Assembly (NCBI RefSeq): GCF_021134715.1
Contig: NC_060021.1
Location: forward strand, 5,456,001-5,520,000
Length of the DNA stretch: 64,000 nt
Direction: 5' to 3'
Source: Daphnia pulex
Taxonomy: Eukaryota; Arthropoda; Branchiopoda; Diplostraca; Daphniidae
Part shown: piece after piece, positions 1-64,000 of the stretch
Numbering within the stretch: position 1 is the first letter of the stretch
Layout: every line of letters starts with the position of its first letter
The notes under the pieces: model-generated
Told to the model about the DNA's origin: nothing
Database searches by the model: none
The model's input: only the letters and a program-made list of their open reading frames with translations
Program-made: the position numbers and the translations under genes

Positions 1-1037
1 TTATGTATAGAAATAGAACATTAGACTCTACAATGATTATGTGTGTGTCTCACCTATTTCTGCTATGGAATAATTTGCCATGTCAGGAAGCATTGCAACT
101 AATACCCTTGTAAGTATCGACTCTAGCCACAAGTTGGTAACTGGAAGTTGGTCACTGGAAGTTGGTCACTGTAAGTTGGTCACTGTAAGTTGATCCATGC
201 TACATTTACTCCTGTAGAACAAATTCAGTTTAAAGATTAAACTTTTCTGCATCTGGGCGATTACGAACTACCAGTTGTAAACATGTAGTTTGGCACAGGT
301 GGGTTGGCACTGTTTCGATATACTGAAGAACATGCTGAGTTCCTGAAATGACTTAATTTAGTAAGAGACCAATTATTTAACTGTTGACACAAGTTGCTGA
401 ATGTTTAATCGTTTTTTTTTTCAATGGAAGCAACTGTTGGTATGTGTCTGTGGACTAGGACTAGGACATAACAAAAAGCTCAATGAATACAGTGAAACTT
501 GGGAATACCGAAACATTAAATATTAACTTAAATAAAATTCGGAAGTAAACGCCAATTTTTGTTAGGCATGGAAAACATTTTGAATTACTTTTCCTTTGAT
601 AATATAATACACGAATCTTCGAATGCATTCTAAATCTATTGTTTGTTTACATTTACATTTCTATCACAAAAACTACCCCTGGGTATACCACGCAATTCCA
701 TTTTCAGGTTTCGGCGGTGACTGAAAAATGTGGGACCGTGGGTTGAAAACCGCGTGGCAGGGAGTATAGGCTTCACTGAATTTCCGATTTTATATCGATC
801 GGTAAATCGAGACGGGAGCCAATAGCAAGGCCAGATTTCGGTCACGTGGGGGTAGTTTTTCTCTCTAAGCTCCGCCTTTTCCCATTTCCTTCCAGGGAGA
901 CTTTTGAGCTCTACGGGAACCCTGTTAAGGCCCTCGGCAGGCTAAAGCCTTAGCCTCAGGGAAAAACGAACCCAACAATATCAGCGGCCTTATACCGAGA
1001 TTTGCAGTTTCAAACTTTGCCCGTTTTCTTTATTATA
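1..1037. other. Intergenic / upstream of mRpL11
   Basis: No gene is supported here. The stretch is AT-rich and holds a short 14-bp tandem repeat (131-200). The last 150 bp before the L11 start turns GC-richer (CCGCC, CCCTCGGC motifs) and probably contains the L11 promoter and 5' UTR. A small minus-strand open frame at 636-845 has no recognisable similarity and is not called. Confidence 0.5.
131..200. repeat. Short minisatellite, 14-bp unit
   Basis: Direct repeats of AAGTTGGTCACTGT/GG occur about 4.5 times in a row, starting at 131, 145, 159, 173 and 187, with a few substitutions. This is a simple local tandem repeat with no link to the large array further right. Confidence 0.8.
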
Positions 1038-1773
1038 ATGTCAAAAGTTGCAAAGAAGGTGGTGAAAGCGATGTCGAAGAAGACTATAGCGAAAATTGAT
1101 CATGGCAATAGAATGGAAACGTATATACCTTCGGGAAAAGCAGTTGCAGGTCCTCCACTTGGCCCTCAATTAGGACAGGTTTGTAGTTTGCTACTGCTAA
1201 ATTCTAGCGATGACTTTTTCTAACTAGCACACTGCTTCTTGTACAGAAAAACATAAATATTGCAGCATTTTGTAAAGAATTCAATGAAAGAACCAAGGAT
1301 TACAAAGAGGGGATTCCTTTGCCCTGCAGAGTAGTTGTGAATCCTGATAGGACATTTGACCTTACCATTAATCAACCTCCAGCTACATATTTTCTGAAAC
1401 AAGCAGCAGGCATTCAGCGGGGAGCCATGAAACATGGTAAAAGTTTACAAATGTATGTCCTGCTTTACAATTTTTTGCTAATTTGAAGAAATTATTATTA
1501 TATCCAGCTCAAGAAGTAGCAGGAAAAGTTTCCCTCAAGCATGTCTATGAAATTGCGAAAATCAAACAACAGGATGCAACACTAAGCTTCCTGCCTCTAG
1601 AAACAATTTGTAAACAGGTTGTTGCAATTGCCAAAAGTTGTGGAATTGAAGTAGTTCCAAAATTGGATGCCGAAGAATATGGAGAATTTTTGAAGGAAAG
1701 AAAGATAATTGTAGAGGAGGAGTTAAAAGACTTACAAGCTAAGAAAGAAGCTCGTATGTTACGAACGGCATAG
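1038..1773 (+). CDS. mRpL11: Mitochondrial ribosomal protein L11 (uL11m)
   Basis: This is a structural protein of the large mitochondrial ribosomal subunit, at the GTPase-associated centre that binds mitochondrial 23S-like rRNA. Three exons are read: 1038-1178, 1247-1436 and 1508-1773. The introns are 68 and 71 bp with GT/AG ends, and the product is 198 aa. The family motif [10 protein letters not shown] closes exon 1. Exon 2 carries [15 protein letters not shown] and the EGIPLPCRV strand. Exon 3 carries [19 protein letters not shown], and the protein ends [10 protein letters not shown], very like insect L11m. The start at 1038 (MSKVAKK) matches the family start MSK; an in-frame ATG at 1002 is too far upstream. 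The gene converges on RRP36, with only 50 bp between stop codons. Confidence 0.93.
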
Positions 1774-1796
1774 CATGTGTATTCTCAATTGTAGTC

Positions 1797-1802
1797 AATA
1801 AA
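1797..1802 (+). promoter_or_regulatory. Poly(A) signal of mRpL11
   Basis: AATAAA lies 23 bp after the L11 stop. The cleavage site would therefore fall inside or just before the 3' coding end of the opposing RRP36 gene, so the two mRNAs probably overlap at their 3' ends. Confidence 0.7.
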
Positions 1803-1823
1803 TTTGTCAACTTTTTCCTTGAA

Positions 1824-2941
1824 TCAATAGTCTTCAGACGGCATATGCCTACGGTCTCTTTGAGCATTGTGCTTCCGTTTTTTCGCCATGTATTGATTAA
1901 GTCTTCCTTCTTCCTTTAAGCTATCAAATTTCTCTTTCAGATTTCGCTCCTTACGCGCCGCTGAAAATTTAAAATTAAGGTAATTAAAGAGAGGTTTCAA
2001 ATTGATTAAATGTTTCCAGTTACCTTTGGTTGCAAAATAAAGGGATTTTCCTTCCTTCAATGCATCAATAGTAATTTGTTTCTCTTCTTCCTGTTTTTCC
2101 TCTTCGAGCTTCCGCATCTTCTCTGATCTAATTTGGTTTTCCTACGATTGATAGATACAAAAAAACTTTTACAGTAAATTTCAAAGTAAGCCCGTAACAT
2201 TTAGTAAATTACCATTCGCTGTATGAGATATTTGATCTTTTCAGTGCGTCTCGGATTGGTTTCTTCCCGCAGTTCTTCTTTCAGTTTTTTTACTTCATCT
2301 TCCTTCATTTTATTGACAAAGTCATAGTTTTTGTAAAATTTCTGGTAAGATTAGATGATAGTTAACAGGTGGGATCAAGTAAGAGAAATTACAAATTCAC
2401 AAGATATTGTGGGATGTCTACAAACCTTTTCATGAAATTCACCACAGAGATTGTCAAAGCGAGGATCACTCCGAAAAACTTTTGGAACTTGGATGGCAAC
2501 TTTAGGCTCTATTCTTCTTGATTTTGATGATATTTCTCTTGGTCTGTTTGGATTGGCTCTTTTAAAATCAGTTCTTACCTGAGGTTTCTTTTTAACTCCA
2601 ATAAGAGTCTGATTAAATTTCTTAGAACCAATCTTTTCCTTCAGTTTTTGAAGCTCTTCAAATGTCAAGGCGGAAAGTTCTTCTCTTATTGCAAGTTTTT
2701 CAGCTTCCTCACCTCTTTCGCTACCCTGAAAAGATCGTTGTTGATCATGATCAACAGTTTTACCTTTACTCACGATCGAACGTAGGACTGGAAGTTTGGC
2801 TTCGGGAATATCCAAGCCCGAGAGTTCATCTTCATCGTCATCAGAACTTTTGAGGGGCCTTTCCTCATCTTGCTCAACGTCACTTTCCTCTGTATCTGAG
2901 GCTTCTTCTACAAGATTTTCAACCTTCCATTTTTTTGACAT
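1824..2941 (-). CDS. RRP36: rRNA-processing protein RRP36 homologue
   Basis: This is a nucleolar factor of the RRP36 family, needed for early 18S pre-rRNA cleavages in the small-subunit processome. Four minus-strand exons are read: 2941-2426, 2341-2213, 2141-2024 and 1960-1824. The introns are 84, 71 and 63 bp and the product is 299 aa. The N-terminus is acidic (runs of D and E, residues about 15-50). The core has TFEELQKLKEKIGSKKF, then PKVFRSDPRFDNLCGEF, which matches the family signature RDPRFDDLSGEY. A long charged coiled coil follows. The C-terminus AKKRKHNAQRDRRHMP matches the family end SRKRRRNAGKDRRHLP. The start at 2941 (MSKKWK) has A at -3; an in-frame ATG at 2962 would add 7 residues. 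Confidence 0.9.
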
Positions 2942-2962
2942 TTTCCAATTTTTCACAAACAC

Positions 2963-3324
2963 ATGTGGTTTCGTTAATTGATTGTCGTCTGTTGGTGTAA
3001 TTGCCAGATTGCATGCTTTGACATAAATTAAGACACTTGAAAAGATTAAGATTTTAAATAAAATAATAGGTAAAAATAATTTTATGTTAAAATTGAATTT
3101 TAATTTCTTTCTGTTTCTACATTACCTAACAAATCACTTAGAATTTCAACATTTAAATTATCAAAGAACAGATCTGGCAGTGTGTAGGAGATGAGACTTC
3201 TGATTCACATGTTTCTGTTTACAAAATTGAGCCGCCGAATCGTGTTAAATTTCAGAAGTCTTCAAAAGAAACGTAGGCTACTGAAATATTTACATAATAT
3301 TTATTTCTTATATCTTTATAGAAT
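2963..3324. promoter_or_regulatory. Divergent promoter region RRP36 / RAD51B
   Basis: This AT-rich gap of about 360 bp between two divergent start codons must contain both 5' UTRs and promoters. No clear TATA box or initiator can be assigned, and no other gene is seen. Confidence 0.5.
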
Positions 3325-4630
3325 ATGGCTAATAACTTAAAACTGAGAGTCATCGGTCTACCGATAGCCATCACAGACAAACTTGCTAATCATAACATTG
3401 TCACGGTTCAAGTATGATGACATGATATTTTCTGGGCAAGTGTTTGGTTGGAAGTGCAATCATGCATTTTTTTTGTTGTATTTCAAAGGACTTTTTGACA
3501 TTGAATTTCATTGAGTTGCAACGGAAAACTGGATTAACTTACCAAAAATTGTCAGCCATTTCAACAGAAGTCAACAACTTTGTGTCACCTAGAGGCATTC
3601 CGGTAGGAATATTTTAGAAATCTGTTAACCACAACTTTCAATTGAAATATTATTTTAAACAGGTTAGCCAGTTACTGCAGCCATCACATGCAATTTTTAA
3701 TGGTGAACTAGATGTTTTTCTTAAAGGGGGCATAACACATGGTCACATAACAGAATTTTCAGGAGCTCCTGGTCTAGGAAAAACTCAACTTTGCCTTCAG
3801 CTTGCTTTTTCAAATACCTTACATGGTGGTGCAAGTAATGGTGTTCTATACATAGATACTGAAGGTGCGTTTAATTCTTCTAGGTGTGTGCAGAAAATTA
3901 CAAAAGTATCAGTTGTTTGTTTAGTTTATATAATATTTTTTGTTACTTATTAGGCTTTTGGATATAGCTGTGCATAAATATGGGACAACAACACAAGAGG
4001 AATTGGAAAGCTCTTTGAATAGAATCCATCTGTGGCATCCCCACAGTCTTAAAGACATCATAGACAAGTAATAGTTTTTGCATTAAATTATTTGATAAAT
4101 GCTTTATCACAAACTAACTACTATCAAAACATTCACAGGTTAATCAGTATAGAAGTGTTTATTATCAAAGAGCGCATCGGTCTTTTAATAATTGATTCTA
4201 GTAAGTATTTTTCAATATGTTTGTTTATTATTCAGGCGTGTTGTAAATTTTGTTTCGCCTTATGTCACATTTAGTGGGTTCGATTGTCCGACGAGATTTT
4301 GGAGCAGAGAAAAGCGTCGAAAGGGGTACTCAAATGTGCTCGTTGAGTTCGAATTTAAAACGAATAGCACACACCTTTAATTTGGCTGTGGTTGTAACTA
4401 ATCACGTAACTGCTAAAATGGAAACGTCTAAAGATTTAAATGGTGGATCAACTTCAATTCCAGCGTTGGGTCCATCTTGGAGTCATTGGATCAACAGTCG
4501 GCTTCATTTGTTTATTAGCCAAAATGCACGACGTTTAATCGTTTCAAAATCCCCTGAAATCCCTGAGATTATCGTCAATTATTGCATCAGCAAAGGCGGC
4601 ATCGAAATTCAAAGTGGAGGCTGTTCTTAA
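3325..4630 (+). CDS. RAD51B: RAD51B-like recombinase paralogue
   Basis: This is a RecA/RAD51-family ATPase acting in homologous recombination, normally in the RAD51B-C-D-XRCC2 complex. Six exons are read: 3325-3411, 3489-3602, 3663-3883, 3954-4067, 4139-4200 and 4275-4630. The introns are 60-77 bp and the product is 317 aa. The N-terminal helix-hairpin region (LRVIGLPIAITDKLANHNIV, then DFLTLNFIELQRKTGLTYQK) lines up with RAD51B rather than RAD51C, RAD51D or XRCC3. Walker A is GAPGLGKT. Walker B is GLLIIDS, followed by MGSIVRRDF, like the DSVASVVRKEF of RAD51B. The later VVVTNHVT and PALGPSWSHWINSRLHL match the RAD51B core. Human RAD51B is slightly longer (about 350 aa). Exon phases join cleanly. 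Confidence 0.85.
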
Positions 4631-5035
4631 TCTGCCTTTTATCTTTCTTTACTACTTTACTACTACTACTTAACTACAAAGTTTGCGTAAAATAATCGTA
4701 GGCGCCTTTGGCACGTTTGTTGTTAAAAATATTTTGTGTAAAGGCAATAAATTCTTTTTCACTCCTATTTCGAAAAAATTCGAAATTCCCCCTTTTCAAA
4801 TATAGTAATGTGAAAGCGTACGTGACATAGTCTCCAATCATCAAAATCTTATCTTATCCGGGACGTTGCATGAAGTCCAATGAGAACAAATAATAGTCCT
4901 GTCGTGCTTGTTAAATCATCTTCATCGATGATAACTTTTTGCTGTTAATTTTAGAAAAACAAGGACTGCATGTCAAAGTGTGCTCATTCTTCGTTTGACT
5001 CTATAGTAAGACATTTTTAGAAAAAATCATCCAAA
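4631..5035. other. Intergenic, RAD51B 3' UTR and next promoter
   Basis: It holds the RAD51B 3' UTR and the presumed promoter of the gene starting at 5036. Nothing else is recognisable. Confidence 0.5.
4746..4751 (+). promoter_or_regulatory. Poly(A) signal of RAD51B
   Basis: AATAAA lies 115 bp after the RAD51B stop codon and is followed by T-rich sequence, a normal layout for a cleavage site. Confidence 0.65.
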
Positions 5036-6578
5036 ATGGAACCGACTAGTTCTAGTGCCAATTTTCCGAATGTCAGTGGAACCAACATAGTGGTAAATTT
5101 TGTTAAGTTAACGATTTGCTACGTAATTCTTCAAGTGAAATAATAGTATATTTTTAAATTTCAAATTGATATGTATTGCGTCACACAACAGCATCTAGAG
5201 ACAATATCAAGCAGTTCTGACTTTTCCGACCCATCAGTTGACTCTTCGTTTTTGAACGGATCTATTGTGTATGTATACTAGGGAATGTTTCAAATTAGGC
5301 CATTTTTACTTAGTAATCTAACTAATTGCAAAAAAAATTCAATTAATCTCTAGAGAGCAACGAAGAAAAGAAATCTTGTATTGCTTTTTGTGTCAAAAGA
5401 TATCCAGCGACTCTTGTTGGAAGGACAGCCATCTAGTTTTCGATGTGTCTGATATTATTCACTGCGCAATCGGAAATCACGTCATTCTATTCTACAAGAC
5501 TATTACAAATTTAGACTCTGCCTTAGACCAGCGAAAGAAATACGGAGAAGTTTTAAATACTGTCGAGGACTCCCTGCAGCGCCTTACAATAAACGTACGA
5601 GAGAAAATAGCTCATAACAACCAGCAAATAAGTCAACTAGAAGTGGCAAAAAACGAAATAGTATCTTTTCGGGACAACTTCCTCTCCGCTGGACGTTCAT
5701 CCCGAACTGATCGTGAGGATTTTAGCAGTCAAATTGAAGACTGCACCAAGAAACTTGTAGATTCTTGCACGACCGCTGCCCAGATTTATCAGCTTTATTC
5801 CGATTTGCAGCAATCTTATCTGAAAGTGATTATCGAAGGACCATACGGTAATCTGTCGTCTGTTCACGTGGAATCCTCGATCGACGGACCCGTTAATATT
5901 CTTCATGGTTTGGATCAAGATCGTCTTGAAGGACATTCTACAGCAGAAGACGTTCGTCGTGTGATTGCTTATGCATTGGAAACTTCCCTTTCTATTAAAG
6001 AGGAAACAAATGAAGTCCGCCGTATATATCCAACGAAAGCAATGCTGCGTCGATCACCGTTCCCGGCACCTCGTACTTTGCTTGGTGCACCACTGCTGCA
6101 GCACGCAAAGACGCCTACATCACCTAGAAAACCGTTTGATTGCTGTAATAAGAATCCAACATTGTCCTCACTTTCAATTAGGCGGCTTTCATCATCAGAT
6201 GACGAAAGCAGTAACATAACACTGGCACGTAATAGTATTCTCCCATCGACAGCAACCGTATCACTTCAGAATCCGCCAAATCCTCCGAAACCACTTTCAT
6301 TGAGGCCTTTAAAAAGTCTTAAAGGGAAAACGAGCTTCGCATCCGAGCTTCCTTCCTATATAAGCTATGATTTATCTATTGATTCTCCACAATCTTCCGT
6401 ATCACCGGCAAATAGCACTGTCTCCTTAACCGACGATGCATCGTCTCCAACACCTTCTTCATTAAATTTCTCTGCAGAATCTAGATCTGGCACTAATGGA
6501 ACGGAGTCAAGAATAAATAAACGGGTTCGTTCCAATCTTGGTTTCGATCCTGAGTCTCCAGAATTTTATGGTTACTAA
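5036..6578 (+). CDS. Unrecognised coiled-coil / Ser-Pro-rich protein
   Basis: I do not recognise this protein. Three exons are read: 5036-5092, 5192-5268 and 5354-6578, with introns of 99 and 85 bp and phases that fit, giving about 452 aa. A short Ser-rich N-terminus (MEPTSSSANF) is followed by a compact part with CFLCQKISSDSCW and VFDVSDIIHCAIGNH. Next is a predicted alpha-helical/coiled-coil stretch (residues about 95-190; LDQRKKYGEVLNTVEDSLQR). A conserved-looking segment EGPYGNLSSVHVESSIDGPV comes next, and then a long disordered Ser/Pro/Thr tail with repeated SP and TP sites. The tail ends RSNLGFDPESPEFYGY. The tail suggests phosphorylation-regulated binding, but that is inference. The stop lies only 6 bp before the ATG used for the WD40 gene, so the two could be one transcription unit. 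Confidence 0.7.
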
Positions 6579-6584
6579 AACTTC

Positions 6585-8405
6585 ATGGTATTCTTTGAAA
6601 ACAATGCAATGAAACTAAACTTTATTTTTATTAATATCGCAGAAGTACCGATAGGTCCAAATTTATCGTTGAGCAGTCCTCCTATTGCTCATTCAGTCAG
6701 CTTGGAGGATGCAGTGCTAGAAAATCGTCGTTTTGCTGCTGATCGCATTCGCAGCGCTTTAAAAAACACATGTACATGGCACCCTCAAACTAACTGGCTG
6801 GCCACCACCAGTGATGGGGCAGATGCCCTTATTTGGATATTACCCGCACAGAATGAAAACAAAGTTGAAAATGAAAATGTGAATGAATCAGTTCGGTTAG
6901 CGAAATTCGCTAGCTTATCAGATACCTTTCGCAAACAAAACCGACGCGTTGCACTCGACCACTCGAATGATCCTGTTTTTCAAATTGCTTGGAATGTAAG
7001 AATTGCTATTTATTATTCTTACCTTTAGTCAAATGTTGATCTCCTTTCTTTTCTTTTGTTAGCCCAATGGGACCATTCTAGTTACAGGATCGAAAAAAGG
7101 AGTCATTCGATTTTGGTCTACCGAAGGCAAATTAAATCCTGCAATCCCGCCTGAAGCTGAAACCATGGTAGAAACTCATGCAAATGAGGTTTTAGTTTTG
7201 AAATTTAGTCCGTCAGGAAAGTACCTCGTTTCTGGAGGGATGGACGGCGTACGTAACCTATAGAAAACCAGCAGATAACTTGATAATGACTATCACATCT
7301 TTATTCTTTCTAGAAAATGTTGGTCTGGGATATGGACAGATTAAGTCTGCGCCAGACTTTCACCTGCCATTCAGATCCAATTTGCGATGTTGACTGGAAA
7401 ATAAATACAAATATTTTCGTGTCTTGCGCTTATAATGGATTCATCTTCATTCATCGAGTAGGGCATGATCATCCACTGCGAACTGTTTCCGATTATCCCG
7501 TAAGACTATGTTATGTATTTGCGCAAAATTATTATTTTAAATTTTAAAATGCGATTCAATTTAGCGTTGGGTAAGATCAGTCCGCTGGAATCCTGGTTCA
7601 GATGTATTAGCAACTTGTTCTGTGGATTCATCGCTTCAAGTAAACTCACACATACACAGCATATTTTTAATGTTGGTTCTTACAAAGTCAGTTATCTATT
7701 ATTCAGGTTTGGAAAGATGCATTAAAAATTAGCTCTGAACCAAAGGAATTGAATGGTCATTATCGATCGGTGAACGCCATTTCATGGCGTCCTGCTGTTT
7801 CCTCTGGACCAGGTGTTTCTTCAATTAGGAGGGATAGCTTGTGTAGCAAATACCTGGCAAGGTGAACGACTTCAAATTTTTGGTTACTTATAAGTGGTGG
7901 TTGCTAGAAATTCTTACAGCGACGTTTTCACAGTGGTTCTGATGATGGCACGGTTATCGTGTGGCATGCAACTTTAAAAACAAAAATGGTTTTGAGCAGT
8001 AAGAATAAAAGTAGCGTCAAGTGCCTCGCCTTCTCACCTAATGGAAAACTTTTAGCTGCTGGCAGAGGTGATGGTCATGTAGATTGCTGGTTTTCAAAGG
8101 TAAGCATATAACTTAATCCAGTATGTACTCATTCGAGCTGATTATCGAGTGATGGAATGAAATTCAAAAAGGGGAAGCTGTTTGGTTCCATGAAACTCAA
8201 CGGTGCAATCTACACAATAGAGTGGGACGCTACTGGCACGCAATTGGCAGTTGCTGTCGGAGACTTTGGGGTAAGCACTATTATTTCTTATTAAAGTCAC
8301 TGACGAACGTATTACATTCCACTTATTTTAAAAAAGAAAAATCTATATTTTTCATTCCATTTGCAGGCTGAGTATTTTGAAATAAAAAGACTTAAAAAGG
8401 ATTAG
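6585..8405 (+). CDS. TBL1/ebi-like WD40-repeat protein
   Basis: This is a WD40 beta-propeller protein related to TBL1/TBL1XR1 (Drosophila ebi), the co-repressor exchange factor of the SMRT/NCoR-HDAC3 complex. Eight exons are read: 6585-6995, 7063-7248, 7314-7499, 7565-7639, 7707-7861, 7934-8099, 8172-8270 and 8367-8405. All phases fit and the product is about 438 aa. Diagnostic pieces in TBL1 order include SLEDAVLENRRFAADRIRSAL, TILVTGSKKGVIRFWSTEGK, CHSDPICDVDW, FIHRVGHDHPLRTV, SVRWNPGSDVLATCSVDSSL, LASGSDDGTVIVWHATL and VKCLAFSPNGKLLAAGRGDG. The LisH and F-box-like N-terminus of true TBL1 is not found, and identity is low, so this is a divergent paralogue. The start is uncertain: a strong 3' splice site ends at 6642, so exon 1 may really begin at 6643 and the true 5' end lie upstream. 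Confidence 0.8.
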
Positions 8406-10000
8406 TAACCACAGTATGTGTAAATGGATATCTTTCAAGTGATGTTGTTCGTACTTATAGTTTCCTAAAAATTTGATTTTGATTATTAATTACTATGAAT
8501 ACATTTTAAAACGTTTTTATTACTTTTCTGTGAGGTGCAAACATTACTATCGTGAAAGCCCCCACCCCTTATGGCTGTATTTCTTGTTTTTAGTCGTTCT
8601 CCTTACCGTACACACATTACAGTTGGTACACCTAACTATGCAATGAGTAAATCGAACGACTTCATTTAATAAGTATTTTTAGAGTGCTTCACGCAAAATT
8701 TGAGTTTTTATAACGAATCGACATGATATTTTTTAAGTGGGCCTACTAGCATATTTTCCTTTGTTTTATTTTACGTTTTGAACTTTTTGCTTTTTGGCGC
8801 TCTTTACTGGCTGTCTGACTGTGTCAAGTACAAAGTTCTACCGCTAGAATCGCTTTGTACGCCTTTGATCAGAAACAGAAAAGTGTCGCCCATTCGCAGT
8901 TCTAAGGGCAGAGACGGTTGGATACCCGTACCACAGACTAAGAGGGTAAAGACTATGATCGGGGATAGGGCTGAGAGGAATGCTTGAAGCTATGCTCGTC
9001 CTATGCCGTATGGTGGCGCGTCGAGCACACAAATCTAGAGCCATTATTTTTCCTCTTTCCCTACTGATTTGAGTCTTCACACACCGTAAGTTTATAATTA
9101 AACCATTAATATTTCAATAGTGATGTTTTGTGTGAATATAGCTTAGATATCCCCCATGTTGTGGGAATTTTTTTAAATTTCTATGTGATGTCTAGATACA
9201 ATCTATAAATTCCTTTATTAAACCCACTTTTGGCCCATTTTCAGGCCCAGGAAACAGCGTTTCACGATTTTCAGGCCCATTTCAGAAAATCTTGAAACTC
9301 ATTAACTTTTCCCCGGCCTATTGCCATTTTATCCAATAAGATTCATCTAATGTTTTTTTTGTGCAGATAACTCTGAAGACACCAGCTGAATTAAGGACAC
9401 GTAGCTCAAAAGAAACCAAAGGGAAGGAAGAAACAGTTGACAGAAAGAAGGGAAAATTGGATAACAAGAAGAAAAAACAGAGGCGCAAGAGAAAAGAAAA
9501 GAAACTGGAGATGAAGAATAGAAAGAAGAAGACTAGCGACGAGAAGAGAGAGGAAGAGGACATGAATGAGGAAGAGAGTGAGGAGGACGACGAGTTTTTG
9601 GTGGATATCCATTGGGTTTACCTGGTCGACCCAATTCAACGTTGGTGATAAATTCGCCTCTTCGCTCATTCGCCATTTTGTCGTCTGTTTAAAATTGTCG
9701 AAATTTAAAATTAAACCCCATTTTTCTATCCCTTTTTTTATTTCATTTATGGTAGTTGCAAATATTATATATTATAGTAGTGGGCTGACCCACTACAAAA
9801 GTGGGTCATGAGTGGAAAATGTACGGTCCCTATATATTTTCCGTCCCTTTCTCTATCCATAATCTAGCAGCCCCTAAAACAGGCCCACGAACGTTTAAAA
9901 CCTGTTATCATCTCTGTAGAATAGGCATGCCAGCATAGTATGGGTTCTTTTTATAAAACAATTTAATGTAGTTAACCAAATATCGATTTTAGGCAAATCA
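8406..10000. other. Long intergenic region, no supported gene
   Basis: No gene is supported. At 9361-9648 there is a purine-rich open frame, mostly K and E, ending EFLVDIHWVYLVDPIQRW. It lies behind a pyrimidine tract plus GTGCAG that could be a 3' splice site, but it has no early ATG and no recognisable domain. Around 9210-9320 a phrase like GGCCCATTTTCAGGCCCA is repeated. At 9777-9808 there are nested palindromes. Fragments of old mobile DNA are possible. Confidence 0.4.
9777..9808. repeat. Nested short palindromes
   Basis: GTAGTGGG (9777-9784) and CCCACTAC (9789-9796) form a perfect 8-bp stem with a 4-nt loop. TGACCCAC (9786-9793) also pairs with GTGGGTCA (9801-9808). The two hairpins are mutually exclusive. 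They may be the remains of an element end. Confidence 0.5.
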
Positions 10001-10530
10001 ATGGCTGGTTTCCGCTTGCCGTGTTTCAAATCGTTGGCTAATTTGAGTGGACTATCAGCTCGTGTTTCGACGGGCCCCCAGCACCTCCAACAATGTCAAA
10101 AGCTCCAGAATTGACTCCAGTCTAGACGCAGGAGCAGCACCGCCTCGAGCGTCAACTTATCATCGGAAAGAATCAATGACAATGTCGTCTATTCCCGTCA
10201 CGAGGATTGTTTTCTCCACAGTCAAACGATGGTGCAGAGATTCTTTGACCAGGCTTCCCTATAGCCCAATCACACAGCCGTGGTAAGTTATGATACATTT
10301 TATTCACCATTCAATTTCTCGGTAATGGAAGTGTGTGTGTGTAAACACAAACACGTTGGCTGATTTTGTAATAATGTCCAAGGGCATTTGTTGTTACGGA
10401 GAATTAAACAATTCGTGGCCTCACGCCCATCCTCAAGGGTAAATTTGGCAAACAAACAATCCAGACGTAACCTTGCGCACGTTGCTAAACTACGACGCGG
10501 GAAGTTGTGACATGCGCTGATCAATGTTAC

Positions 10531-12120
10531 CGAGGGGGCGCCAACTAAAAAAAGTCAAACAAAAAAGACAAAAAAAGTGAAGGTTATGTGACAAAAGAAA
10601 TTTTTTAGGGGGAGAGGGCAAAAATGGAAATAGCAAACGGGTAAAGTGACAAAGAAAGAGGAAGGTAATTTTTTTTCTACAAAAAAGAGGAAAAGAAATT
10701 TACTTTGGGTTAAAAGTTTTTTTCTTTGGTGAAAATGTTAAAAACATAATGAAGCCAAAGGCGATTTCGATCCTAGCGCCACCGCGCGCCACATTCAAAA
10801 TTAACTTAGTTACATTTTGTTTCACACCTGTCGATGTTGTGCGCGTATGCTATTCTAATCATGGATAAAATACAGTGCCCTTTTCAGCTTTTACGGCGAT
10901 ATTACGTAAACATATCTCCCAGAATAGTGTCGTTATTAAAAGAAGTTGATGTCGATAGTCTAAGATCTATTTCTCAACTTGATTCACCAGACAAATTAGT
11001 TGGCTTACAAGAAGCCAATCAGGAATCGGTGAGTGAGCCAGGGCGTTTTAAAAACGAAGAAGAAAAGCTTGTGTTGTTAGGTGATAAATTTGCGAGTGCT
11101 CCATCAACATTTAAATTCTCTTTTGGTGAGAAACTAATGCTGAACGATGCCATTAATGTGTCAAAACATATTTTACTTGAGTACTCTAAACAGTACACCT
11201 TTCTTCGTCAGACAGAAAAGCGTAAGACCTCGGCCAACACTACTGGTTCCCTTATAAAGAGACCCCGTTTTGACTATGTGCGTTCGGCCGGTGAGAAATC
11301 GGCAGTTTCGGTTGAGGTAGAGTGTGTTGCTTCAACCTCAACCACAACGACTAAAGATCCTGCTACTACAGCCTCAACTATAAATGAAACTGAGAACTCT
11401 GCCCCTCTCGTTCCCCTAACTAGGAAAGGTAAAACCCTCCATGATTACCTTATGAAATGGTTCATGAACACGAAGCTTATTGCTGAGAAACAAATAGCAT
11501 TTGTTATGGGTGACTGTGAAGTGATATCTGAAAATAGCACAATCAAGTGTTTAAAATGCAACGTGATCATAAAAAGTCATGTTGATGACAACGGAGGGTG
11601 GAAGATCCTCTTTTGCAATCATCTTCAGAGATGTCATAAAATTACCCCTGAGCCACAAGAAACAATACCGAGTCAACGTTGCGCAGATCCAACACGCAAA
11701 GTCACAGCAAGTCCCGTGTCGACAATCAGCGAAAAAAATAACACTCAAGAGATACTGAAAGAAAATTTTTGAAGGCCGGGAACGATAATGCAGCATTGTC
11801 TAATGTTGGATCAAACAGCCGTTAGTCAGCTCAGCTGTCCCGATTTGTAAATTTCAGTAATATACTGTTCTGACAACCCCGCTTTTATTCCGCCTCCGGC
11901 TAAACAAAAAGATAAAAAGTTTTTTTTTTCGACCAAAAAGTTAAAAAAGTTAAAAACATAGAGAAAAGACAAAAACCTTGGTCAAAAGAAAAAAAACTTG
12001 GTAAAAAGAAAACATTTTTGTCCACTTTTGGTGAATGGCGCGAAAAGATAGAGAACAACAAAAAACTTAGGCCTAAAAGGAAAATCTCTTTTTTTACTTT
12101 TTTGAGTTGGCGCCCCCTCG
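10531..12120 (+). mobile_element. hAT-like DNA transposon, non-autonomous, in intron 1
   Basis: A 1590-bp element has terminal inverted repeats CGAGGGGGCGCCAACT at the left and its exact complement at the right. It is flanked by a perfect 8-bp target duplication AATGTTAC (10523-10530 and 12121-12128). Subterminal regions are very A-rich. The 8-bp duplication and a BED-type zinc finger in its only open frame point to the hAT superfamily. There is no transposase catalytic domain, so it would need an enzyme supplied elsewhere. It lies in the first intron of the acyl-CoA synthetase gene. The perfect duplication and matching ends indicate a fairly recent insertion. Confidence 0.85.
10834..11772 (+). 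CDS. BED-finger protein of the hAT-like element
   Basis: An intact 312-aa frame lies inside the transposon. Residues about 185-225 are Ser/Thr-rich linker. Near the C-terminus C239, C242, H263 and H268 (CLKC ... NHLQRCH) fit a BED-type zinc finger, a DNA-binding domain common in hAT transposases. The RNase-H-like catalytic region is absent. It may be the DNA-binding remnant of a transposase, or a host-like regulator carried by the element. A second in-frame ATG at 10861 (MDKIQ) is an equally good start. Confidence 0.6.
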   Translation: MLCAYAILIMDKIQCPFQLLRRYYVNISPRIVSLLKEVDVDSLRSISQLDSPDKLVGLQEANQESVSEPGRFKNEEEKLVLLGDKFASAPSTFKFSFGEKLMLNDAINVSKHILLEYSKQYTFLRQTEKRKTSANTTGSLIKRPRFDYVRSAGEKSAVSVEVECVASTSTTTTKDPATTASTINETENSAPLVPLTRKGKTLHDYLMKWFMNTKLIAEKQIAFVMGDCEVISENSTIKCLKCNVIIKSHVDDNGGWKILFCNHLQRCHKITPEPQETIPSQRCADPTRKVTASPVSTISEKNNTQEILKENF

Positions 12121-13818
12121 AATGTTACCTTGGCTGGGTTCCATATACATAAGCTTCATTTTCCTATTCATATATTTCCAGGAATGTGGGATAACTGGAC
12201 GCAAGTATACGTACGACAAAGTGCGCATGCTTACCCGTCGATTCGGCTCTGCCCTGGTCAGAATGGGATTCAAAAAAGGCGAAGTTTTGGGATTGGTTCT
12301 GCCCAATCTGCCAGAGTTCCCGATTACTATGCTTGGAGCCGCTGGCATCGGTATGCCCGTCACTACCGTTAACCCAATCTACACTGCCGAAGAAATTGCG
12401 CGCCAGATGCAAAATTCCGGTACATCCGTCATCGTTACTATCCCACAAATGGCCGATACCATCCGTGAAGTGGCCAGCATGTGCCCGTCAATTCGTCAAC
12501 TCATTGTAGTTGGTGGACATCAAGAAGGATTTGTTTCCCTGATGGAAATGTTCCAAGATTCTGGTGATCTTTTCAATGAAAACATTGAGGTATTTCGTTT
12601 GTCTTTATTTTTTATTTTTCAATTCAATAATTGTTGCTAATTTATTCGACAGCTTGATCCATTCGATGACATGTTTGTGCTGCCCTATTCAAGGTATTGG
12701 ACTTATATTTTCTTTCGGGTAGTGAAATAATTGCAATTTTTTAACACTTTCGTGGAACGACCGGTCTTCCGAATCCTGCCGAATCCTGCTCACCCATTCA
12801 AACATTTGCGCCAACATTCAGCAAATCATTCATCCTGGAACAGCTAGAGTTATTCCAACAACATCCAGTAGGGATTTCTTTTACAACATTTTATTTTGTT
12901 TTCGTAATTTTAATTCGTTATGTTTGCTACAGATAACGTGTCAGACTCGTTTCAAGAAGTTTACATCTGCGTGCTTCCATTTTTCCACATTTAAGGAATG
13001 GTCGGCTCTATGCTCACCGGTTTGGATCACGGTGTCAAACTTGTTACCCTGCCGCGTTTCGAAAGCGAATCGTTTCTCAATTGCTTGTACCAACATCACG
13101 TAAGTCGTGTTTAAAAAAACGCAAGTAATCGACATTACGTGACTAGTTATATTTGGATTGTAGCCAACCATGCTGCAGCTGGTTCCTCCATTAGTTTCGT
13201 TCCTTGGACATCGCCCTGACCTGAAATTAGACGCTTTTCATAGATTGCACACAATCTTTTGTGCAGCCGCTCCATTGGGCCCCTCTGCGGCCAATAAGCT
13301 TATGGATCGATTGGGAAGACGGGATATTCTAATGCAAGAAGGTACATATACAATAATTTTGAAAGTAATGTTGAAATTTAATTTCTACATGTTGATTTAT
13401 TTATTTAGGTTACGGAATGACAGAGTCTTCTCCCATTACTCATATGAGTCCAATCATCAACAACGAAATCGGTTCATTCGGAGAGCCAGTATCCCGTATC
13501 CGAGTGAAAACTATGGATCTCAATACTGGCGAATCGCTTAGACCAGGACAAGAAGGAGAGATGTGCGTTTTTGGTCCTCAAGTCATGAAAGGTTATTACA
13601 CAAACGAGAAGGCCACCGAAGAAACCATCGACAGCGCGGGATGGCTCCACACGGGAGATATTGCTTATTACAATGAACAAGACCAGTTCTTTATCGTCGA
13701 TCGTCTCAAAGAGCTCATCAAGGTTAAGGGACTGCAGGTATGTTCTTTTCCCATATGGGGTTTTATACTTACTACGGCTAGTACAACTAAATTGATTAAC
13801 AAATCTGACCTACAGGTA

Positions 13819-14685
13819 GGGGAGACTGGAGTAAAATGGGACACCGGGTCAAAAGGGACAGTGGGGGGAAAAATAGTAGATGTTAATAAAACTTTAAAAA
13901 TTTTTAGTATGTTATGTAAATCTGTATAATCTACTTCGGCATGAAATTTTGTTGATTTTTGTCAATAACTGCATGAGTTATTGACAAAACTAAAAAAACG
14001 GTTTTTATTTATAAATTTTTGTCTCTGCCATTTTATGTTTATAGAAACAAATAAACGGTAATGGCATGTAAATTTAATATTGAAATGAAGCTGATTCATT
14101 TCTTGATCGTTTAAAACAAAAATTAGAATTTTAGACCAATTTGTTTAGACGGTATGAACTTTTTAAAAAAAGAGTCATAATCGGGTTGTTTGGGACAGCC
14201 GTTTTTGCCTAAAATGGGACAGTTACGGACCAATCAGCGTACAGCATTTTTAAGAGGCTCGATTTCCTGACCTAGCAACGCAGGATGTCCTACAGCTCCA
14301 TAAGGGTTTTTGTATATATAAGAAAAAAGGTTCATTAACACAATAATTTAATTGAAACATTTATAAACTCAAAGAGTCTATGCAGTGGAACACTTTTTCA
14401 ATTTTTTTCAATTTTATTAATGAATTTTAAGGCGAAAACGGAGGACGTCCCTTACCACCCACCCCAGTGTCCTCACTTACCCCCAAAAAATAGGCTCCTC
14501 CCATAAATCTGAGTAAACTTTCAAGGTCTTTTATGGGGAAATGGTTTATTATAAAATTATAAAAAAAATATGGGGGGTACATTACAATAAAGAATACATA
14601 AAAAATTTTTTTAACGAAATTAAAGAATTAGTTGGGGAGATATAGGGGGCAAACGAAAACCGTCCCGTTTTACTCCAGTCTCCCC
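13819..14685. mobile_element. TIR transposon (MITE-like) with TA duplication
   Basis: An 867-bp element has inverted repeats GGGGAGACTGGAGTAAAA plus YGGGAC at both ends, flanked by TA (13817-13818 and 14686-14687). The TA duplication suits Tc1/mariner-like or similar cut-and-paste families. No coding capacity is seen, so it is non-autonomous. It landed in the first codon of the last exon of the acyl-CoA synthetase gene (GTA TCC CCG). The right inverted repeat supplies TTTTACTCCAG, a 3' splice site ending at 14678. From there the frame reads SPLSPSELEDVL into the original exon. Confidence 0.85.
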
Positions 14686-14975
14686 TATCCCCGTCTGAAC
14701 TGGAAGATGTTTTACGGCGCCACCCTGCTGTTTTGGACGTAGCTGTCATCGGTATTCCCGATGATATGTCTGGTGAACTTCCCCGCGCTTATGTCGTCAA
14801 GAAAAATGGCGTCTCTGTCTCCAAGGAAGACATTGCCGAGTTTGTCGACGCAAAAGTAGCTCCTCATAAAAGACTCAAGGGTGGAGTCATGTTCATCGAC
14901 GCAATCCCCAAAACGAATACAGGTAAATTGCTGCGCCGCGAATTGAAAAGCATGCTATTGTCTCAGATCTCATGA

Positions 14976-15454
14976 GGCTAAACTCAAGTTGAAGACTATA
15001 TTATTGCTTTTAAAAAAGCTGTTATACCTTGAGAAAATCACACAAATTATTTGCAGGAAATGACTGTCGTTTGAAATTTTTTCCTTTCCTTGGTTATACG
15101 TATAAATCGATACTTTATATTCCATTGTAAAGCACTTAGTGCCTTAATTTTCCCTTTTTTTCTGTACCGACTGGTAAGGTGAAGCTTTCACTTTTCAGTC
15201 ATTCGAAACTTGTAAAACGGATAGCAAACAGCTTTTTTTCTTTTTCAATTTCTGGTGCGCGTATAATTTACTCTATATATTATTCGGGTGAATGTGTTCT
15301 CTCGTCGTCCTTGTGTGGACTGTCAAAATTACTAAATTCGAATGCAAATGCATATTCAATGCAAAGTTAATTTTGTTATGTCAGTTTTCACTCGATCGCA
15401 CTATATATTTGGTACTGTTTATGTGACACAGTTTTAAGTTTTCTTGTATGTAAG
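14976..15454. other. Intergenic gap before the array
   Basis: It is AT-rich, would include the 3' UTR of the acyl-CoA synthetase gene, and has no recognisable gene. A small open frame at 15179-15370 has no support. Similarity to the array unit begins near CTAATT at about 15455. Confidence 0.5.
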
Positions 15455-15657
15455 CTAATTTGATGTTGCATGGATCTGCTCTTCCTAGTAAGAGACCAGG
15501 ACTCGTAGTATCGTTGAAAATCTCGTTGATTTTTTTTTAAATTGTTCTTTGTGCTGTGGAACAGTTGGGAAATTTAAAATAGAAGTAATCAATTGTAAAA
15601 CTGCTGTTGTGACGTCATGACCACTTATGAAATTGTTGTCCTATAAATAAGATTTGT

Positions 15658-15730
15658 AGTACTATGGCTTAGATGGAAAAGGGCCTGCCTAGTAAGTAGG
15701 AGATCACGAGTTCGAGTCTCGTTGGGACCT
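15658..15730 (+). tRNA. tRNA-Thr(AGU)-like, copy 1
   Basis: Class B, the first copy of the array; TATAAATA lies about 20 bp upstream. Confidence 0.4.
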
Positions 15731-16141
15731 GTAAGATATGTCATCATAATCATCCCGTGTCTCTTAGAAAACAGAAAAAGAACTGAAAGAATCGTTAAAA
15801 TAAATTATATTTTAGCGCAGAATACCGTTAAATTGCTAGTTATAATGATTATTTTCTTGGTAGTCTAATTTTGACTGCCAACTCAGGCACAATTCCATAG
15901 GTATTTTCCATGCTGATATTTAAACACCAAATCATAATAACTAATTGTGCAGCATGGATCTACTCTTCCTAGTAAGAGACCAGGACTCGTAGTATCGTTG
16001 AAAATCTCGTTGATTTTTTTGTAAATGGTTCTTTGTGCTGTGGAACAGTTGGGAACTTTAAAATAGAAGTAATCAATTGTAAAACTGCTGTTGTGAAGTC
16101 ATGACCACTTTTGAAATTGTTGTCCTATGAAAATGTTTTGT

Positions 16142-16214
16142 GGTACTATGGCTTAGATGGCAAAGCGCCTGCCTTGTAAGCAGGAGATCACGAGTTCGAG
16201 TCTCGTTGGGACCT
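16142..16214 (+). tRNA. tRNA-Thr(UGU)-like, copy 2
   Basis: Class A; D, anticodon and T stems are fully paired. Confidence 0.6.
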
Positions 16215-16625
16215 GTAAGAAATGTCATCATAATCATCCCGTGTCTCTTAGAAAACAGAAAAAGAACTGATAGAATCGTTAAAATAAGTTCTATTTTAGC
16301 GCTGAATACCGTTAAATTGCTAGATATAATGATTATTTTCTTGGTAATCTAATTTTGACCGCCTACTCGGGCACAATTCCATAGGTATTTTCCATGCTGA
16401 TATTAAAACACCAAATCATAATAACTAATTGTGCAGCATGGATCTGCTCTTCCTAGTAAGAGACCAGGACTCGTAGTATCGTTGAAAATCTCGTTGATTT
16501 TTTTTTAAATTGTTCTTTGTGCTGTGGAACAGTTGGGAAATTTAAAATAGAAGTAATCAATTGTAAAACTGCTGTTGTGACGTCATGACCACTTATGAAA
16601 TTGTTGTCCTATAAATAAGATTTGT

Positions 16626-16698
16626 AGTACTATGGCTTAGATGGAAAAGGGCCTGCCTAGTAAGTAGGAGATCACGAGTTCGAGTCTCGTTGGGACCT
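16626..16698 (+). tRNA. tRNA-Thr(AGU)-like, copy 3
   Basis: Class B; 968 bp from copy 1 and nearly identical. Confidence 0.4.
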
Positions 16699-17109
16699 GT
16701 AAGAAATGTCATCATAATTATCCCGTGTCTCTTAGAAAACAGAAAAAGAACTGAAAGAATCGTTAAAATAAATTATATTTTAGCGCAGAATACCGTTAAA
16801 TTGCTAGTTATAATGATTATTTTCTTGGTAGTCTAATTTTGACTGCCAACTCAGGCACAATTCCATAGGTATTTTCCATGCTGATATTTAAACACCAAAT
16901 CATAATAACTAATTGTGCAGCATGGATCTACTCTTCCTAGTAAGAGACCAGGACTCGTAGTATCGTTGAAAATCTCGTTGATTTTTTTGTAAATGGTTCT
17001 TTGTGCTGTGGAACAGTTGGGAACTTTAAAATAGAAGTAATCAATTGTAAAACTGCTGTTGTGAAGTCATGACCACTTTTGAAATTGTTGTCCTATGAAA
17101 AAGTTTTGT

Positions 17110-17182
17110 GGTACTATGGCTTAGATGGCAAAGCGCCTGCCTTGTAAGCAGGAGATCACGAGTTCGAGTCTCGTTGGGACCT
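17110..17182 (+). tRNA. tRNA-Thr(UGU)-like, copy 4
   Basis: Class A; 968 bp from copy 2. Confidence 0.6.
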
Positions 17183-17593
17183 GTAAGAAATGTCATCATA
17201 ATCATCCCGTGTCTCTTAGAAAACAGAAAAAGAACTGATAGAATCGTTAAAATAAGTTCTATTTTAGCGCTGAATACCGTTAAATTGCTAGATATAATGA
17301 TTATTTTCTTGGTAATCTAATTTTGACCGCCTACTCGGGCACAATTCCATAGGTATTTTCCATGCTGATATTAAAACACCAAATCATAATAACTAATTGT
17401 GCAGCATGGATCTGCTCTTCCTAGTAAGAGACCAGGACTCGTAGTATCGTTGAAAATCTCGTTGATTTTTTTTTAAATTGTTCTTTGTGCTGTGGAACAG
17501 TTGGGAAATTTAAAATAGAAGTAATCAATTGTAAAACTGCTGTTGTGACGTCATGACCACTTATGAAATTGTTGTCCTATAAATAAGATTTGT

Positions 17594-17666
17594 AGTACTA
17601 TGGCTTAGATGGAAAAGGGCCTGCCTAGTAAGTAGGAGATCACGAGTTCGAGTCTCGTTGGGACCT
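17594..17666 (+). tRNA. tRNA-Thr(AGU)-like, copy 5
   Basis: Class B; last copy before the first 806-bp insert. Confidence 0.4.
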
Positions 17667-17874
17667 GTAAGAAATGTCATCATAATCATCCCGTGTCTCT
17701 TAGAAAACAGAAAAAGAACTGAAAGAATCGTTAAAATAAATTATATTTTAGCGCAGAATACCGTTAAATTGCTAGTTATAATGATTATTTTCTTGGTAGT
17801 CTAATTTTGACTGCCAACTCAGGCACAATTCCATAGGTATTTTCCATGCTGATATTTAAACACCAAATCATAAA

Positions 17875-18680
17875 AATGCCACTGCGTGTCGGCCTTCGAG
17901 ATTTTATTGTTGTGAGGGTCGTTCGTATTTAAAAAATTACTATTCACTGATGATTCTATAGACTTGAAAAAGATTCTTTTACTATATACCTCCGATTGTC
18001 CAAAATGAAATAAATCCAAATCATCTATTGATTTTTCCATAATACTAATAGCGATAATAACACCGACTATTCGGCTAAATGATTCGTAGGTACTGCGAAA
18101 CTAGCAGGCGTAATTAATTGTCCTGTTCTTTTTTTGTGATGTAATATCCTGCATTGCCAGATCACGAAATAGTCCGTATCACACTCTGTCAAAGAAACTC
18201 CTCCCATTTCACGAAACTCCTCCCATTTCACACATATAAATATTCTTGTAAAATCAACCAAATCAGATGTTGAGATGAAATCTAGCACATTATTTGAAGA
18301 ATTTGATGGGGAATCGGAAGGAATTCACGCAACAACAAACAAACTTGGAATATGAGTCGCAGCTTTAAAAAACGTTTTTTCCCGCCCCTTTTGCACCTTC
18401 AACAATTCGTAACTAATTAACAACTTAACTTATCGTTATAAACTTTTGCGCGTTAGTTGGACAAACGTCTAAGGAATCGAATAAAGTTAACGCCAAGGGC
18501 TCACGTCAATTCATGCGAGCCACACCTGTGCCACAGTTTGTAAACTGTTATTCAGCCAATCACAGAGCGCCATTGATTCCCTTGGGTTTAAATAATAGTT
18601 TTTGGCCCTGTGTTCCTCCCCGCCCATTTATGCCGCTAAAAGCCTTCTAGATTTTCAATCAAGTTGAAAATCTCTCAGGG
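17875..18680. other. 806-bp unrelated insert in the array, first copy
   Basis: Non-array sequence interrupts a unit between CACCAAATCATAA and ATAACTAATTG. It holds two minus-strand frames of 73 codons, at 18067-18288 and 17819-18040 (the second runs into the array); neither is recognised. It has a direct repeat of CTCCTCCCATTTCAC (near 18201 and 18221), CCAAT-type motifs (CAGCCAATCACAGAG), and a perfect 10-bp hairpin at 18649-18673 close to its right end. Matching inverted termini and a clear target duplication are not visible. It could be a captured gene or promoter fragment or an unclassified element. Confidence 0.75.
18649..18673. repeat. Perfect hairpin at the right end of the insert
   Basis: AGATTTTCAA pairs with TTGAAAATCT around the loop TCAAG, 7 bp before the insert ends. 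A hairpin near one end recalls Helitron 3' ends, but the required CTRR terminus is absent. The array unit itself contains TTGAAAATCTC, so the arm could be array-derived. Confidence 0.6.
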
Positions 18681-18885
18681 ATAACTAATTGTGCAGCATG
18701 GATCTGCTCTTCCTAGTAAGAGACCAGGACTCGTAGTATCGTTGAAAATCTCGTTGATTTTTTTGTAAATGGTTCTTTGTGCTGTGGAACAGTTGGGAAC
18801 TTTAAAATAGAAGTAATCAATTGTAAAACTGCTGTTGTGACGTCATGACCACTTTTGAAATTGTTGGCCTATGAAAAAGTTTTGT

Positions 18886-18958
18886 GGTACTATGGCTTAG
18901 ATGGCAAAGCGCCTGCCTTGTAAGCAGGAGATCACGAGTTCGAGTATCGTTGGGACCT
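18886..18958 (+). tRNA. tRNA-Thr(UGU)-like, copy 6
   Basis: Class A2. Confidence 0.5.
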
Positions 18959-19371
18959 GTAAGAAATGTCATCACATTCATCCCGTGTCTCTTAGAAAAC
19001 AGAAAAAGAACTGATAGAATCGTTAAAATAAGTTCTATTTTAGCGCTGAATACCGTTAAATTGCTAGTTATAATGATTATTTTCTTGGTAATCTAATTTT
19101 GACCGCCTACTCGGGCCCAATTCCATAGGTATTTTCCATGCTGATATTTAAACACCAAATCATAAAAACTAATTGTGCAGCATGGATCTGCTCTTCCTAG
19201 TAAGAGACCAGGACTCGTAGTATCGTTGAAAATCTCGTTGATTGTTTTTTGTAAATTGTTCTTTGTGCTTTGGAACAGTTGGGAACTTTAAAATAGAAGT
19301 AATCAATTGTTAAACTGCTGTTGTGACGTCATGACCACTTTTGAAATTGTTGTCCTATGAAAAAAGCTTGT

Positions 19372-19444
19372 GGTCCTATGGGTTAGATGGCAAAGCGCCT
19401 GCCTTGTAAGCAGGAGATCACGAGTTCGAGTCTCGTTGGGACCT
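19372..19444 (+). tRNA. tRNA-Thr(UGU)-like, copy 7
   Basis: Class C; only the D-stem mismatch spoils an otherwise complete cloverleaf. Confidence 0.65.
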
Positions 19445-19855
19445 GTAAGAAATGTCATCATAATCATCCCGTGTCTCTTAGAAAACAGAAAAAGAACTGA
19501 TAGAATCGTTAAAACAAGTTCTATTTTAGCGCAGAATACCGTTAAATTGCTAGTTATAATGATTATTTTCTTGGTAGTCTAATTTTGACTGCCAACTCAG
19601 GCACAATTCCATAGGTATTTTCCATGCTGATATTTAAACACCAAATCATAATAACTAATTGTGCAGCATGGATCTGCTCTTCCTAGTAAGAGACCAGGAC
19701 TCGTAGTATCGTTGAAAATCTCGTTGATTTTTTTTTAAATTGTTCTTTGTGCTGTGGAACAGTTGGGAAATTTAAAATAGAAGTAATCAATTGTAAAACT
19801 GCTGTTGTGACGTCATGAACACTTATGAAATTGTTGTCCTATAAATAAGATTTGT

Positions 19856-19928
19856 GGTACTATGGCTTAGATGGAAAAGGGCCTGCCTAGTAAGTAGGAG
19901 ATCACGAGTTCGAGTCTCGTTGGGACCT
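19856..19928 (+). tRNA. tRNA-Thr(AGU)-like, copy 8
   Basis: Class B with G1 restored; duplicate of copy 5 at a distance of 2262 bp. Confidence 0.4.
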
Positions 19929-20136
19929 GTAAGAAATGTCATCATAATCATCCCGTGTCTCTTAGAAAACAGAAAAAGAACTGAAAGAATCGTTAAAATA
20001 AATTATATTTTAGCGCAGAATACCGTTAAATTGCTAGTTATAATGATTATTTTCTTGGTAGTCTAATTTTGACTGCCAACTCAGGCACAATTCCATAGGT
20101 ATTTTCCATGCTGATATTTAAACACCAAATCATAAA

Positions 20137-20942
20137 AATGCCACTGCGTGTCGGCCTTCGAGATTTTATTGTTGTGAGGGTCGTTCGTATTTAAAAAATT
20201 ACTATTCACTGATGATTCTATAGACTTGAAAAAGATTCTTTTACTATATACCTCCGATTGTCCAAAATGAAATAAATCCAAATCATCTATTGATTTTTCC
20301 ATAATACTAATAGCGATAATAACACCGACTATTCGGCTAAATGATTCGTAGGTACTGCGAAACTAGCAGGCGTAATTAATTGTCCTGTTCTTTTTTTGTG
20401 ATGTAATATCCTGCATTGCCAGATCACGAAATAGTCCGTATCACACTCTGTCAAAGAAACTCCTCCCATTTCACGAAACTCCTCCCATTTCACACATATA
20501 AATATTCTTGTAAAATCAACCAAATCAGATGTTGAGATGAAATCTAGCATATTATTTGAAGAATTTGATGGGGAATCGGAAGGAATTCACGCAACAACAA
20601 ACAAACTTGGAATATGAGTCGCAGCTTTAAAAAACGTTTTTTCCCGCCCCTTTTGCACCTTCAACAATTCGTAACTAATTAACAACTTAACTTATCGTTA
20701 TAAACTTTTGCGCGTTAGTTGGACAAACGTCTAAGGAATCGAATAAAGTTAACGCCAAGGGCTCACGTCAATTCATGCGAGCCACACCTGTGCCACAGTT
20801 TGTAAACTGTTATTCAGCCAATCACAGAGCGCCATTGATTCCCTTGGGTTTAAATAATAGTTTTTGGCCCTGTGTTCCTCCCCGCCCATTTATGCCGCTA
20901 AAAGCCTTCTAGATTTTCAATCAAGTTGAAAATCTCTCAGGG
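20137..20942. other. 806-bp unrelated insert in the array, second copy
   Basis: This is essentially identical to the insert at 17875-18680 and displaced by exactly 2262 bp. Both flanks are duplicated too, so it arose by duplication of insert plus flanking units, not by a second insertion. One visible difference is TAGCATATT here against TAGCACATT in the first copy. Confidence 0.85.
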
Positions 20943-21147
20943 ATAACTAATTGTGCAGCATGGATCTGCTCTTCCTAGTAAGAGACCAGGACTCGTAGTA
21001 TCGTTGAAAATCTCGTTGATTTTTTTGTAAATGGTTCTTTGTGCTGTGGAACAGTTGGGAACTTTAAAATAGAAGTAATCAATTGTAAAACTGCTGTTGT
21101 GACGTCATGACCACTTTTGAAATTGTTGGCCTATGAAAAAGTTTTGT

Positions 21148-21220
21148 GGTACTATGGCTTAGATGGCAAAGCGCCTGCCTTGTAAGCAGGAGATCACGAG
21201 TTCGAGTATCGTTGGGACCT
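21148..21220 (+). tRNA. tRNA-Thr(UGU)-like, copy 9
   Basis: Class A2; duplicate of copy 6 (2262 bp). Confidence 0.5.
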
Positions 21221-21633
21221 GTAAGAAATGTCATCACATTCATCCCGTGTCTCTTAGAAAACAGAAAAAGAACTGATAGAATCGTTAAAATAAGTTCTAT
21301 TTTAGCGCTGAATACCGTTAAATTGCTAGTTATAATGATTATTTTCTTGGTAATCTAATTTTGACCGCCTACTCGGGCACAATTCCATAGGTATTTTTAC
21401 TTGCTGATATTTAAACACCAAATCATAAAAACTAATTGTGCAGCATGGATCTGCTCTTCCTAGTAAGAGACCAGGACTCGTAGTATCGTTGAAAATCTCG
21501 TTGATTGTTTTTTGTAAATTGTTCTTTGTGCTTTGGAACAGTTGGGAACTTTAAAATAGAAGTAATCAATTGTTAAACTGCTGTTGTGACGTCATGACCA
21601 CTTTTGAAATTGTTGTCCTTTGAAAAGTTCTTT

Positions 21634-21706
21634 GATCCTATGGCTTAGATGGCAAAGCGCCTACCTTGTATTCAGAAGATCACTAGTTCGAGTCTCGTTG
21701 GGACCT
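21634..21706 (+). pseudogene. Degenerate tRNA-Thr-like, copy 10
   Basis: The anticodon stem is disrupted (CCTAC against TCAGA) and the T stem is altered (ACTAG). Confidence 0.6.
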
Positions 21707-22117
21707 GAAAGAAATGTCATCATAATCATCCCGTGTCTCTTAGAAAACAGAAAAAGAACTGATAGAATCGTTAAAATAAGTTCTATTTTAGCGCAGAATA
21801 CCGTTAAATTGCTAGTTATAATGATTATTTTCTTGGTAATCTAATTTTGACTGCCTAATCGGGCACAATTCCATAGGTATTTTCCATGCTGATATTAAAA
21901 CACCAAATCATAATAACTAATTGTGCAGCATGGATCTGCTCTTCCTAGTAAGAGACCAGGACTCGTAGTATCGTTGAAAATCTCGTTGATTTTTTTGTAA
22001 ATTGTTCTTTGTGCTGTGGAACAGTTGGGAACTTTAAAATAGAAGTAATCAATTGTAAAACTGCTGTTGTGACGTCATGACCACTTATAAAATTGTTGTC
22101 CTATGAAAAAGTTTTGT

Positions 22118-22190
22118 GGTCCTATTACTTAGAAGGCAAAGCGCCTGCCTAGTAAGAAGAAGATAACGAGTTCGAGTCTCGTTAGGACCT
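22118..22190 (+). pseudogene. Degenerate tRNA-Thr-like, copy 11
   Basis: The acceptor GGTCCTA/TAGGACC is perfectly complementary, but A10-C25 and two anticodon-stem mismatches break the rest; anticodon AGU. Confidence 0.6.
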
Positions 22191-22603
22191 GTAAGAAATG
22201 TCATCATAATCATCTCGTGTCTCTTAGAAAACAGAAAAAGAACTGATAGAATCGTTAAAATAAGCTCTATTTTAGCGCAGAATACCGTTAAATAGCTAGT
22301 TATAATGATTATTTTCTTGGTAGTCTAATTTTGACTGCCTACTCGGGGACAATTCCATAGGTATTTTCCATGCTGATATTTAAACACCAAATCATAAAAA
22401 CTAATTGTGCAGCATGGATCTGCTCTTCCTAGTAAGAGACCAGGACTCGTAGTATCGTTGAAAATCTCGTTGATTGTTTTTTGTAAATGGTTCTTTGTGC
22501 TTTGGAACAGTTGGGAACTTTAAAATAGAAGTAATCAATTGTTAAACTGCTGTTGTGACGTCATGACCACTTTTGAATTTGTTGTCCTATGAAAAAAGCT
22601 TGT

Positions 22604-22676
22604 GGTCCTATGGGTTAGATGGCAAAGCGCCTGCCTTGTAAGCAGGAGATCACGAGTTCGAGTCTCGTTGGGACCT
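22604..22676 (+). tRNA. tRNA-Thr(UGU)-like, copy 12
   Basis: Class C. Confidence 0.65.
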
Positions 22677-23086
22677 GTAAGAAATGTCATCATAATCATC
22701 CAGTGTCTCTTAGAAAACAGAAAAAGAACTGATAGAATCGTTAAAACAAGTTCTATTTTAGCGCAGAATACCGTTAAATTGCTAGTTATAATGATTATTT
22801 CTTTATAGTCTAATTTTGACTGCCAACTCAGGCACAATTCCATAGGTATTTTCCATGCTGATATTTAAACACCAAATCATAATAACTAATTGTGCAGCAT
22901 GGATCTGCTCTTCCTAGTAAGAGACCAGGACTCGTAGAATCGTTGAAAATCTCGTTGATTTTTTGGTAAATGGTTCTTTGTGCTGTGGAACAGTTGGGAA
23001 CTTTAAAATAGAAGTAATCAATTGTTAAACTGCTGTTGTGACGTCATGACCACTTTTGAAATTGTTGGCCTATGAAAAAATTTTGT

Positions 23087-23159
23087 GGTACTATGGCTTA
23101 GATGGCAAAGCGCCTGCCTTGTAAGCAGGAGATCACGAGTTCGAGTATCGTTGGGACCT
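23087..23159 (+). tRNA. tRNA-Thr(UGU)-like, copy 13
   Basis: Class A2. Confidence 0.5.
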
Positions 23160-23572
23160 GTAAGAAATGTTATCACAAACATCCCGTGTCTCTTAGAAAA
23201 CAGAAAAAGAACTGATAGAATCGTTAAAATAAGTTCTATTTTAGCGCTGAATACCGTTAAATTGCTAGTTATAATGATTATTTTCTTGGTAATCTAATTT
23301 TGACCGCCTACTCGGGCACAATTCCATAGGTATTTTCCATGCTGATATTTAAACACCAAATCATAAAAACTAATTGTGCAGCATGGATCTGCTCTTCCTA
23401 GTAAGAGACCAGGACTCGTAGTATCGTTGAAAATCTCGTTGATTGTTTTTTGTAAATTGTTCTTTGTGCTTTGGAACAGTTGGGAACTTTAAAATAGAAG
23501 TAATCAATTGTTAAACTGCTGTTGTGACGTCATGACCACTTTTGAAATGGTTGTCCTATGAGAAAGTTTTGT

Positions 23573-23645
23573 GGTACTATGGCTTAGATGGCAAAGCGCC
23601 TGCCTTGTAAGCAGGAGATCACGAGTTCGAGTCTCGTTGGGACCT
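23573..23645 (+). tRNA. tRNA-Thr(UGU)-like, copy 14
   Basis: Class A. Confidence 0.6.
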
Positions 23646-24058
23646 GTAAGAAATGTCATCATAATCATCCCGTGTCTCTTAGAAAACAGAAAAAGAACTG
23701 ATAGAATCGTTAAAATAAATTATATTTTAGCGCAGAATACCGTTAAATTGCTAGTTATAATGATTATTTTCTTGGTAGTCTATTTTTGACTGCCTACTCG
23801 GGCACAATTCCATAGGTATTTTCCATGCTGATATTTAAACACCAAATCATAATAACTAATTGTTCAGCATGGATCTGCTCTTCCTAGTAAGAGACCAGGA
23901 CTCGTAGTATCATTGAAAATCTCGTTGATTGTTTTTTGTAAATTGTTCTTTGTGCTTTGGAACAGTTGGGAACTTTAAAATAGAAGTAATCAATTGTTAA
24001 ACTGCTGTTGTGACGTCATGACCACTTTTGAAATTGTTGTCCTATGAAAAAAGCTTGT

Positions 24059-24131
24059 GGTCCTATGGGTTAGATGGCAAAGCGCCTGCCTTGTAAGCAG
24101 GAGATCACGAGTTCGAGTCTCGTTGGGACCT
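24059..24131 (+). tRNA. tRNA-Thr(UGU)-like, copy 15
   Basis: Class C. Confidence 0.65.
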
Positions 24132-24543
24132 GTAAGAAATGTCATCATAATCATCCCGTGTCTCTTAGAAAACAGAAAAAGAACTGATAGAATCGTTAAA
24201 ATAAATTATATTTTAGCGCAGAATACCGTTAAATTGCTAGTTATAATGATTATTTTCTTGGTAGTCTAATTTTGACTGCCTACTCGGGCACAATTCCATA
24301 GGTATTTTCCATGCTGATATTTAAACACCAAATCATAATAACTAATTGTTCAGCATGGATCTGCTCTTCCTAGTAAGAGACCAGGACTCGTAGTATCGTT
24401 GAAAATCTCGTTGATTTTTTTTTGTAAATTGTTCTTTTTGCTTTGGAACAGTTGGTAACTTAAAAATAGCAGTAATCAATTGTAAAACTGCTGTTGTGAC
24501 GTCATGACCACTTTTGAAATTGTTGTCCTTTGAAAAGTTCTTT

Positions 24544-24616
24544 GATCCTATGGATTAGATGGCAAAGCGCCTGCCTTGTAAGCAGGAGATCACGAGTTCG
24601 AGTCTCGTTGGGACCT
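24544..24616 (+). tRNA. tRNA-Thr(UGU)-like, copy 16
   Basis: Class D. Confidence 0.45.
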
Positions 24617-25027
24617 GAAAGAAATGTCATCATAATCATCCCGTGTCTCTTAGAAAACAGAAAAAGAACTGATAGAATCGTTAAAATAAGTTCTATTTTA
24701 GCGCAGAATACCCTTAAATTGCTAGTTATAATGATTATTTTCTTGGTAATCTAATTTTGACTGCCTACTCGGGCACAATTCCATAGGTATTTTCCATGCT
24801 GATATTAAAACACCAAATCATAATAACTAATTGTGCAGCATGGATCTGCTCTTCCTAGTAAGAGACCAGGACTCGTAGTATCGTTGAAAATCTCGTTGAT
24901 TTTTTTGTAAATTGTTCTTTGTGCTGTGGAACAGTTGGGAAATTTAAAATAGAAGTAATCAATTGTAAAATTGCTGTTGTGACGTCATGACCACTTATGA
25001 AATTGTTGTCCTATAAATAAGATTTAT

Positions 25028-25100
25028 GGTACTATGGCTTAGATGGAAAAGGGCCTGCCTAGTAAGCAGGAGATCACGAGTTCGAGTCTCGTTGAGACCT
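25028..25100 (+). tRNA. tRNA-Thr(AGU)-like, copy 17
   Basis: Class E, with a further 3' acceptor change (TGAGACC). Confidence 0.35.
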
Positions 25101-25510
25101 GTAAGAAATGTCATCATAATCATCCCGTGTCTCTTAGAAAACAGAAAAAGAACTGATAGAATCGTTAAAACAAGTTCTATTTTAGCGCAGAATACCGTTA
25201 AATTGCTAGTTATAATGATTATTTTCTTGGTAGTCTAATTTGACTGCTTACTCAGGCACAATTCCATAGGTATTTTCCATGCTGATATTTAAACATTAAA
25301 TCATAATAACTAATTGTGCAGCATGGATCTGCTCTTCCTAGTAAGAGACCAGGACTCGTAGTATCGTTGAAAATCTCGTTGATTTTTTTGTAAATTGTTC
25401 TTTGTGCTGTGGAACAGTTGGGAAATTTAAAATAGAAGTAATCAATTGTAAAATTGCTGTTGTGACGTCATGACCACTTTTTAAATTGTTGTCCTATGAA
25501 AACAGTTTGT

Positions 25511-25583
25511 GTTCCTATGGGTTAGTTGGCAAAGCGCCTGCCTTGTAAGCAGGAGATCACGAGTTCGAGTCTCTTTGGGATCT
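25511..25583 (+). pseudogene. Degenerate tRNA-Thr(UGU)-like, copy 18
   Basis: The acceptor (GTTCCTA against TGGGATC) and the T stem (CTCTT) are both damaged. Confidence 0.55.
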
Positions 25584-25996
25584 GTAAGAAATGTCATCAT
25601 AATCATCCCGTGTCTCTTAGAAAACAGAAGAAGAACTGATAGAATCGTTAAAATAAATTATATTTTAGCGCAGAATACCGTTAAATTGCTAGTTATAATG
25701 ATTATTTTCTTAGTAGTCTAATTTTGACTGCCTACTCGGGCACAATTCCATAGGTATTTTCCATGCTGATATTTAAACACCAAATCATAATAACTAATTG
25801 TTCAGCATGGATCTGCTCATCCTAGTAAGAGACCAGGACTCGTAGTATCGTTGAAAATCTCGTTGATTTTTTTTTGTAAATTGTCCTTTTTGCTTTGGAA
25901 CAGTTGGTAACTTTAAAATAGAAGTAATCAATTGTAAAACTGCTGTTGTGACGTCATGACCACTTATAAAATTGTTGTCCTATGAATAAGTTTTGT

Positions 25997-26069
25997 GGTC
26001 CTATTGCTTAGATGGCAAAGCGCCTGCCTAGTAAGCCGAAGATAACGAGATCGAGTCTCGTTGGGAACT
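25997..26069 (+). pseudogene. Degenerate tRNA-Thr(AGU)-like, copy 19
   Basis: The anticodon stem is GCCGA, the B box is altered (AGATCGAG) and the 3' acceptor is TGGGAAC. Confidence 0.55.
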
Positions 26070-26481
26070 GTAAGAAATGTCATCATAATTATCCCGTTAC
26101 TCTTAGAAAACGGAAAAAGAACTGATAGAATCGTTAAAATAAGTTCTATTTTAGTGCAGAATACCGTTAAATTGCTAGTTATATTGATTATTTTCTTGGT
26201 AGTCTAATTTTGACTGCCTACTCGGGGACAATTCCATAGGTATTTTCCATGCTGATATTTAAACACCAAATCATAATAACTAATTGTGCAGCATGGATCT
26301 GCTCTTCCTAGTAAGAGACCAGGACTCGTAGTATCGTTTGAAATCTCGTTGATTTTTTTTTGTAAATTGTTCTTTGTGCTGTGGAACAGTTGGGAACTTT
26401 AAAATAGAAGTAATCAATTGTTAAACTGCTGTTGTGACGTCATGACCACTTTTGAAATTGTTGTCCTTTGAAAAGTTCTTT

Positions 26482-26554
26482 GATCCTATGGATTAGATGG
26501 CAAAGCGCCTGCCTTGTAAGCAGGAGATCACGAGTTCGAGTCTCGTTGGGACCT
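26482..26554 (+). tRNA. tRNA-Thr(UGU)-like, copy 20
   Basis: Class D; start of a five-unit higher-order repeat of 2426 bp. Confidence 0.45.
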
Positions 26555-26965
26555 GAAAGAAATTTCATCATAATCATCCCGTGTCTCTTAGAAAACAGAA
26601 AAAGAACTGATATAATCGTTAAAACAAGTTCTATTTTAGCGCAGAATACCGTTAAATTGCTAGTTATAATGATTATTTTCTTGGTAGTCTAATTTTGACT
26701 GCCAACTCAGGCACAATTCCATAGGAATTTTCCATGCTGATATTTAAACACCAAATCATAATAACTAATTGTGCAGCATGGATCTGCTCTTCCTAGTAAG
26801 AGACTAGGACTCGTAGTATCGTTGAAAATCTCGTTGATTTTTTTGTAAATTGTTCTTTGTGCTGTGGAACAGTTGGGAAATTTAAAATAGAAGTAATCAA
26901 TTGTAAAACTGCTGTTGTGACGTCATGACCACTTACGAAATTGTTGTCCTATAAATAAGATTTGT

Positions 26966-27038
26966 GGTACTATGGCTTAGATGGCAAAGCGCCTGCCTAG
27001 TAAGCAGGAGATCACGAGTTCGAGTCTCGTTGGGACCT
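26966..27038 (+). tRNA. tRNA-Thr(AGU)-like, copy 21
   Basis: Class I, one of the best AGU copies, with TATAAATA upstream. Confidence 0.6.
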
Positions 27039-27451
27039 GTAAGAAATGTCATCATAATCATCCCGTGTCTCTTAGAAAACAGAAAAAGAACTGATAGAAT
27101 CGTTAAAACAAGTTCTATTTTAGCGCAGAATACCGTTAAATTGCTAGTTATAATGATTATTTTCTTGGTAGTCTAATTTTGACTGCCAACTCAGGCACAA
27201 TTCCATAGGAATTTTCCATGCTGATATTTAAACACCAAATCATAAAAACTAATTGTGCAGCATGGATCTGCTCTTCCTAGTAAGAGACCAGGACTCGTAG
27301 TATCGTTTGAAATCTCGTTGATTGTTTTTTGTAAATTGTTCTTTGTGCTTTGGAACCGTTGGGAACTTTAAAATAGAAGTAATCAATTGTTAAACTGCTG
27401 TTGTGACGTCATGACCACTTTTGAAATTGTTGTCCTATGAAAAAAGTTTGT

Positions 27452-27524
27452 GGTCCTATGGGTTAGTTGGCAAAGCGCCTGCCTTGTAAGCAGGAGATCA
27501 CGAGTTCGAGTCTCGTTGGGACCT
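27452..27524 (+). tRNA. tRNA-Thr(UGU)-like, copy 22
   Basis: Class C with D loop AGTTGGC. Confidence 0.6.
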
Positions 27525-27936
27525 GAAAGAAATGTCATCATAATCATCCCGTGTCTCTTAGAAAACAGAAGAAGAATTAATAGAATCGTTAAAATAAATT
27601 ATATTTTAGCGCAGAATACCGTTAAATAGCTAGTTATAATGATTATTTTCTTGGTAGTCTAATTTTGACTGCCTACTCGGGCACAATTCCATAGGTATTT
27701 TCCATGCTGATATTTAAACACCAAATCATAATAACTAATTGTTCAGCATGGATCTGCTCTTCCTAGTAAGAGACCAGGACTCGTAGTATCGTTGAAAATC
27801 TCGTTGATTTTTTTTTGTAAATTGTTCTTTTTGCTTTGGAACAGTTGGTAACTTTAAAATAGAAGTAATCAATTGTAAAACTGCTGTTGTGACGTCATGA
27901 CCACTTTTGAAATTGTTGTCCTTTGAAAAGTTCTTT

Positions 27937-28009
27937 GATCCTATGGATTAGATGGCAAAGCGCCTGCCTTGTAAGCAGGAGATCACGAGTTCGAGTCTCG
28001 TTGGGACCT
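27937..28009 (+). tRNA. tRNA-Thr(UGU)-like, copy 23
   Basis: Class D. Confidence 0.45.
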
Positions 28010-28422
28010 GAAAGAAATTTCATCATAATCATCCCGTGTCTCTTAGAAAACAGAAAAAGAACTGATATAATCGTTAAAACAAGTTCTATTTTAGCGCAGA
28101 ATACCGTTAAATTGCTAGTTATAATGATTATTTTCTTGGTAGTCTAATTTTGACTGCCAACTCAGGCACAATTCCATAGGAATTTTCCATGCTGATATTT
28201 AAACACCAAATCATAATAACTAATTGTGCAGCATGGATCTGCTCTTCCTAGTAAGAGACCAGGACTCGTAGTATCGTTGAAAATCTCGTTGATTTTTTTT
28301 TGTAAATTGTCCTTTTTGCTTTGGAACAGTTGGTAACTTTAAAATAGAAGTAATCAATTGTAAAACTGCTGTTGTGACGTCATGACCACTTATAAAATTG
28401 TTGTCCTATGAATAAGTTTTGT

Positions 28423-28495
28423 GGTCCTATTGCTTAGATGGCAAAGCGCCTGCCTAGTAAGCCGAAGATAACGAGATCGAGTCTCGTTGGGAACT
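28423..28495 (+). pseudogene. Degenerate tRNA-Thr(AGU)-like, copy 24
   Basis: Same lesions as copy 19, 2426 bp away, so duplicated with it. Confidence 0.55.
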
Positions 28496-28907
28496 GTAAG
28501 AAATGTCATCATAATTATCCCGTTACTCTTAGAAAACGGAAAAAGAACTGATAGAATCGTTAAAATAAGTTCTATTTTAGTGCAGAATACCGTTAAATTG
28601 CTAGTTATATTGATTATTTTCTTGGTAGTCTAATTTTGACTGCCTACTCGGGGACAATTCCATAGGTATTTTCCATGCTGATATTTAAACACCAAATCAT
28701 AATAACTAATTGTGCAGCATGGATCTGCTCTTCCTAGTAAGAGACCAGGACTCGTAGTATCGTTTGAAATCTCGTTGATTTTTTTTTGTAAATTGTTCTT
28801 TGTGCTGTGGAACAGTTGGGAACTTTAAAATAGAAGTAATCAATTGTTAAACTGCTGTTGTGACGTCATGACCACTTTTGAAATTGTTGTCCTTTGAAAA
28901 GTTCTTT

Positions 28908-28980
28908 GATCCTATGGATTAGATGGCAAAGCGCCTGCCTTGTAAGCAGGAGATCACGAGTTCGAGTCTCGTTGGGACCT
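28908..28980 (+). tRNA. tRNA-Thr(UGU)-like, copy 25
   Basis: Class D; counterpart of copy 20. Confidence 0.45.
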
Positions 28981-29391
28981 GAAAGAAATTTCATCATAAT
29001 CATCCCGTGTCTCTTAGAAAACAGAAAAAGAACTGATATAATCGTTAAAACAAGTTCTATTTTAGCGCAGAATACCGTTAAATTGCTAGTTATAATGATT
29101 ATTTTCTTGGTAGTCTAATTTTGACTGCCAACTCAGGCACAATTCCATAGGAATTTTCCATGCTGATATTTAAACACCAAATCATAATAACTAATTGTGC
29201 AGCATGGATCTGCTCTTCCTAGTAAGAGACTAGGACTCGTAGTATCGTTGAAAATCTCGTTGATTTTTTTGTAAATTGTTCTTTGTGCTGTGGAACAGTT
29301 GGGAAATTTAAAATAGAAGTAATCAATTGTAAAACTGCTGTTGTGACGTCATGACCACTTACGAAATTGTTGTCCTATAAATAAGATTTGT

Positions 29392-29464
29392 GGTACTATG
29401 GCTTAGATGGCAAAGCGCCTGCCTAGTAAGCAGGAGATCACGAGTTCGAGTCTCGTTGGGACCT
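29392..29464 (+). tRNA. tRNA-Thr(AGU)-like, copy 26
   Basis: Class I; counterpart of copy 21. Confidence 0.6.
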
Positions 29465-29877
29465 GTAAGAAATGTCATCATAATCATCCCGTGTCTCTTA
29501 GAAAACAGAAAAAGAACTGATAGAATCGTTAAAACAAGTTCTATTTTAGCGCAGAATACCGTTAAATTGCTAGTTATAATGATTATTTTCTTGGTAGTCT
29601 AATTTTGACTGCCAACTCAGGCACAATTCCATAGGAATTTTCCATGCTGATATTTAAACACCAAATCATAAAAACTAATTGTGCAGCATGGATCTGCTCT
29701 TCCTAGTAAGAGACCAGGACTCGTAGTATCGTTTGAAATCTCGTTGATTGTTTTTTGTAAATTGTTCTTTGTGCTTTGGAACCGTTGGGAACTTTAAAAT
29801 AGAAGTAATCAATTGTTAAACTGCTGTTGTGACGTCATGACCACTTTTGAAATTGTTGTCCTATGAAAAAAGTTTGT

Positions 29878-29950
29878 GGTCCTATGGGTTAGTTGGCAAA
29901 GCGCCTGCCTTGTAAGCAGGAGATCACGAGTTCGAGTCTCGTTGGGACCT
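29878..29950 (+). tRNA. tRNA-Thr(UGU)-like, copy 27
   Basis: Class C, D loop AGTTGGC; counterpart of copy 22. Confidence 0.6.
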
Positions 29951-30362
29951 GAAAGAAATGTCATCATAATCATCCCGTGTCTCTTAGAAAACAGAAGAAG
30001 AATTAATAGAATCGTTAAAATAAATTATATTTTAGCGCAGAATACCGTTAAATAGCTAGTTATAATGATTATTTTCTTGGTAGTCTAATTTTGACTGCCT
30101 ACTCGGGCACAATTCCATAGGTATTTTCCATGCTGATATTTAAACACCAAATCATAATAACTAATTGTTCAGCATGGATCTGCTCTTCCTAGTAAGAGAC
30201 CAGGACTCGTAGTATCGTTGAAAATCTCGTTGATTTTTTTTTGTAAATTGTTCTTTTTGCTTTGGAACAGTTGGTAACTTTAAAATAGAAGTAATCAATT
30301 GTAAAACTGCTGTTGTGACGTCATGACCACTTTTGAAATTGTTGTCCTTTGAAAAGTTCTTT

Positions 30363-30435
30363 GATCCTATGGATTAGATGGCAAAGCGCCTGCCTTGTAA
30401 GCAGGAGATCACGAGTTCGAGTCTCGTTGGGACCT
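30363..30435 (+). tRNA. tRNA-Thr(UGU)-like, copy 28
   Basis: Class D; counterpart of copy 23. Confidence 0.45.
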
Positions 30436-30846
30436 GAAAGAAATTTCATCATAATCATCCCGTGTCTCTTAGAAAACAGAAAAAGAACTGATATAATCGT
30501 TAAAACAAGTTCTATTTTAGCGCAGAATACCGTTAAATTGCTAGTTATAATGATTATTTTCTTGGTAGTCTAATTTTGACTGCCAACTCAGGCACAATTC
30601 CATAGGAATTTTCCATGCTGATATTTAAACACCAAATCATAATAACTAATTGTGCAGCATGGATCTGCTCTTCCTAGTAAGAGACTAGGACTCGTAGTAT
30701 CGTTGAAAATCTCGTTGATTTTTTTGTAAATTGTTCTTTGTGCTGTGGAACAGTTGGGAAATTTAAAATAAAAGTAATCAATTGTAAAACTGCTGTTGTG
30801 ACGTCATGACCACTTATGAAATTGTTGTCCTATAAATAAGATTTGT

Positions 30847-30919
30847 GGTACTATGGCTTAGATGGAAAAGGGCCTGCCTAGTAAGCAGGAGATCACGAGT
30901 TCGAGTCTCGTTGGGACCT
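30847..30919 (+). tRNA. tRNA-Thr(AGU)-like, copy 29
   Basis: Class E. Confidence 0.4.
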
Positions 30920-31331
30920 GTATGAAATGTCATCATAATCATCCCGTGTCTCTTAGAAAACAGAAAAAGAACTGATAGAATCGTTAAAACAAGTTCTATT
31001 TTAGCGCAGAATACCGTTAAATTGCTAGTTATAATGATTATTTTCTTGGTAGTCTAATTTTGACTGCCAACTCAGGCACAATTCCATAGGTATTTTCCAT
31101 GCTGATATTTAAACACCAAATCATAATAACTAATTGTTCAGCATGGATCTGCTCTTCCTAGTAAGAGACCAGGACTCGTAGTATCGTTGAAAATCTCGTT
31201 GATTTTTTTTAGTAAATTGTTCTTTTTGCTTTGGAACAGTTGGTAACTTTAAAATAGAAGTAATCAATTGTAAAACTGCTGTTGTGACGTCATGACCACT
31301 TTTGAAATTGTTGTCCTTTGAAAAGTTCTTT

Positions 31332-31404
31332 GATCCTATGGATTTGATGGCAAAGCGCCTGCCTTGTAAGCAGGAGATCACGAGTTCGAGTCTCGTTGGG
31401 ACCT
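31332..31404 (+). tRNA. tRNA-Thr(UGU)-like, copy 30
   Basis: Class D, with A14 of the A box changed to T (GATTTGATGG). Confidence 0.35.
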
Positions 31405-31815
31405 GAAAGAAATTTCATCATAATCATCCCGTGTCTCTTAGAAAACAGAAAAAGAACTGATAGAATCGTTAAAACAAGTTCTATTTTAGCGCAGAATACC
31501 GTTAAATTGCTAGTTATAATGATTATTTTCTTGGTAGTCTAATTTTGACTGCCAACTCAGGCACAATTCCATAGGAATTTTCCATGCTGATATTTAAACA
31601 CCAAATCATAATAACTAATTGTGCAGCATGGATCTGCTCTTCCTAGTAAGAGACTAGGACTCGTAGTATCGTTGAAAATCTCGTTGATTTTTTTGTAAAT
31701 TGTTCTTTGTGCTGTGGAACAGTTGGGAAATTTAAAATAGAAGTAATCAATTGTAAAACTGCTGTTGTGACGTCATGACCACTTATGAAATTGTTGTCCT
31801 ATAAATAAGATTTGT

Positions 31816-31888
31816 GGTACTATGGCTTAGATGGCAAAGCGCCTGCCTTGTAAGCAGGAGATCACGAGTTCGAGTCTCGTTGGGACCT
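31816..31888 (+). tRNA. tRNA-Thr(UGU)-like, copy 31
   Basis: Class A with the TATAAATA-type upstream region, so it looks recombinant between classes. Confidence 0.6.
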
Positions 31889-32299
31889 GAAAGAAATGTC
31901 ATCATAATCATCCCGTGTCTCTTAGAAAACAGAAAAAGAACTGATAGAATCGTTAAAATAAGTTCTATTTTAGCGCAGAATACCCTTAAATTGCTAGTTA
32001 TAATGATTATTTTCTTGGTAATCTAATTTTGACTGCCTACTCGGGCACAATTCCATAGGTATTTTCCATGCTGATATTAAAACACCAAATCATAATAACT
32101 AATTGTGCAGCATGGATCTGCTCTTCCTAGTAAGAGACTAGGACTCGTAGTATCGTTGAAAATCTCGTTGATTTTTTTGTAAATTGTTCTTTGTGCTGTG
32201 GAACAGTTGGGAAATTTAAAATAGAAGTAATCAATTGTAAAACTGCTGTTGTGACGTCATGACCACTTATGAAATTGTTGTCCTATAAATAAGATTTGT

Positions 32300-32372
32300 G
32301 GTACTATGGCTTAGATGGAAAAGGGCCTGCCTAGTAAGCAGGAGATCACGAGTTCGAGTCTCGTTGGGACCT
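32300..32372 (+). tRNA. tRNA-Thr(AGU)-like, copy 32
   Basis: Class E; the spacer after it lacks three bases (AAATATCATAATC). Confidence 0.4.
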
Positions 32373-32781
32373 GTAAGAAATATCATAATCATCCCGTGTC
32401 TCTTAGAAAACAGAAAAAGAACTGATAGAATCGTTAAAACAAGTTCTATTTTAGCGCAGAATACCGTTAAATTGCTAGTTATAATGATTATTTTCTTGGT
32501 AGTCTAATTTTGACTGCCTACTCGGGCACAATTCCATAGGTATTTTCCATGCTGATATTTAAACACCAAATCATAATAACTAATTGTTCAGCATGGATCT
32601 GCTCTTCCTAGTAAGAGACCAGGACTCGTAGTATCGTTGAAAATCTCGTTGATTTTTTTTTGTAAATTGTTCTTTTTGCTTTGGAACAGTTGGTAACTTT
32701 AAAATAGAAGTAATCAATTGTAAAACTGCTGTTGTGACGTCATGACCACTTTTGAAATTGTTGTCCTTTGAAAAGTTCTTT

Positions 32782-32854
32782 GATCCTATGGATTAGATGG
32801 CAAAGCGCCTGCCTTGTAAGCAGGAGATCACGAGTTCGAGTCTCGTTGGGACCT
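32782..32854 (+). tRNA. tRNA-Thr(UGU)-like, copy 33
   Basis: Class D; begins a run of alternating D/E dimers of 969 bp. Confidence 0.45.
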
Positions 32855-33265
32855 GAAAGAAATGTCATCATAATCATCCCGTGTCTCTTAGAAAACAGAA
32901 AAAGAACTGATAGAATCGTTAAAATAAGTTCTATTTTAGCGCAGAATACCCTTAAATTGCTAGTTATAATGATTATTTTCTTGGTAATCTAATTTTGACT
33001 GCCTACTCGGGCACAATTCCATAGGTATTTTCCATGCTGATATTAAAACACCAAATCATAATAACTAATTGTGCAGCATGGATCTGCTCTTCCTAGTAAG
33101 AGACTAGGACTCGTAGTATCGTTGAAAATCTCGTTGATTTTTTTGTAAATTTTTCTTTGTGCTGTGGAGCAGTTGGGAAATTTAAAATAGAAGTAATCAA
33201 TTGTAAAACTGCTGTTGTGACGTCATGACCACTTAAGAAATTGTTGTCCTATAAATAAGATTTGT

Positions 33266-33338
33266 GGTACTATGGCTTAGATGGAAAAGGGCCTGCCTAG
33301 TAAGCAGGAGATCACGAGTTCGAGTCTCGTTGGGACCT
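33266..33338 (+). tRNA. tRNA-Thr(AGU)-like, copy 34
   Basis: Class E. Confidence 0.4.
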
Positions 33339-33750
33339 GTAAGAAATGTCATCATAATCATCCCGTGTCTCTTAGAAAACAGAAAAAGAACTGATAGTAT
33401 CGTTAAAACAAGTTCTATTTTAGCGCAGAATACCGTTAAATTGCTAGTTATAATGATTATTTTCTTGGTAGTCTAATTTTGACTGCCAACTCAGGCACAA
33501 TTCCATAGGTATTTTCCATGCTGATATTTAAACACCAAATCATAATAACTAATTGTTCAGCATGGATCTGCTCTTCCTAGTAAGAGACCAGGACTCGTAG
33601 TATCGTTGAAAATCTCGTTGATTTTTTTTTGTAAATTGTTCTTTTTGCTTTGGAACAGTTGGTAACTTTAAAATAGAAGTAATCAATTGTAAAACTGCTG
33701 TTGTGACGTCATGACCACTTTTGAAATTGTTGTCCTTTGAAAAGTTCTTT

Positions 33751-33823
33751 GATCCTATGGATTAGATGGCAAAGCGCCTGCCTTGTAAGCAGGAGATCAC
33801 GAGTTCGAGTCTCGTTGGGACCT
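33751..33823 (+). tRNA. tRNA-Thr(UGU)-like, copy 35
   Basis: Class D. Confidence 0.45.
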
Positions 33824-34234
33824 GAAAGAAATGTCATCATAATCATCCCGTGTCTCTTAGAAAACAGAAAAAGAACTGATAGAATCGTTAAAATAAGTTC
33901 TATTTTAGCGCAGAATACCCTTAAATTGCTAGTTATAATGATTATTTTCTTGGTAATCTAATTTTGACTGCCTACTCGGGCACAATTCCATAGGTATTTT
34001 CCATGCTGATATTAAAACACCAAATCATAATAACTAATTGTGCAGCATGGATCTGCTCTTCCTAGTAAGAGACTAGGACTCGTAGTATCGTTGAAAATCT
34101 CGTTGATTTTTTTGTAAATTTTTCTTTGTGCTGTGGAACAGTTGGGAAATTTAAAATAGAAGTAATCAATTGTAAAACTGCTGTTGTGACGTCATGACCA
34201 CTTAAGAAATTGTTGTCCTATAAATAAGATTTGT

Positions 34235-34307
34235 GGTACTATGGCTTAGATGGAAAAGGGCCTGCCTAGTAAGCAGGAGATCACGAGTTCGAGTCTCGTT
34301 GGGACCT
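34235..34307 (+). tRNA. tRNA-Thr(AGU)-like, copy 36
   Basis: Class E. Confidence 0.4.
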
Positions 34308-34719
34308 GTAAGAAATGTCATCATAATCATCCCGTGTCTCTTAGAAAACAGAAAAAGAAATGATAGTATCGTTAAAACAAGTTCTATTTTAGCGCAGAAT
34401 ACCGTTAAATTGCTAGTTATAATGATTATTTTCTTGGTAGTCTAATTTTGACTGCCTACTCGGGCACAATTCCATAGGTATTTTCCATGCTGATATTTAA
34501 ACACCAAATCATAATAACTAATTGTTCAGCATGGATCTGCTCTTCCTAGTAAGAGACCAGGACTCGTAGTATCGTTGAAAATCTCGTTGATTTTTTTTTG
34601 TAAATTGTTCTTTTTGCTTTGGAACAGTTGGTAACTTTAAAATAGAAGTAATCAATTGTAAAACTGCTGTTGTGACGTCATGACCACTTTTGAAATTGTT
34701 GTCCTTTGAAAAGTTCTTT

Positions 34720-34792
34720 GATCCTATGGATTAGATGGCAAAGCGCCTGCCTTGTAAGCAGGAGATCACGAGTTCGAGTCTCGTTGGGACCT
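34720..34792 (+). tRNA. tRNA-Thr(UGU)-like, copy 37
   Basis: Class D. Confidence 0.45.
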
Positions 34793-35203
34793 GAAAGAAA
34801 TGTCATCATAATCATCCCGTGTCTCTTAGAAAACAGAAAAAGAACTGATAGAATCGTTAAAATAAGTTCTATTTTAGCGCAGAATACCCTTAAATTGCTA
34901 GTTATAATGATTATTTTCTTGGTAATCTAATTTTGACTGCCTACTCGGGCACAATTCCATAGGTATTTTCCATGCTGATATTAAAACACCAAATCATAAT
35001 AACTAATTGTGCAGCATGGATCTGCTCTTCCTAGTAAGAGACTAGGACTCGTAGTATCGTTGAAAATCTCGTTGATTTTTTTGTAAATTTTTCTTTGTGC
35101 TGTGGAGCAGTTGGGAAATTTAAAATAGAAGTAATCAATTGTAAAACTGCTGTTGTGACGTCATGACCACTTAAGAAATTGTTGTCCTATAAATAAGATT
35201 TGT

Positions 35204-35276
35204 GGTACTATGGCTTAGATGGAAAAGGGCCTGCCTAGTAAGCAGGAGATCACGAGTTCGAGTCTCGTTGGGACCT
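35204..35276 (+). tRNA. tRNA-Thr(AGU)-like, copy 38
   Basis: Class E. Confidence 0.4.
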
Positions 35277-35688
35277 GTAAGAAATGTCATCATAATCATC
35301 CCGTGTCTCTTAGAAAACAGAAAAAGAACTGATAGTATCGTTAAAACAAGTTCTATTTTAGCGCAGAATACCGTTAAATTGCTAGTTATAATGATTATTT
35401 TCTTGGTAGTCTAATTTTGACTGCCAACTCAGGCACAATTCCATAGGTATTTTCCATGCTGATATTTAAACACCAAATCATAATAACTAATTGTTCAGCA
35501 TGGATCTGCTCTTCCTAGTAAGAGACCAGGACTCGTAGTATCGTTGAAAATCTCGTTGATTTTTTTTTGTAAATTGTTCTTTTTGCTTTGGAACAGTTGG
35601 TAACTTTAAAATAGAAGTAATCAATTGTAAAACTGCTGTTGTGACGTCATGACCACTTTTGAAATTGTTGTCCTTTGAAAAGTTCTTT

Positions 35689-35761
35689 GATCCTATGGAT
35701 TAGATGGCAAAGCGCCTGCCTTGTAAGCAGGAGATCACGAGTTCGAGTCTCGTTGGGACCT
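35689..35761 (+). tRNA. tRNA-Thr(UGU)-like, copy 39
   Basis: Class D. Confidence 0.45.
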
Positions 35762-36172
35762 GAAAGAAATGTCATCATAATCATCCCGTGTCTCTTAGAA
35801 AACAGAAAAAGAACTGATAGAATCGTTAAAATAAGTTCTATTTTAGCGCAGAATACCCTTAAATTGCTAGTTATAATGATTATTTTCTTGGTAATCTAAT
35901 TTTGACTGCCTACTCGGGCACAATTCCATAGGTATTTTCCATGCTGATATTAAAACACCAAATCATAATAACTAATTGTGCAGCATGGATCTGCTCTTCC
36001 TAGTAAGAGACTAGGACTCGTAGTATCGTTGAAAATCTCGTTGATTTTTTTGTAAATTTTTCTTTGTGCTGTGGAACAGTTGGGAAATTTAAAATAGAAG
36101 TAATCAATTGTAAAACTGCTGTTGTGACGTCATGACCACTTAAGAAATTGTTGTCCTATAAATAAGATTTGT

Positions 36173-36245
36173 GGTACTATGGCTTAGATGGAAAAGGGCC
36201 TGCCTAGTAAGCAGGAGATCACGAGTTCGAGTCTCGTTGGGACCT
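36173..36245 (+). tRNA. tRNA-Thr(AGU)-like, copy 40
   Basis: Class E; end of the dimer run. Confidence 0.4.
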
Positions 36246-36656
36246 GTAAGAAATGTCATCATAATCATCCCGTGTCTCTTAGAAAACAGAAAAAGAAATG
36301 ATAGTATCGTTAAAACAAGTTCTATTTTAGCGCAGAATACCGTTAAATTGCTAGTTATAATGATTATTTTCTTGGTAGTCTAATTTTGACTGCCAACTCA
36401 GGCACAATTCCATAGGAATTTTCCATGCTGATATTTAAACACCAAATCATAAAAACTAATTGTGCAGCATGGATCTGCTCTTCCTAGTAAGAGACCAGGA
36501 CTCGTAGAATCGTTGAAAATCTCGTTGATTTTTTGGTAAATGGTTCTTTGTGCTGTGGAACAGTTGGGAACTTTAAAATAGAAGTAATCAATTGTTAAAC
36601 TGCTGTTGTGACGTCATGACCACTTTTGAAATTGTTGGCCTATGAAAAAATTTTGT

Positions 36657-36729
36657 GGTACTATGGCTTAGATGGCAAAGCGCCTGCCTTGTAAGCAGGA
36701 GATCACGAGTTCGAGTATCGTTGGGACCT
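36657..36729 (+). tRNA. tRNA-Thr(UGU)-like, copy 41
   Basis: Class A2; repeated as copy 50, 4360 bp away. Confidence 0.5.
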
Positions 36730-37142
36730 GTAAGAAATGTTATCACAATCATCCCGTGTCTCTTAGAAAACAGAAAAAGAACTGATAGAATCGTTAAAAT
36801 AAGTTCTATTTTAGCGCTGAATACCGTTAAATTGCTAGTTATAATGATTATTTTCTTGGTAATCTAATTTTGACCGCCTACTCGGGCACAATTCCATAGG
36901 TATTTTCCATGCTGATATTTAAACACCAAATCATAAAAACTAATTGTGCAGCATGGATCTGCTCTTCCTAGTAAGAGACCAGGATTCGTAGTATCGTTGA
37001 AAATCTCGTTGATTGTTTTTTGTAAATTGTTCTTTGTGCTTTGGAACAGTTGGGAACTTTAAAATAGAAGTAATCAATTGTTAAACTGCTGTTGTGACGT
37101 CATGACCACTTTTGAAATTGTTGGCCTATGAAAAAGTACTGT

Positions 37143-37215
37143 GGTACTATGGCTTAGATGGCAAAGCGCCTGCCTTGTAAGCAGGAGATCACGAGTTCGA
37201 GTATCGTTGGGACCT
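37143..37215 (+). tRNA. tRNA-Thr(UGU)-like, copy 42
   Basis: Class A2. Confidence 0.5.
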
Positions 37216-37628
37216 GTAAGAAATGTCATCACAATCATCCCGTGTCTCTTAGAAAACAGAAAAAGAACTGATAGAATCGTTAAAATAAGTTCTATTTTTG
37301 CGCTGAATACCGTTAAATTGCTAGTTATAATGATTATTTTCTTGGTAATCTAATTTTGACCACCTAATCGGGCACAATTCCATAGGTATTTTCCATGCTG
37401 ATATTTAAACACCAAATCATAAAAACTAATTGTGCAGCATGGATCTGCTCTTCCTAGTAAGAGACCAGGATTCGTAGTATCGTTGAAAATCTCGTTGATT
37501 GTTTTTTGTAAATTGTTCTTTGTGCTTTGGAACAGTTGGGAACTTTAAAATAGAAGTAATCAATTGTTAAACTGCTGTTGTGACGTCATGACCACTTTTG
37601 AAATTGTTGGCCTATGAAAAAGTTCTGT

Positions 37629-37701
37629 GGTACTATGGCTTAGATGGCAAAGCGCCTGCCTTGTAAGCAGGAGATCACGAGTTCGAGTATCGTTGGGACC
37701 T
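37629..37701 (+). tRNA. tRNA-Thr(UGU)-like, copy 43
   Basis: Class A2; almost identical to copy 42, an adjacent-unit duplication. Confidence 0.5.
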
Positions 37702-38113
37702 GTAAGAAATGTCATCACAATCATCCCGTGTCTCTTAGAAAACAGAAAAAGAACTGATAGAATCGTTAAAATAAGTTCTATTTTTGCGCTGAATACCGTT
37801 AAATTGCTAGTTATAATGATTATTTTCTTGGTAATCTAATTTTGACCACCTAATCGGGCACAATTCCATAGGTATTTTCCATGCTGATATTTAAACACCA
37901 AATCATAAAAACTAATTGTGCAGCATGGATCTGCTCTTCCTAGTAAGAGACCAGGACTCGTAGTATCGTTGAAAATCTCGTTGATTGTTTTTTGTAAATT
38001 GTTCTTTGTGCTTTGGAACAGTTGGGAACTTTAAAATAGAAGTAATCAATTGTAAAACTGCTGTTGTGATGTCATGACCACTTTTGAAATTGTTGTCCTT
38101 TGAAAAGTTCTTT

Positions 38114-38186
38114 GATCCTATGGATTAGATGGCAAAGCGCCTGCCTTGTAAGCAGGAGATCACGAGTTCGAGTCTCGTTGGGACCT
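38114..38186 (+). tRNA. tRNA-Thr(UGU)-like, copy 44
   Basis: Class D. Confidence 0.45.
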
Positions 38187-38597
38187 GAAAGAAATGTCAT
38201 CATAATCATCCCGTGTCTCTTAGAAAACAGAAAAAGAACTGATAGAATCGTTAAAATAAGTTCTATTTTAGCGCAGAACACCCTTAAATTGCTAGTTATA
38301 ATGATTATTTTCTTGGTAATCTAATTTTGACTGCCTACTCGGGCACAATTCCATAGGTATTTTCCATGCTGATATTAAAACACCAAATCATAATAACTAA
38401 TTGTGCAGCATGGATCTGCTCTTCCTAGTAAGAGACTAGGACTCGTAGTATCGTTGAAAATCTCGTTGATTTTTTTGTAAATTTTTCTTTGTGCTGTGGA
38501 ACAGTTGGGAAATTTAAAATAGAAGTAATCAATTGTAAAACTGCTGTTGTGACGTCATGACCACTTAAGAAATTGTTGTCCTATAAATAAGATTTGT

Positions 38598-38670
38598 GGT
38601 ACTATGGCTTAGATGGAAAAGGGCCTGCCTAGTAAGCAGGAGATCACGAGTTCGAGTCTCGTTGGGACCT
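38598..38670 (+). tRNA. tRNA-Thr(AGU)-like, copy 45
   Basis: Class E. Confidence 0.4.
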
Positions 38671-39079
38671 GTAAGAAATGTCATCATAATCATCCCGTGT
38701 CTCTTAGAAAACAGAAAAAGAACTGATAGTATCGTTAAAATAAGATCTATTTTAGCGCAGAATACCGTTAAATTGCTAGTTATAATGATTATTTTCTTGG
38801 TAGTCTAATTTTGACTGCCAACTCAGGCACAATTCCATAGGAATTTTCCATGCTGATATTTAAAAACCAAATCATAAAAACTAATTGTGCAGCATGGATC
38901 TGCTCTTCCTAGTAAGAGACCAGGACTCGTAGTATCGTTTGAAATCTCGTTGATTGTTTTTTGTAAATTGTTCTTTGTGCTTTGGAACAGTTGGGAACTT
39001 TAAAATAGAAGTAATCAATTGTTAAACTGCTGTTGTGACGTCATGACCACTTTTGAAATTGTTGTCCTATGAAAAAAGT

Positions 39080-39152
39080 TTTTTTATGGGTTAGTTGGCA
39101 AAGCGCCTGCCTTGTAAGCAGGAGATCACGAGTTCGAGTCTCGTTGGGACCT
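39080..39152 (+). pseudogene. tRNA-Thr-like copy 46 without a 5' acceptor strand
   Basis: The first six acceptor bases are replaced by T (GTTTTTTTATGG), abolishing the acceptor stem and putting a Pol III stop signal at the gene start. The rest is class C-like with UGU. Confidence 0.7.
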
Positions 39153-39563
39153 GTAAGAAATGTCATCATAATCATCCCGTGTCTCTTAGAAAACAGAAGA
39201 AGAACTGATAGAATCGTTAAAATAAATTATATTTTAGCGCAGAATACCGTTAAATTGCTAGTTATAATGATTATTTTCTTAGTAGTCTAATTTTGACTGC
39301 CTACTCGGGCACAATTCCATAGGTATTTTCCATGCTGATATTTAAACACCAAATAATAATAACTAATTGTTCAGCATGGATCTGCTCTTCCTAGTAAGAG
39401 ACTAGGACTCGTAGTATCGTTGAAAATCTCGTTGATTTTTTTGTAAATTTTTCTTTGTGCTGTGGAACAGTTGGGAAATTTAAAATAGAAGTAATCAATT
39501 GTAAAACTGCTGTTGTGACGTCATGACCACTTAAGAAATTGTTGTCCTATAAATAAGATTTGT

Positions 39564-39636
39564 GGTACTATGGCTTAGATGGAAAAGGGCCTGCCTAGTA
39601 AGCAGGAGATCACGAGTTCGAGTCTCGTTGGGACCT
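39564..39636 (+). tRNA. tRNA-Thr(AGU)-like, copy 47
   Basis: Class E. Confidence 0.4.
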
Positions 39637-40048
39637 GTAAGAAATGTCATCATAATCATCCCGTGTCTCTTAGAAAACAGAAAAAGAACTGATAGTATCG
39701 TTAAAACAAGTTCTATTTTAGCGCAGAATACCGTTAAATTGCTAGTTATAATGATTATTTTCTTGGTAGTCTAATTTTGACTGCCAACTCAGGCACAATT
39801 CCATAGGTATTTTCCATGCTGATATTTAAACACCAAATCATAATAACTAATTGTTCAGCATGGATCTGCTCTTCCTAGTAAGAGACCAGGACTCGTAGTA
39901 TCGTTGAAAATCTCGTTGATTTTTTTTTGTAAATTGTTCTTTTTGCTTTGGAACAGTTGGTAACTTTAAAATAGAAGTAATCAATTGTAAAACTGCTGTT
40001 GTGACGTCATGACCACTTTTGAAATTGTTGTCCTTTGAAAAGTTCTTT

Positions 40049-40121
40049 GATCCTATGGATTAGATGGCAAAGCGCCTGCCTTGTAAGCAGGAGATCACGA
40101 GTTCGAGTCTCGTTGGGACCT
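40049..40121 (+). tRNA. tRNA-Thr(UGU)-like, copy 48
   Basis: Class D. Confidence 0.45.
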
Positions 40122-40532
40122 GAAAGAAATGTCATCATAATCATCCCGTGTCTCTTAGAAAACAGAAAAAGAACTGATAGAATCGTTAAAATAAGTTCTA
40201 TTTTAGCGCAGAATACCCTTAAATTGCTAGTTATAATGATTATTTTCTTGGTAATCTAATTTTGACTGCCTACTCGGGCACAATTCCATAGGTATTTTCC
40301 ATGCTGATATTAAAACACCAAATCATAATAACTAATTGTGCAGCATGGATCTGCTCTTCCTAGTAAGAGACTAGGACTCGTAGTATCGTTGAAAATCTCG
40401 TTGATTTTTTTGTAAATTTTTCTTTGTGCTGTGGAACAGTTGGGAAATTTAAAATGGAAGTAATCAATTGTAAAACTGCTGTTGTGACGTCATGACCACT
40501 TAAGAAATTGTTGTCCTATAAATAAGATTTGT

Positions 40533-40605
40533 GGTACTATGGCTTAGATGGAAAAGGGCCTGCCTAGTAAGCAGGAGATCAGGAGTTCGAGTCTCGTTGG
40601 GACCT
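40533..40605 (+). tRNA. tRNA-Thr(AGU)-like, copy 49
   Basis: Class E with a T-stem change (AGGAG). Confidence 0.35.
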
Positions 40606-41016
40606 GTAAGAAATGTCATCATAATCATCCCGTGTCTCTTAGAAAACAGAAAAAGAACTGATAGTATCGTTAAAACAAGTTCTATTTTAGCGCAGAATAC
40701 CGTTAAATTGCTAGTTATAATGATTATTTTCTTGGTAGTCTAATTTTGACTGCCAACTCAGGCACAATTCCATAGGAATTTTCCATGCTGATATTTAAAC
40801 ACCAAATCATAAAAACTAATTGTGCAGCATGGATCTGCTCTTCCTAGTAAGAGACCAGGACTCGTAGAATCGTTGAAAATCTCGTTGATTTTTTGGTAAA
40901 TGGTTCTTTGTGCTGTGGAACAGTTGGGAACTTTAAAATAGAAGTAATCAATTGTTAAACTGCTGTTGTGACGTCATGACCACTTTTGAAATTGTTGGCC
41001 TATGAAAAAATTTTGT

Positions 41017-41089
41017 GGTACTATGGCTTAGATGGCAAAGCGCCTGCCTTGTAAGCAGGAGATCACGAGTTCGAGTATCGTTGGGACCT
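41017..41089 (+). tRNA. tRNA-Thr(UGU)-like, copy 50
   Basis: Class A2; counterpart of copy 41. Confidence 0.5.
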
Positions 41090-41502
41090 GTAAGAAATGT
41101 TATCACAATCATCCCGTGTCTCTTAGAAAACAGAAAAAGAACTGATAGAATCGTTAAAATAAGTTCTATTTTAGCGCTGAATACCGTTAAATTGCTAGTT
41201 ATAATGATTATTTTCTTGGTAATCTAATTTTGACCGCCTACTCGGGCACAATTCCATAGGTATTTTCCATGCTGATATTTAAACACCAAATCATAAAAAC
41301 TAATTGTGCAGCATGGATCTGCTCTTCCTAGTAAGAGACCAGGACTCGTAGTATCGTTGAAAATCTCGTTGATTGTTTTTTGTAAATTGTTCTTTGTGCT
41401 TTGGAACAGTTGGGAACTTTAAAATAGAAGTAATCAATTGTTAAACTGCTGTTGTGACGTCATGACCACTTTTGAAATTGTTGGCCTATGAAAAAGTTCT
41501 GT

Positions 41503-41575
41503 GGTACTATGGCTTAGATGGCAAAGCGCCTGCCTTGTAAGCAGGAGATCACGAGTTCGAGTATCGTTGGGACCT
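41503..41575 (+). tRNA. tRNA-Thr(UGU)-like, copy 51
   Basis: Class A2; counterpart of copy 42 or 43. Confidence 0.5.
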
Positions 41576-41987
41576 GTAAGAAATGTCATCACAATCATCC
41601 CGTGTCTCTTAGAAAACAGAAAAAGAACTGATAGAATCGTTAAAATAAGTTCTATTTTTGCGCTGAATACCGTTAAATTGCTAGTTATAATGATTATTTT
41701 CTTGGTAATCTAATTTTGACCACCTAATCGGGCACAATTCCATAGGTATTTTCCATGCTGATATTTAAACACCAAATCATAAAAACTAATTGTGCAGCAT
41801 GGATCTGCTCTTCCTAGTAAGAGACCAGGACTCGTAGTATCGTTGAAAATCTCGTTGATTGTTTTTTGTAAATTGTTCTTTGTGCTGTGGAACAGTTGGG
41901 AAATTTAAAATAGAAGTAATCAATTGTAAAACTGCTGTTGTGACGTCATGACCACTTATGAAATTGTTGTCCTTTGAAAAGTTCTTT

Positions 41988-42060
41988 GATCCTATGGATT
42001 AGATGGCAAAGCGCCTGCCTTGTAAGCAGGAGATCACGAGTTCGAGTCTCGTTGGGACCT
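41988..42060 (+). tRNA. tRNA-Thr(UGU)-like, copy 52
   Basis: Class D; after this copy AGU dominates. Confidence 0.45.
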
Positions 42061-42471
42061 GAAAGAAATGTCATCATAATCATCCCGTGTCTCTTAGAAA
42101 ACAGAAAAAGAACTGATAGAATCGTTAAAATAAGTTCTATTTTAGCGCAGAATACCCTTAAATTGCTAGTTATAATGATTATTTTCTTGGTAATCTAATT
42201 TTGACTGCCTACTCGGGCACAATTCCATAGGTATTTTCCATGCTGATATTAAAACACCAAATCATAATAACTAATTGTGCAGCATGGATCTGCTCTTCCT
42301 AGTAAGAGACTAGGACTCGTAGTATCGTTGAAAATCTCGTTGATTTTTTTGTAAATTGTTCTTTGTGCTGTGGAACAGTTGGGAACTTTAAAATAGAAGT
42401 AATCAATTGTAAAACTGCTGTTGTGACGTCATGACCATTTTTGAAATTGTTGTCCTATGAAGATGTTTTGT

Positions 42472-42544
42472 GGTACTATGGCTTAGATGGCAAAGCGCCT
42501 GCCTAGTAAGCAGGATATCACGAGTTCGAGTCTCATTGGGACCT
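42472..42544 (+). tRNA. tRNA-Thr(AGU)-like, copy 53
   Basis: Class F, variable loop ATATC. Confidence 0.5.
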
Positions 42545-42954
42545 GTAAGAAATGTCATCATAATCATCCCGTGTCTCTTAGAAAACAGAGAAAGAACTGA
42601 TAGAATCGTTAAAATAAGTTCTATTTTAGCGCAGAATACCGTTAAATTGCTAGTTATAATAATTATTTTCTAGGTAAGCTAATTTTGACTGCCTACTCGG
42701 GCACAATTCCACAGGTATTTTCCATGCTGAAATTTAAACACCAAATCATAATAACTAATTGTGCTGCATTGATCTGCTCTTCCTAGTAAGAGACCAGGAC
42801 TCGTAGTATCGTTGAAAATCTCGTTGATTTTTTTGTAAATTGTTCTTTGTGCTGTGGAACAGTTGGGAACTTTAAAAAAGAAGTAATCAATTGTAAAACT
42901 GCTGTTGTGACGTCATGACCACTTTTGAAATTGTTGTCCTTTGAAAAATTCTTA

Positions 42955-43027
42955 GATCCTATGGATTAGATGGCAAAGCGCCTGCCTAGTAAGCAGAAGA
43001 TCACGAGTTCGAGTCTCGTTAAGACCT
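42955..43027 (+). tRNA. tRNA-Thr(AGU)-like, copy 54
   Basis: Starts GATCCTA as in class D but with anticodon AGU; extra mismatches at C27-A43 and C5-A68. Confidence 0.35.
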
Positions 43028-43438
43028 GTAAGAAATGTCATCATAATCATCTCGTGTCTCTTAGAAAACAGAAAAAGAACTGAAAGAATCGTTAAAATAA
43101 ATTCTATTTTAGCGCAGAATACCGTTAAAATGCTAGTTATAATGATTATTTTCTTGGTAGTCTAATTTTGACTGCCTACTCGGGCACAATTCCATAGGTA
43201 TTTTCCATGCTGATATTTAAACACCAAATCATAATAACTAATTGTGCAGCATGGATCTGCTCTTCCTAGTAAGAGACCAGGACTCGTAGTATCGTTGAAA
43301 ATCTCGTTGATTTTTTTGTAAATTGTTCTTTGTGCTGTGGAACAGTTGGGAACTTTAAAATAGAAGTAATAAATTGTAAAACTGCTGTTGTGACGTCATG
43401 ACCATTTTTGCAATTGTTGTCCTATGAAGATGTTTTGT

Positions 43439-43511
43439 GGTACTATGGCTTAGATGGCAAAGCGCCTGCCTAGTAAGCAGGATATCACGAGTTCGAGTCT
43501 CATTGGGACCT
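43439..43511 (+). tRNA. tRNA-Thr(AGU)-like, copy 55
   Basis: Class F; 967 bp from copy 53 and nearly identical. Confidence 0.5.
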
Positions 43512-43921
43512 GTAAGAAATGTCATCATAATCATCCCGTGTCTCTTAGAAAACAGAGAAAGAACTGATAGAATCGTTAAAATAAGTTCTATTTTAGCGCA
43601 GAATACCGTTAAATTGCTAGTTATAATAATTATTTTCTAGGTAAGCTAATTTTGACTGCCTACTCGGGCACAATTCCACAGGTATTTTCCATGCTGAAAT
43701 TTAAACACCAAATCATAATAACTAATTGTGCTGCATTGATCTGCTCTTCCTAGTAAGAGACCAGGACTCGTAGTATCGTTGAAAATCTCGTTGATTTTTT
43801 TGTAAATTGTTCTTTGTGCTGTGGAACAGTTGGGAACTTTAAAAAAGAAGTAATCAATTGTAAAACTGCTGTTGTGACGTCATGACCACTTTTGAAATTG
43901 TTGTCCTTTGAATAATTCTTA

Positions 43922-43994
43922 GATCCTATGGATTAGATGGCAAAGCGCCTGCCTAGTAAGCAGAAGATAACGAGTTCGAGTCTCGTTAAGACCT
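43922..43994 (+). tRNA. tRNA-Thr(AGU)-like, copy 56
   Basis: Same type as copy 54 (967 bp away). Confidence 0.35.
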
Positions 43995-44407
43995 GTAAGA
44001 AATGTCATCATAATCATCTCGTGTCTCTTAGAAAACAGAAAAAGAACTGATAGAATCGTTAAAATAAGTTCTATTTTAGCGCAGAATACCGTTAAATAGC
44101 TAGTTATAATGATTATTTTCTTGGTAGTCTAATTTTGATTGCCTACTCGGGGACAATTCCATAGGTATTTTCCATGCTGATATTTAAACACCAAATCATA
44201 AAAACTAATTGTGCAGCATGGATCTGCTCTTCCTAGTAAGAGACCAGGACTCGTAGTATCGTTTGAAATCTCGTTGATTGTTTTTTGTAAATTGTTCTTT
44301 GTGCTTTGGAACAGTTGGGAACTTTAAAATAGAAGTAATCAATTGTTAAACTGCTGTTGTGACGTCATGACCACTTTTGAAATTGTTGTCCTATGAAAAA
44401 AGTTTGT

Positions 44408-44480
44408 GGTCCTATGGGTTAGTTGGCAAAGCGCCTGCCTTGTAAGCAGGAGATCACGAGTTCGAGTCTCGTTGGGACCT
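44408..44480 (+). tRNA. tRNA-Thr(UGU)-like, copy 57
   Basis: Class C, D loop AGTTGGC; one of only two UGU copies after 42 kb. Confidence 0.6.
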
Positions 44481-44891
44481 GTAAGAAATGTCATCATAAT
44501 CATAACGTGTCTCTTAGAAAACAGAAGAAGAACTGATAGAATCGTTAAAATAAATTATATTTTAGCGCAGAATACCGTTAAATTGCTAGTTATAATGATT
44601 ATTTTCTTGGTAGTCTAATTTTGACTGCCTACTCGGGCACAATTCCATAGGTATTTTCCATGCTGATATTTAAACACCAAATCATAAAAACTAATTGTGC
44701 TGCATGGATCTGCTCTTCCTAGTAAGAGACCAGGACTCGTAGTATCGTTGAAAATCTCGTTGATTTTTTTGTAAATTGTTCTTTGTGCTGTGGAACAGTT
44801 GGGAACTTTAAAATAGAAGTAATCAATTGTAAAACTGCTGTTGTGACGTCATGACCACTTTTGAAATTGTTGTCCTATGAAGCTGTTTTGT

Positions 44892-44964
44892 GGTACTATG
44901 GCTTAGATGGCAAAGCGCCTGCCTAGTAAGCAGGAGATCACGAGTTCGAGTCTCGTTGGGGCCT
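44892..44964 (+). tRNA. tRNA-Thr(AGU)-like, copy 58
   Basis: Class H, variable loop AGATC. Confidence 0.55.
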
Positions 44965-45377
44965 GTAAGAAATGTCATCATAATTATCCCGTGTCTCTTA
45001 GAAAACAGAAAAAGAACTGATAGAATCGATAAATTAAGTTCTATTTAGCGCAGAATACCGTTAAATTGCTAGTTATAATGATTATTTTCTTGGTAGTCTA
45101 ATTTTGACTGCCTACTCGGGCACAATTCCATAGGTATTTTCCATGCTGATATTTAAACACCAAATCATAATAACTAATTGTGCAGCATGGATCTGCTCTT
45201 CCTAGTAAGAGACCAGGACTCGTAGTATCGTTGAAAATCTCGTTGATTTTTTTTTTGTAAATTGTTCTTTGTGCTTTGGAACAGTTGGGAACTTTAAAAT
45301 AGAAGTAATCAATTGTTAAACTGCTGTTGTGACGTCATGACCACTTTTGAAATTGTTGTCCTATGAAGCTGTTTCGT

Positions 45378-45450
45378 GGTCCTATGGGTTAAATGGCAAA
45401 GCGCCAGCCTAGTAAGCAGGAGATCACGAGTTCGAGTCTCGTTGGGACCT
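45378..45450 (+). tRNA. tRNA-Thr(AGU)-like, copy 59
   Basis: Class G. Confidence 0.45.
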
Positions 45451-45861
45451 GTAAGAAATGTCATCATCATCATCCCGTGTCTCTTAGAAAACAGAAAAAG
45501 AACTGAAAGAATCGTTAAAATAAGTTCTATTTTAGCGCAGAATACCGTTAAAATGCTAGTTATAATGATTATTTTCTTCGTAGTCTAATTTTGACTGCCT
45601 ACTCGGGCACAATTCCATAGGTATTTTCCATGCTGATATTTAAACACCAAATCATAATAACTAATTGTGCAGCATGGATCTGCTCTTCCTAGTAAGAGAC
45701 CAGGACTCGTAGTATCGTTGAAAATCTCGTTGATTTTTTTGTAAATTGTTCTTTGTGCTGTGGAACAGTTGGGAACTTTAAAATAGAAGTAATCAATTGT
45801 AAAACTGCTGTTGTGACGTCATGACCATTTTTGCAATTGTTGTCCTATGAAGATGTTTTGT

Positions 45862-45934
45862 GGTACTATGGCTTAGATGGCAAAGCGCCTGCCTAGTAAG
45901 CAGGATATTACGAGTTCGAGTCTCATTGGGACCT
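45862..45934 (+). tRNA. tRNA-Thr(AGU)-like, copy 60
   Basis: Class F, variable loop ATATT. Confidence 0.5.
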
Positions 45935-46345
45935 GTAAGAAATGTCATCATAATCATCCCGTGTCTCTTAGAAAACAGAGAAAGAACTGATAGAATCGTT
46001 AAAATAATTTCTATTTTAGCGCAGAATACCGTTAAATTGCTAGTTATAATGATTATTTTCTTGGTAGTCTAATTTTGACTGCCTACTCGGGCACAATTCC
46101 ATAGGTATTTTCCATGCTGATATTTAAACACCAAATCATAATAACTAATTGTGCTGCATGGATCTGCTCTTCCTAGTAAGAGACCAGGACTCGTAGTATC
46201 GTTGAAAATCTCGTTGATTTTTTTGTAAATTGTTCTTTGTGCTGTGGAACAGTTGGGAACTTTAAAATAGAAGTAATCAATTGTAAAACTGCTGTTGTGA
46301 CGTCATGACCACTTTTGAAATTGTTGTCCTATGAAGCTGTTTTGT

Positions 46346-46418
46346 GGTACTATGGCTTAGATGGCAAAGCGCCTGCCTAGTAAGCAGGATATCACGAGTT
46401 CGAGTCTCGTTGGGGCCT
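46346..46418 (+). tRNA. tRNA-Thr(AGU)-like, copy 61
   Basis: Class H. Confidence 0.5.
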
Positions 46419-46832
46419 GTAAGAAATGTCATCATAATTATCCCGTGTCTCTTAGAAAACAGAAAAAGAACTGATAGAATCGATAAATTAAGTTCTATTT
46501 TAGCGCAGAATACCGTTAAATTGCTAGTTATAATGATTATTTTCTTGGTAGTCTAATTTTGACTGCCTACTCGGGCACAATTCCATAGGTATTTTCCATG
46601 CTGATATTTAAACACCAAATCATAATAACTAATTGTGCAGCATGGATCTGCTCTTCCTAGTAAGAGACCAGGACTCGTAGTATCGTTGAAAATCTCGTTG
46701 ATTTTTTTTTTGTAAATTGTTCTTTGTGCTTTGGAACAGTTGGGAACTTTAAAATAGAAGTAATCAATTGTTAAACTGCTGTTGTGACGTCATGACCACT
46801 TTTGAAATTGTTGTCCTATGAAGCTGTTTCGT

Positions 46833-46905
46833 GGTCCTATGGGTTAAATGGCAAAGCGCCAGCCTAGTAAGCAGGAGATCACGAGTTCGAGTCTCGTTGG
46901 GACCT
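46833..46905 (+). tRNA. tRNA-Thr(AGU)-like, copy 62
   Basis: Class G. Confidence 0.45.
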
Positions 46906-47316
46906 GTAAGAAATGTCATCATCATCATCCCGTGTCTCTTAGAAAACAGAAAAAGAACTGAAAGAATCGTTAAAACAAGTTCTATTTTAGCGCAGAATAC
47001 CGTTAAAATGCTAGTTATAATGATTATTTTCTTGGTAGTCTAATTTTGACTGCCTACTCGGGCACAATTCCATAGGTATTTTCCATGCTGATATTTAAAC
47101 ACCAAATCATAAAAACTAATTCTGCAGCATGGATCTGCTCTTCCTAGTAAGAGACCAGGACTCGTAGTATCGTTGAAAATCTCGTTGATTTTTTTGTAAA
47201 TTGTTCTTTGTGCTGTGGAACAGTTGGGAACTTTAAAATAGAAGTAATCAATTGTAAAACTGCTGTTGTGACGTCATGACCACTTTTGCAATTGTTGTCC
47301 TATGAAGATGTTTTGT

Positions 47317-47389
47317 GGTACTATGGCTTAGATGGCAAAGCGCCTGCCTAGTAAGCAGGATATCAGGAGTTCGAGTCTCATTGGGACCT
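47317..47389 (+). tRNA. tRNA-Thr(AGU)-like, copy 63
   Basis: Class F with a T-stem change (AGGAG). Confidence 0.4.
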
Positions 47390-47800
47390 GTAAGAAATGT
47401 CATCATAATCATCCCGTGTCTCTTAGAAAACAGAAAAAGAACTGAGAGAATCGTTAAAATAAGTTCTATTTTAGCGCAGAATACCGTTAAATTGCTAGTT
47501 ATAATGATTATTTTCTTGGTAGTCTAATTTTGACTGCCTACTCGGGCACAATTCCATAGGTATTTTCCATGCTGATATTTAAACATCAAATCATAATAAC
47601 TAATTGTGCTGCATGGATCTGCTCTTCCTAGTAAGAGACCAGGACTCGTAGTATCGTTGAAAATCTCGTTGATTTTTTTGTAAATTGTTCTTTGTGCTTT
47701 GGAACAGTTGGGAACTTTAAAATAGAAGTAATCAATTGTTAAACTGCTGTTGTGACGTCATGACCACTTTTGAAATTGTTGTCCTATGAAGATGTTTTGT

Positions 47801-47873
47801 GGTCCTATGGGTTAAATGGCAAAGCGCCAGCCTAGTAAGCAGGATATCACGAGTTCGAGTCTCGTTGGGACCT
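47801..47873 (+). tRNA. tRNA-Thr(AGU)-like, copy 64
   Basis: Class G, variable loop ATATC. Confidence 0.45.
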
Positions 47874-48284
47874 GTAAGAAATGTCATCATAATTATCCCG
47901 TGTCTCTTAGAAAACAGAAAAAGAACTGATAGAATCGATAAATTAAGTTCTATTTTAGCGCAGAATACCGTTAAATTGCTAGTTATAATGATTATTTTCT
48001 TGGTAGTCTAATTTTGACTGCCTACTCGGGCACAATTCCATAGGTATTTTCCATGCTGATATTTAAACACCAAATCATAATAACTAATTGTGCTGCATGG
48101 ATCTGCTCTTCCTAGTAAGAGACCAGGACTCGTAGTATCGTTGAAAATCTCGTTGATTTTTTTGTAAATTGTTCTTTGTGCTGTGGAACAGTTGGGAACT
48201 TTAAAATCGAAGTAATCAATTGTAAAACTGCTGTTGTGACGTCATGACCATTTTTGCAATTGTTGTCCTATGAAGCTGTTTTGT

Positions 48285-48357
48285 GGTACTATGGCTTAGA
48301 TGGCAAAGCGCCTGCCTAGTGAGCAGGATATCACGAGTTCGAGTCTCGTTGGGGCCT
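48285..48357 (+). tRNA. tRNA-Thr(AGU)-like, copy 65
   Basis: Class H; anticodon loop CTAGTGA. Confidence 0.45.
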
Positions 48358-48771
48358 GTAAGAAATGTCATCATAATTATCCCGTGTCTCTTAGAAAACA
48401 GAAAAAGAACTGATAGAATCGATAAATTAAGTTCTATTTTAGCGCAGAATACCGTTAAATTGCTAGTTATAATGATTATTTTCTTGGTAGTCTAATTTTG
48501 ACTGCCTACTCGGGCACAATTCCATAGGTATTTTCCATGCTGATATTTAAACACCAAATCATAATAACTAATTGTGCAGCATGGATCTGCTCTTCCTAGT
48601 AAGAGACCAGGACTCGTAGTATCGTTGAAAATCTCGTTGATTTTTTTTTTGTAAATTGTTCTTTGTGCTTTGGAACAGTTGGGAACTTTAAAATAGAAGT
48701 AATCAATTGTTAAACTGCTGTTGTGACGTCATGACCACTTTTGAAATTGTTGTCCTATGAAGCTGTTTTGT

Positions 48772-48844
48772 GGTCCTATGGGTTAAATGGCAAAGCGCCA
48801 GCCTAGTATGCAGGATATCACGAGTTCGAGTCTCGTTGGGACCT
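48772..48844 (+). tRNA. tRNA-Thr(AGU)-like, copy 66
   Basis: Class G; anticodon loop CTAGTAT. Confidence 0.4.
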
Positions 48845-49255
48845 GTAAGAAATGTCATCATCATCATCCCGTGTCTCTTAGAAAACAGAAAAAGAACTGA
48901 AAGAATCGTTAAAATAAGTTCTATTTTAGCGCAGAATACCGTTAAAATGCTAGTTATAATGATTATTTTCTTGGTTGTCTAATTTTGACTGCCTACTCGG
49001 GCACAATTCCATAGGTATTTTCCATGCTGATATTTAAACACCAAATCATAATAACTAATTGTGCAGCATGGATCTGCTCTTCCTAGTAAGAGACCAGGAC
49101 TCGTAGTATCGTTGAAAATCTCGTTGATTTTTTTGTAAATTGTTCTTTGTGCTGTGGAACAGTTGGGAACTTTAAAATAGAAGTAATCAATTGTAAAACT
49201 GCTGTTGTGACGTCATGACCACTTTTGCAATTGTTGTCCTATGAAGATGTTTTAT

Positions 49256-49328
49256 GGTACTATGGCTTAGATGGCAAAGCGCCTGCCTAGTAAGCAGGAT
49301 ATCACGAGTTCGAGTCTCATTGGGACCT
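49256..49328 (+). tRNA. tRNA-Thr(AGU)-like, copy 67
   Basis: Class F. Confidence 0.5.
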
Positions 49329-49550
49329 GTAAGAAATGTCATCATAATCATCCCGTGTCTCTTAGAAAACAGAAAAAGAACTGATAGAATCGATAAATTA
49401 AGTTCTATTTTAGCGCAGAATACCGTTAAATTGCTAGTTATAATGATTATTTTCTTGGTAGTCTAATTTTGACTGCCTACTCGGGCACAATTCCATAGGT
49501 ATTTTCCATGCTGATATTTAAACACCAAATCATAATAACTAATTGTGCTG

Positions 49551-49665
49551 CATGGATCTGCTCTTCCTAGTAAGAGACCAGGACTCGTAGTATCGTTGAA
49601 AATCTCGTTGATTTTTTTGTAAATTGTTCTTTGTGCTGTGGAACAGTTGGGAACTTTAAAATAGA
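49551..49665 (+). ncRNA. Putative small-RNA-like block of the array unit (representative)
   Basis: This is the representative of a block present in every unit with very few changes. CTCTT (49561-49565) pairs with AAGAG (49572-49576). GTAGTATC (49587-49594) equals the branch-site-pairing stretch of U2 snRNA. AAAATC/GATTTT (49599-49615) forms a hairpin running into T7 (49612-49618). AATTGTTC/GAACAGTT (49622-49648) forms an 8-pair hairpin, and CTTTAAAATAGA (49654-49665) resembles a metazoan snRNA 3' box. GATTTTTTTG resembles an Sm site, and CTA|GTAAGAG resembles a 5' splice donor. Whether it is transcribed is unknown; it could equally be a decayed tRNA half or satellite sequence. Confidence 0.25.
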
Positions 49666-49691
49666 AGTAATCAATTGTAAAACTGCTGTTG

Positions 49692-49699
49692 TGACGTCA
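49692..49699. promoter_or_regulatory. CRE/ATF-type palindrome upstream of each tRNA (representative)
   Basis: TGACGTCA starts 48 bp before the tRNA-like start. It is kept in almost all units (exceptions include GAAGTCA near 16095 and GATGTCA near 38068). It matches the full CREB/ATF palindrome; function is not shown. Confidence 0.4.
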
Positions 49700-49739
49700 T
49701 GACCACTTTTGAAATTGTTGTCCTATGAAGCTGTTTTGT

Positions 49740-49812
49740 GGTACTATGGCTTAGATGGCAAAGCGCCTGCCTAGTGAGCAGGATATCACGAGTTCGAGTC
49801 TCGTTGGGGCCT
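49740..49812 (+). tRNA. tRNA-Thr(AGU)-like, copy 68
   Basis: Class H; anticodon loop CTAGTGA as in copy 65. Confidence 0.45.
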
Positions 49813-50223
49813 GTAAGAAATGTCATCATAATTATCCCGTGTCTCTTAGAAAACAGAAAAAGAACTGATAGAATCGATAAATTAAGTTCTATTTTAGCGC
49901 AGAATACCGTTAAATTGCTAGTTATAATGATTATTTTCTTGGTAGTCTAATTTTGACTGCCTACTCGGGCACAATTCCATAGGTATTTTCCATGCTGATA
50001 TTTAAACACCAAATCATAATAACTAATTGTGCAGCATGGATCTGCTCTTCCTAGTAAGAGACCAGGACTCGTAGTATCGTTGAAAATCTCGTTGATTTTT
50101 TTGTAAATTGTTCTTTGTGCTGTGGAACAGTTGGGAACTTTAAAATAGAAGTAATCAATTGTAAAACTGCTGTTGTGACGTCATGACCACTTTTGCAATT
50201 GTTGTCCTATGAAGATGTTTTAT

Positions 50224-50296
50224 GGTACTATGGCTTAGATGGCAAAGCGCCTGCCTAGTAAGCAGGATATCACGAGTTCGAGTCTCATTGGGACCT
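50224..50296 (+). tRNA. tRNA-Thr(AGU)-like, copy 69
   Basis: Class F. Confidence 0.5.
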
Positions 50297-50707
50297 GTAA
50301 GAAATGTCATCATAATCATCCCGTGTCTCTTAGAAAACAGAAAAAGAACTGAGAGAATCGTTAAAATAAGTTCTATTTTAGCGCAGAATACCGTTAAATT
50401 GCTAGTTATAATGATTATTTTCTTGGTAGTCTAATTTTGACTGCCTACTCGGCCACAATTCCATAGGTATTTTCCATGCTGATATTTAAACACCAAATCA
50501 TAATAACTAATTGTGCTGCATGGATCTGCTCTTCCTAGTAAGAGACCAGGACTCGTAGTATCGTTGAAAATCTCGTTGATTTTTTTGTAAATTGTTCTTT
50601 GTGCTGTGGAACAGTTGGGAACTTTAAAATAGAAGTAATCAATTGTAAAACTGCTGTTGTGACGTCATGACCACTTTTGAAATTGTTGTCCTATGAAGCT
50701 GTTTTGT

Positions 50708-50780
50708 GGTACTATGGCTTAGATGGCAAAGCGCCTGCCTAGTAAGCAGGAGATCACGAGTTCGAGTCTCGTTGGGGCCT
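50708..50780 (+). tRNA. tRNA-Thr(AGU)-like, copy 70
   Basis: Class H, variable loop AGATC. Confidence 0.55.
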
Positions 50781-51194
50781 GTAAGAAATGTCATCATAAT
50801 TATCCCGTGTCTCTTAGAAAACAGAAAAAGAACTGATAGAATCGATAAATTAAGTTCTATTTTAGCGCAGAATACCGTTAAATTGCTAGTTATAATGATT
50901 ATTTTCTTGGTAGTCTAATTTTGACTGCCTACTCGGGCACAATTCCATAGGTATTTTCCATGCTGATATTTAAACACCAAATCATAATAACTAATTGTGC
51001 AGCATGGATCTGCTCTTCCTAGTAAGAGACCAGGACTCGTAGTATCGTTGAAAATCTCGTTGATTTTTTTTTTGTAAATTGTTCTTTGTGCTTTGGAACA
51101 GTTGGGAACTTTAAAATAGAAGTAATCAATTGTTAAACTGCTGTTGTGACGTCATGACCACTTTTGAAATTGTTGTCCTTTGAAGCTGTTTTGT

Positions 51195-51267
51195 GGTCCT
51201 ATGGGTTAAATGGCAAAGCGCCAGCCTAGTAAGCAGGATATCACGAGTTCGAGTCTCGTTGGGACCT
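51195..51267 (+). tRNA. tRNA-Thr(AGU)-like, copy 71
   Basis: Class G. Confidence 0.45.
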
Positions 51268-51678
51268 GTAAGAAATGTCATCATCATCATCCCGTGTCTC
51301 TTAGAAAACAGAAAAAGAACTGAAAGAATCGTTAAAATAAGTTCTATTTTAGCGCAGAATACCGTTAAAATGCTAGTTATAATGATTATTTTCTTGGTAG
51401 TCTAATTTTGACTGCCTACTCGGGCACAATTCCATAGGTATTTTCCATGCTGATATTTAAACACCAAATCATAATAACTAATTGTGCAGCATGGATCTGC
51501 TCTTCCTAGTAAGAGACCAGGACTCGTAGTATCGTTGAAAATCTCGTTGATTTTTTTGTAAATTGTTCTTTGTGCTGTGGAACAGTTGGGAACTTTAAAA
51601 TAGAAGTAATCAATTGTAAAACTGCTGTTGTGACGTCATGACCACTTTTGCAATTGTTGTCCTATGAAGATGTTTTGT

Positions 51679-51751
51679 GGTACTATGGCTTAGATGGCAA
51701 AGCGCCTGCCTAGTAAGCAGGATATCACGAGTTCGAGTCTCATTGGGACCT
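51679..51751 (+). tRNA. tRNA-Thr(AGU)-like, copy 72
   Basis: Class F. Confidence 0.5.
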
Positions 51752-52165
51752 GTAAGAAATGTCATCATAATCATCCCGTGTCTCTTAGAAAACAGAAAAA
51801 GAACTGAGAGAATCGTTAAAATAAGTTCTATTTTAGCGCAGAATACCGTTAAATTGCTAGTTATAATGATTATTTTCTTGGTAGTCTAATTTTGACTGCC
51901 TACTCGGGCACAATTCCATAGGTATTTTCCATGCTGATATTTAAACACCAAATCATAATAACTAATTGTGCAGCATGGATCTGCTCTTCCTAGTAAGAGA
52001 CCAGGACTCGTAGTATCGTTGAAAATCTCGTTGATTTTTTTTTTGTAAATTGTTCTTTGTGCTTTGGAACAGTTGGGAACTTTAAAATAGAAGTAATCAA
52101 TTGTTAAACTGCTGTTGTGACGTCATGACCACTTTTGAAATTGTTGTCCTATGAAGCTGTTTCGT

Positions 52166-52238
52166 GGTCCTATGGGTTAAATGGCAAAGCGCCAGCCTAG
52201 TAAGCAGGATATCACGAGTTCGAGTCTCGTTGGGACCT
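52166..52238 (+). tRNA. tRNA-Thr(AGU)-like, copy 73
   Basis: Class G. Confidence 0.45.
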
Positions 52239-52649
52239 GTAAGAAATGTCATCATCATCATCCCGTGTCTCTTAGAAAACAGAAAAAGAACTGAAAGAAT
52301 CGTTAAAATAAGTTCTATTTTAGCGCAGAATACCGTTAAAATGCTAGTTATAATGATTATTTTCTTGGTAGTCTAATTTTGACTGCCTACTCGGGCACAA
52401 TTCCATAGGTATTTTCCATGCTGATATTTAAACACCAAATCATAATAACTAATTGTGCAGCATGGATCTGCTCTTCCTAGTAAGAGACCAGGACTCGTAG
52501 TATCGTTGAAAATCTCGTTGATTTTTTTGTAAATTGTTCTTTGTGCTGTGGAACAGTTGGGAACTTTAAAATAGAAGTAATCAATTGTAAAACTGCTGTT
52601 GTGACGTCATGACCACTTTTGCAATTGTTGTCCTATGAAGATGTTTTGT

Positions 52650-52722
52650 GGTACTATGGCTTAGATGGCAAAGCGCCTGCCTAGTAAGCAGGATATCACG
52701 AGTTCGAGTCTCATTGGGACCT
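52650..52722 (+). tRNA. tRNA-Thr(AGU)-like, copy 74
   Basis: Class F. Confidence 0.5.
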
Positions 52723-53133
52723 GTAAGAAATGTCATCATAATCATCCCGTGTCTCTTAGAAAACAGAAAAAGAACTGAGAGAATCGTTAAAATAAGTTCT
52801 ATTTTAGTGCAGAATACCGTTAAATTGCTAGTTATAATGATTATTTTCTTGGTAGTCTAATTTTGACTGCCTACTCGGGCACAATTCCATAGGTATTTTC
52901 CATGCTGAAATTTAAACACCAAATCATAATAACTAATTGTGCTGCATGGATCTGCTCTTCCTAGTAAGAGACCAGGACTCGTAGTATCGTTGAAAATCTC
53001 GTTGATTTTTTTGTAAATTGTTCTTTGTGCTGTGGAACAGTTGGGAACTTTAAAATAGAAGTAATCAATTGTAAAACTGCTGTTGTGACGTCATGACCAC
53101 TTTTGAAATTGTTGTCCTATGAAGCTGTTTTGT

Positions 53134-53206
53134 GGTACTATGGCTTAGATGGCAAAGCGCCTGCCTAGTAAGCAGGATATCACGAGTTCGAGTCTCATTG
53201 GGGCCT
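53134..53206 (+). tRNA. tRNA-Thr(AGU)-like, copy 75
   Basis: Class H that also carries the class F T-stem change CTCAT, so it looks like an H/F recombinant. Confidence 0.4.
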
Positions 53207-53617
53207 GTAAGAAATGTCATCATAATTATCCCGTGTCTCTTAGAAAACAGAAAAAGAACTGATAGAATCGATAAATTAAGTTCTATTTTAGCGCAGAATA
53301 CCGTTAAATTGCTAGTTATAATGATTATTTTCTTGGTAGTCTAATTTTGACTGCCTACTCGGGCACAATTCCATAGGTATTTTCCATGCTGATATTTAAA
53401 CACCAAATCATAATAACTAATTGTGCAGCATGGATCTGCTCTTCCTAGTAAGAGACCAGGACTCGTAGTATCGTTGAAAATCTCGTTGATTTTTTTGTAA
53501 ATTGTTCTTTGTGCTGTGGAACAGTTGGGAACTTTAAAATAGAAGTAATCAATTGTAAAACTGCTGTTGTGACGTCATGACCACTTTTGCAATTGTTGTC
53601 CTATGAAGATGTTTTGT

Positions 53618-53690
53618 GGTACTATGGCTTAGATGGCAAAGCGCCTGCCTAGTAAGCAGGAGATCACGAGTTCGAGTCTCATTGGGACCT
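53618..53690 (+). tRNA. tRNA-Thr(AGU)-like, copy 76
   Basis: Class F, variable loop AGATC. Confidence 0.5.
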
Positions 53691-54101
53691 GTAAGAAATG
53701 TCATCATAATCATCCCGTGTCTCTTAGAAAACAGAGAAAGAACTGATAGAATCGTTAAAATAAGTTCTATTTTAGCGCAGAATACCGTTAAATTGCTAGT
53801 TATAATGATTATTTTCTTGGTAGTCTAATTTTGACTGCCTACTCGGGCACAATTCCATAGGTATTTTCCATGCTGATATTTAAACACCAAATCATAATAA
53901 CTAATTGTGCTGCATGGATCTGCTCTTCCTAGTAAGAGACCAGGACTCGTAGTATCGTTGAAAATCTCGTTGATTTTTTTGTAAATTGTTCTTTGTGCTG
54001 TGGAACAGTTGGGAACTTTAAAATAGAAGTAATCAATTGTAAAACTGCTGTTGTGACGTCATGACCACTTTTGAAATTGTTGTCCTATGAAGCTGATTTG
54101 T

Positions 54102-54174
54102 GGTACTATGGCTTAGATGGCAAAGCGCCTGCCTAGTAAGCAGGAGATCACGAGTTCGAGTCTCGTTGGGGCCT
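54102..54174 (+). tRNA. tRNA-Thr(AGU)-like, copy 77
   Basis: Class H, variable loop AGATC. Confidence 0.5.
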
Positions 54175-54585
54175 GTAAGAAATGTCAACATAATTATCCC
54201 GTGTCTCTTAGAAAACAGAAAAAGAACTGATAGAATCGATAAATTAAGTTCTAATTTAGCGCAGAATACCGTTAAATTGCTAGTTATAATGATTATTTTC
54301 TTGGTAGTCTAATTTTGACTGCCTACTCGGGCACAATTCCATAGGTATTTTCCATGCTGATATTTAAACACCAAATCATAATAACTAATTGTTCAGCATG
54401 GATCTGCTCTTCCTAGTAAGAGACCAGGACTCGTAGTATCGTTGAAAATCTCGTTGATTTTTTTGTAAATTGTTCTTTGTGCTGTGGAACAGTTGGGAAA
54501 TTTAAAATAGAAGTAATCAATTGTTAAACTGCTATTGTGACGTCATGACCACTTTTGAAATTGTTGTCCTATGAAAAAAGTTTGT

Positions 54586-54658
54586 GGTCCTATGGGTTAG
54601 TTGGCAAAGCGCCTGCCTTGTAAGCAGGAGATCACGAGTTCGAGTCTCGTTGGTACCT
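54586..54658 (+). tRNA. tRNA-Thr(UGU)-like, copy 78
   Basis: Class C with 3' acceptor TGGTACC; the last UGU copy in the window. Confidence 0.45.
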
Positions 54659-55069
54659 GTAAGAAATGTCATCATAATCATCCCGTGTCTCTTAGAAAAC
54701 AGAAGAAGAACTGATAGAATCGTTAAAATAAATTTTATTTTAGCGCAGAATACCGTTAAATTGCTAGTTATAATGATTATTTTCTTGGTAGTCTAATTTT
54801 GACTGCCTACTCGGGCACAATTCCATAGGTATTTTCCATGCTGATATTTAAACACCAAATCATAATAACTAATTGTGCTGCATGGATCTGCTCTTCCTAG
54901 TAAGAGACCAGGACTCGTAGTATCGTTGAAAATCTCGTTGATTTTTTTGTAAATTGTTCTTTGTGCTGTGGAACAGTTGGGAACTTTAAAATAGAAGTAA
55001 TCAATTGTAAAACTGCTGTTGTGACGTCATGACCACTTTTGAAATTGTTGTCCTATGAAGCTGTTTTGT

Positions 55070-55142
55070 GGTACTATGGCTTAGATGGCAAAGCGCCTGC
55101 CTAGTAAGCAGGATATCACGAGTTCGAGTCTCGTTGGGACCT
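55070..55142 (+). tRNA. tRNA-Thr(AGU)-like, copy 79
   Basis: Class I, variable loop ATATC. Confidence 0.6.
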
Positions 55143-55556
55143 GTAAGAAATGTCATCATAATTATCCCGTGTCTCTTAGAAAACAGAAAAAGAACTGATA
55201 GAATCGATAAATTAAGTTCTATTTTAGCGCAGAATACCGTTAAATTGCTAGTTATAATGATTATTTTCTTGGTAGTCTAATTTTGACTGCCTACTCGGGC
55301 ACAATTCCATAGGTATTTTCCATGCTGATATTTAAACACCAAATCATAATAACTAATTGTGCAGCATGGATCTGCTCTTCCTAGTAAGAGACCAGGACTC
55401 GTAGTATCGTTGAAAATCTCGTTGATTTTTTTTTTGTAAATTGTTCTTTGTGCTTTGGAACAGTTGGGAACTTTAAAATAGAAGTAATCAATTGTTAAAC
55501 TGCTGTTGTGACGTCATGACCACTTTTGAAATTGTTGGCCTATGAAGCTGTTTTGT

Positions 55557-55629
55557 GGTCCTATGGGTTAAATGGCAAAGCGCCTGCCTAGTAAGCAGGA
55601 TATCACGAGTTCGAGTCTCGTTGGGACCT
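55557..55629 (+). tRNA. tRNA-Thr(AGU)-like, copy 80
   Basis: Acceptor, anticodon and T stems are paired; only G11-G24 is off. A class G relative with a repaired-looking anticodon stem. Confidence 0.65.
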
Positions 55630-56040
55630 GTAAGAAATGTCATCATCATCATCCCGTGTCTCTTAGAAAACAGAAAAAGAACTGAAAGAATCGTTAAAAT
55701 AAGTTCTATTTTAGCGCAGAATACCGTTAAAATGCTAGTTATAATGATTATTTTCTTGGTAGTCTAATTTTGACTGCCTACTCGGGCACAATTCCATAGG
55801 TATTTTCCATGCTGATATTTAAACACCAAATCATAATAACTAATTGTGCAGCATGGATCTGCTCTTCCTAGTAAGAGACTAGGACTCGTAGTATCGTTGA
55901 AAATCTCGTTGATTTTTTTGTAAATTGTTCTTTGTGCTGTGGAACAGTTGGGAACTTTAAAATAGAAGTAATCAATTGTAAAACTGCTGTTGTGACGTCA
56001 TGACCACTTTTGCAATTGTTGTCCTATGAAGATGTTTTGT

Positions 56041-56113
56041 GGTACTATGGCTTAGATGGCAAAGCGCCTGCCTAGTAAGCAGGATATCACGAGTTCGAGT
56101 CTCGTTGGGACCT
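56041..56113 (+). tRNA. tRNA-Thr(AGU)-like, copy 81
   Basis: Class I, variable loop ATATC. Confidence 0.6.
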
Positions 56114-56527
56114 GTAAGAAATGTCATCATAATCATCCCGTGTCTCTTAGAAAACAGAAAAAGAACTGAGAGAATCGTTAAAATAAGTTCTATTTTAGCG
56201 CAGAATACCGTTAAATTGCTAGTTATAATGATTATTTTCTTGGTAGTCTAATTTTGACTGCCTACTCGGGCACAATTCCATAGGTATTTTCCATGCTGAT
56301 ATTTAAACACCAAATCATAATAACTAATTGTGCAGCATGGATCTGCTCTTCCTAGTAAGAGACCAGGACTCGTAGTATCGTTGAAAATCTCGTTGATTTT
56401 TTTTTTGTAAATTGTTCTTTGTGCTTTGGAACAGTTTTGAACTTTAAAATAGAAGTAATCAATTGTTAAACTGCTGTTGTGACGTCATGACCACTTTTGA
56501 AATTGTTGTCCTATGAAGCTGTTTCGT

Positions 56528-56600
56528 GGTCCTATGGGTTAAATGGCAAAGCGCCAGCCTAGTAAGTAGGAGATCACGAGTTCGAGTCTCGTTGGGACCT
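56528..56600 (+). tRNA. tRNA-Thr(AGU)-like, copy 82
   Basis: Class G with anticodon-stem 3' strand GTAGG. Confidence 0.4.
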
Positions 56601-57014
56601 GTAAAAAATGTCATCATCATCATCCCGTGTCTCTTAGAAAACAGAAAAAGAACTGAAAGAATCGTTAAAATAAGTTCTATTTTAGCGCAGAATACCGTTA
56701 AAATGCTAGTTATAATGATTATTTTCTTGGTAGTCTAATTTTGACTGCCTACTCGGGCACAATTCCGTAGGTATTTTCCATGCTGATATTTAAACACCAA
56801 ATCATAATAACTAATTGTGCAGCATGGATCTGCTCTTCCTAGTAAGAGACCAGGACTCGTAGTATCGTTGAAAATCTCGTTGATTTTTTTTTTGTAAATT
56901 GTTCTTTGTGCTTTGGAACAGTTTTGAACTTTAAAATAGAAGTAATCAATTGTTAAACTGCTGTTGTGACGTCATGACCACTTTTGAAATTGTTGTCCTA
57001 TGAAGCTGTTTCGT

Positions 57015-57087
57015 GGTCCTATGGGTTAAATGGCAAAGCGCCAGCCTAGTAAGCAGGAGATCACGAGTTCGAGTCTCGTTGGGACCT
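57015..57087 (+). tRNA. tRNA-Thr(AGU)-like, copy 83
   Basis: Class G. Confidence 0.45.
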
Positions 57088-57498
57088 GTAAGAAATGTCA
57101 TCATAATCATCCCGTGTCTCTTAGAAAACAGAAAAAGAACTGAAAGAATCGTTAAAATAAGTTCTATTTTAGCGCAGAATACCGTTAAAATGCTAGTTAT
57201 AATGATTATTTTCTTGGTAGTCTAATTTTGACTGCCTACTCGGGCACAATTCCGTAGGTATTTTCCATGCTGATATTTAAACACCAAATCATAATAACTA
57301 ATTGTGCAGCATGGATCTGCTCTTCCTAGTAAGAGACCAGGACTCGTAGTATCGTTGAAAATCTCGTTGATTTTTTTGTAAATTGTTCTTTGTGCTGTGG
57401 AACAGTTGGGAACTTTAAAATAGAAGTAATCAATTGTAAAACTGCTGTTGTGACGTCATGACCACTTTTGCAATTGTTGTCCTATGAAGATGTTTTGT

Positions 57499-57571
57499 GG
57501 TACTATGGCTTAGATGGCAAAGCGCCTGCCTAGTAAGCAGGATATCACGAGTTCGAGTCTCATTGGGACCT
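57499..57571 (+). tRNA. tRNA-Thr(AGU)-like, copy 84
   Basis: Class F. Confidence 0.5.
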
Positions 57572-57982
57572 GTAAGAAATGTCATCATAATCATCCCGTG
57601 TCTCTTAGAAAACAGAGAAAGAACTGATAGAATCGTTAAAATAAGTTCTATTTTAGCGCAGAATACCGTTAAAATGCTAGTTATAATGATTATTTTCTTG
57701 GTAGTCTAATTTTGACTGCCTACTCGGGCACAATTCCATAGGTATTTTCCATGCTGATATTTAAACACCAAATCATAATAACTAATTGTGCTGCATGGAT
57801 CTGCTCTTCCCAGTAAGAGACCAGGACTCGTAGTATCGTTGAAAATCTCGTTGATTTTTTTGTAAATTGTTCTTTGTGCTGTGGAACAGTTGGGAACTTT
57901 AAAATAGAAGTAATCAATTGTAAAACTGCTGTTGTGACGTCATGACCACTTTTGAAATTGTTGTCCTATGTAGCTGTTTTGT

Positions 57983-58055
57983 GGTACTATGGCTTAGATG
58001 GCAAAGCGCCTGCCTAGTAAGCAGGATATCACGAGTTCGAGTCTCGTTGGGGCCT
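57983..58055 (+). tRNA. tRNA-Thr(AGU)-like, copy 85
   Basis: Class H. Confidence 0.5.
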
Positions 58056-58466
58056 GTAAGAAATGTCATCATAATTATCCCGTGTCTCTTAGTAAACAGA
58101 AAAAGAACTGATAGAATCGATAAATTAAGTTCTATTTTAGCGCAGAATACCGTTAAATTGCTAGTTATAATGATTATTTTCTTGGTAGTCTAATTTTGAC
58201 TGCCTACTCGGGCACAATTCCATAGGTATTTTCCATGCTGATATTTAAACACCAAATCATAATAACTAATTGTGCAGCATGGATCTGCTCTTCCTAGTAA
58301 GAGACCAGGACTCGTAGTATCGTTGAAAATCTCGTTGATTTTTTTGTAAATTGTTCTTTGTGCTGTGGAACAGTTGGGAACTTTAAAATAGAAGTAATCA
58401 ATTGTAAAACTGCTGTTGTGACGTCATGACCACTTTTGCAATTGTTGTCCTATGAAGATGTTTTAT

Positions 58467-58539
58467 GGTACTATGGCTTAGATGGCAAAGCGCCTGCCTA
58501 GTAAGCAGGATATCACGAGTTCGAGTCTCATTGGGACCT
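58467..58539 (+). tRNA. tRNA-Thr(AGU)-like, copy 86
   Basis: Class F. Confidence 0.5.
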
Positions 58540-58950
58540 GTAAGAAATGTCGTCATAATCATCCCGTGTCTCTCAGAAAACAGAAAAAGAACTGAGAGAA
58601 TCGTTAAAATAAGTTCTATTTTAGCGCAGAATACCGTTAAATTGCTAGTTATAATGATTATTTTCTTGGTAGTCTAATTTTGACTGCCTACTCGGGCACA
58701 ATTCCATAGGTATTTTCCATGCTGATATTTAATTACCAAATCATAATAACTAATTGTGCTGCATGGATCTGCTCTTCCTAGTAAGAGACCAGGACTCGTA
58801 GTATCGTTGAAAATCTCGTTGATTTTTTTGTAAATTGTTCTTTGTGCTGTGGAACAGTTGGGAACTTTAAAATAGAAGTAATCAATTGTAAAACTGCTGT
58901 TGTGACGTCATGACCACTTTTGAAATTGTTGTTCTATGAAACTGTTTTGT

Positions 58951-59023
58951 GGTCCTATGGGTTAGATGGCAAAGCGCCTGCCTAGTAAGCAGGAGATCAC
59001 GAGATCGAGTCTCGTTGGGACCT
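58951..59023 (+). tRNA. tRNA-Thr(AGU)-like, copy 87
   Basis: The acceptor is fully paired; G11-G24 mismatch and an altered B box (AGATCGAG). Confidence 0.45.
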
Positions 59024-59435
59024 GTAATAAATGTCATCATAATCATCCCGTGTCTCTTAGAAAACAGAAAAAGAACTGATAGAATCGTCAAAATAAGTTC
59101 TATTTTAGCGCAGAATACCGTTAAATTGCTAGCTATAATAATTATTTTCTAGGTTATCTAATTTTGACTGCCTACTCGGGCACAATTCCATAGGTATTTT
59201 CCGTGCTGAAATTTAAACACCAAATCATAATAAATAATTGTGCTGCATGGATCTGCTCTTCCTAGTAAGAGACCAGGACTCGTAGTATCGTTGAAAATCT
59301 CGTTGATTTTTTTTTGTAAATTGTTCTTTGTGCTTTGGAAAAGTTGGGAACTTTAAAATAGAAGTAATCAATTGTTAAACTGCTGTTGTGACGTCATGAC
59401 CACTTTTTTAATTGTTGTCCTATGAAAAGTTCTTT

Positions 59436-59508
59436 GGTCCTATGGCTAAGATGGCAAATCGCCTGCCTAGTAAGCAGGAGATCACGAGTTCGAGTCTCGT
59501 TGGGACCT
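59436..59508 (+). tRNA. tRNA-Thr(AGU)-like, copy 88
   Basis: The acceptor is fully paired; the D arm is altered (GCTA against AATC). Confidence 0.5.
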
Positions 59509-59919
59509 GTAAAAAGTGTCATCATCATCATCCCGTGTCTCTTAGAAAACAGAAAAAGAACTGAAAGAATCGTTAAAATAAGTTCTATTTTAGAGCAGAA
59601 TACCGTTAAATTGCTAGTTATAATGATTATTTTCTTGGTAGTCTAATTTTGACTGCCTACTCGGGCACAATTCCATAGGTATTTTCCATGCTGAAATTTA
59701 AACACCAAATCATAATAACTAATTGTGCTGCATGGATCTGTTCTTCCTAGTAAGAGACCAGGACTCGTAGTAACGTTGAAAATCTGGTTGATTTTTTTGT
59801 AAATTGTTCTTTGTGATGTGGAACAGTTGGCAACTTTAAAATAGAAGTAATCAATTGTAAAACTGCTCTTGTGACGTCATGACCACTTTTGAAATTGTTG
59901 TCCTATGAAGCTGTATTGT

Positions 59920-59992
59920 TGTCCTATGGCTTCGATGGCAAAGCGCCTGCACACTAAGCAGGAGATCACGAGTTCGAGTCTCGTTGGGACAT
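59920..59992 (+). pseudogene. Degenerate tRNA-Thr-like, copy 89
   Basis: G1 and C72 are lost, and the anticodon loop is ACACTAA without the invariant U33. Confidence 0.6.
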
Positions 59993-60403
59993 GTAAGAAA
60001 TGTCATCATAATCATCCCGTGTCTCTTAGAAAACAGAAAAAGAACTGATGGAATCGTTAAAATAAGTTCTATTTTAGCGCAGAATACCGTTAAAATGCTA
60101 GTTATAATGATTATTTTCTTTGTAATCTAATTTTGACTTCCTACTCGGGCACAATTCCACAGGTATTTTCCATGCTGAAATTTAAACACCAAATCATAAT
60201 AACTAATTGTGCTGCATGGATCTGCTCTTCCTAGTACGAGACCAGGACTCGTAGTATCGTTGAAAATCTCGTTGATTTTTTTGTAAATGGTTTTTTGTGC
60301 TGTGGAACATTTGGGAACTTAAAAATAGAAGTAATCAATTGTGAAACTGCTGTTGTGACGTCATGACCACTTTTGAAATTGTTGTCCTATGAAATAGGTT
60401 TGT

Positions 60404-60476
60404 GGTCCTATGGCTTAGATAGCAAAGCGCCTACCTAGTAGGCAGGAGATCACGAGTTCGAGTCTCGTTGGGACCT
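60404..60476 (+). tRNA. tRNA-Thr(AGU)-like, copy 90
   Basis: Acceptor and D stems are paired (D loop AGATAGCA); the anticodon stem is CCTAC/GCAGG with one A-C mismatch and loop CTAGTAG. Confidence 0.5.
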
Positions 60477-60886
60477 GTAATAAATGTCATCATAATCTTC
60501 CCGTGTCTCTTAGAAAACAGTAAAAGAACTGATAGAATCGTCAAAATAAGTTCTATTTAAGCGCAGAATACCGTTAAATTGCTAGCTATAATAATTATTT
60601 TCTAGGTAATCTAATTTTGACTGCCTACTCGGGCACAATTCCATAGGTATTTTCCGTGCTGAAATTTAAACACCAAATCATAATAACTAATTGTGCTGCA
60701 TGGATCTGCTCTTCCTAGTAAGAGACCAGGACTCGTAGTATCGTTGAAAATCTCGTTGATTTTTTTGTAAATTGTTCTTTGTGCTGTGGAACAGTTGGGA
60801 ACTTTAAAATAGAAGTAATCAATTGTAAAACTGCTGTTGTGACGTCATGACCACTTTTGAAATGGTTGTCCTATGAAATAATTTTT

Positions 60887-60959
60887 GGTCCTATGGCTTA
60901 GATGGCAAATCGCCTGCCTAGTAAGCAGGAGATCACGAGTTCGAGTCTCGTTGGGACCT
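60887..60959 (+). tRNA. tRNA-Thr(AGU)-like, copy 91
   Basis: The acceptor is fully paired; a single D-stem mismatch (C11-U24, AATC). Confidence 0.6.
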
Positions 60960-61370
60960 GTAAGAAATGTCATCATCATCATCCCGTGTCTCTTAGAAAA
61001 CAGAAAAAGAACTGATAGAATCGTTAAAATAAGTTCTATTTTAGCGCAGAATACCGTTAAAATGCTAGTTATAATGATTATTTTCTTGGTAATCTAATTT
61101 TGACTTCCTACTCGGGCACAATTCCACAGGTATTTTCCATGCTGAAATTTAAACATCAAATCATAATAACTAATTGGGCTGCATGGATCTGCTCTTCCTA
61201 GTAACAGACGAGGACTCGTAGTATCGTTGAAAATCTCGTTGATTTTTTTGTAAATTGTTCTTTGTGCTGTGGAACAGTTGGAAACTTTAAAATAGAAGTA
61301 ATCAATTGTAAAACTGCTGTTGTGACGTCATGACCACTTTTGAAATTGTTGTCCTATGAAATAAGTTAGT

Positions 61371-61443
61371 GGTCCTATGGCTTAGATGGCAAAGCGCCTG
61401 CCTAGTAAGCAGGAGATCACGAGTTCGAGTCTCGTTGGGACCT
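61371..61443 (+). tRNA. tRNA-Thr(AGU), fully paired copy 92
   Basis: This is the only copy I find with every stem paired: acceptor GGTCCTA/TGGGACC (one U-G wobble), D GCTT/AAGC, anticodon CCTGC/GCAGG with loop CTAGTAA, and T ACGAG/CTCGT with loop TTCGAGT. The A box (TGGCTTAGATGG) and B box (GTTCGAGTC) are intact, and the variable loop is AGATC. Anticodon AGU (read as IGU) decodes Thr ACU/ACC. There is no intron and no encoded CCA. It is the best candidate for a functional or founder gene. Confidence 0.8.
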
Positions 61444-61856
61444 GTAATAAATGTCATCATCATCATCCCGTGTCTCTTAGAAAACAGAAAAAGAACTGAT
61501 AGAATCGTTAAAATAAGTTCTATTTAAGCGCAGAATACCGTTAAATTGCTAGCTATAATAATTATTTTCTAGGTAATCTAATTTTGACTGCCTACTCGCG
61601 CACAATTCCATAGGTATTTTCCATGCTGATATTTAAACACCAAATCATAATAACTAATTGTGCAGCATGGATCTGCTCTTCCTAGTAAGAGACCAGGACT
61701 CGTAGTATCGTTGAAAATCTCGTTGATTTTTTTTTGTAAATTGTTCTTTGTGCTTTGGAACAGTTGGGAACTTTAAAATAGAAGTAATCAATTGTTAAAC
61801 TGCTGTTGTGACGTCATGACCACTTTTGAAATTGTTGTCCTATGAAGCTGTTTTGT

Positions 61857-61929
61857 GGTCCTATGGGTTAAATGGCAAAGCGCCAGCCTAATAAGCAGGA
61901 TATGACGAGTTCGAGTCTCGTTGGGACCT
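61857..61929 (+). tRNA. tRNA-like copy 93, anticodon AAU
   Basis: Class G relative whose loop reads CTAATAA, giving an Ile-type anticodon on a Thr body; the T stem is also altered (TGACGAG context). Confidence 0.4.
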
Positions 61930-62343
61930 GTAAGAAATGTCATCATCATCATCCCGTGTCTCTTAGAAAACAGAAAAAGAACTGAAAGAATCGTTAAAAT
62001 AAGTTCTATTTTAGCGCAGAATACCGTTAAAATGCTAGTTATAATGATTATTTTCTTGGTAGTCTAATTTTGACTGCCTACTCGGGCACAATTCCATAGG
62101 TATTTTCCATGCTGATATTTAAACACCAAATCATAATAACTAATTGTGCAGCATGGATCTGCTCTTCCTAGTAAGAGACCAGGACTCGTAGTATCGTTGA
62201 AAATCTCGTTGATTTTTTTTTTGTAAATTGTTCTTTGTGCTTTGGAACAGTTTTGAACTTTAAAATAGAAGTAATCAATTGTTAAACTGCTGTTGTGACG
62301 TCATGACCACTTTTGAAATTGTTGTCCTATGAAGCTGTTTCGT

Positions 62344-62416
62344 GGTCCCTTGGGTTAAATGGCAAAGCGCCAGCCTAGTAAGCAGGAGAACACGAGTTCG
62401 AGTCTCGTTGAGACCT
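62344..62416 (+). tRNA. tRNA-Thr(AGU)-like, copy 94
   Basis: Class G with acceptor changes (GGTCCCT, TGAGACC). Confidence 0.35.
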
Positions 62417-62827
62417 GTAAGAAATGTCATCATCATCATCCCGTGTCTCTTAGAAAACAGAAAAAGAACTGATAGAATCGTTAAAATAAGTTCTATTTTA
62501 GCGCAGAATACCGTTAAATTGCTATTTATAATGATTATTTTCTTGGTAGTCTAATTTTGACTGCCTACTCGGGCACAATCCCATAGTTATTTTCCATGCT
62601 GATATTTAAACGCCAAATCATAATACCTAATTGTGCTGCATGGATCTGCTCTTCCTAGTAAGAGACCAGGACTCGTAGTATCGTTGAAAATCTCGTTGAT
62701 TTTTTTGTAAATTGTTCTTTGTGCTGTGGAACAGTTGGGAACTTTAAAATAGAAGTAATCAATTGTAAAACTGCTGTTGTGACGTCATGACCACTTTTGC
62801 AATTGTTGTCCTATGAAGATGTTATGT

Positions 62828-62900
62828 GGTACTATGGCTTAGATGGCAAAGCGCCTGCCTAGTAAACATGATATCACGAGTTCGAGTCTCATTGGGACCT
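62828..62900 (+). pseudogene. Degenerate tRNA-Thr-like, copy 95
   Basis: Class F relative with the anticodon-stem 3' strand changed to ACATG; anticodon AGU. Confidence 0.5.
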
Positions 62901-63314
62901 GTAAGAAATGTCATCATAATCATCCCGTGTCTCTTAGAAAACAGAAAAAGAACTGATAGAATCGTTAAAATAAGATCTATTTTAGCGCAGAATACCGTTA
63001 AATTGCTAGTTATAATGATTATTTTCTTGGTAGTCTAATTTTGACTGCCTACTCGGGGGCAATTCCATAGGTATTTTCCATGCTGATATTTAAACACCAA
63101 ATCATAATAACTAATTGTGCTGCATGGATCTGCTCTTCCTAGTAAGAGACCAGGACTCGTAGTATCGTTGAAAATCTCGTTGATTTTTTTTTTGTAAATT
63201 GTTCTTTGTGCTTTGGAACAGTTGGGAACTTTAAAATAGAAGTAATCAATTGTTAAACTGCTGTTGTGACGTCATGACCACTTTTGAAATTGTTGTCCTA
63301 TGAAGCTGTTTTGT

Positions 63315-63387
63315 GGTCCTATGGGTTAAATGGCAAAGCGCCAGCCTAGTAAGCAGGATATCACGAGTTCGAGTCTCGTTGGGACCT
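63315..63387 (+). tRNA. tRNA-Thr(AGU)-like, copy 96
   Basis: Class G. Confidence 0.45.
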
Positions 63388-63798
63388 GTAAGAAATGTCA
63401 TCATCATCATCCCGTGTCTCTTAGAAAACAGAAAAAGAACTGAAAGAATCGTTAAAATAAGTTCTATTTTAGCGCAGAATACCGTTAAAATGCTAGTTAT
63501 AATGATTATTTTCTTGGTAGTCTAATTTTGACTGCCTACTCGGGCACAATTCCATAGGTATTTTCCATGCTGATATTTAAACACCAAATCATAATAACTA
63601 ATTGTGCAGCATGGATCTGCTCTTCCTAGTAAAAGACCAGGACTCGTAGTATCGTTGAAAATCTCGTTGATTTTTTTGTAAATTGTTCTGTGTGCTGTGG
63701 AACAGTTGGGAACTTTAAAATAGAAGTAATCAATTGTAAAACTGCTGTTGTGACGTCATGACCACTTTTGCAATTGTTGTCCTTTGAAGATGTTTTGT

Positions 63799-63871
63799 GG
63801 TACTATGGCTTAGATGGCAAAGCGCCTGCCTAGTAAGCAGGATATCACGAGTTCGAGTCTCATTGGGACCT
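63799..63871 (+). tRNA. tRNA-Thr(AGU)-like, copy 97
   Basis: Class F; the last copy in the window. Its unit is cut by the window edge. Confidence 0.5.
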
Positions 63872-64000
63872 GTAAGAATTGTCGTCATAATCATCCCGTG
63901 TCTCTTAGAAAACAGAAAAAGAACTGAGAGAATCGTTAAAATAAGTTCTATTTTAGCGCAGAATACCGTTAAATTGCTAGCTATAATAATTATTTTCTAG

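Follow-up and report, generated by a model that had tools for sequence, protein, structure and literature searches.

The window, that is, the entire 64,000-nucleotide stretch of Daphnia pulex DNA that we analysed, contains a long tandem array that is probably a satellite, the monomer of which (about 484 bp) carries a nuclear tRNA-Thr gene together with an older, degenerate tRNA-Thr half; the array is thus probably not a set of some 97 tRNA genes kept by selection. We observed the array itself, duplications of blocks of units, two tRNA-Thr-related segments per unit, no detectable constraint and no nearby TTTT. The monomer would have originated from a tRNA gene. Its spread, through gene conversion or unequal crossing-over, would have taken place in blocks, the largest of which count at least five units, and regardless of the state of the tRNA. 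As a consequence of such indiscriminate spread, nearly all copies would be pseudogenes or near-pseudogenes, and the array would add little or nothing to the tRNA pool.

Structure and surroundings of the array

An earlier note on this DNA had described a tandem array at positions 15455-64000 that runs off the edge of the window, with units of 484-487 bp. In the assembled sequence the array is borne out by two anchors, a 22-nt sequence from the 3' end of the tRNA (at most 5 mismatches allowed) and a 38-nt sequence from the start of the unit (at most 8 allowed), each of which counts 97 head-to-tail units. The run-off at the edge stands as well; the start of the first unit, as placed by the anchors, is 15,468 and not 15,455. 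Anchor-to-anchor spacings of 481-487 bp, a slightly wider range than that proposed, account for 94 of the 97 units, and the exceptions are two spacings of 1,292 bp and a last one of 392 bp, where the unit is cut by the window edge. Both long spacings (units starting at 17,404 and 19,666) arise because one and the same 808-bp insert sits in each of these units. A tandem-repeat search with TRF, a check of the kind proposed in the note, returned periods of 484-486 with 94-95% matches.

15468-64000, forward strand: tandem array, 97 units within the window, the last cut by its edge (anchor counts and spacings, TRF)
17874-18681, no strand assigned: 808-bp insert in unit 5 (sequence comparison)
20136-20943, no strand assigned: the 808-bp insert again, here in unit 8, with 99.88% identity to the copy in unit 5 (sequence comparison)

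A long head-to-tail array of non-coding units exceeding 100 bp is one of the two testable features of a satellite, and this is what the 97 units, 94 of them spaced at 481-487 bp, represent. The only open reading frame of at least 100 amino acids in the array lies antisense across a unit, including its tRNA (22535-22843, reverse strand, 102 amino acids), and is likely to lead to false protein predictions.

The first 15.4 kb of the window hold eukaryotic-looking split genes. Pfam matches were obtained for seven of the ten open frames scanned (ribosomal protein L11, RRP36, Rad51 in two frames, WD40, AMP-binding and the AMP-binding C-terminal domain), and the array starts about 0.5 kb past the last AMP-binding frame. 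No homology was found between this left flank and the unit end (score 26 versus a shuffle mean of 25.5). In the AMP-binding gene, 26-bp inverted repeats (96%) located between two of its frames flank about 870 bp at 13817-14687, an element that looks like a small transposon. Further repeats in the flank are 32-bp inverted repeats (91%) at 10531-12120, which enclose 1.6 kb with a 320-amino-acid open frame lacking a Pfam match, and a 14-bp unit present in 4.4 copies at 131-192 (TRF).

Amplification in blocks

Pairwise identity among the units averages 95.2%, with a minimum of 90.9%, and six runs of 3-5 consecutive units recur within the array at mean identities of 99.5-99.96%. The strongest of these is a five-unit block that has been duplicated next to itself.

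25805-28230, forward strand: five-unit block, units 19-23, 99.96% identical to units 24-28
28231-30656, forward strand: second copy of the block, units 24-28, in which the damaged 37.2-bit tRNA is repeated (identity, Rfam scores)

The first tRNA copy of the block reaches only 37.2 bits in both blocks. As this poor copy was amplified along with its block, amplification is independent of a sound tRNA. In units 1-54, moreover, identity at lag 2 exceeds that at lag 1 (96.2% versus 94.7%), and this dimeric pattern goes along with an alternation of AGT and TGT copies in some stretches of the array. The mean identity, the lag-2 pattern and the six runs together amount to the concerted evolution and block amplification that constitute the second testable feature of a satellite. 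In satellites, such patterns are usually caused by unequal exchange or conversion. The 808-bp insert was likewise duplicated together with its surroundings; it has no open reading frame of at least 100 amino acids, its Rfam matches are all weak and fall far short of the gathering threshold, and it holds a 19-bp tandem duplication (TRF).

A tRNA-derived SINE that turned tandem would also yield a monomer in which a tRNA head is followed by unrelated sequence, and SINE-derived satellites have been described for reptiles in the available part of PMC10702118. Such an element should leave interspersed copies, and these are absent from both the 15.5-kb flank and the insert (best E 0.078); we regard this origin as highly improbable.

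The tRNA-Thr-like segments

The same position is occupied by a tRNA-Thr-like segment in all 97 units.

15658-15730, forward strand: first tRNA-Thr-like segment, anticodon AGT, 43.3 bits (Rfam, ARAGORN)
59920-59992, forward strand: fully paired copy with anticodon ACT, called tRNA-Ser, 49.2 bits (ARAGORN, Rfam, stem pairs)
61371-61443, forward strand: fully paired tRNA-Thr (AGT) with the top score of 66.6 bits (Rfam, stem-pair count)
63799-63871, forward strand: last tRNA-Thr-like segment (Rfam in 97 of 97 units, ARAGORN 93)

The claim that every unit bears a tRNA-Thr-like cloverleaf is correct by score and breaks down at the level of the stems. Every one of the 97 segments lies at or above the Rfam gathering threshold for tRNA of 29 bits (range 34.0-66.6 bits), and the possibility that covariance scores would reject nearly all copies has thereby fallen away. 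A fold recognised by the covariance model is also what a functional cluster should display. Intact stems in most copies would be expected as well, and here 95 of the 97 copies contain at least one non-standard pair. All 21 stem pairs are present in just two copies, one of which has the Ser anticodon; one pair is broken in 25 copies, two in 55, three in 10, four in 4 and five in a single copy, so that 70 of the 97 carry at least two broken pairs. A single mismatched pair in a stem is not enough on its own to inactivate a tRNA.

ARAGORN reported 93 tRNAs (91 Thr, 1 Ser and 1 Ile). Among all 97 copies the anticodons are AGT in 60, TGT in 35, and ACT and AAT in one each. The TGT copies lie mostly before 42.4 kb (33 of 52 copies there, versus 2 of 45 after it), and, among the 96 units aligned, anticodon bases 35-36 differ in only two. 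The 97 segments comprise 43 distinct sequences; an A4-G69 mismatch in the acceptor stem is one of the array's own variants.

Among the internal promoter boxes, GTTCGANNC, the core of the T-arm promoter, is intact in 86 of the 97 copies and the A box, under a strict pattern, in 55, while GGTTCGANNCC occurs in none of the 97 tRNA copies. TATAAA is found within 40 nt upstream of 20 of the 97 tRNA segments, 19 of which are AGT copies. A TTTT within 40 nt past the tRNA end, the Pol III terminator that a functional cluster should possess, is present in none of the 97 units; the first TTTT downstream is located at 80 nt in 91 of them and at 75-122 nt in the remaining six. Given that all copies pass the Rfam threshold and 86 retain GTTCGANNC, some tRNA copies of the array may, to judge from their sequence, be transcribed and may even work.

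Constraint on the tRNA segment

Selection for tRNA function should become apparent as a deficit of changes in the tRNA segment relative to the rest of the unit. In tests on 96 units, from which the cut last unit was left out, no sign of purifying selection was detected, and changes were in excess instead. Parsimony counts, which presuppose a tree and hence suffer from recombination among units, gave 83 changes in the tRNA. At the base-specific rates of the remainder of the unit, 60.1 would be expected when columns 176-190 are set aside and 66.3 when they are included. Paired sites did not change less than unpaired ones (53 changes at 42 sites versus 30 at 31). Rare variants, the counting of which needs no tree, numbered 40 in the tRNA segment versus 26.0 expected from the rest of the unit (P 0.006). 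This excess recurs in both parts of the array (units 1-54, 21 versus 12.2; units 55-96, 33 versus 17.0) and in both anticodon classes (TGT copies, 12 versus 5.4; copies with A34, 29 versus 17.2). Paired sites account for 24 of the rare changes; two of these are unscorable, their pairs being already non-standard in the consensus, and 18 of the 22 scorable ones break the pair, versus about 72% expected.

Broken pairs per difference amounted to 0.57. Neutral simulations (1,000 runs) gave 0.44 +/- 0.11 (SD) and a mean of 22 intact copies where 2 are seen; as the observed mean was not exceeded in 78% of the runs, the simulation speaks for an absence of constraint and not for damage beyond neutrality.

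These data bear directly on the view that the array is a working tRNA-Thr cluster, amplified for a greater supply of tRNA-Thr, which would require no more than a fraction of sound copies and which is perhaps silent in most tissues and active in a few, as is the Arabidopsis SYY cluster. Scores of up to 66.6 bits with all 97 copies above the Rfam threshold, a Thr anticodon kept in 95 of the 97 copies and the T-arm promoter core in 86 agree with it, and so does a published case, described in the available part of PMC12308677, in which a tandem cluster of tRNA genes that includes variant copies becomes active again in root tips. Set against this are tRNA changes in excess in every subset tested, full pairing in 2 of 97 copies, and not one unit with a TTTT within 40 nt, and we consider a working cluster unlikely for the part of the array within the window, beyond which a selected core could lie. 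The proposal of an amplified tRNA gene family finds no support for the bulk of the copies, even though the Thr copy at 61,371-61,443 has all its stem pairs. A tRNA-derived satellite, the reading likewise put forward in the earlier note, is supported, since block amplification ignores damage to the tRNA and the tRNA segment shows no sign of purifying selection. With both testable features of a satellite present, and with intact stems, a nearby terminator and purifying selection all missing from the features of a functional cluster, we file the array among tRNA-containing satellites.

The excess of changes deserves a comment of its own. It is seen in rare variants and in base-adjusted counts; 89% of column shuffles hold some 73-column window with at least the step count of the tRNA, which is an argument against regarding the tRNA as a mutation hot spot in its own right. 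Directly upstream of each tRNA, unit columns 176-190 form a hypervariable stretch of 15 bp with 3.0 parsimony steps per site, versus a unit mean of 0.89. Germline transcription of the tRNA segments by Pol III might cause both the rare-variant excess (1.5- to 2.2-fold) and this hypervariable stretch, a tentative idea that we hold to be rather unlikely.

A second tRNA-Thr-like half and the least variable block of the unit

About 200 bp upstream of the main tRNA, each unit contains a second segment related to tRNA-Thr.

15481-15516, forward strand: degenerate second tRNA-Thr-like half in the first unit (unit columns 14-49; present in all 97 units; local alignment to tRNA)

Columns 14-49 align with the anticodon-to-T-arm part of the same tRNA-Thr with 28 matches in 40 columns, 4 of which are gaps. 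This alignment score was reached by none of 3,000 dinucleotide-shuffled versions of the remaining unit sequence, the individual units score 28-36 in all 97 cases, and none of 876 flank windows attained the consensus score (best 22). Rfam, searched with one unit at E up to 10, did not report the second half as a tRNA, and we therefore take it to be a sequence relic. The notion of a compound small-RNA locus, also raised in the earlier note, is upheld only as a matter of sequence, through this second half; in Rfam, tRNA is the only family found in the units at threshold.

The second half falls within columns 1-62, the least variable block of the unit (0.34 steps per site versus 0.89; an equally low 62-column window occurs in 1% of column shuffles). 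This block could be thought to encode the main product of the array, either a Pol III RNA ending at a T-run or a spliced-leader-like RNA, with the tRNA as a passenger. The 21 parsimony changes versus 49.4 expected and the low rate per site would fit such a small RNA, as would the run of at least six T that follows the block in nearly every unit; the consensus also holds a donor-like GTAAGA along with the T-run. Its fold is no better than that of shuffles (z -0.2 to 0.7), an Rfam match is absent, the deficit of rare variants is weak (13 versus 21.1, P 0.04) and not significant in any subset, and the block is in part explained as the tRNA-Thr relic, so that a small RNA of this kind is very improbable as the main product.

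There may be a likeness to an insect snRNA promoter. A second RNA gene at the unit start (R1), be it a Pol III small RNA or a spliced leader, was dropped as the main reading for want of a fold signal and an Rfam match.

Implications

Every copy passes the standard tRNA threshold and yet shows no selection for tRNA function. This calls for caution, as the thousands of tRNA genes counted in some animal genomes may partly be satellite units, and pseudogene or near-pseudogene copies would inflate annotated tRNA counts. According to the available parts of two Daphnia genome papers, 5,374 and 2,614 tRNA genes were counted (PMC9820869 and PMC10570034), and arrays like that at 15468-64000 may make up part of such numbers. 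If the idea of germline transcription were true, the array would document, in nature and free of selection, the transcription-associated mutation of tRNA genes; its roughly one hundred side-by-side replicates could serve to gauge mutation at tRNA sequences, with the rest of each unit as an internal control.

Related sequences and comparison with known systems

A blastn search with one unit hit 532 plasmid and 58 phage records. The matches listed (20 plasmid, 20 phage) cover 12-13% of the query, within the tRNA, and 14 of the 20 phage matches listed fall on annotated tRNA-Thr; we read this as general tRNA likeness and not as a sign of origin. An exact 21-mer from the unit start had no match in viral_contigs or genome_contigs, nor did a 30-base pattern from the tRNA core in viral_contigs. 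Among the papers listed in our literature searches, none reported a tRNA-Thr satellite from any crustacean, which is weak evidence of absence, and the word tRNA does not occur in the available part of a paper on D. pulex tandem repeats (PMC3152781).

Published systems are compared here as presented in the available parts of the respective papers. Amphibian satellites containing Pol III or tRNA-related sequences, namely Cynops PolIII/TAN, Xenopus OAX or satellite I, and Rana/polIII, are, like the Daphnia array, tandem repeats with a tRNA-related segment, and the Cynops unit of about 360 nt is transcribed in vitro (PMC10702118). The Daphnia array differs in possessing a clear tRNA-Thr (34.0-66.6 bits) and a second, degenerate half in each unit.

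The Arabidopsis SYY tRNA-Ser/Tyr cluster shares with our array tandem tRNA units that include variant and pseudogene copies. It comprises two isotypes, 32 of its 54 clustered tRNA-Tyr share a major sequence, and its expression has been shown (PMC12308677), whereas the array described here has a single isotype and 43 distinct sequences among 97 copies, with no constraint seen. A copy-variable tandem repeat with tRNA genes is also known from human 1q23.3, but its unit is 7.3 kb long and GC-rich, with five tRNA genes that form the part conserved with mouse (PMC4041453). The tRNA arrays of Entamoeba are likewise built from tandem units bearing tRNA; they fall into 25 array types that hold almost all tRNA genes, and most unit copies are uniform within an isolate (PMC2652664). 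The copies in the Daphnia array, in contrast, diverge and break.
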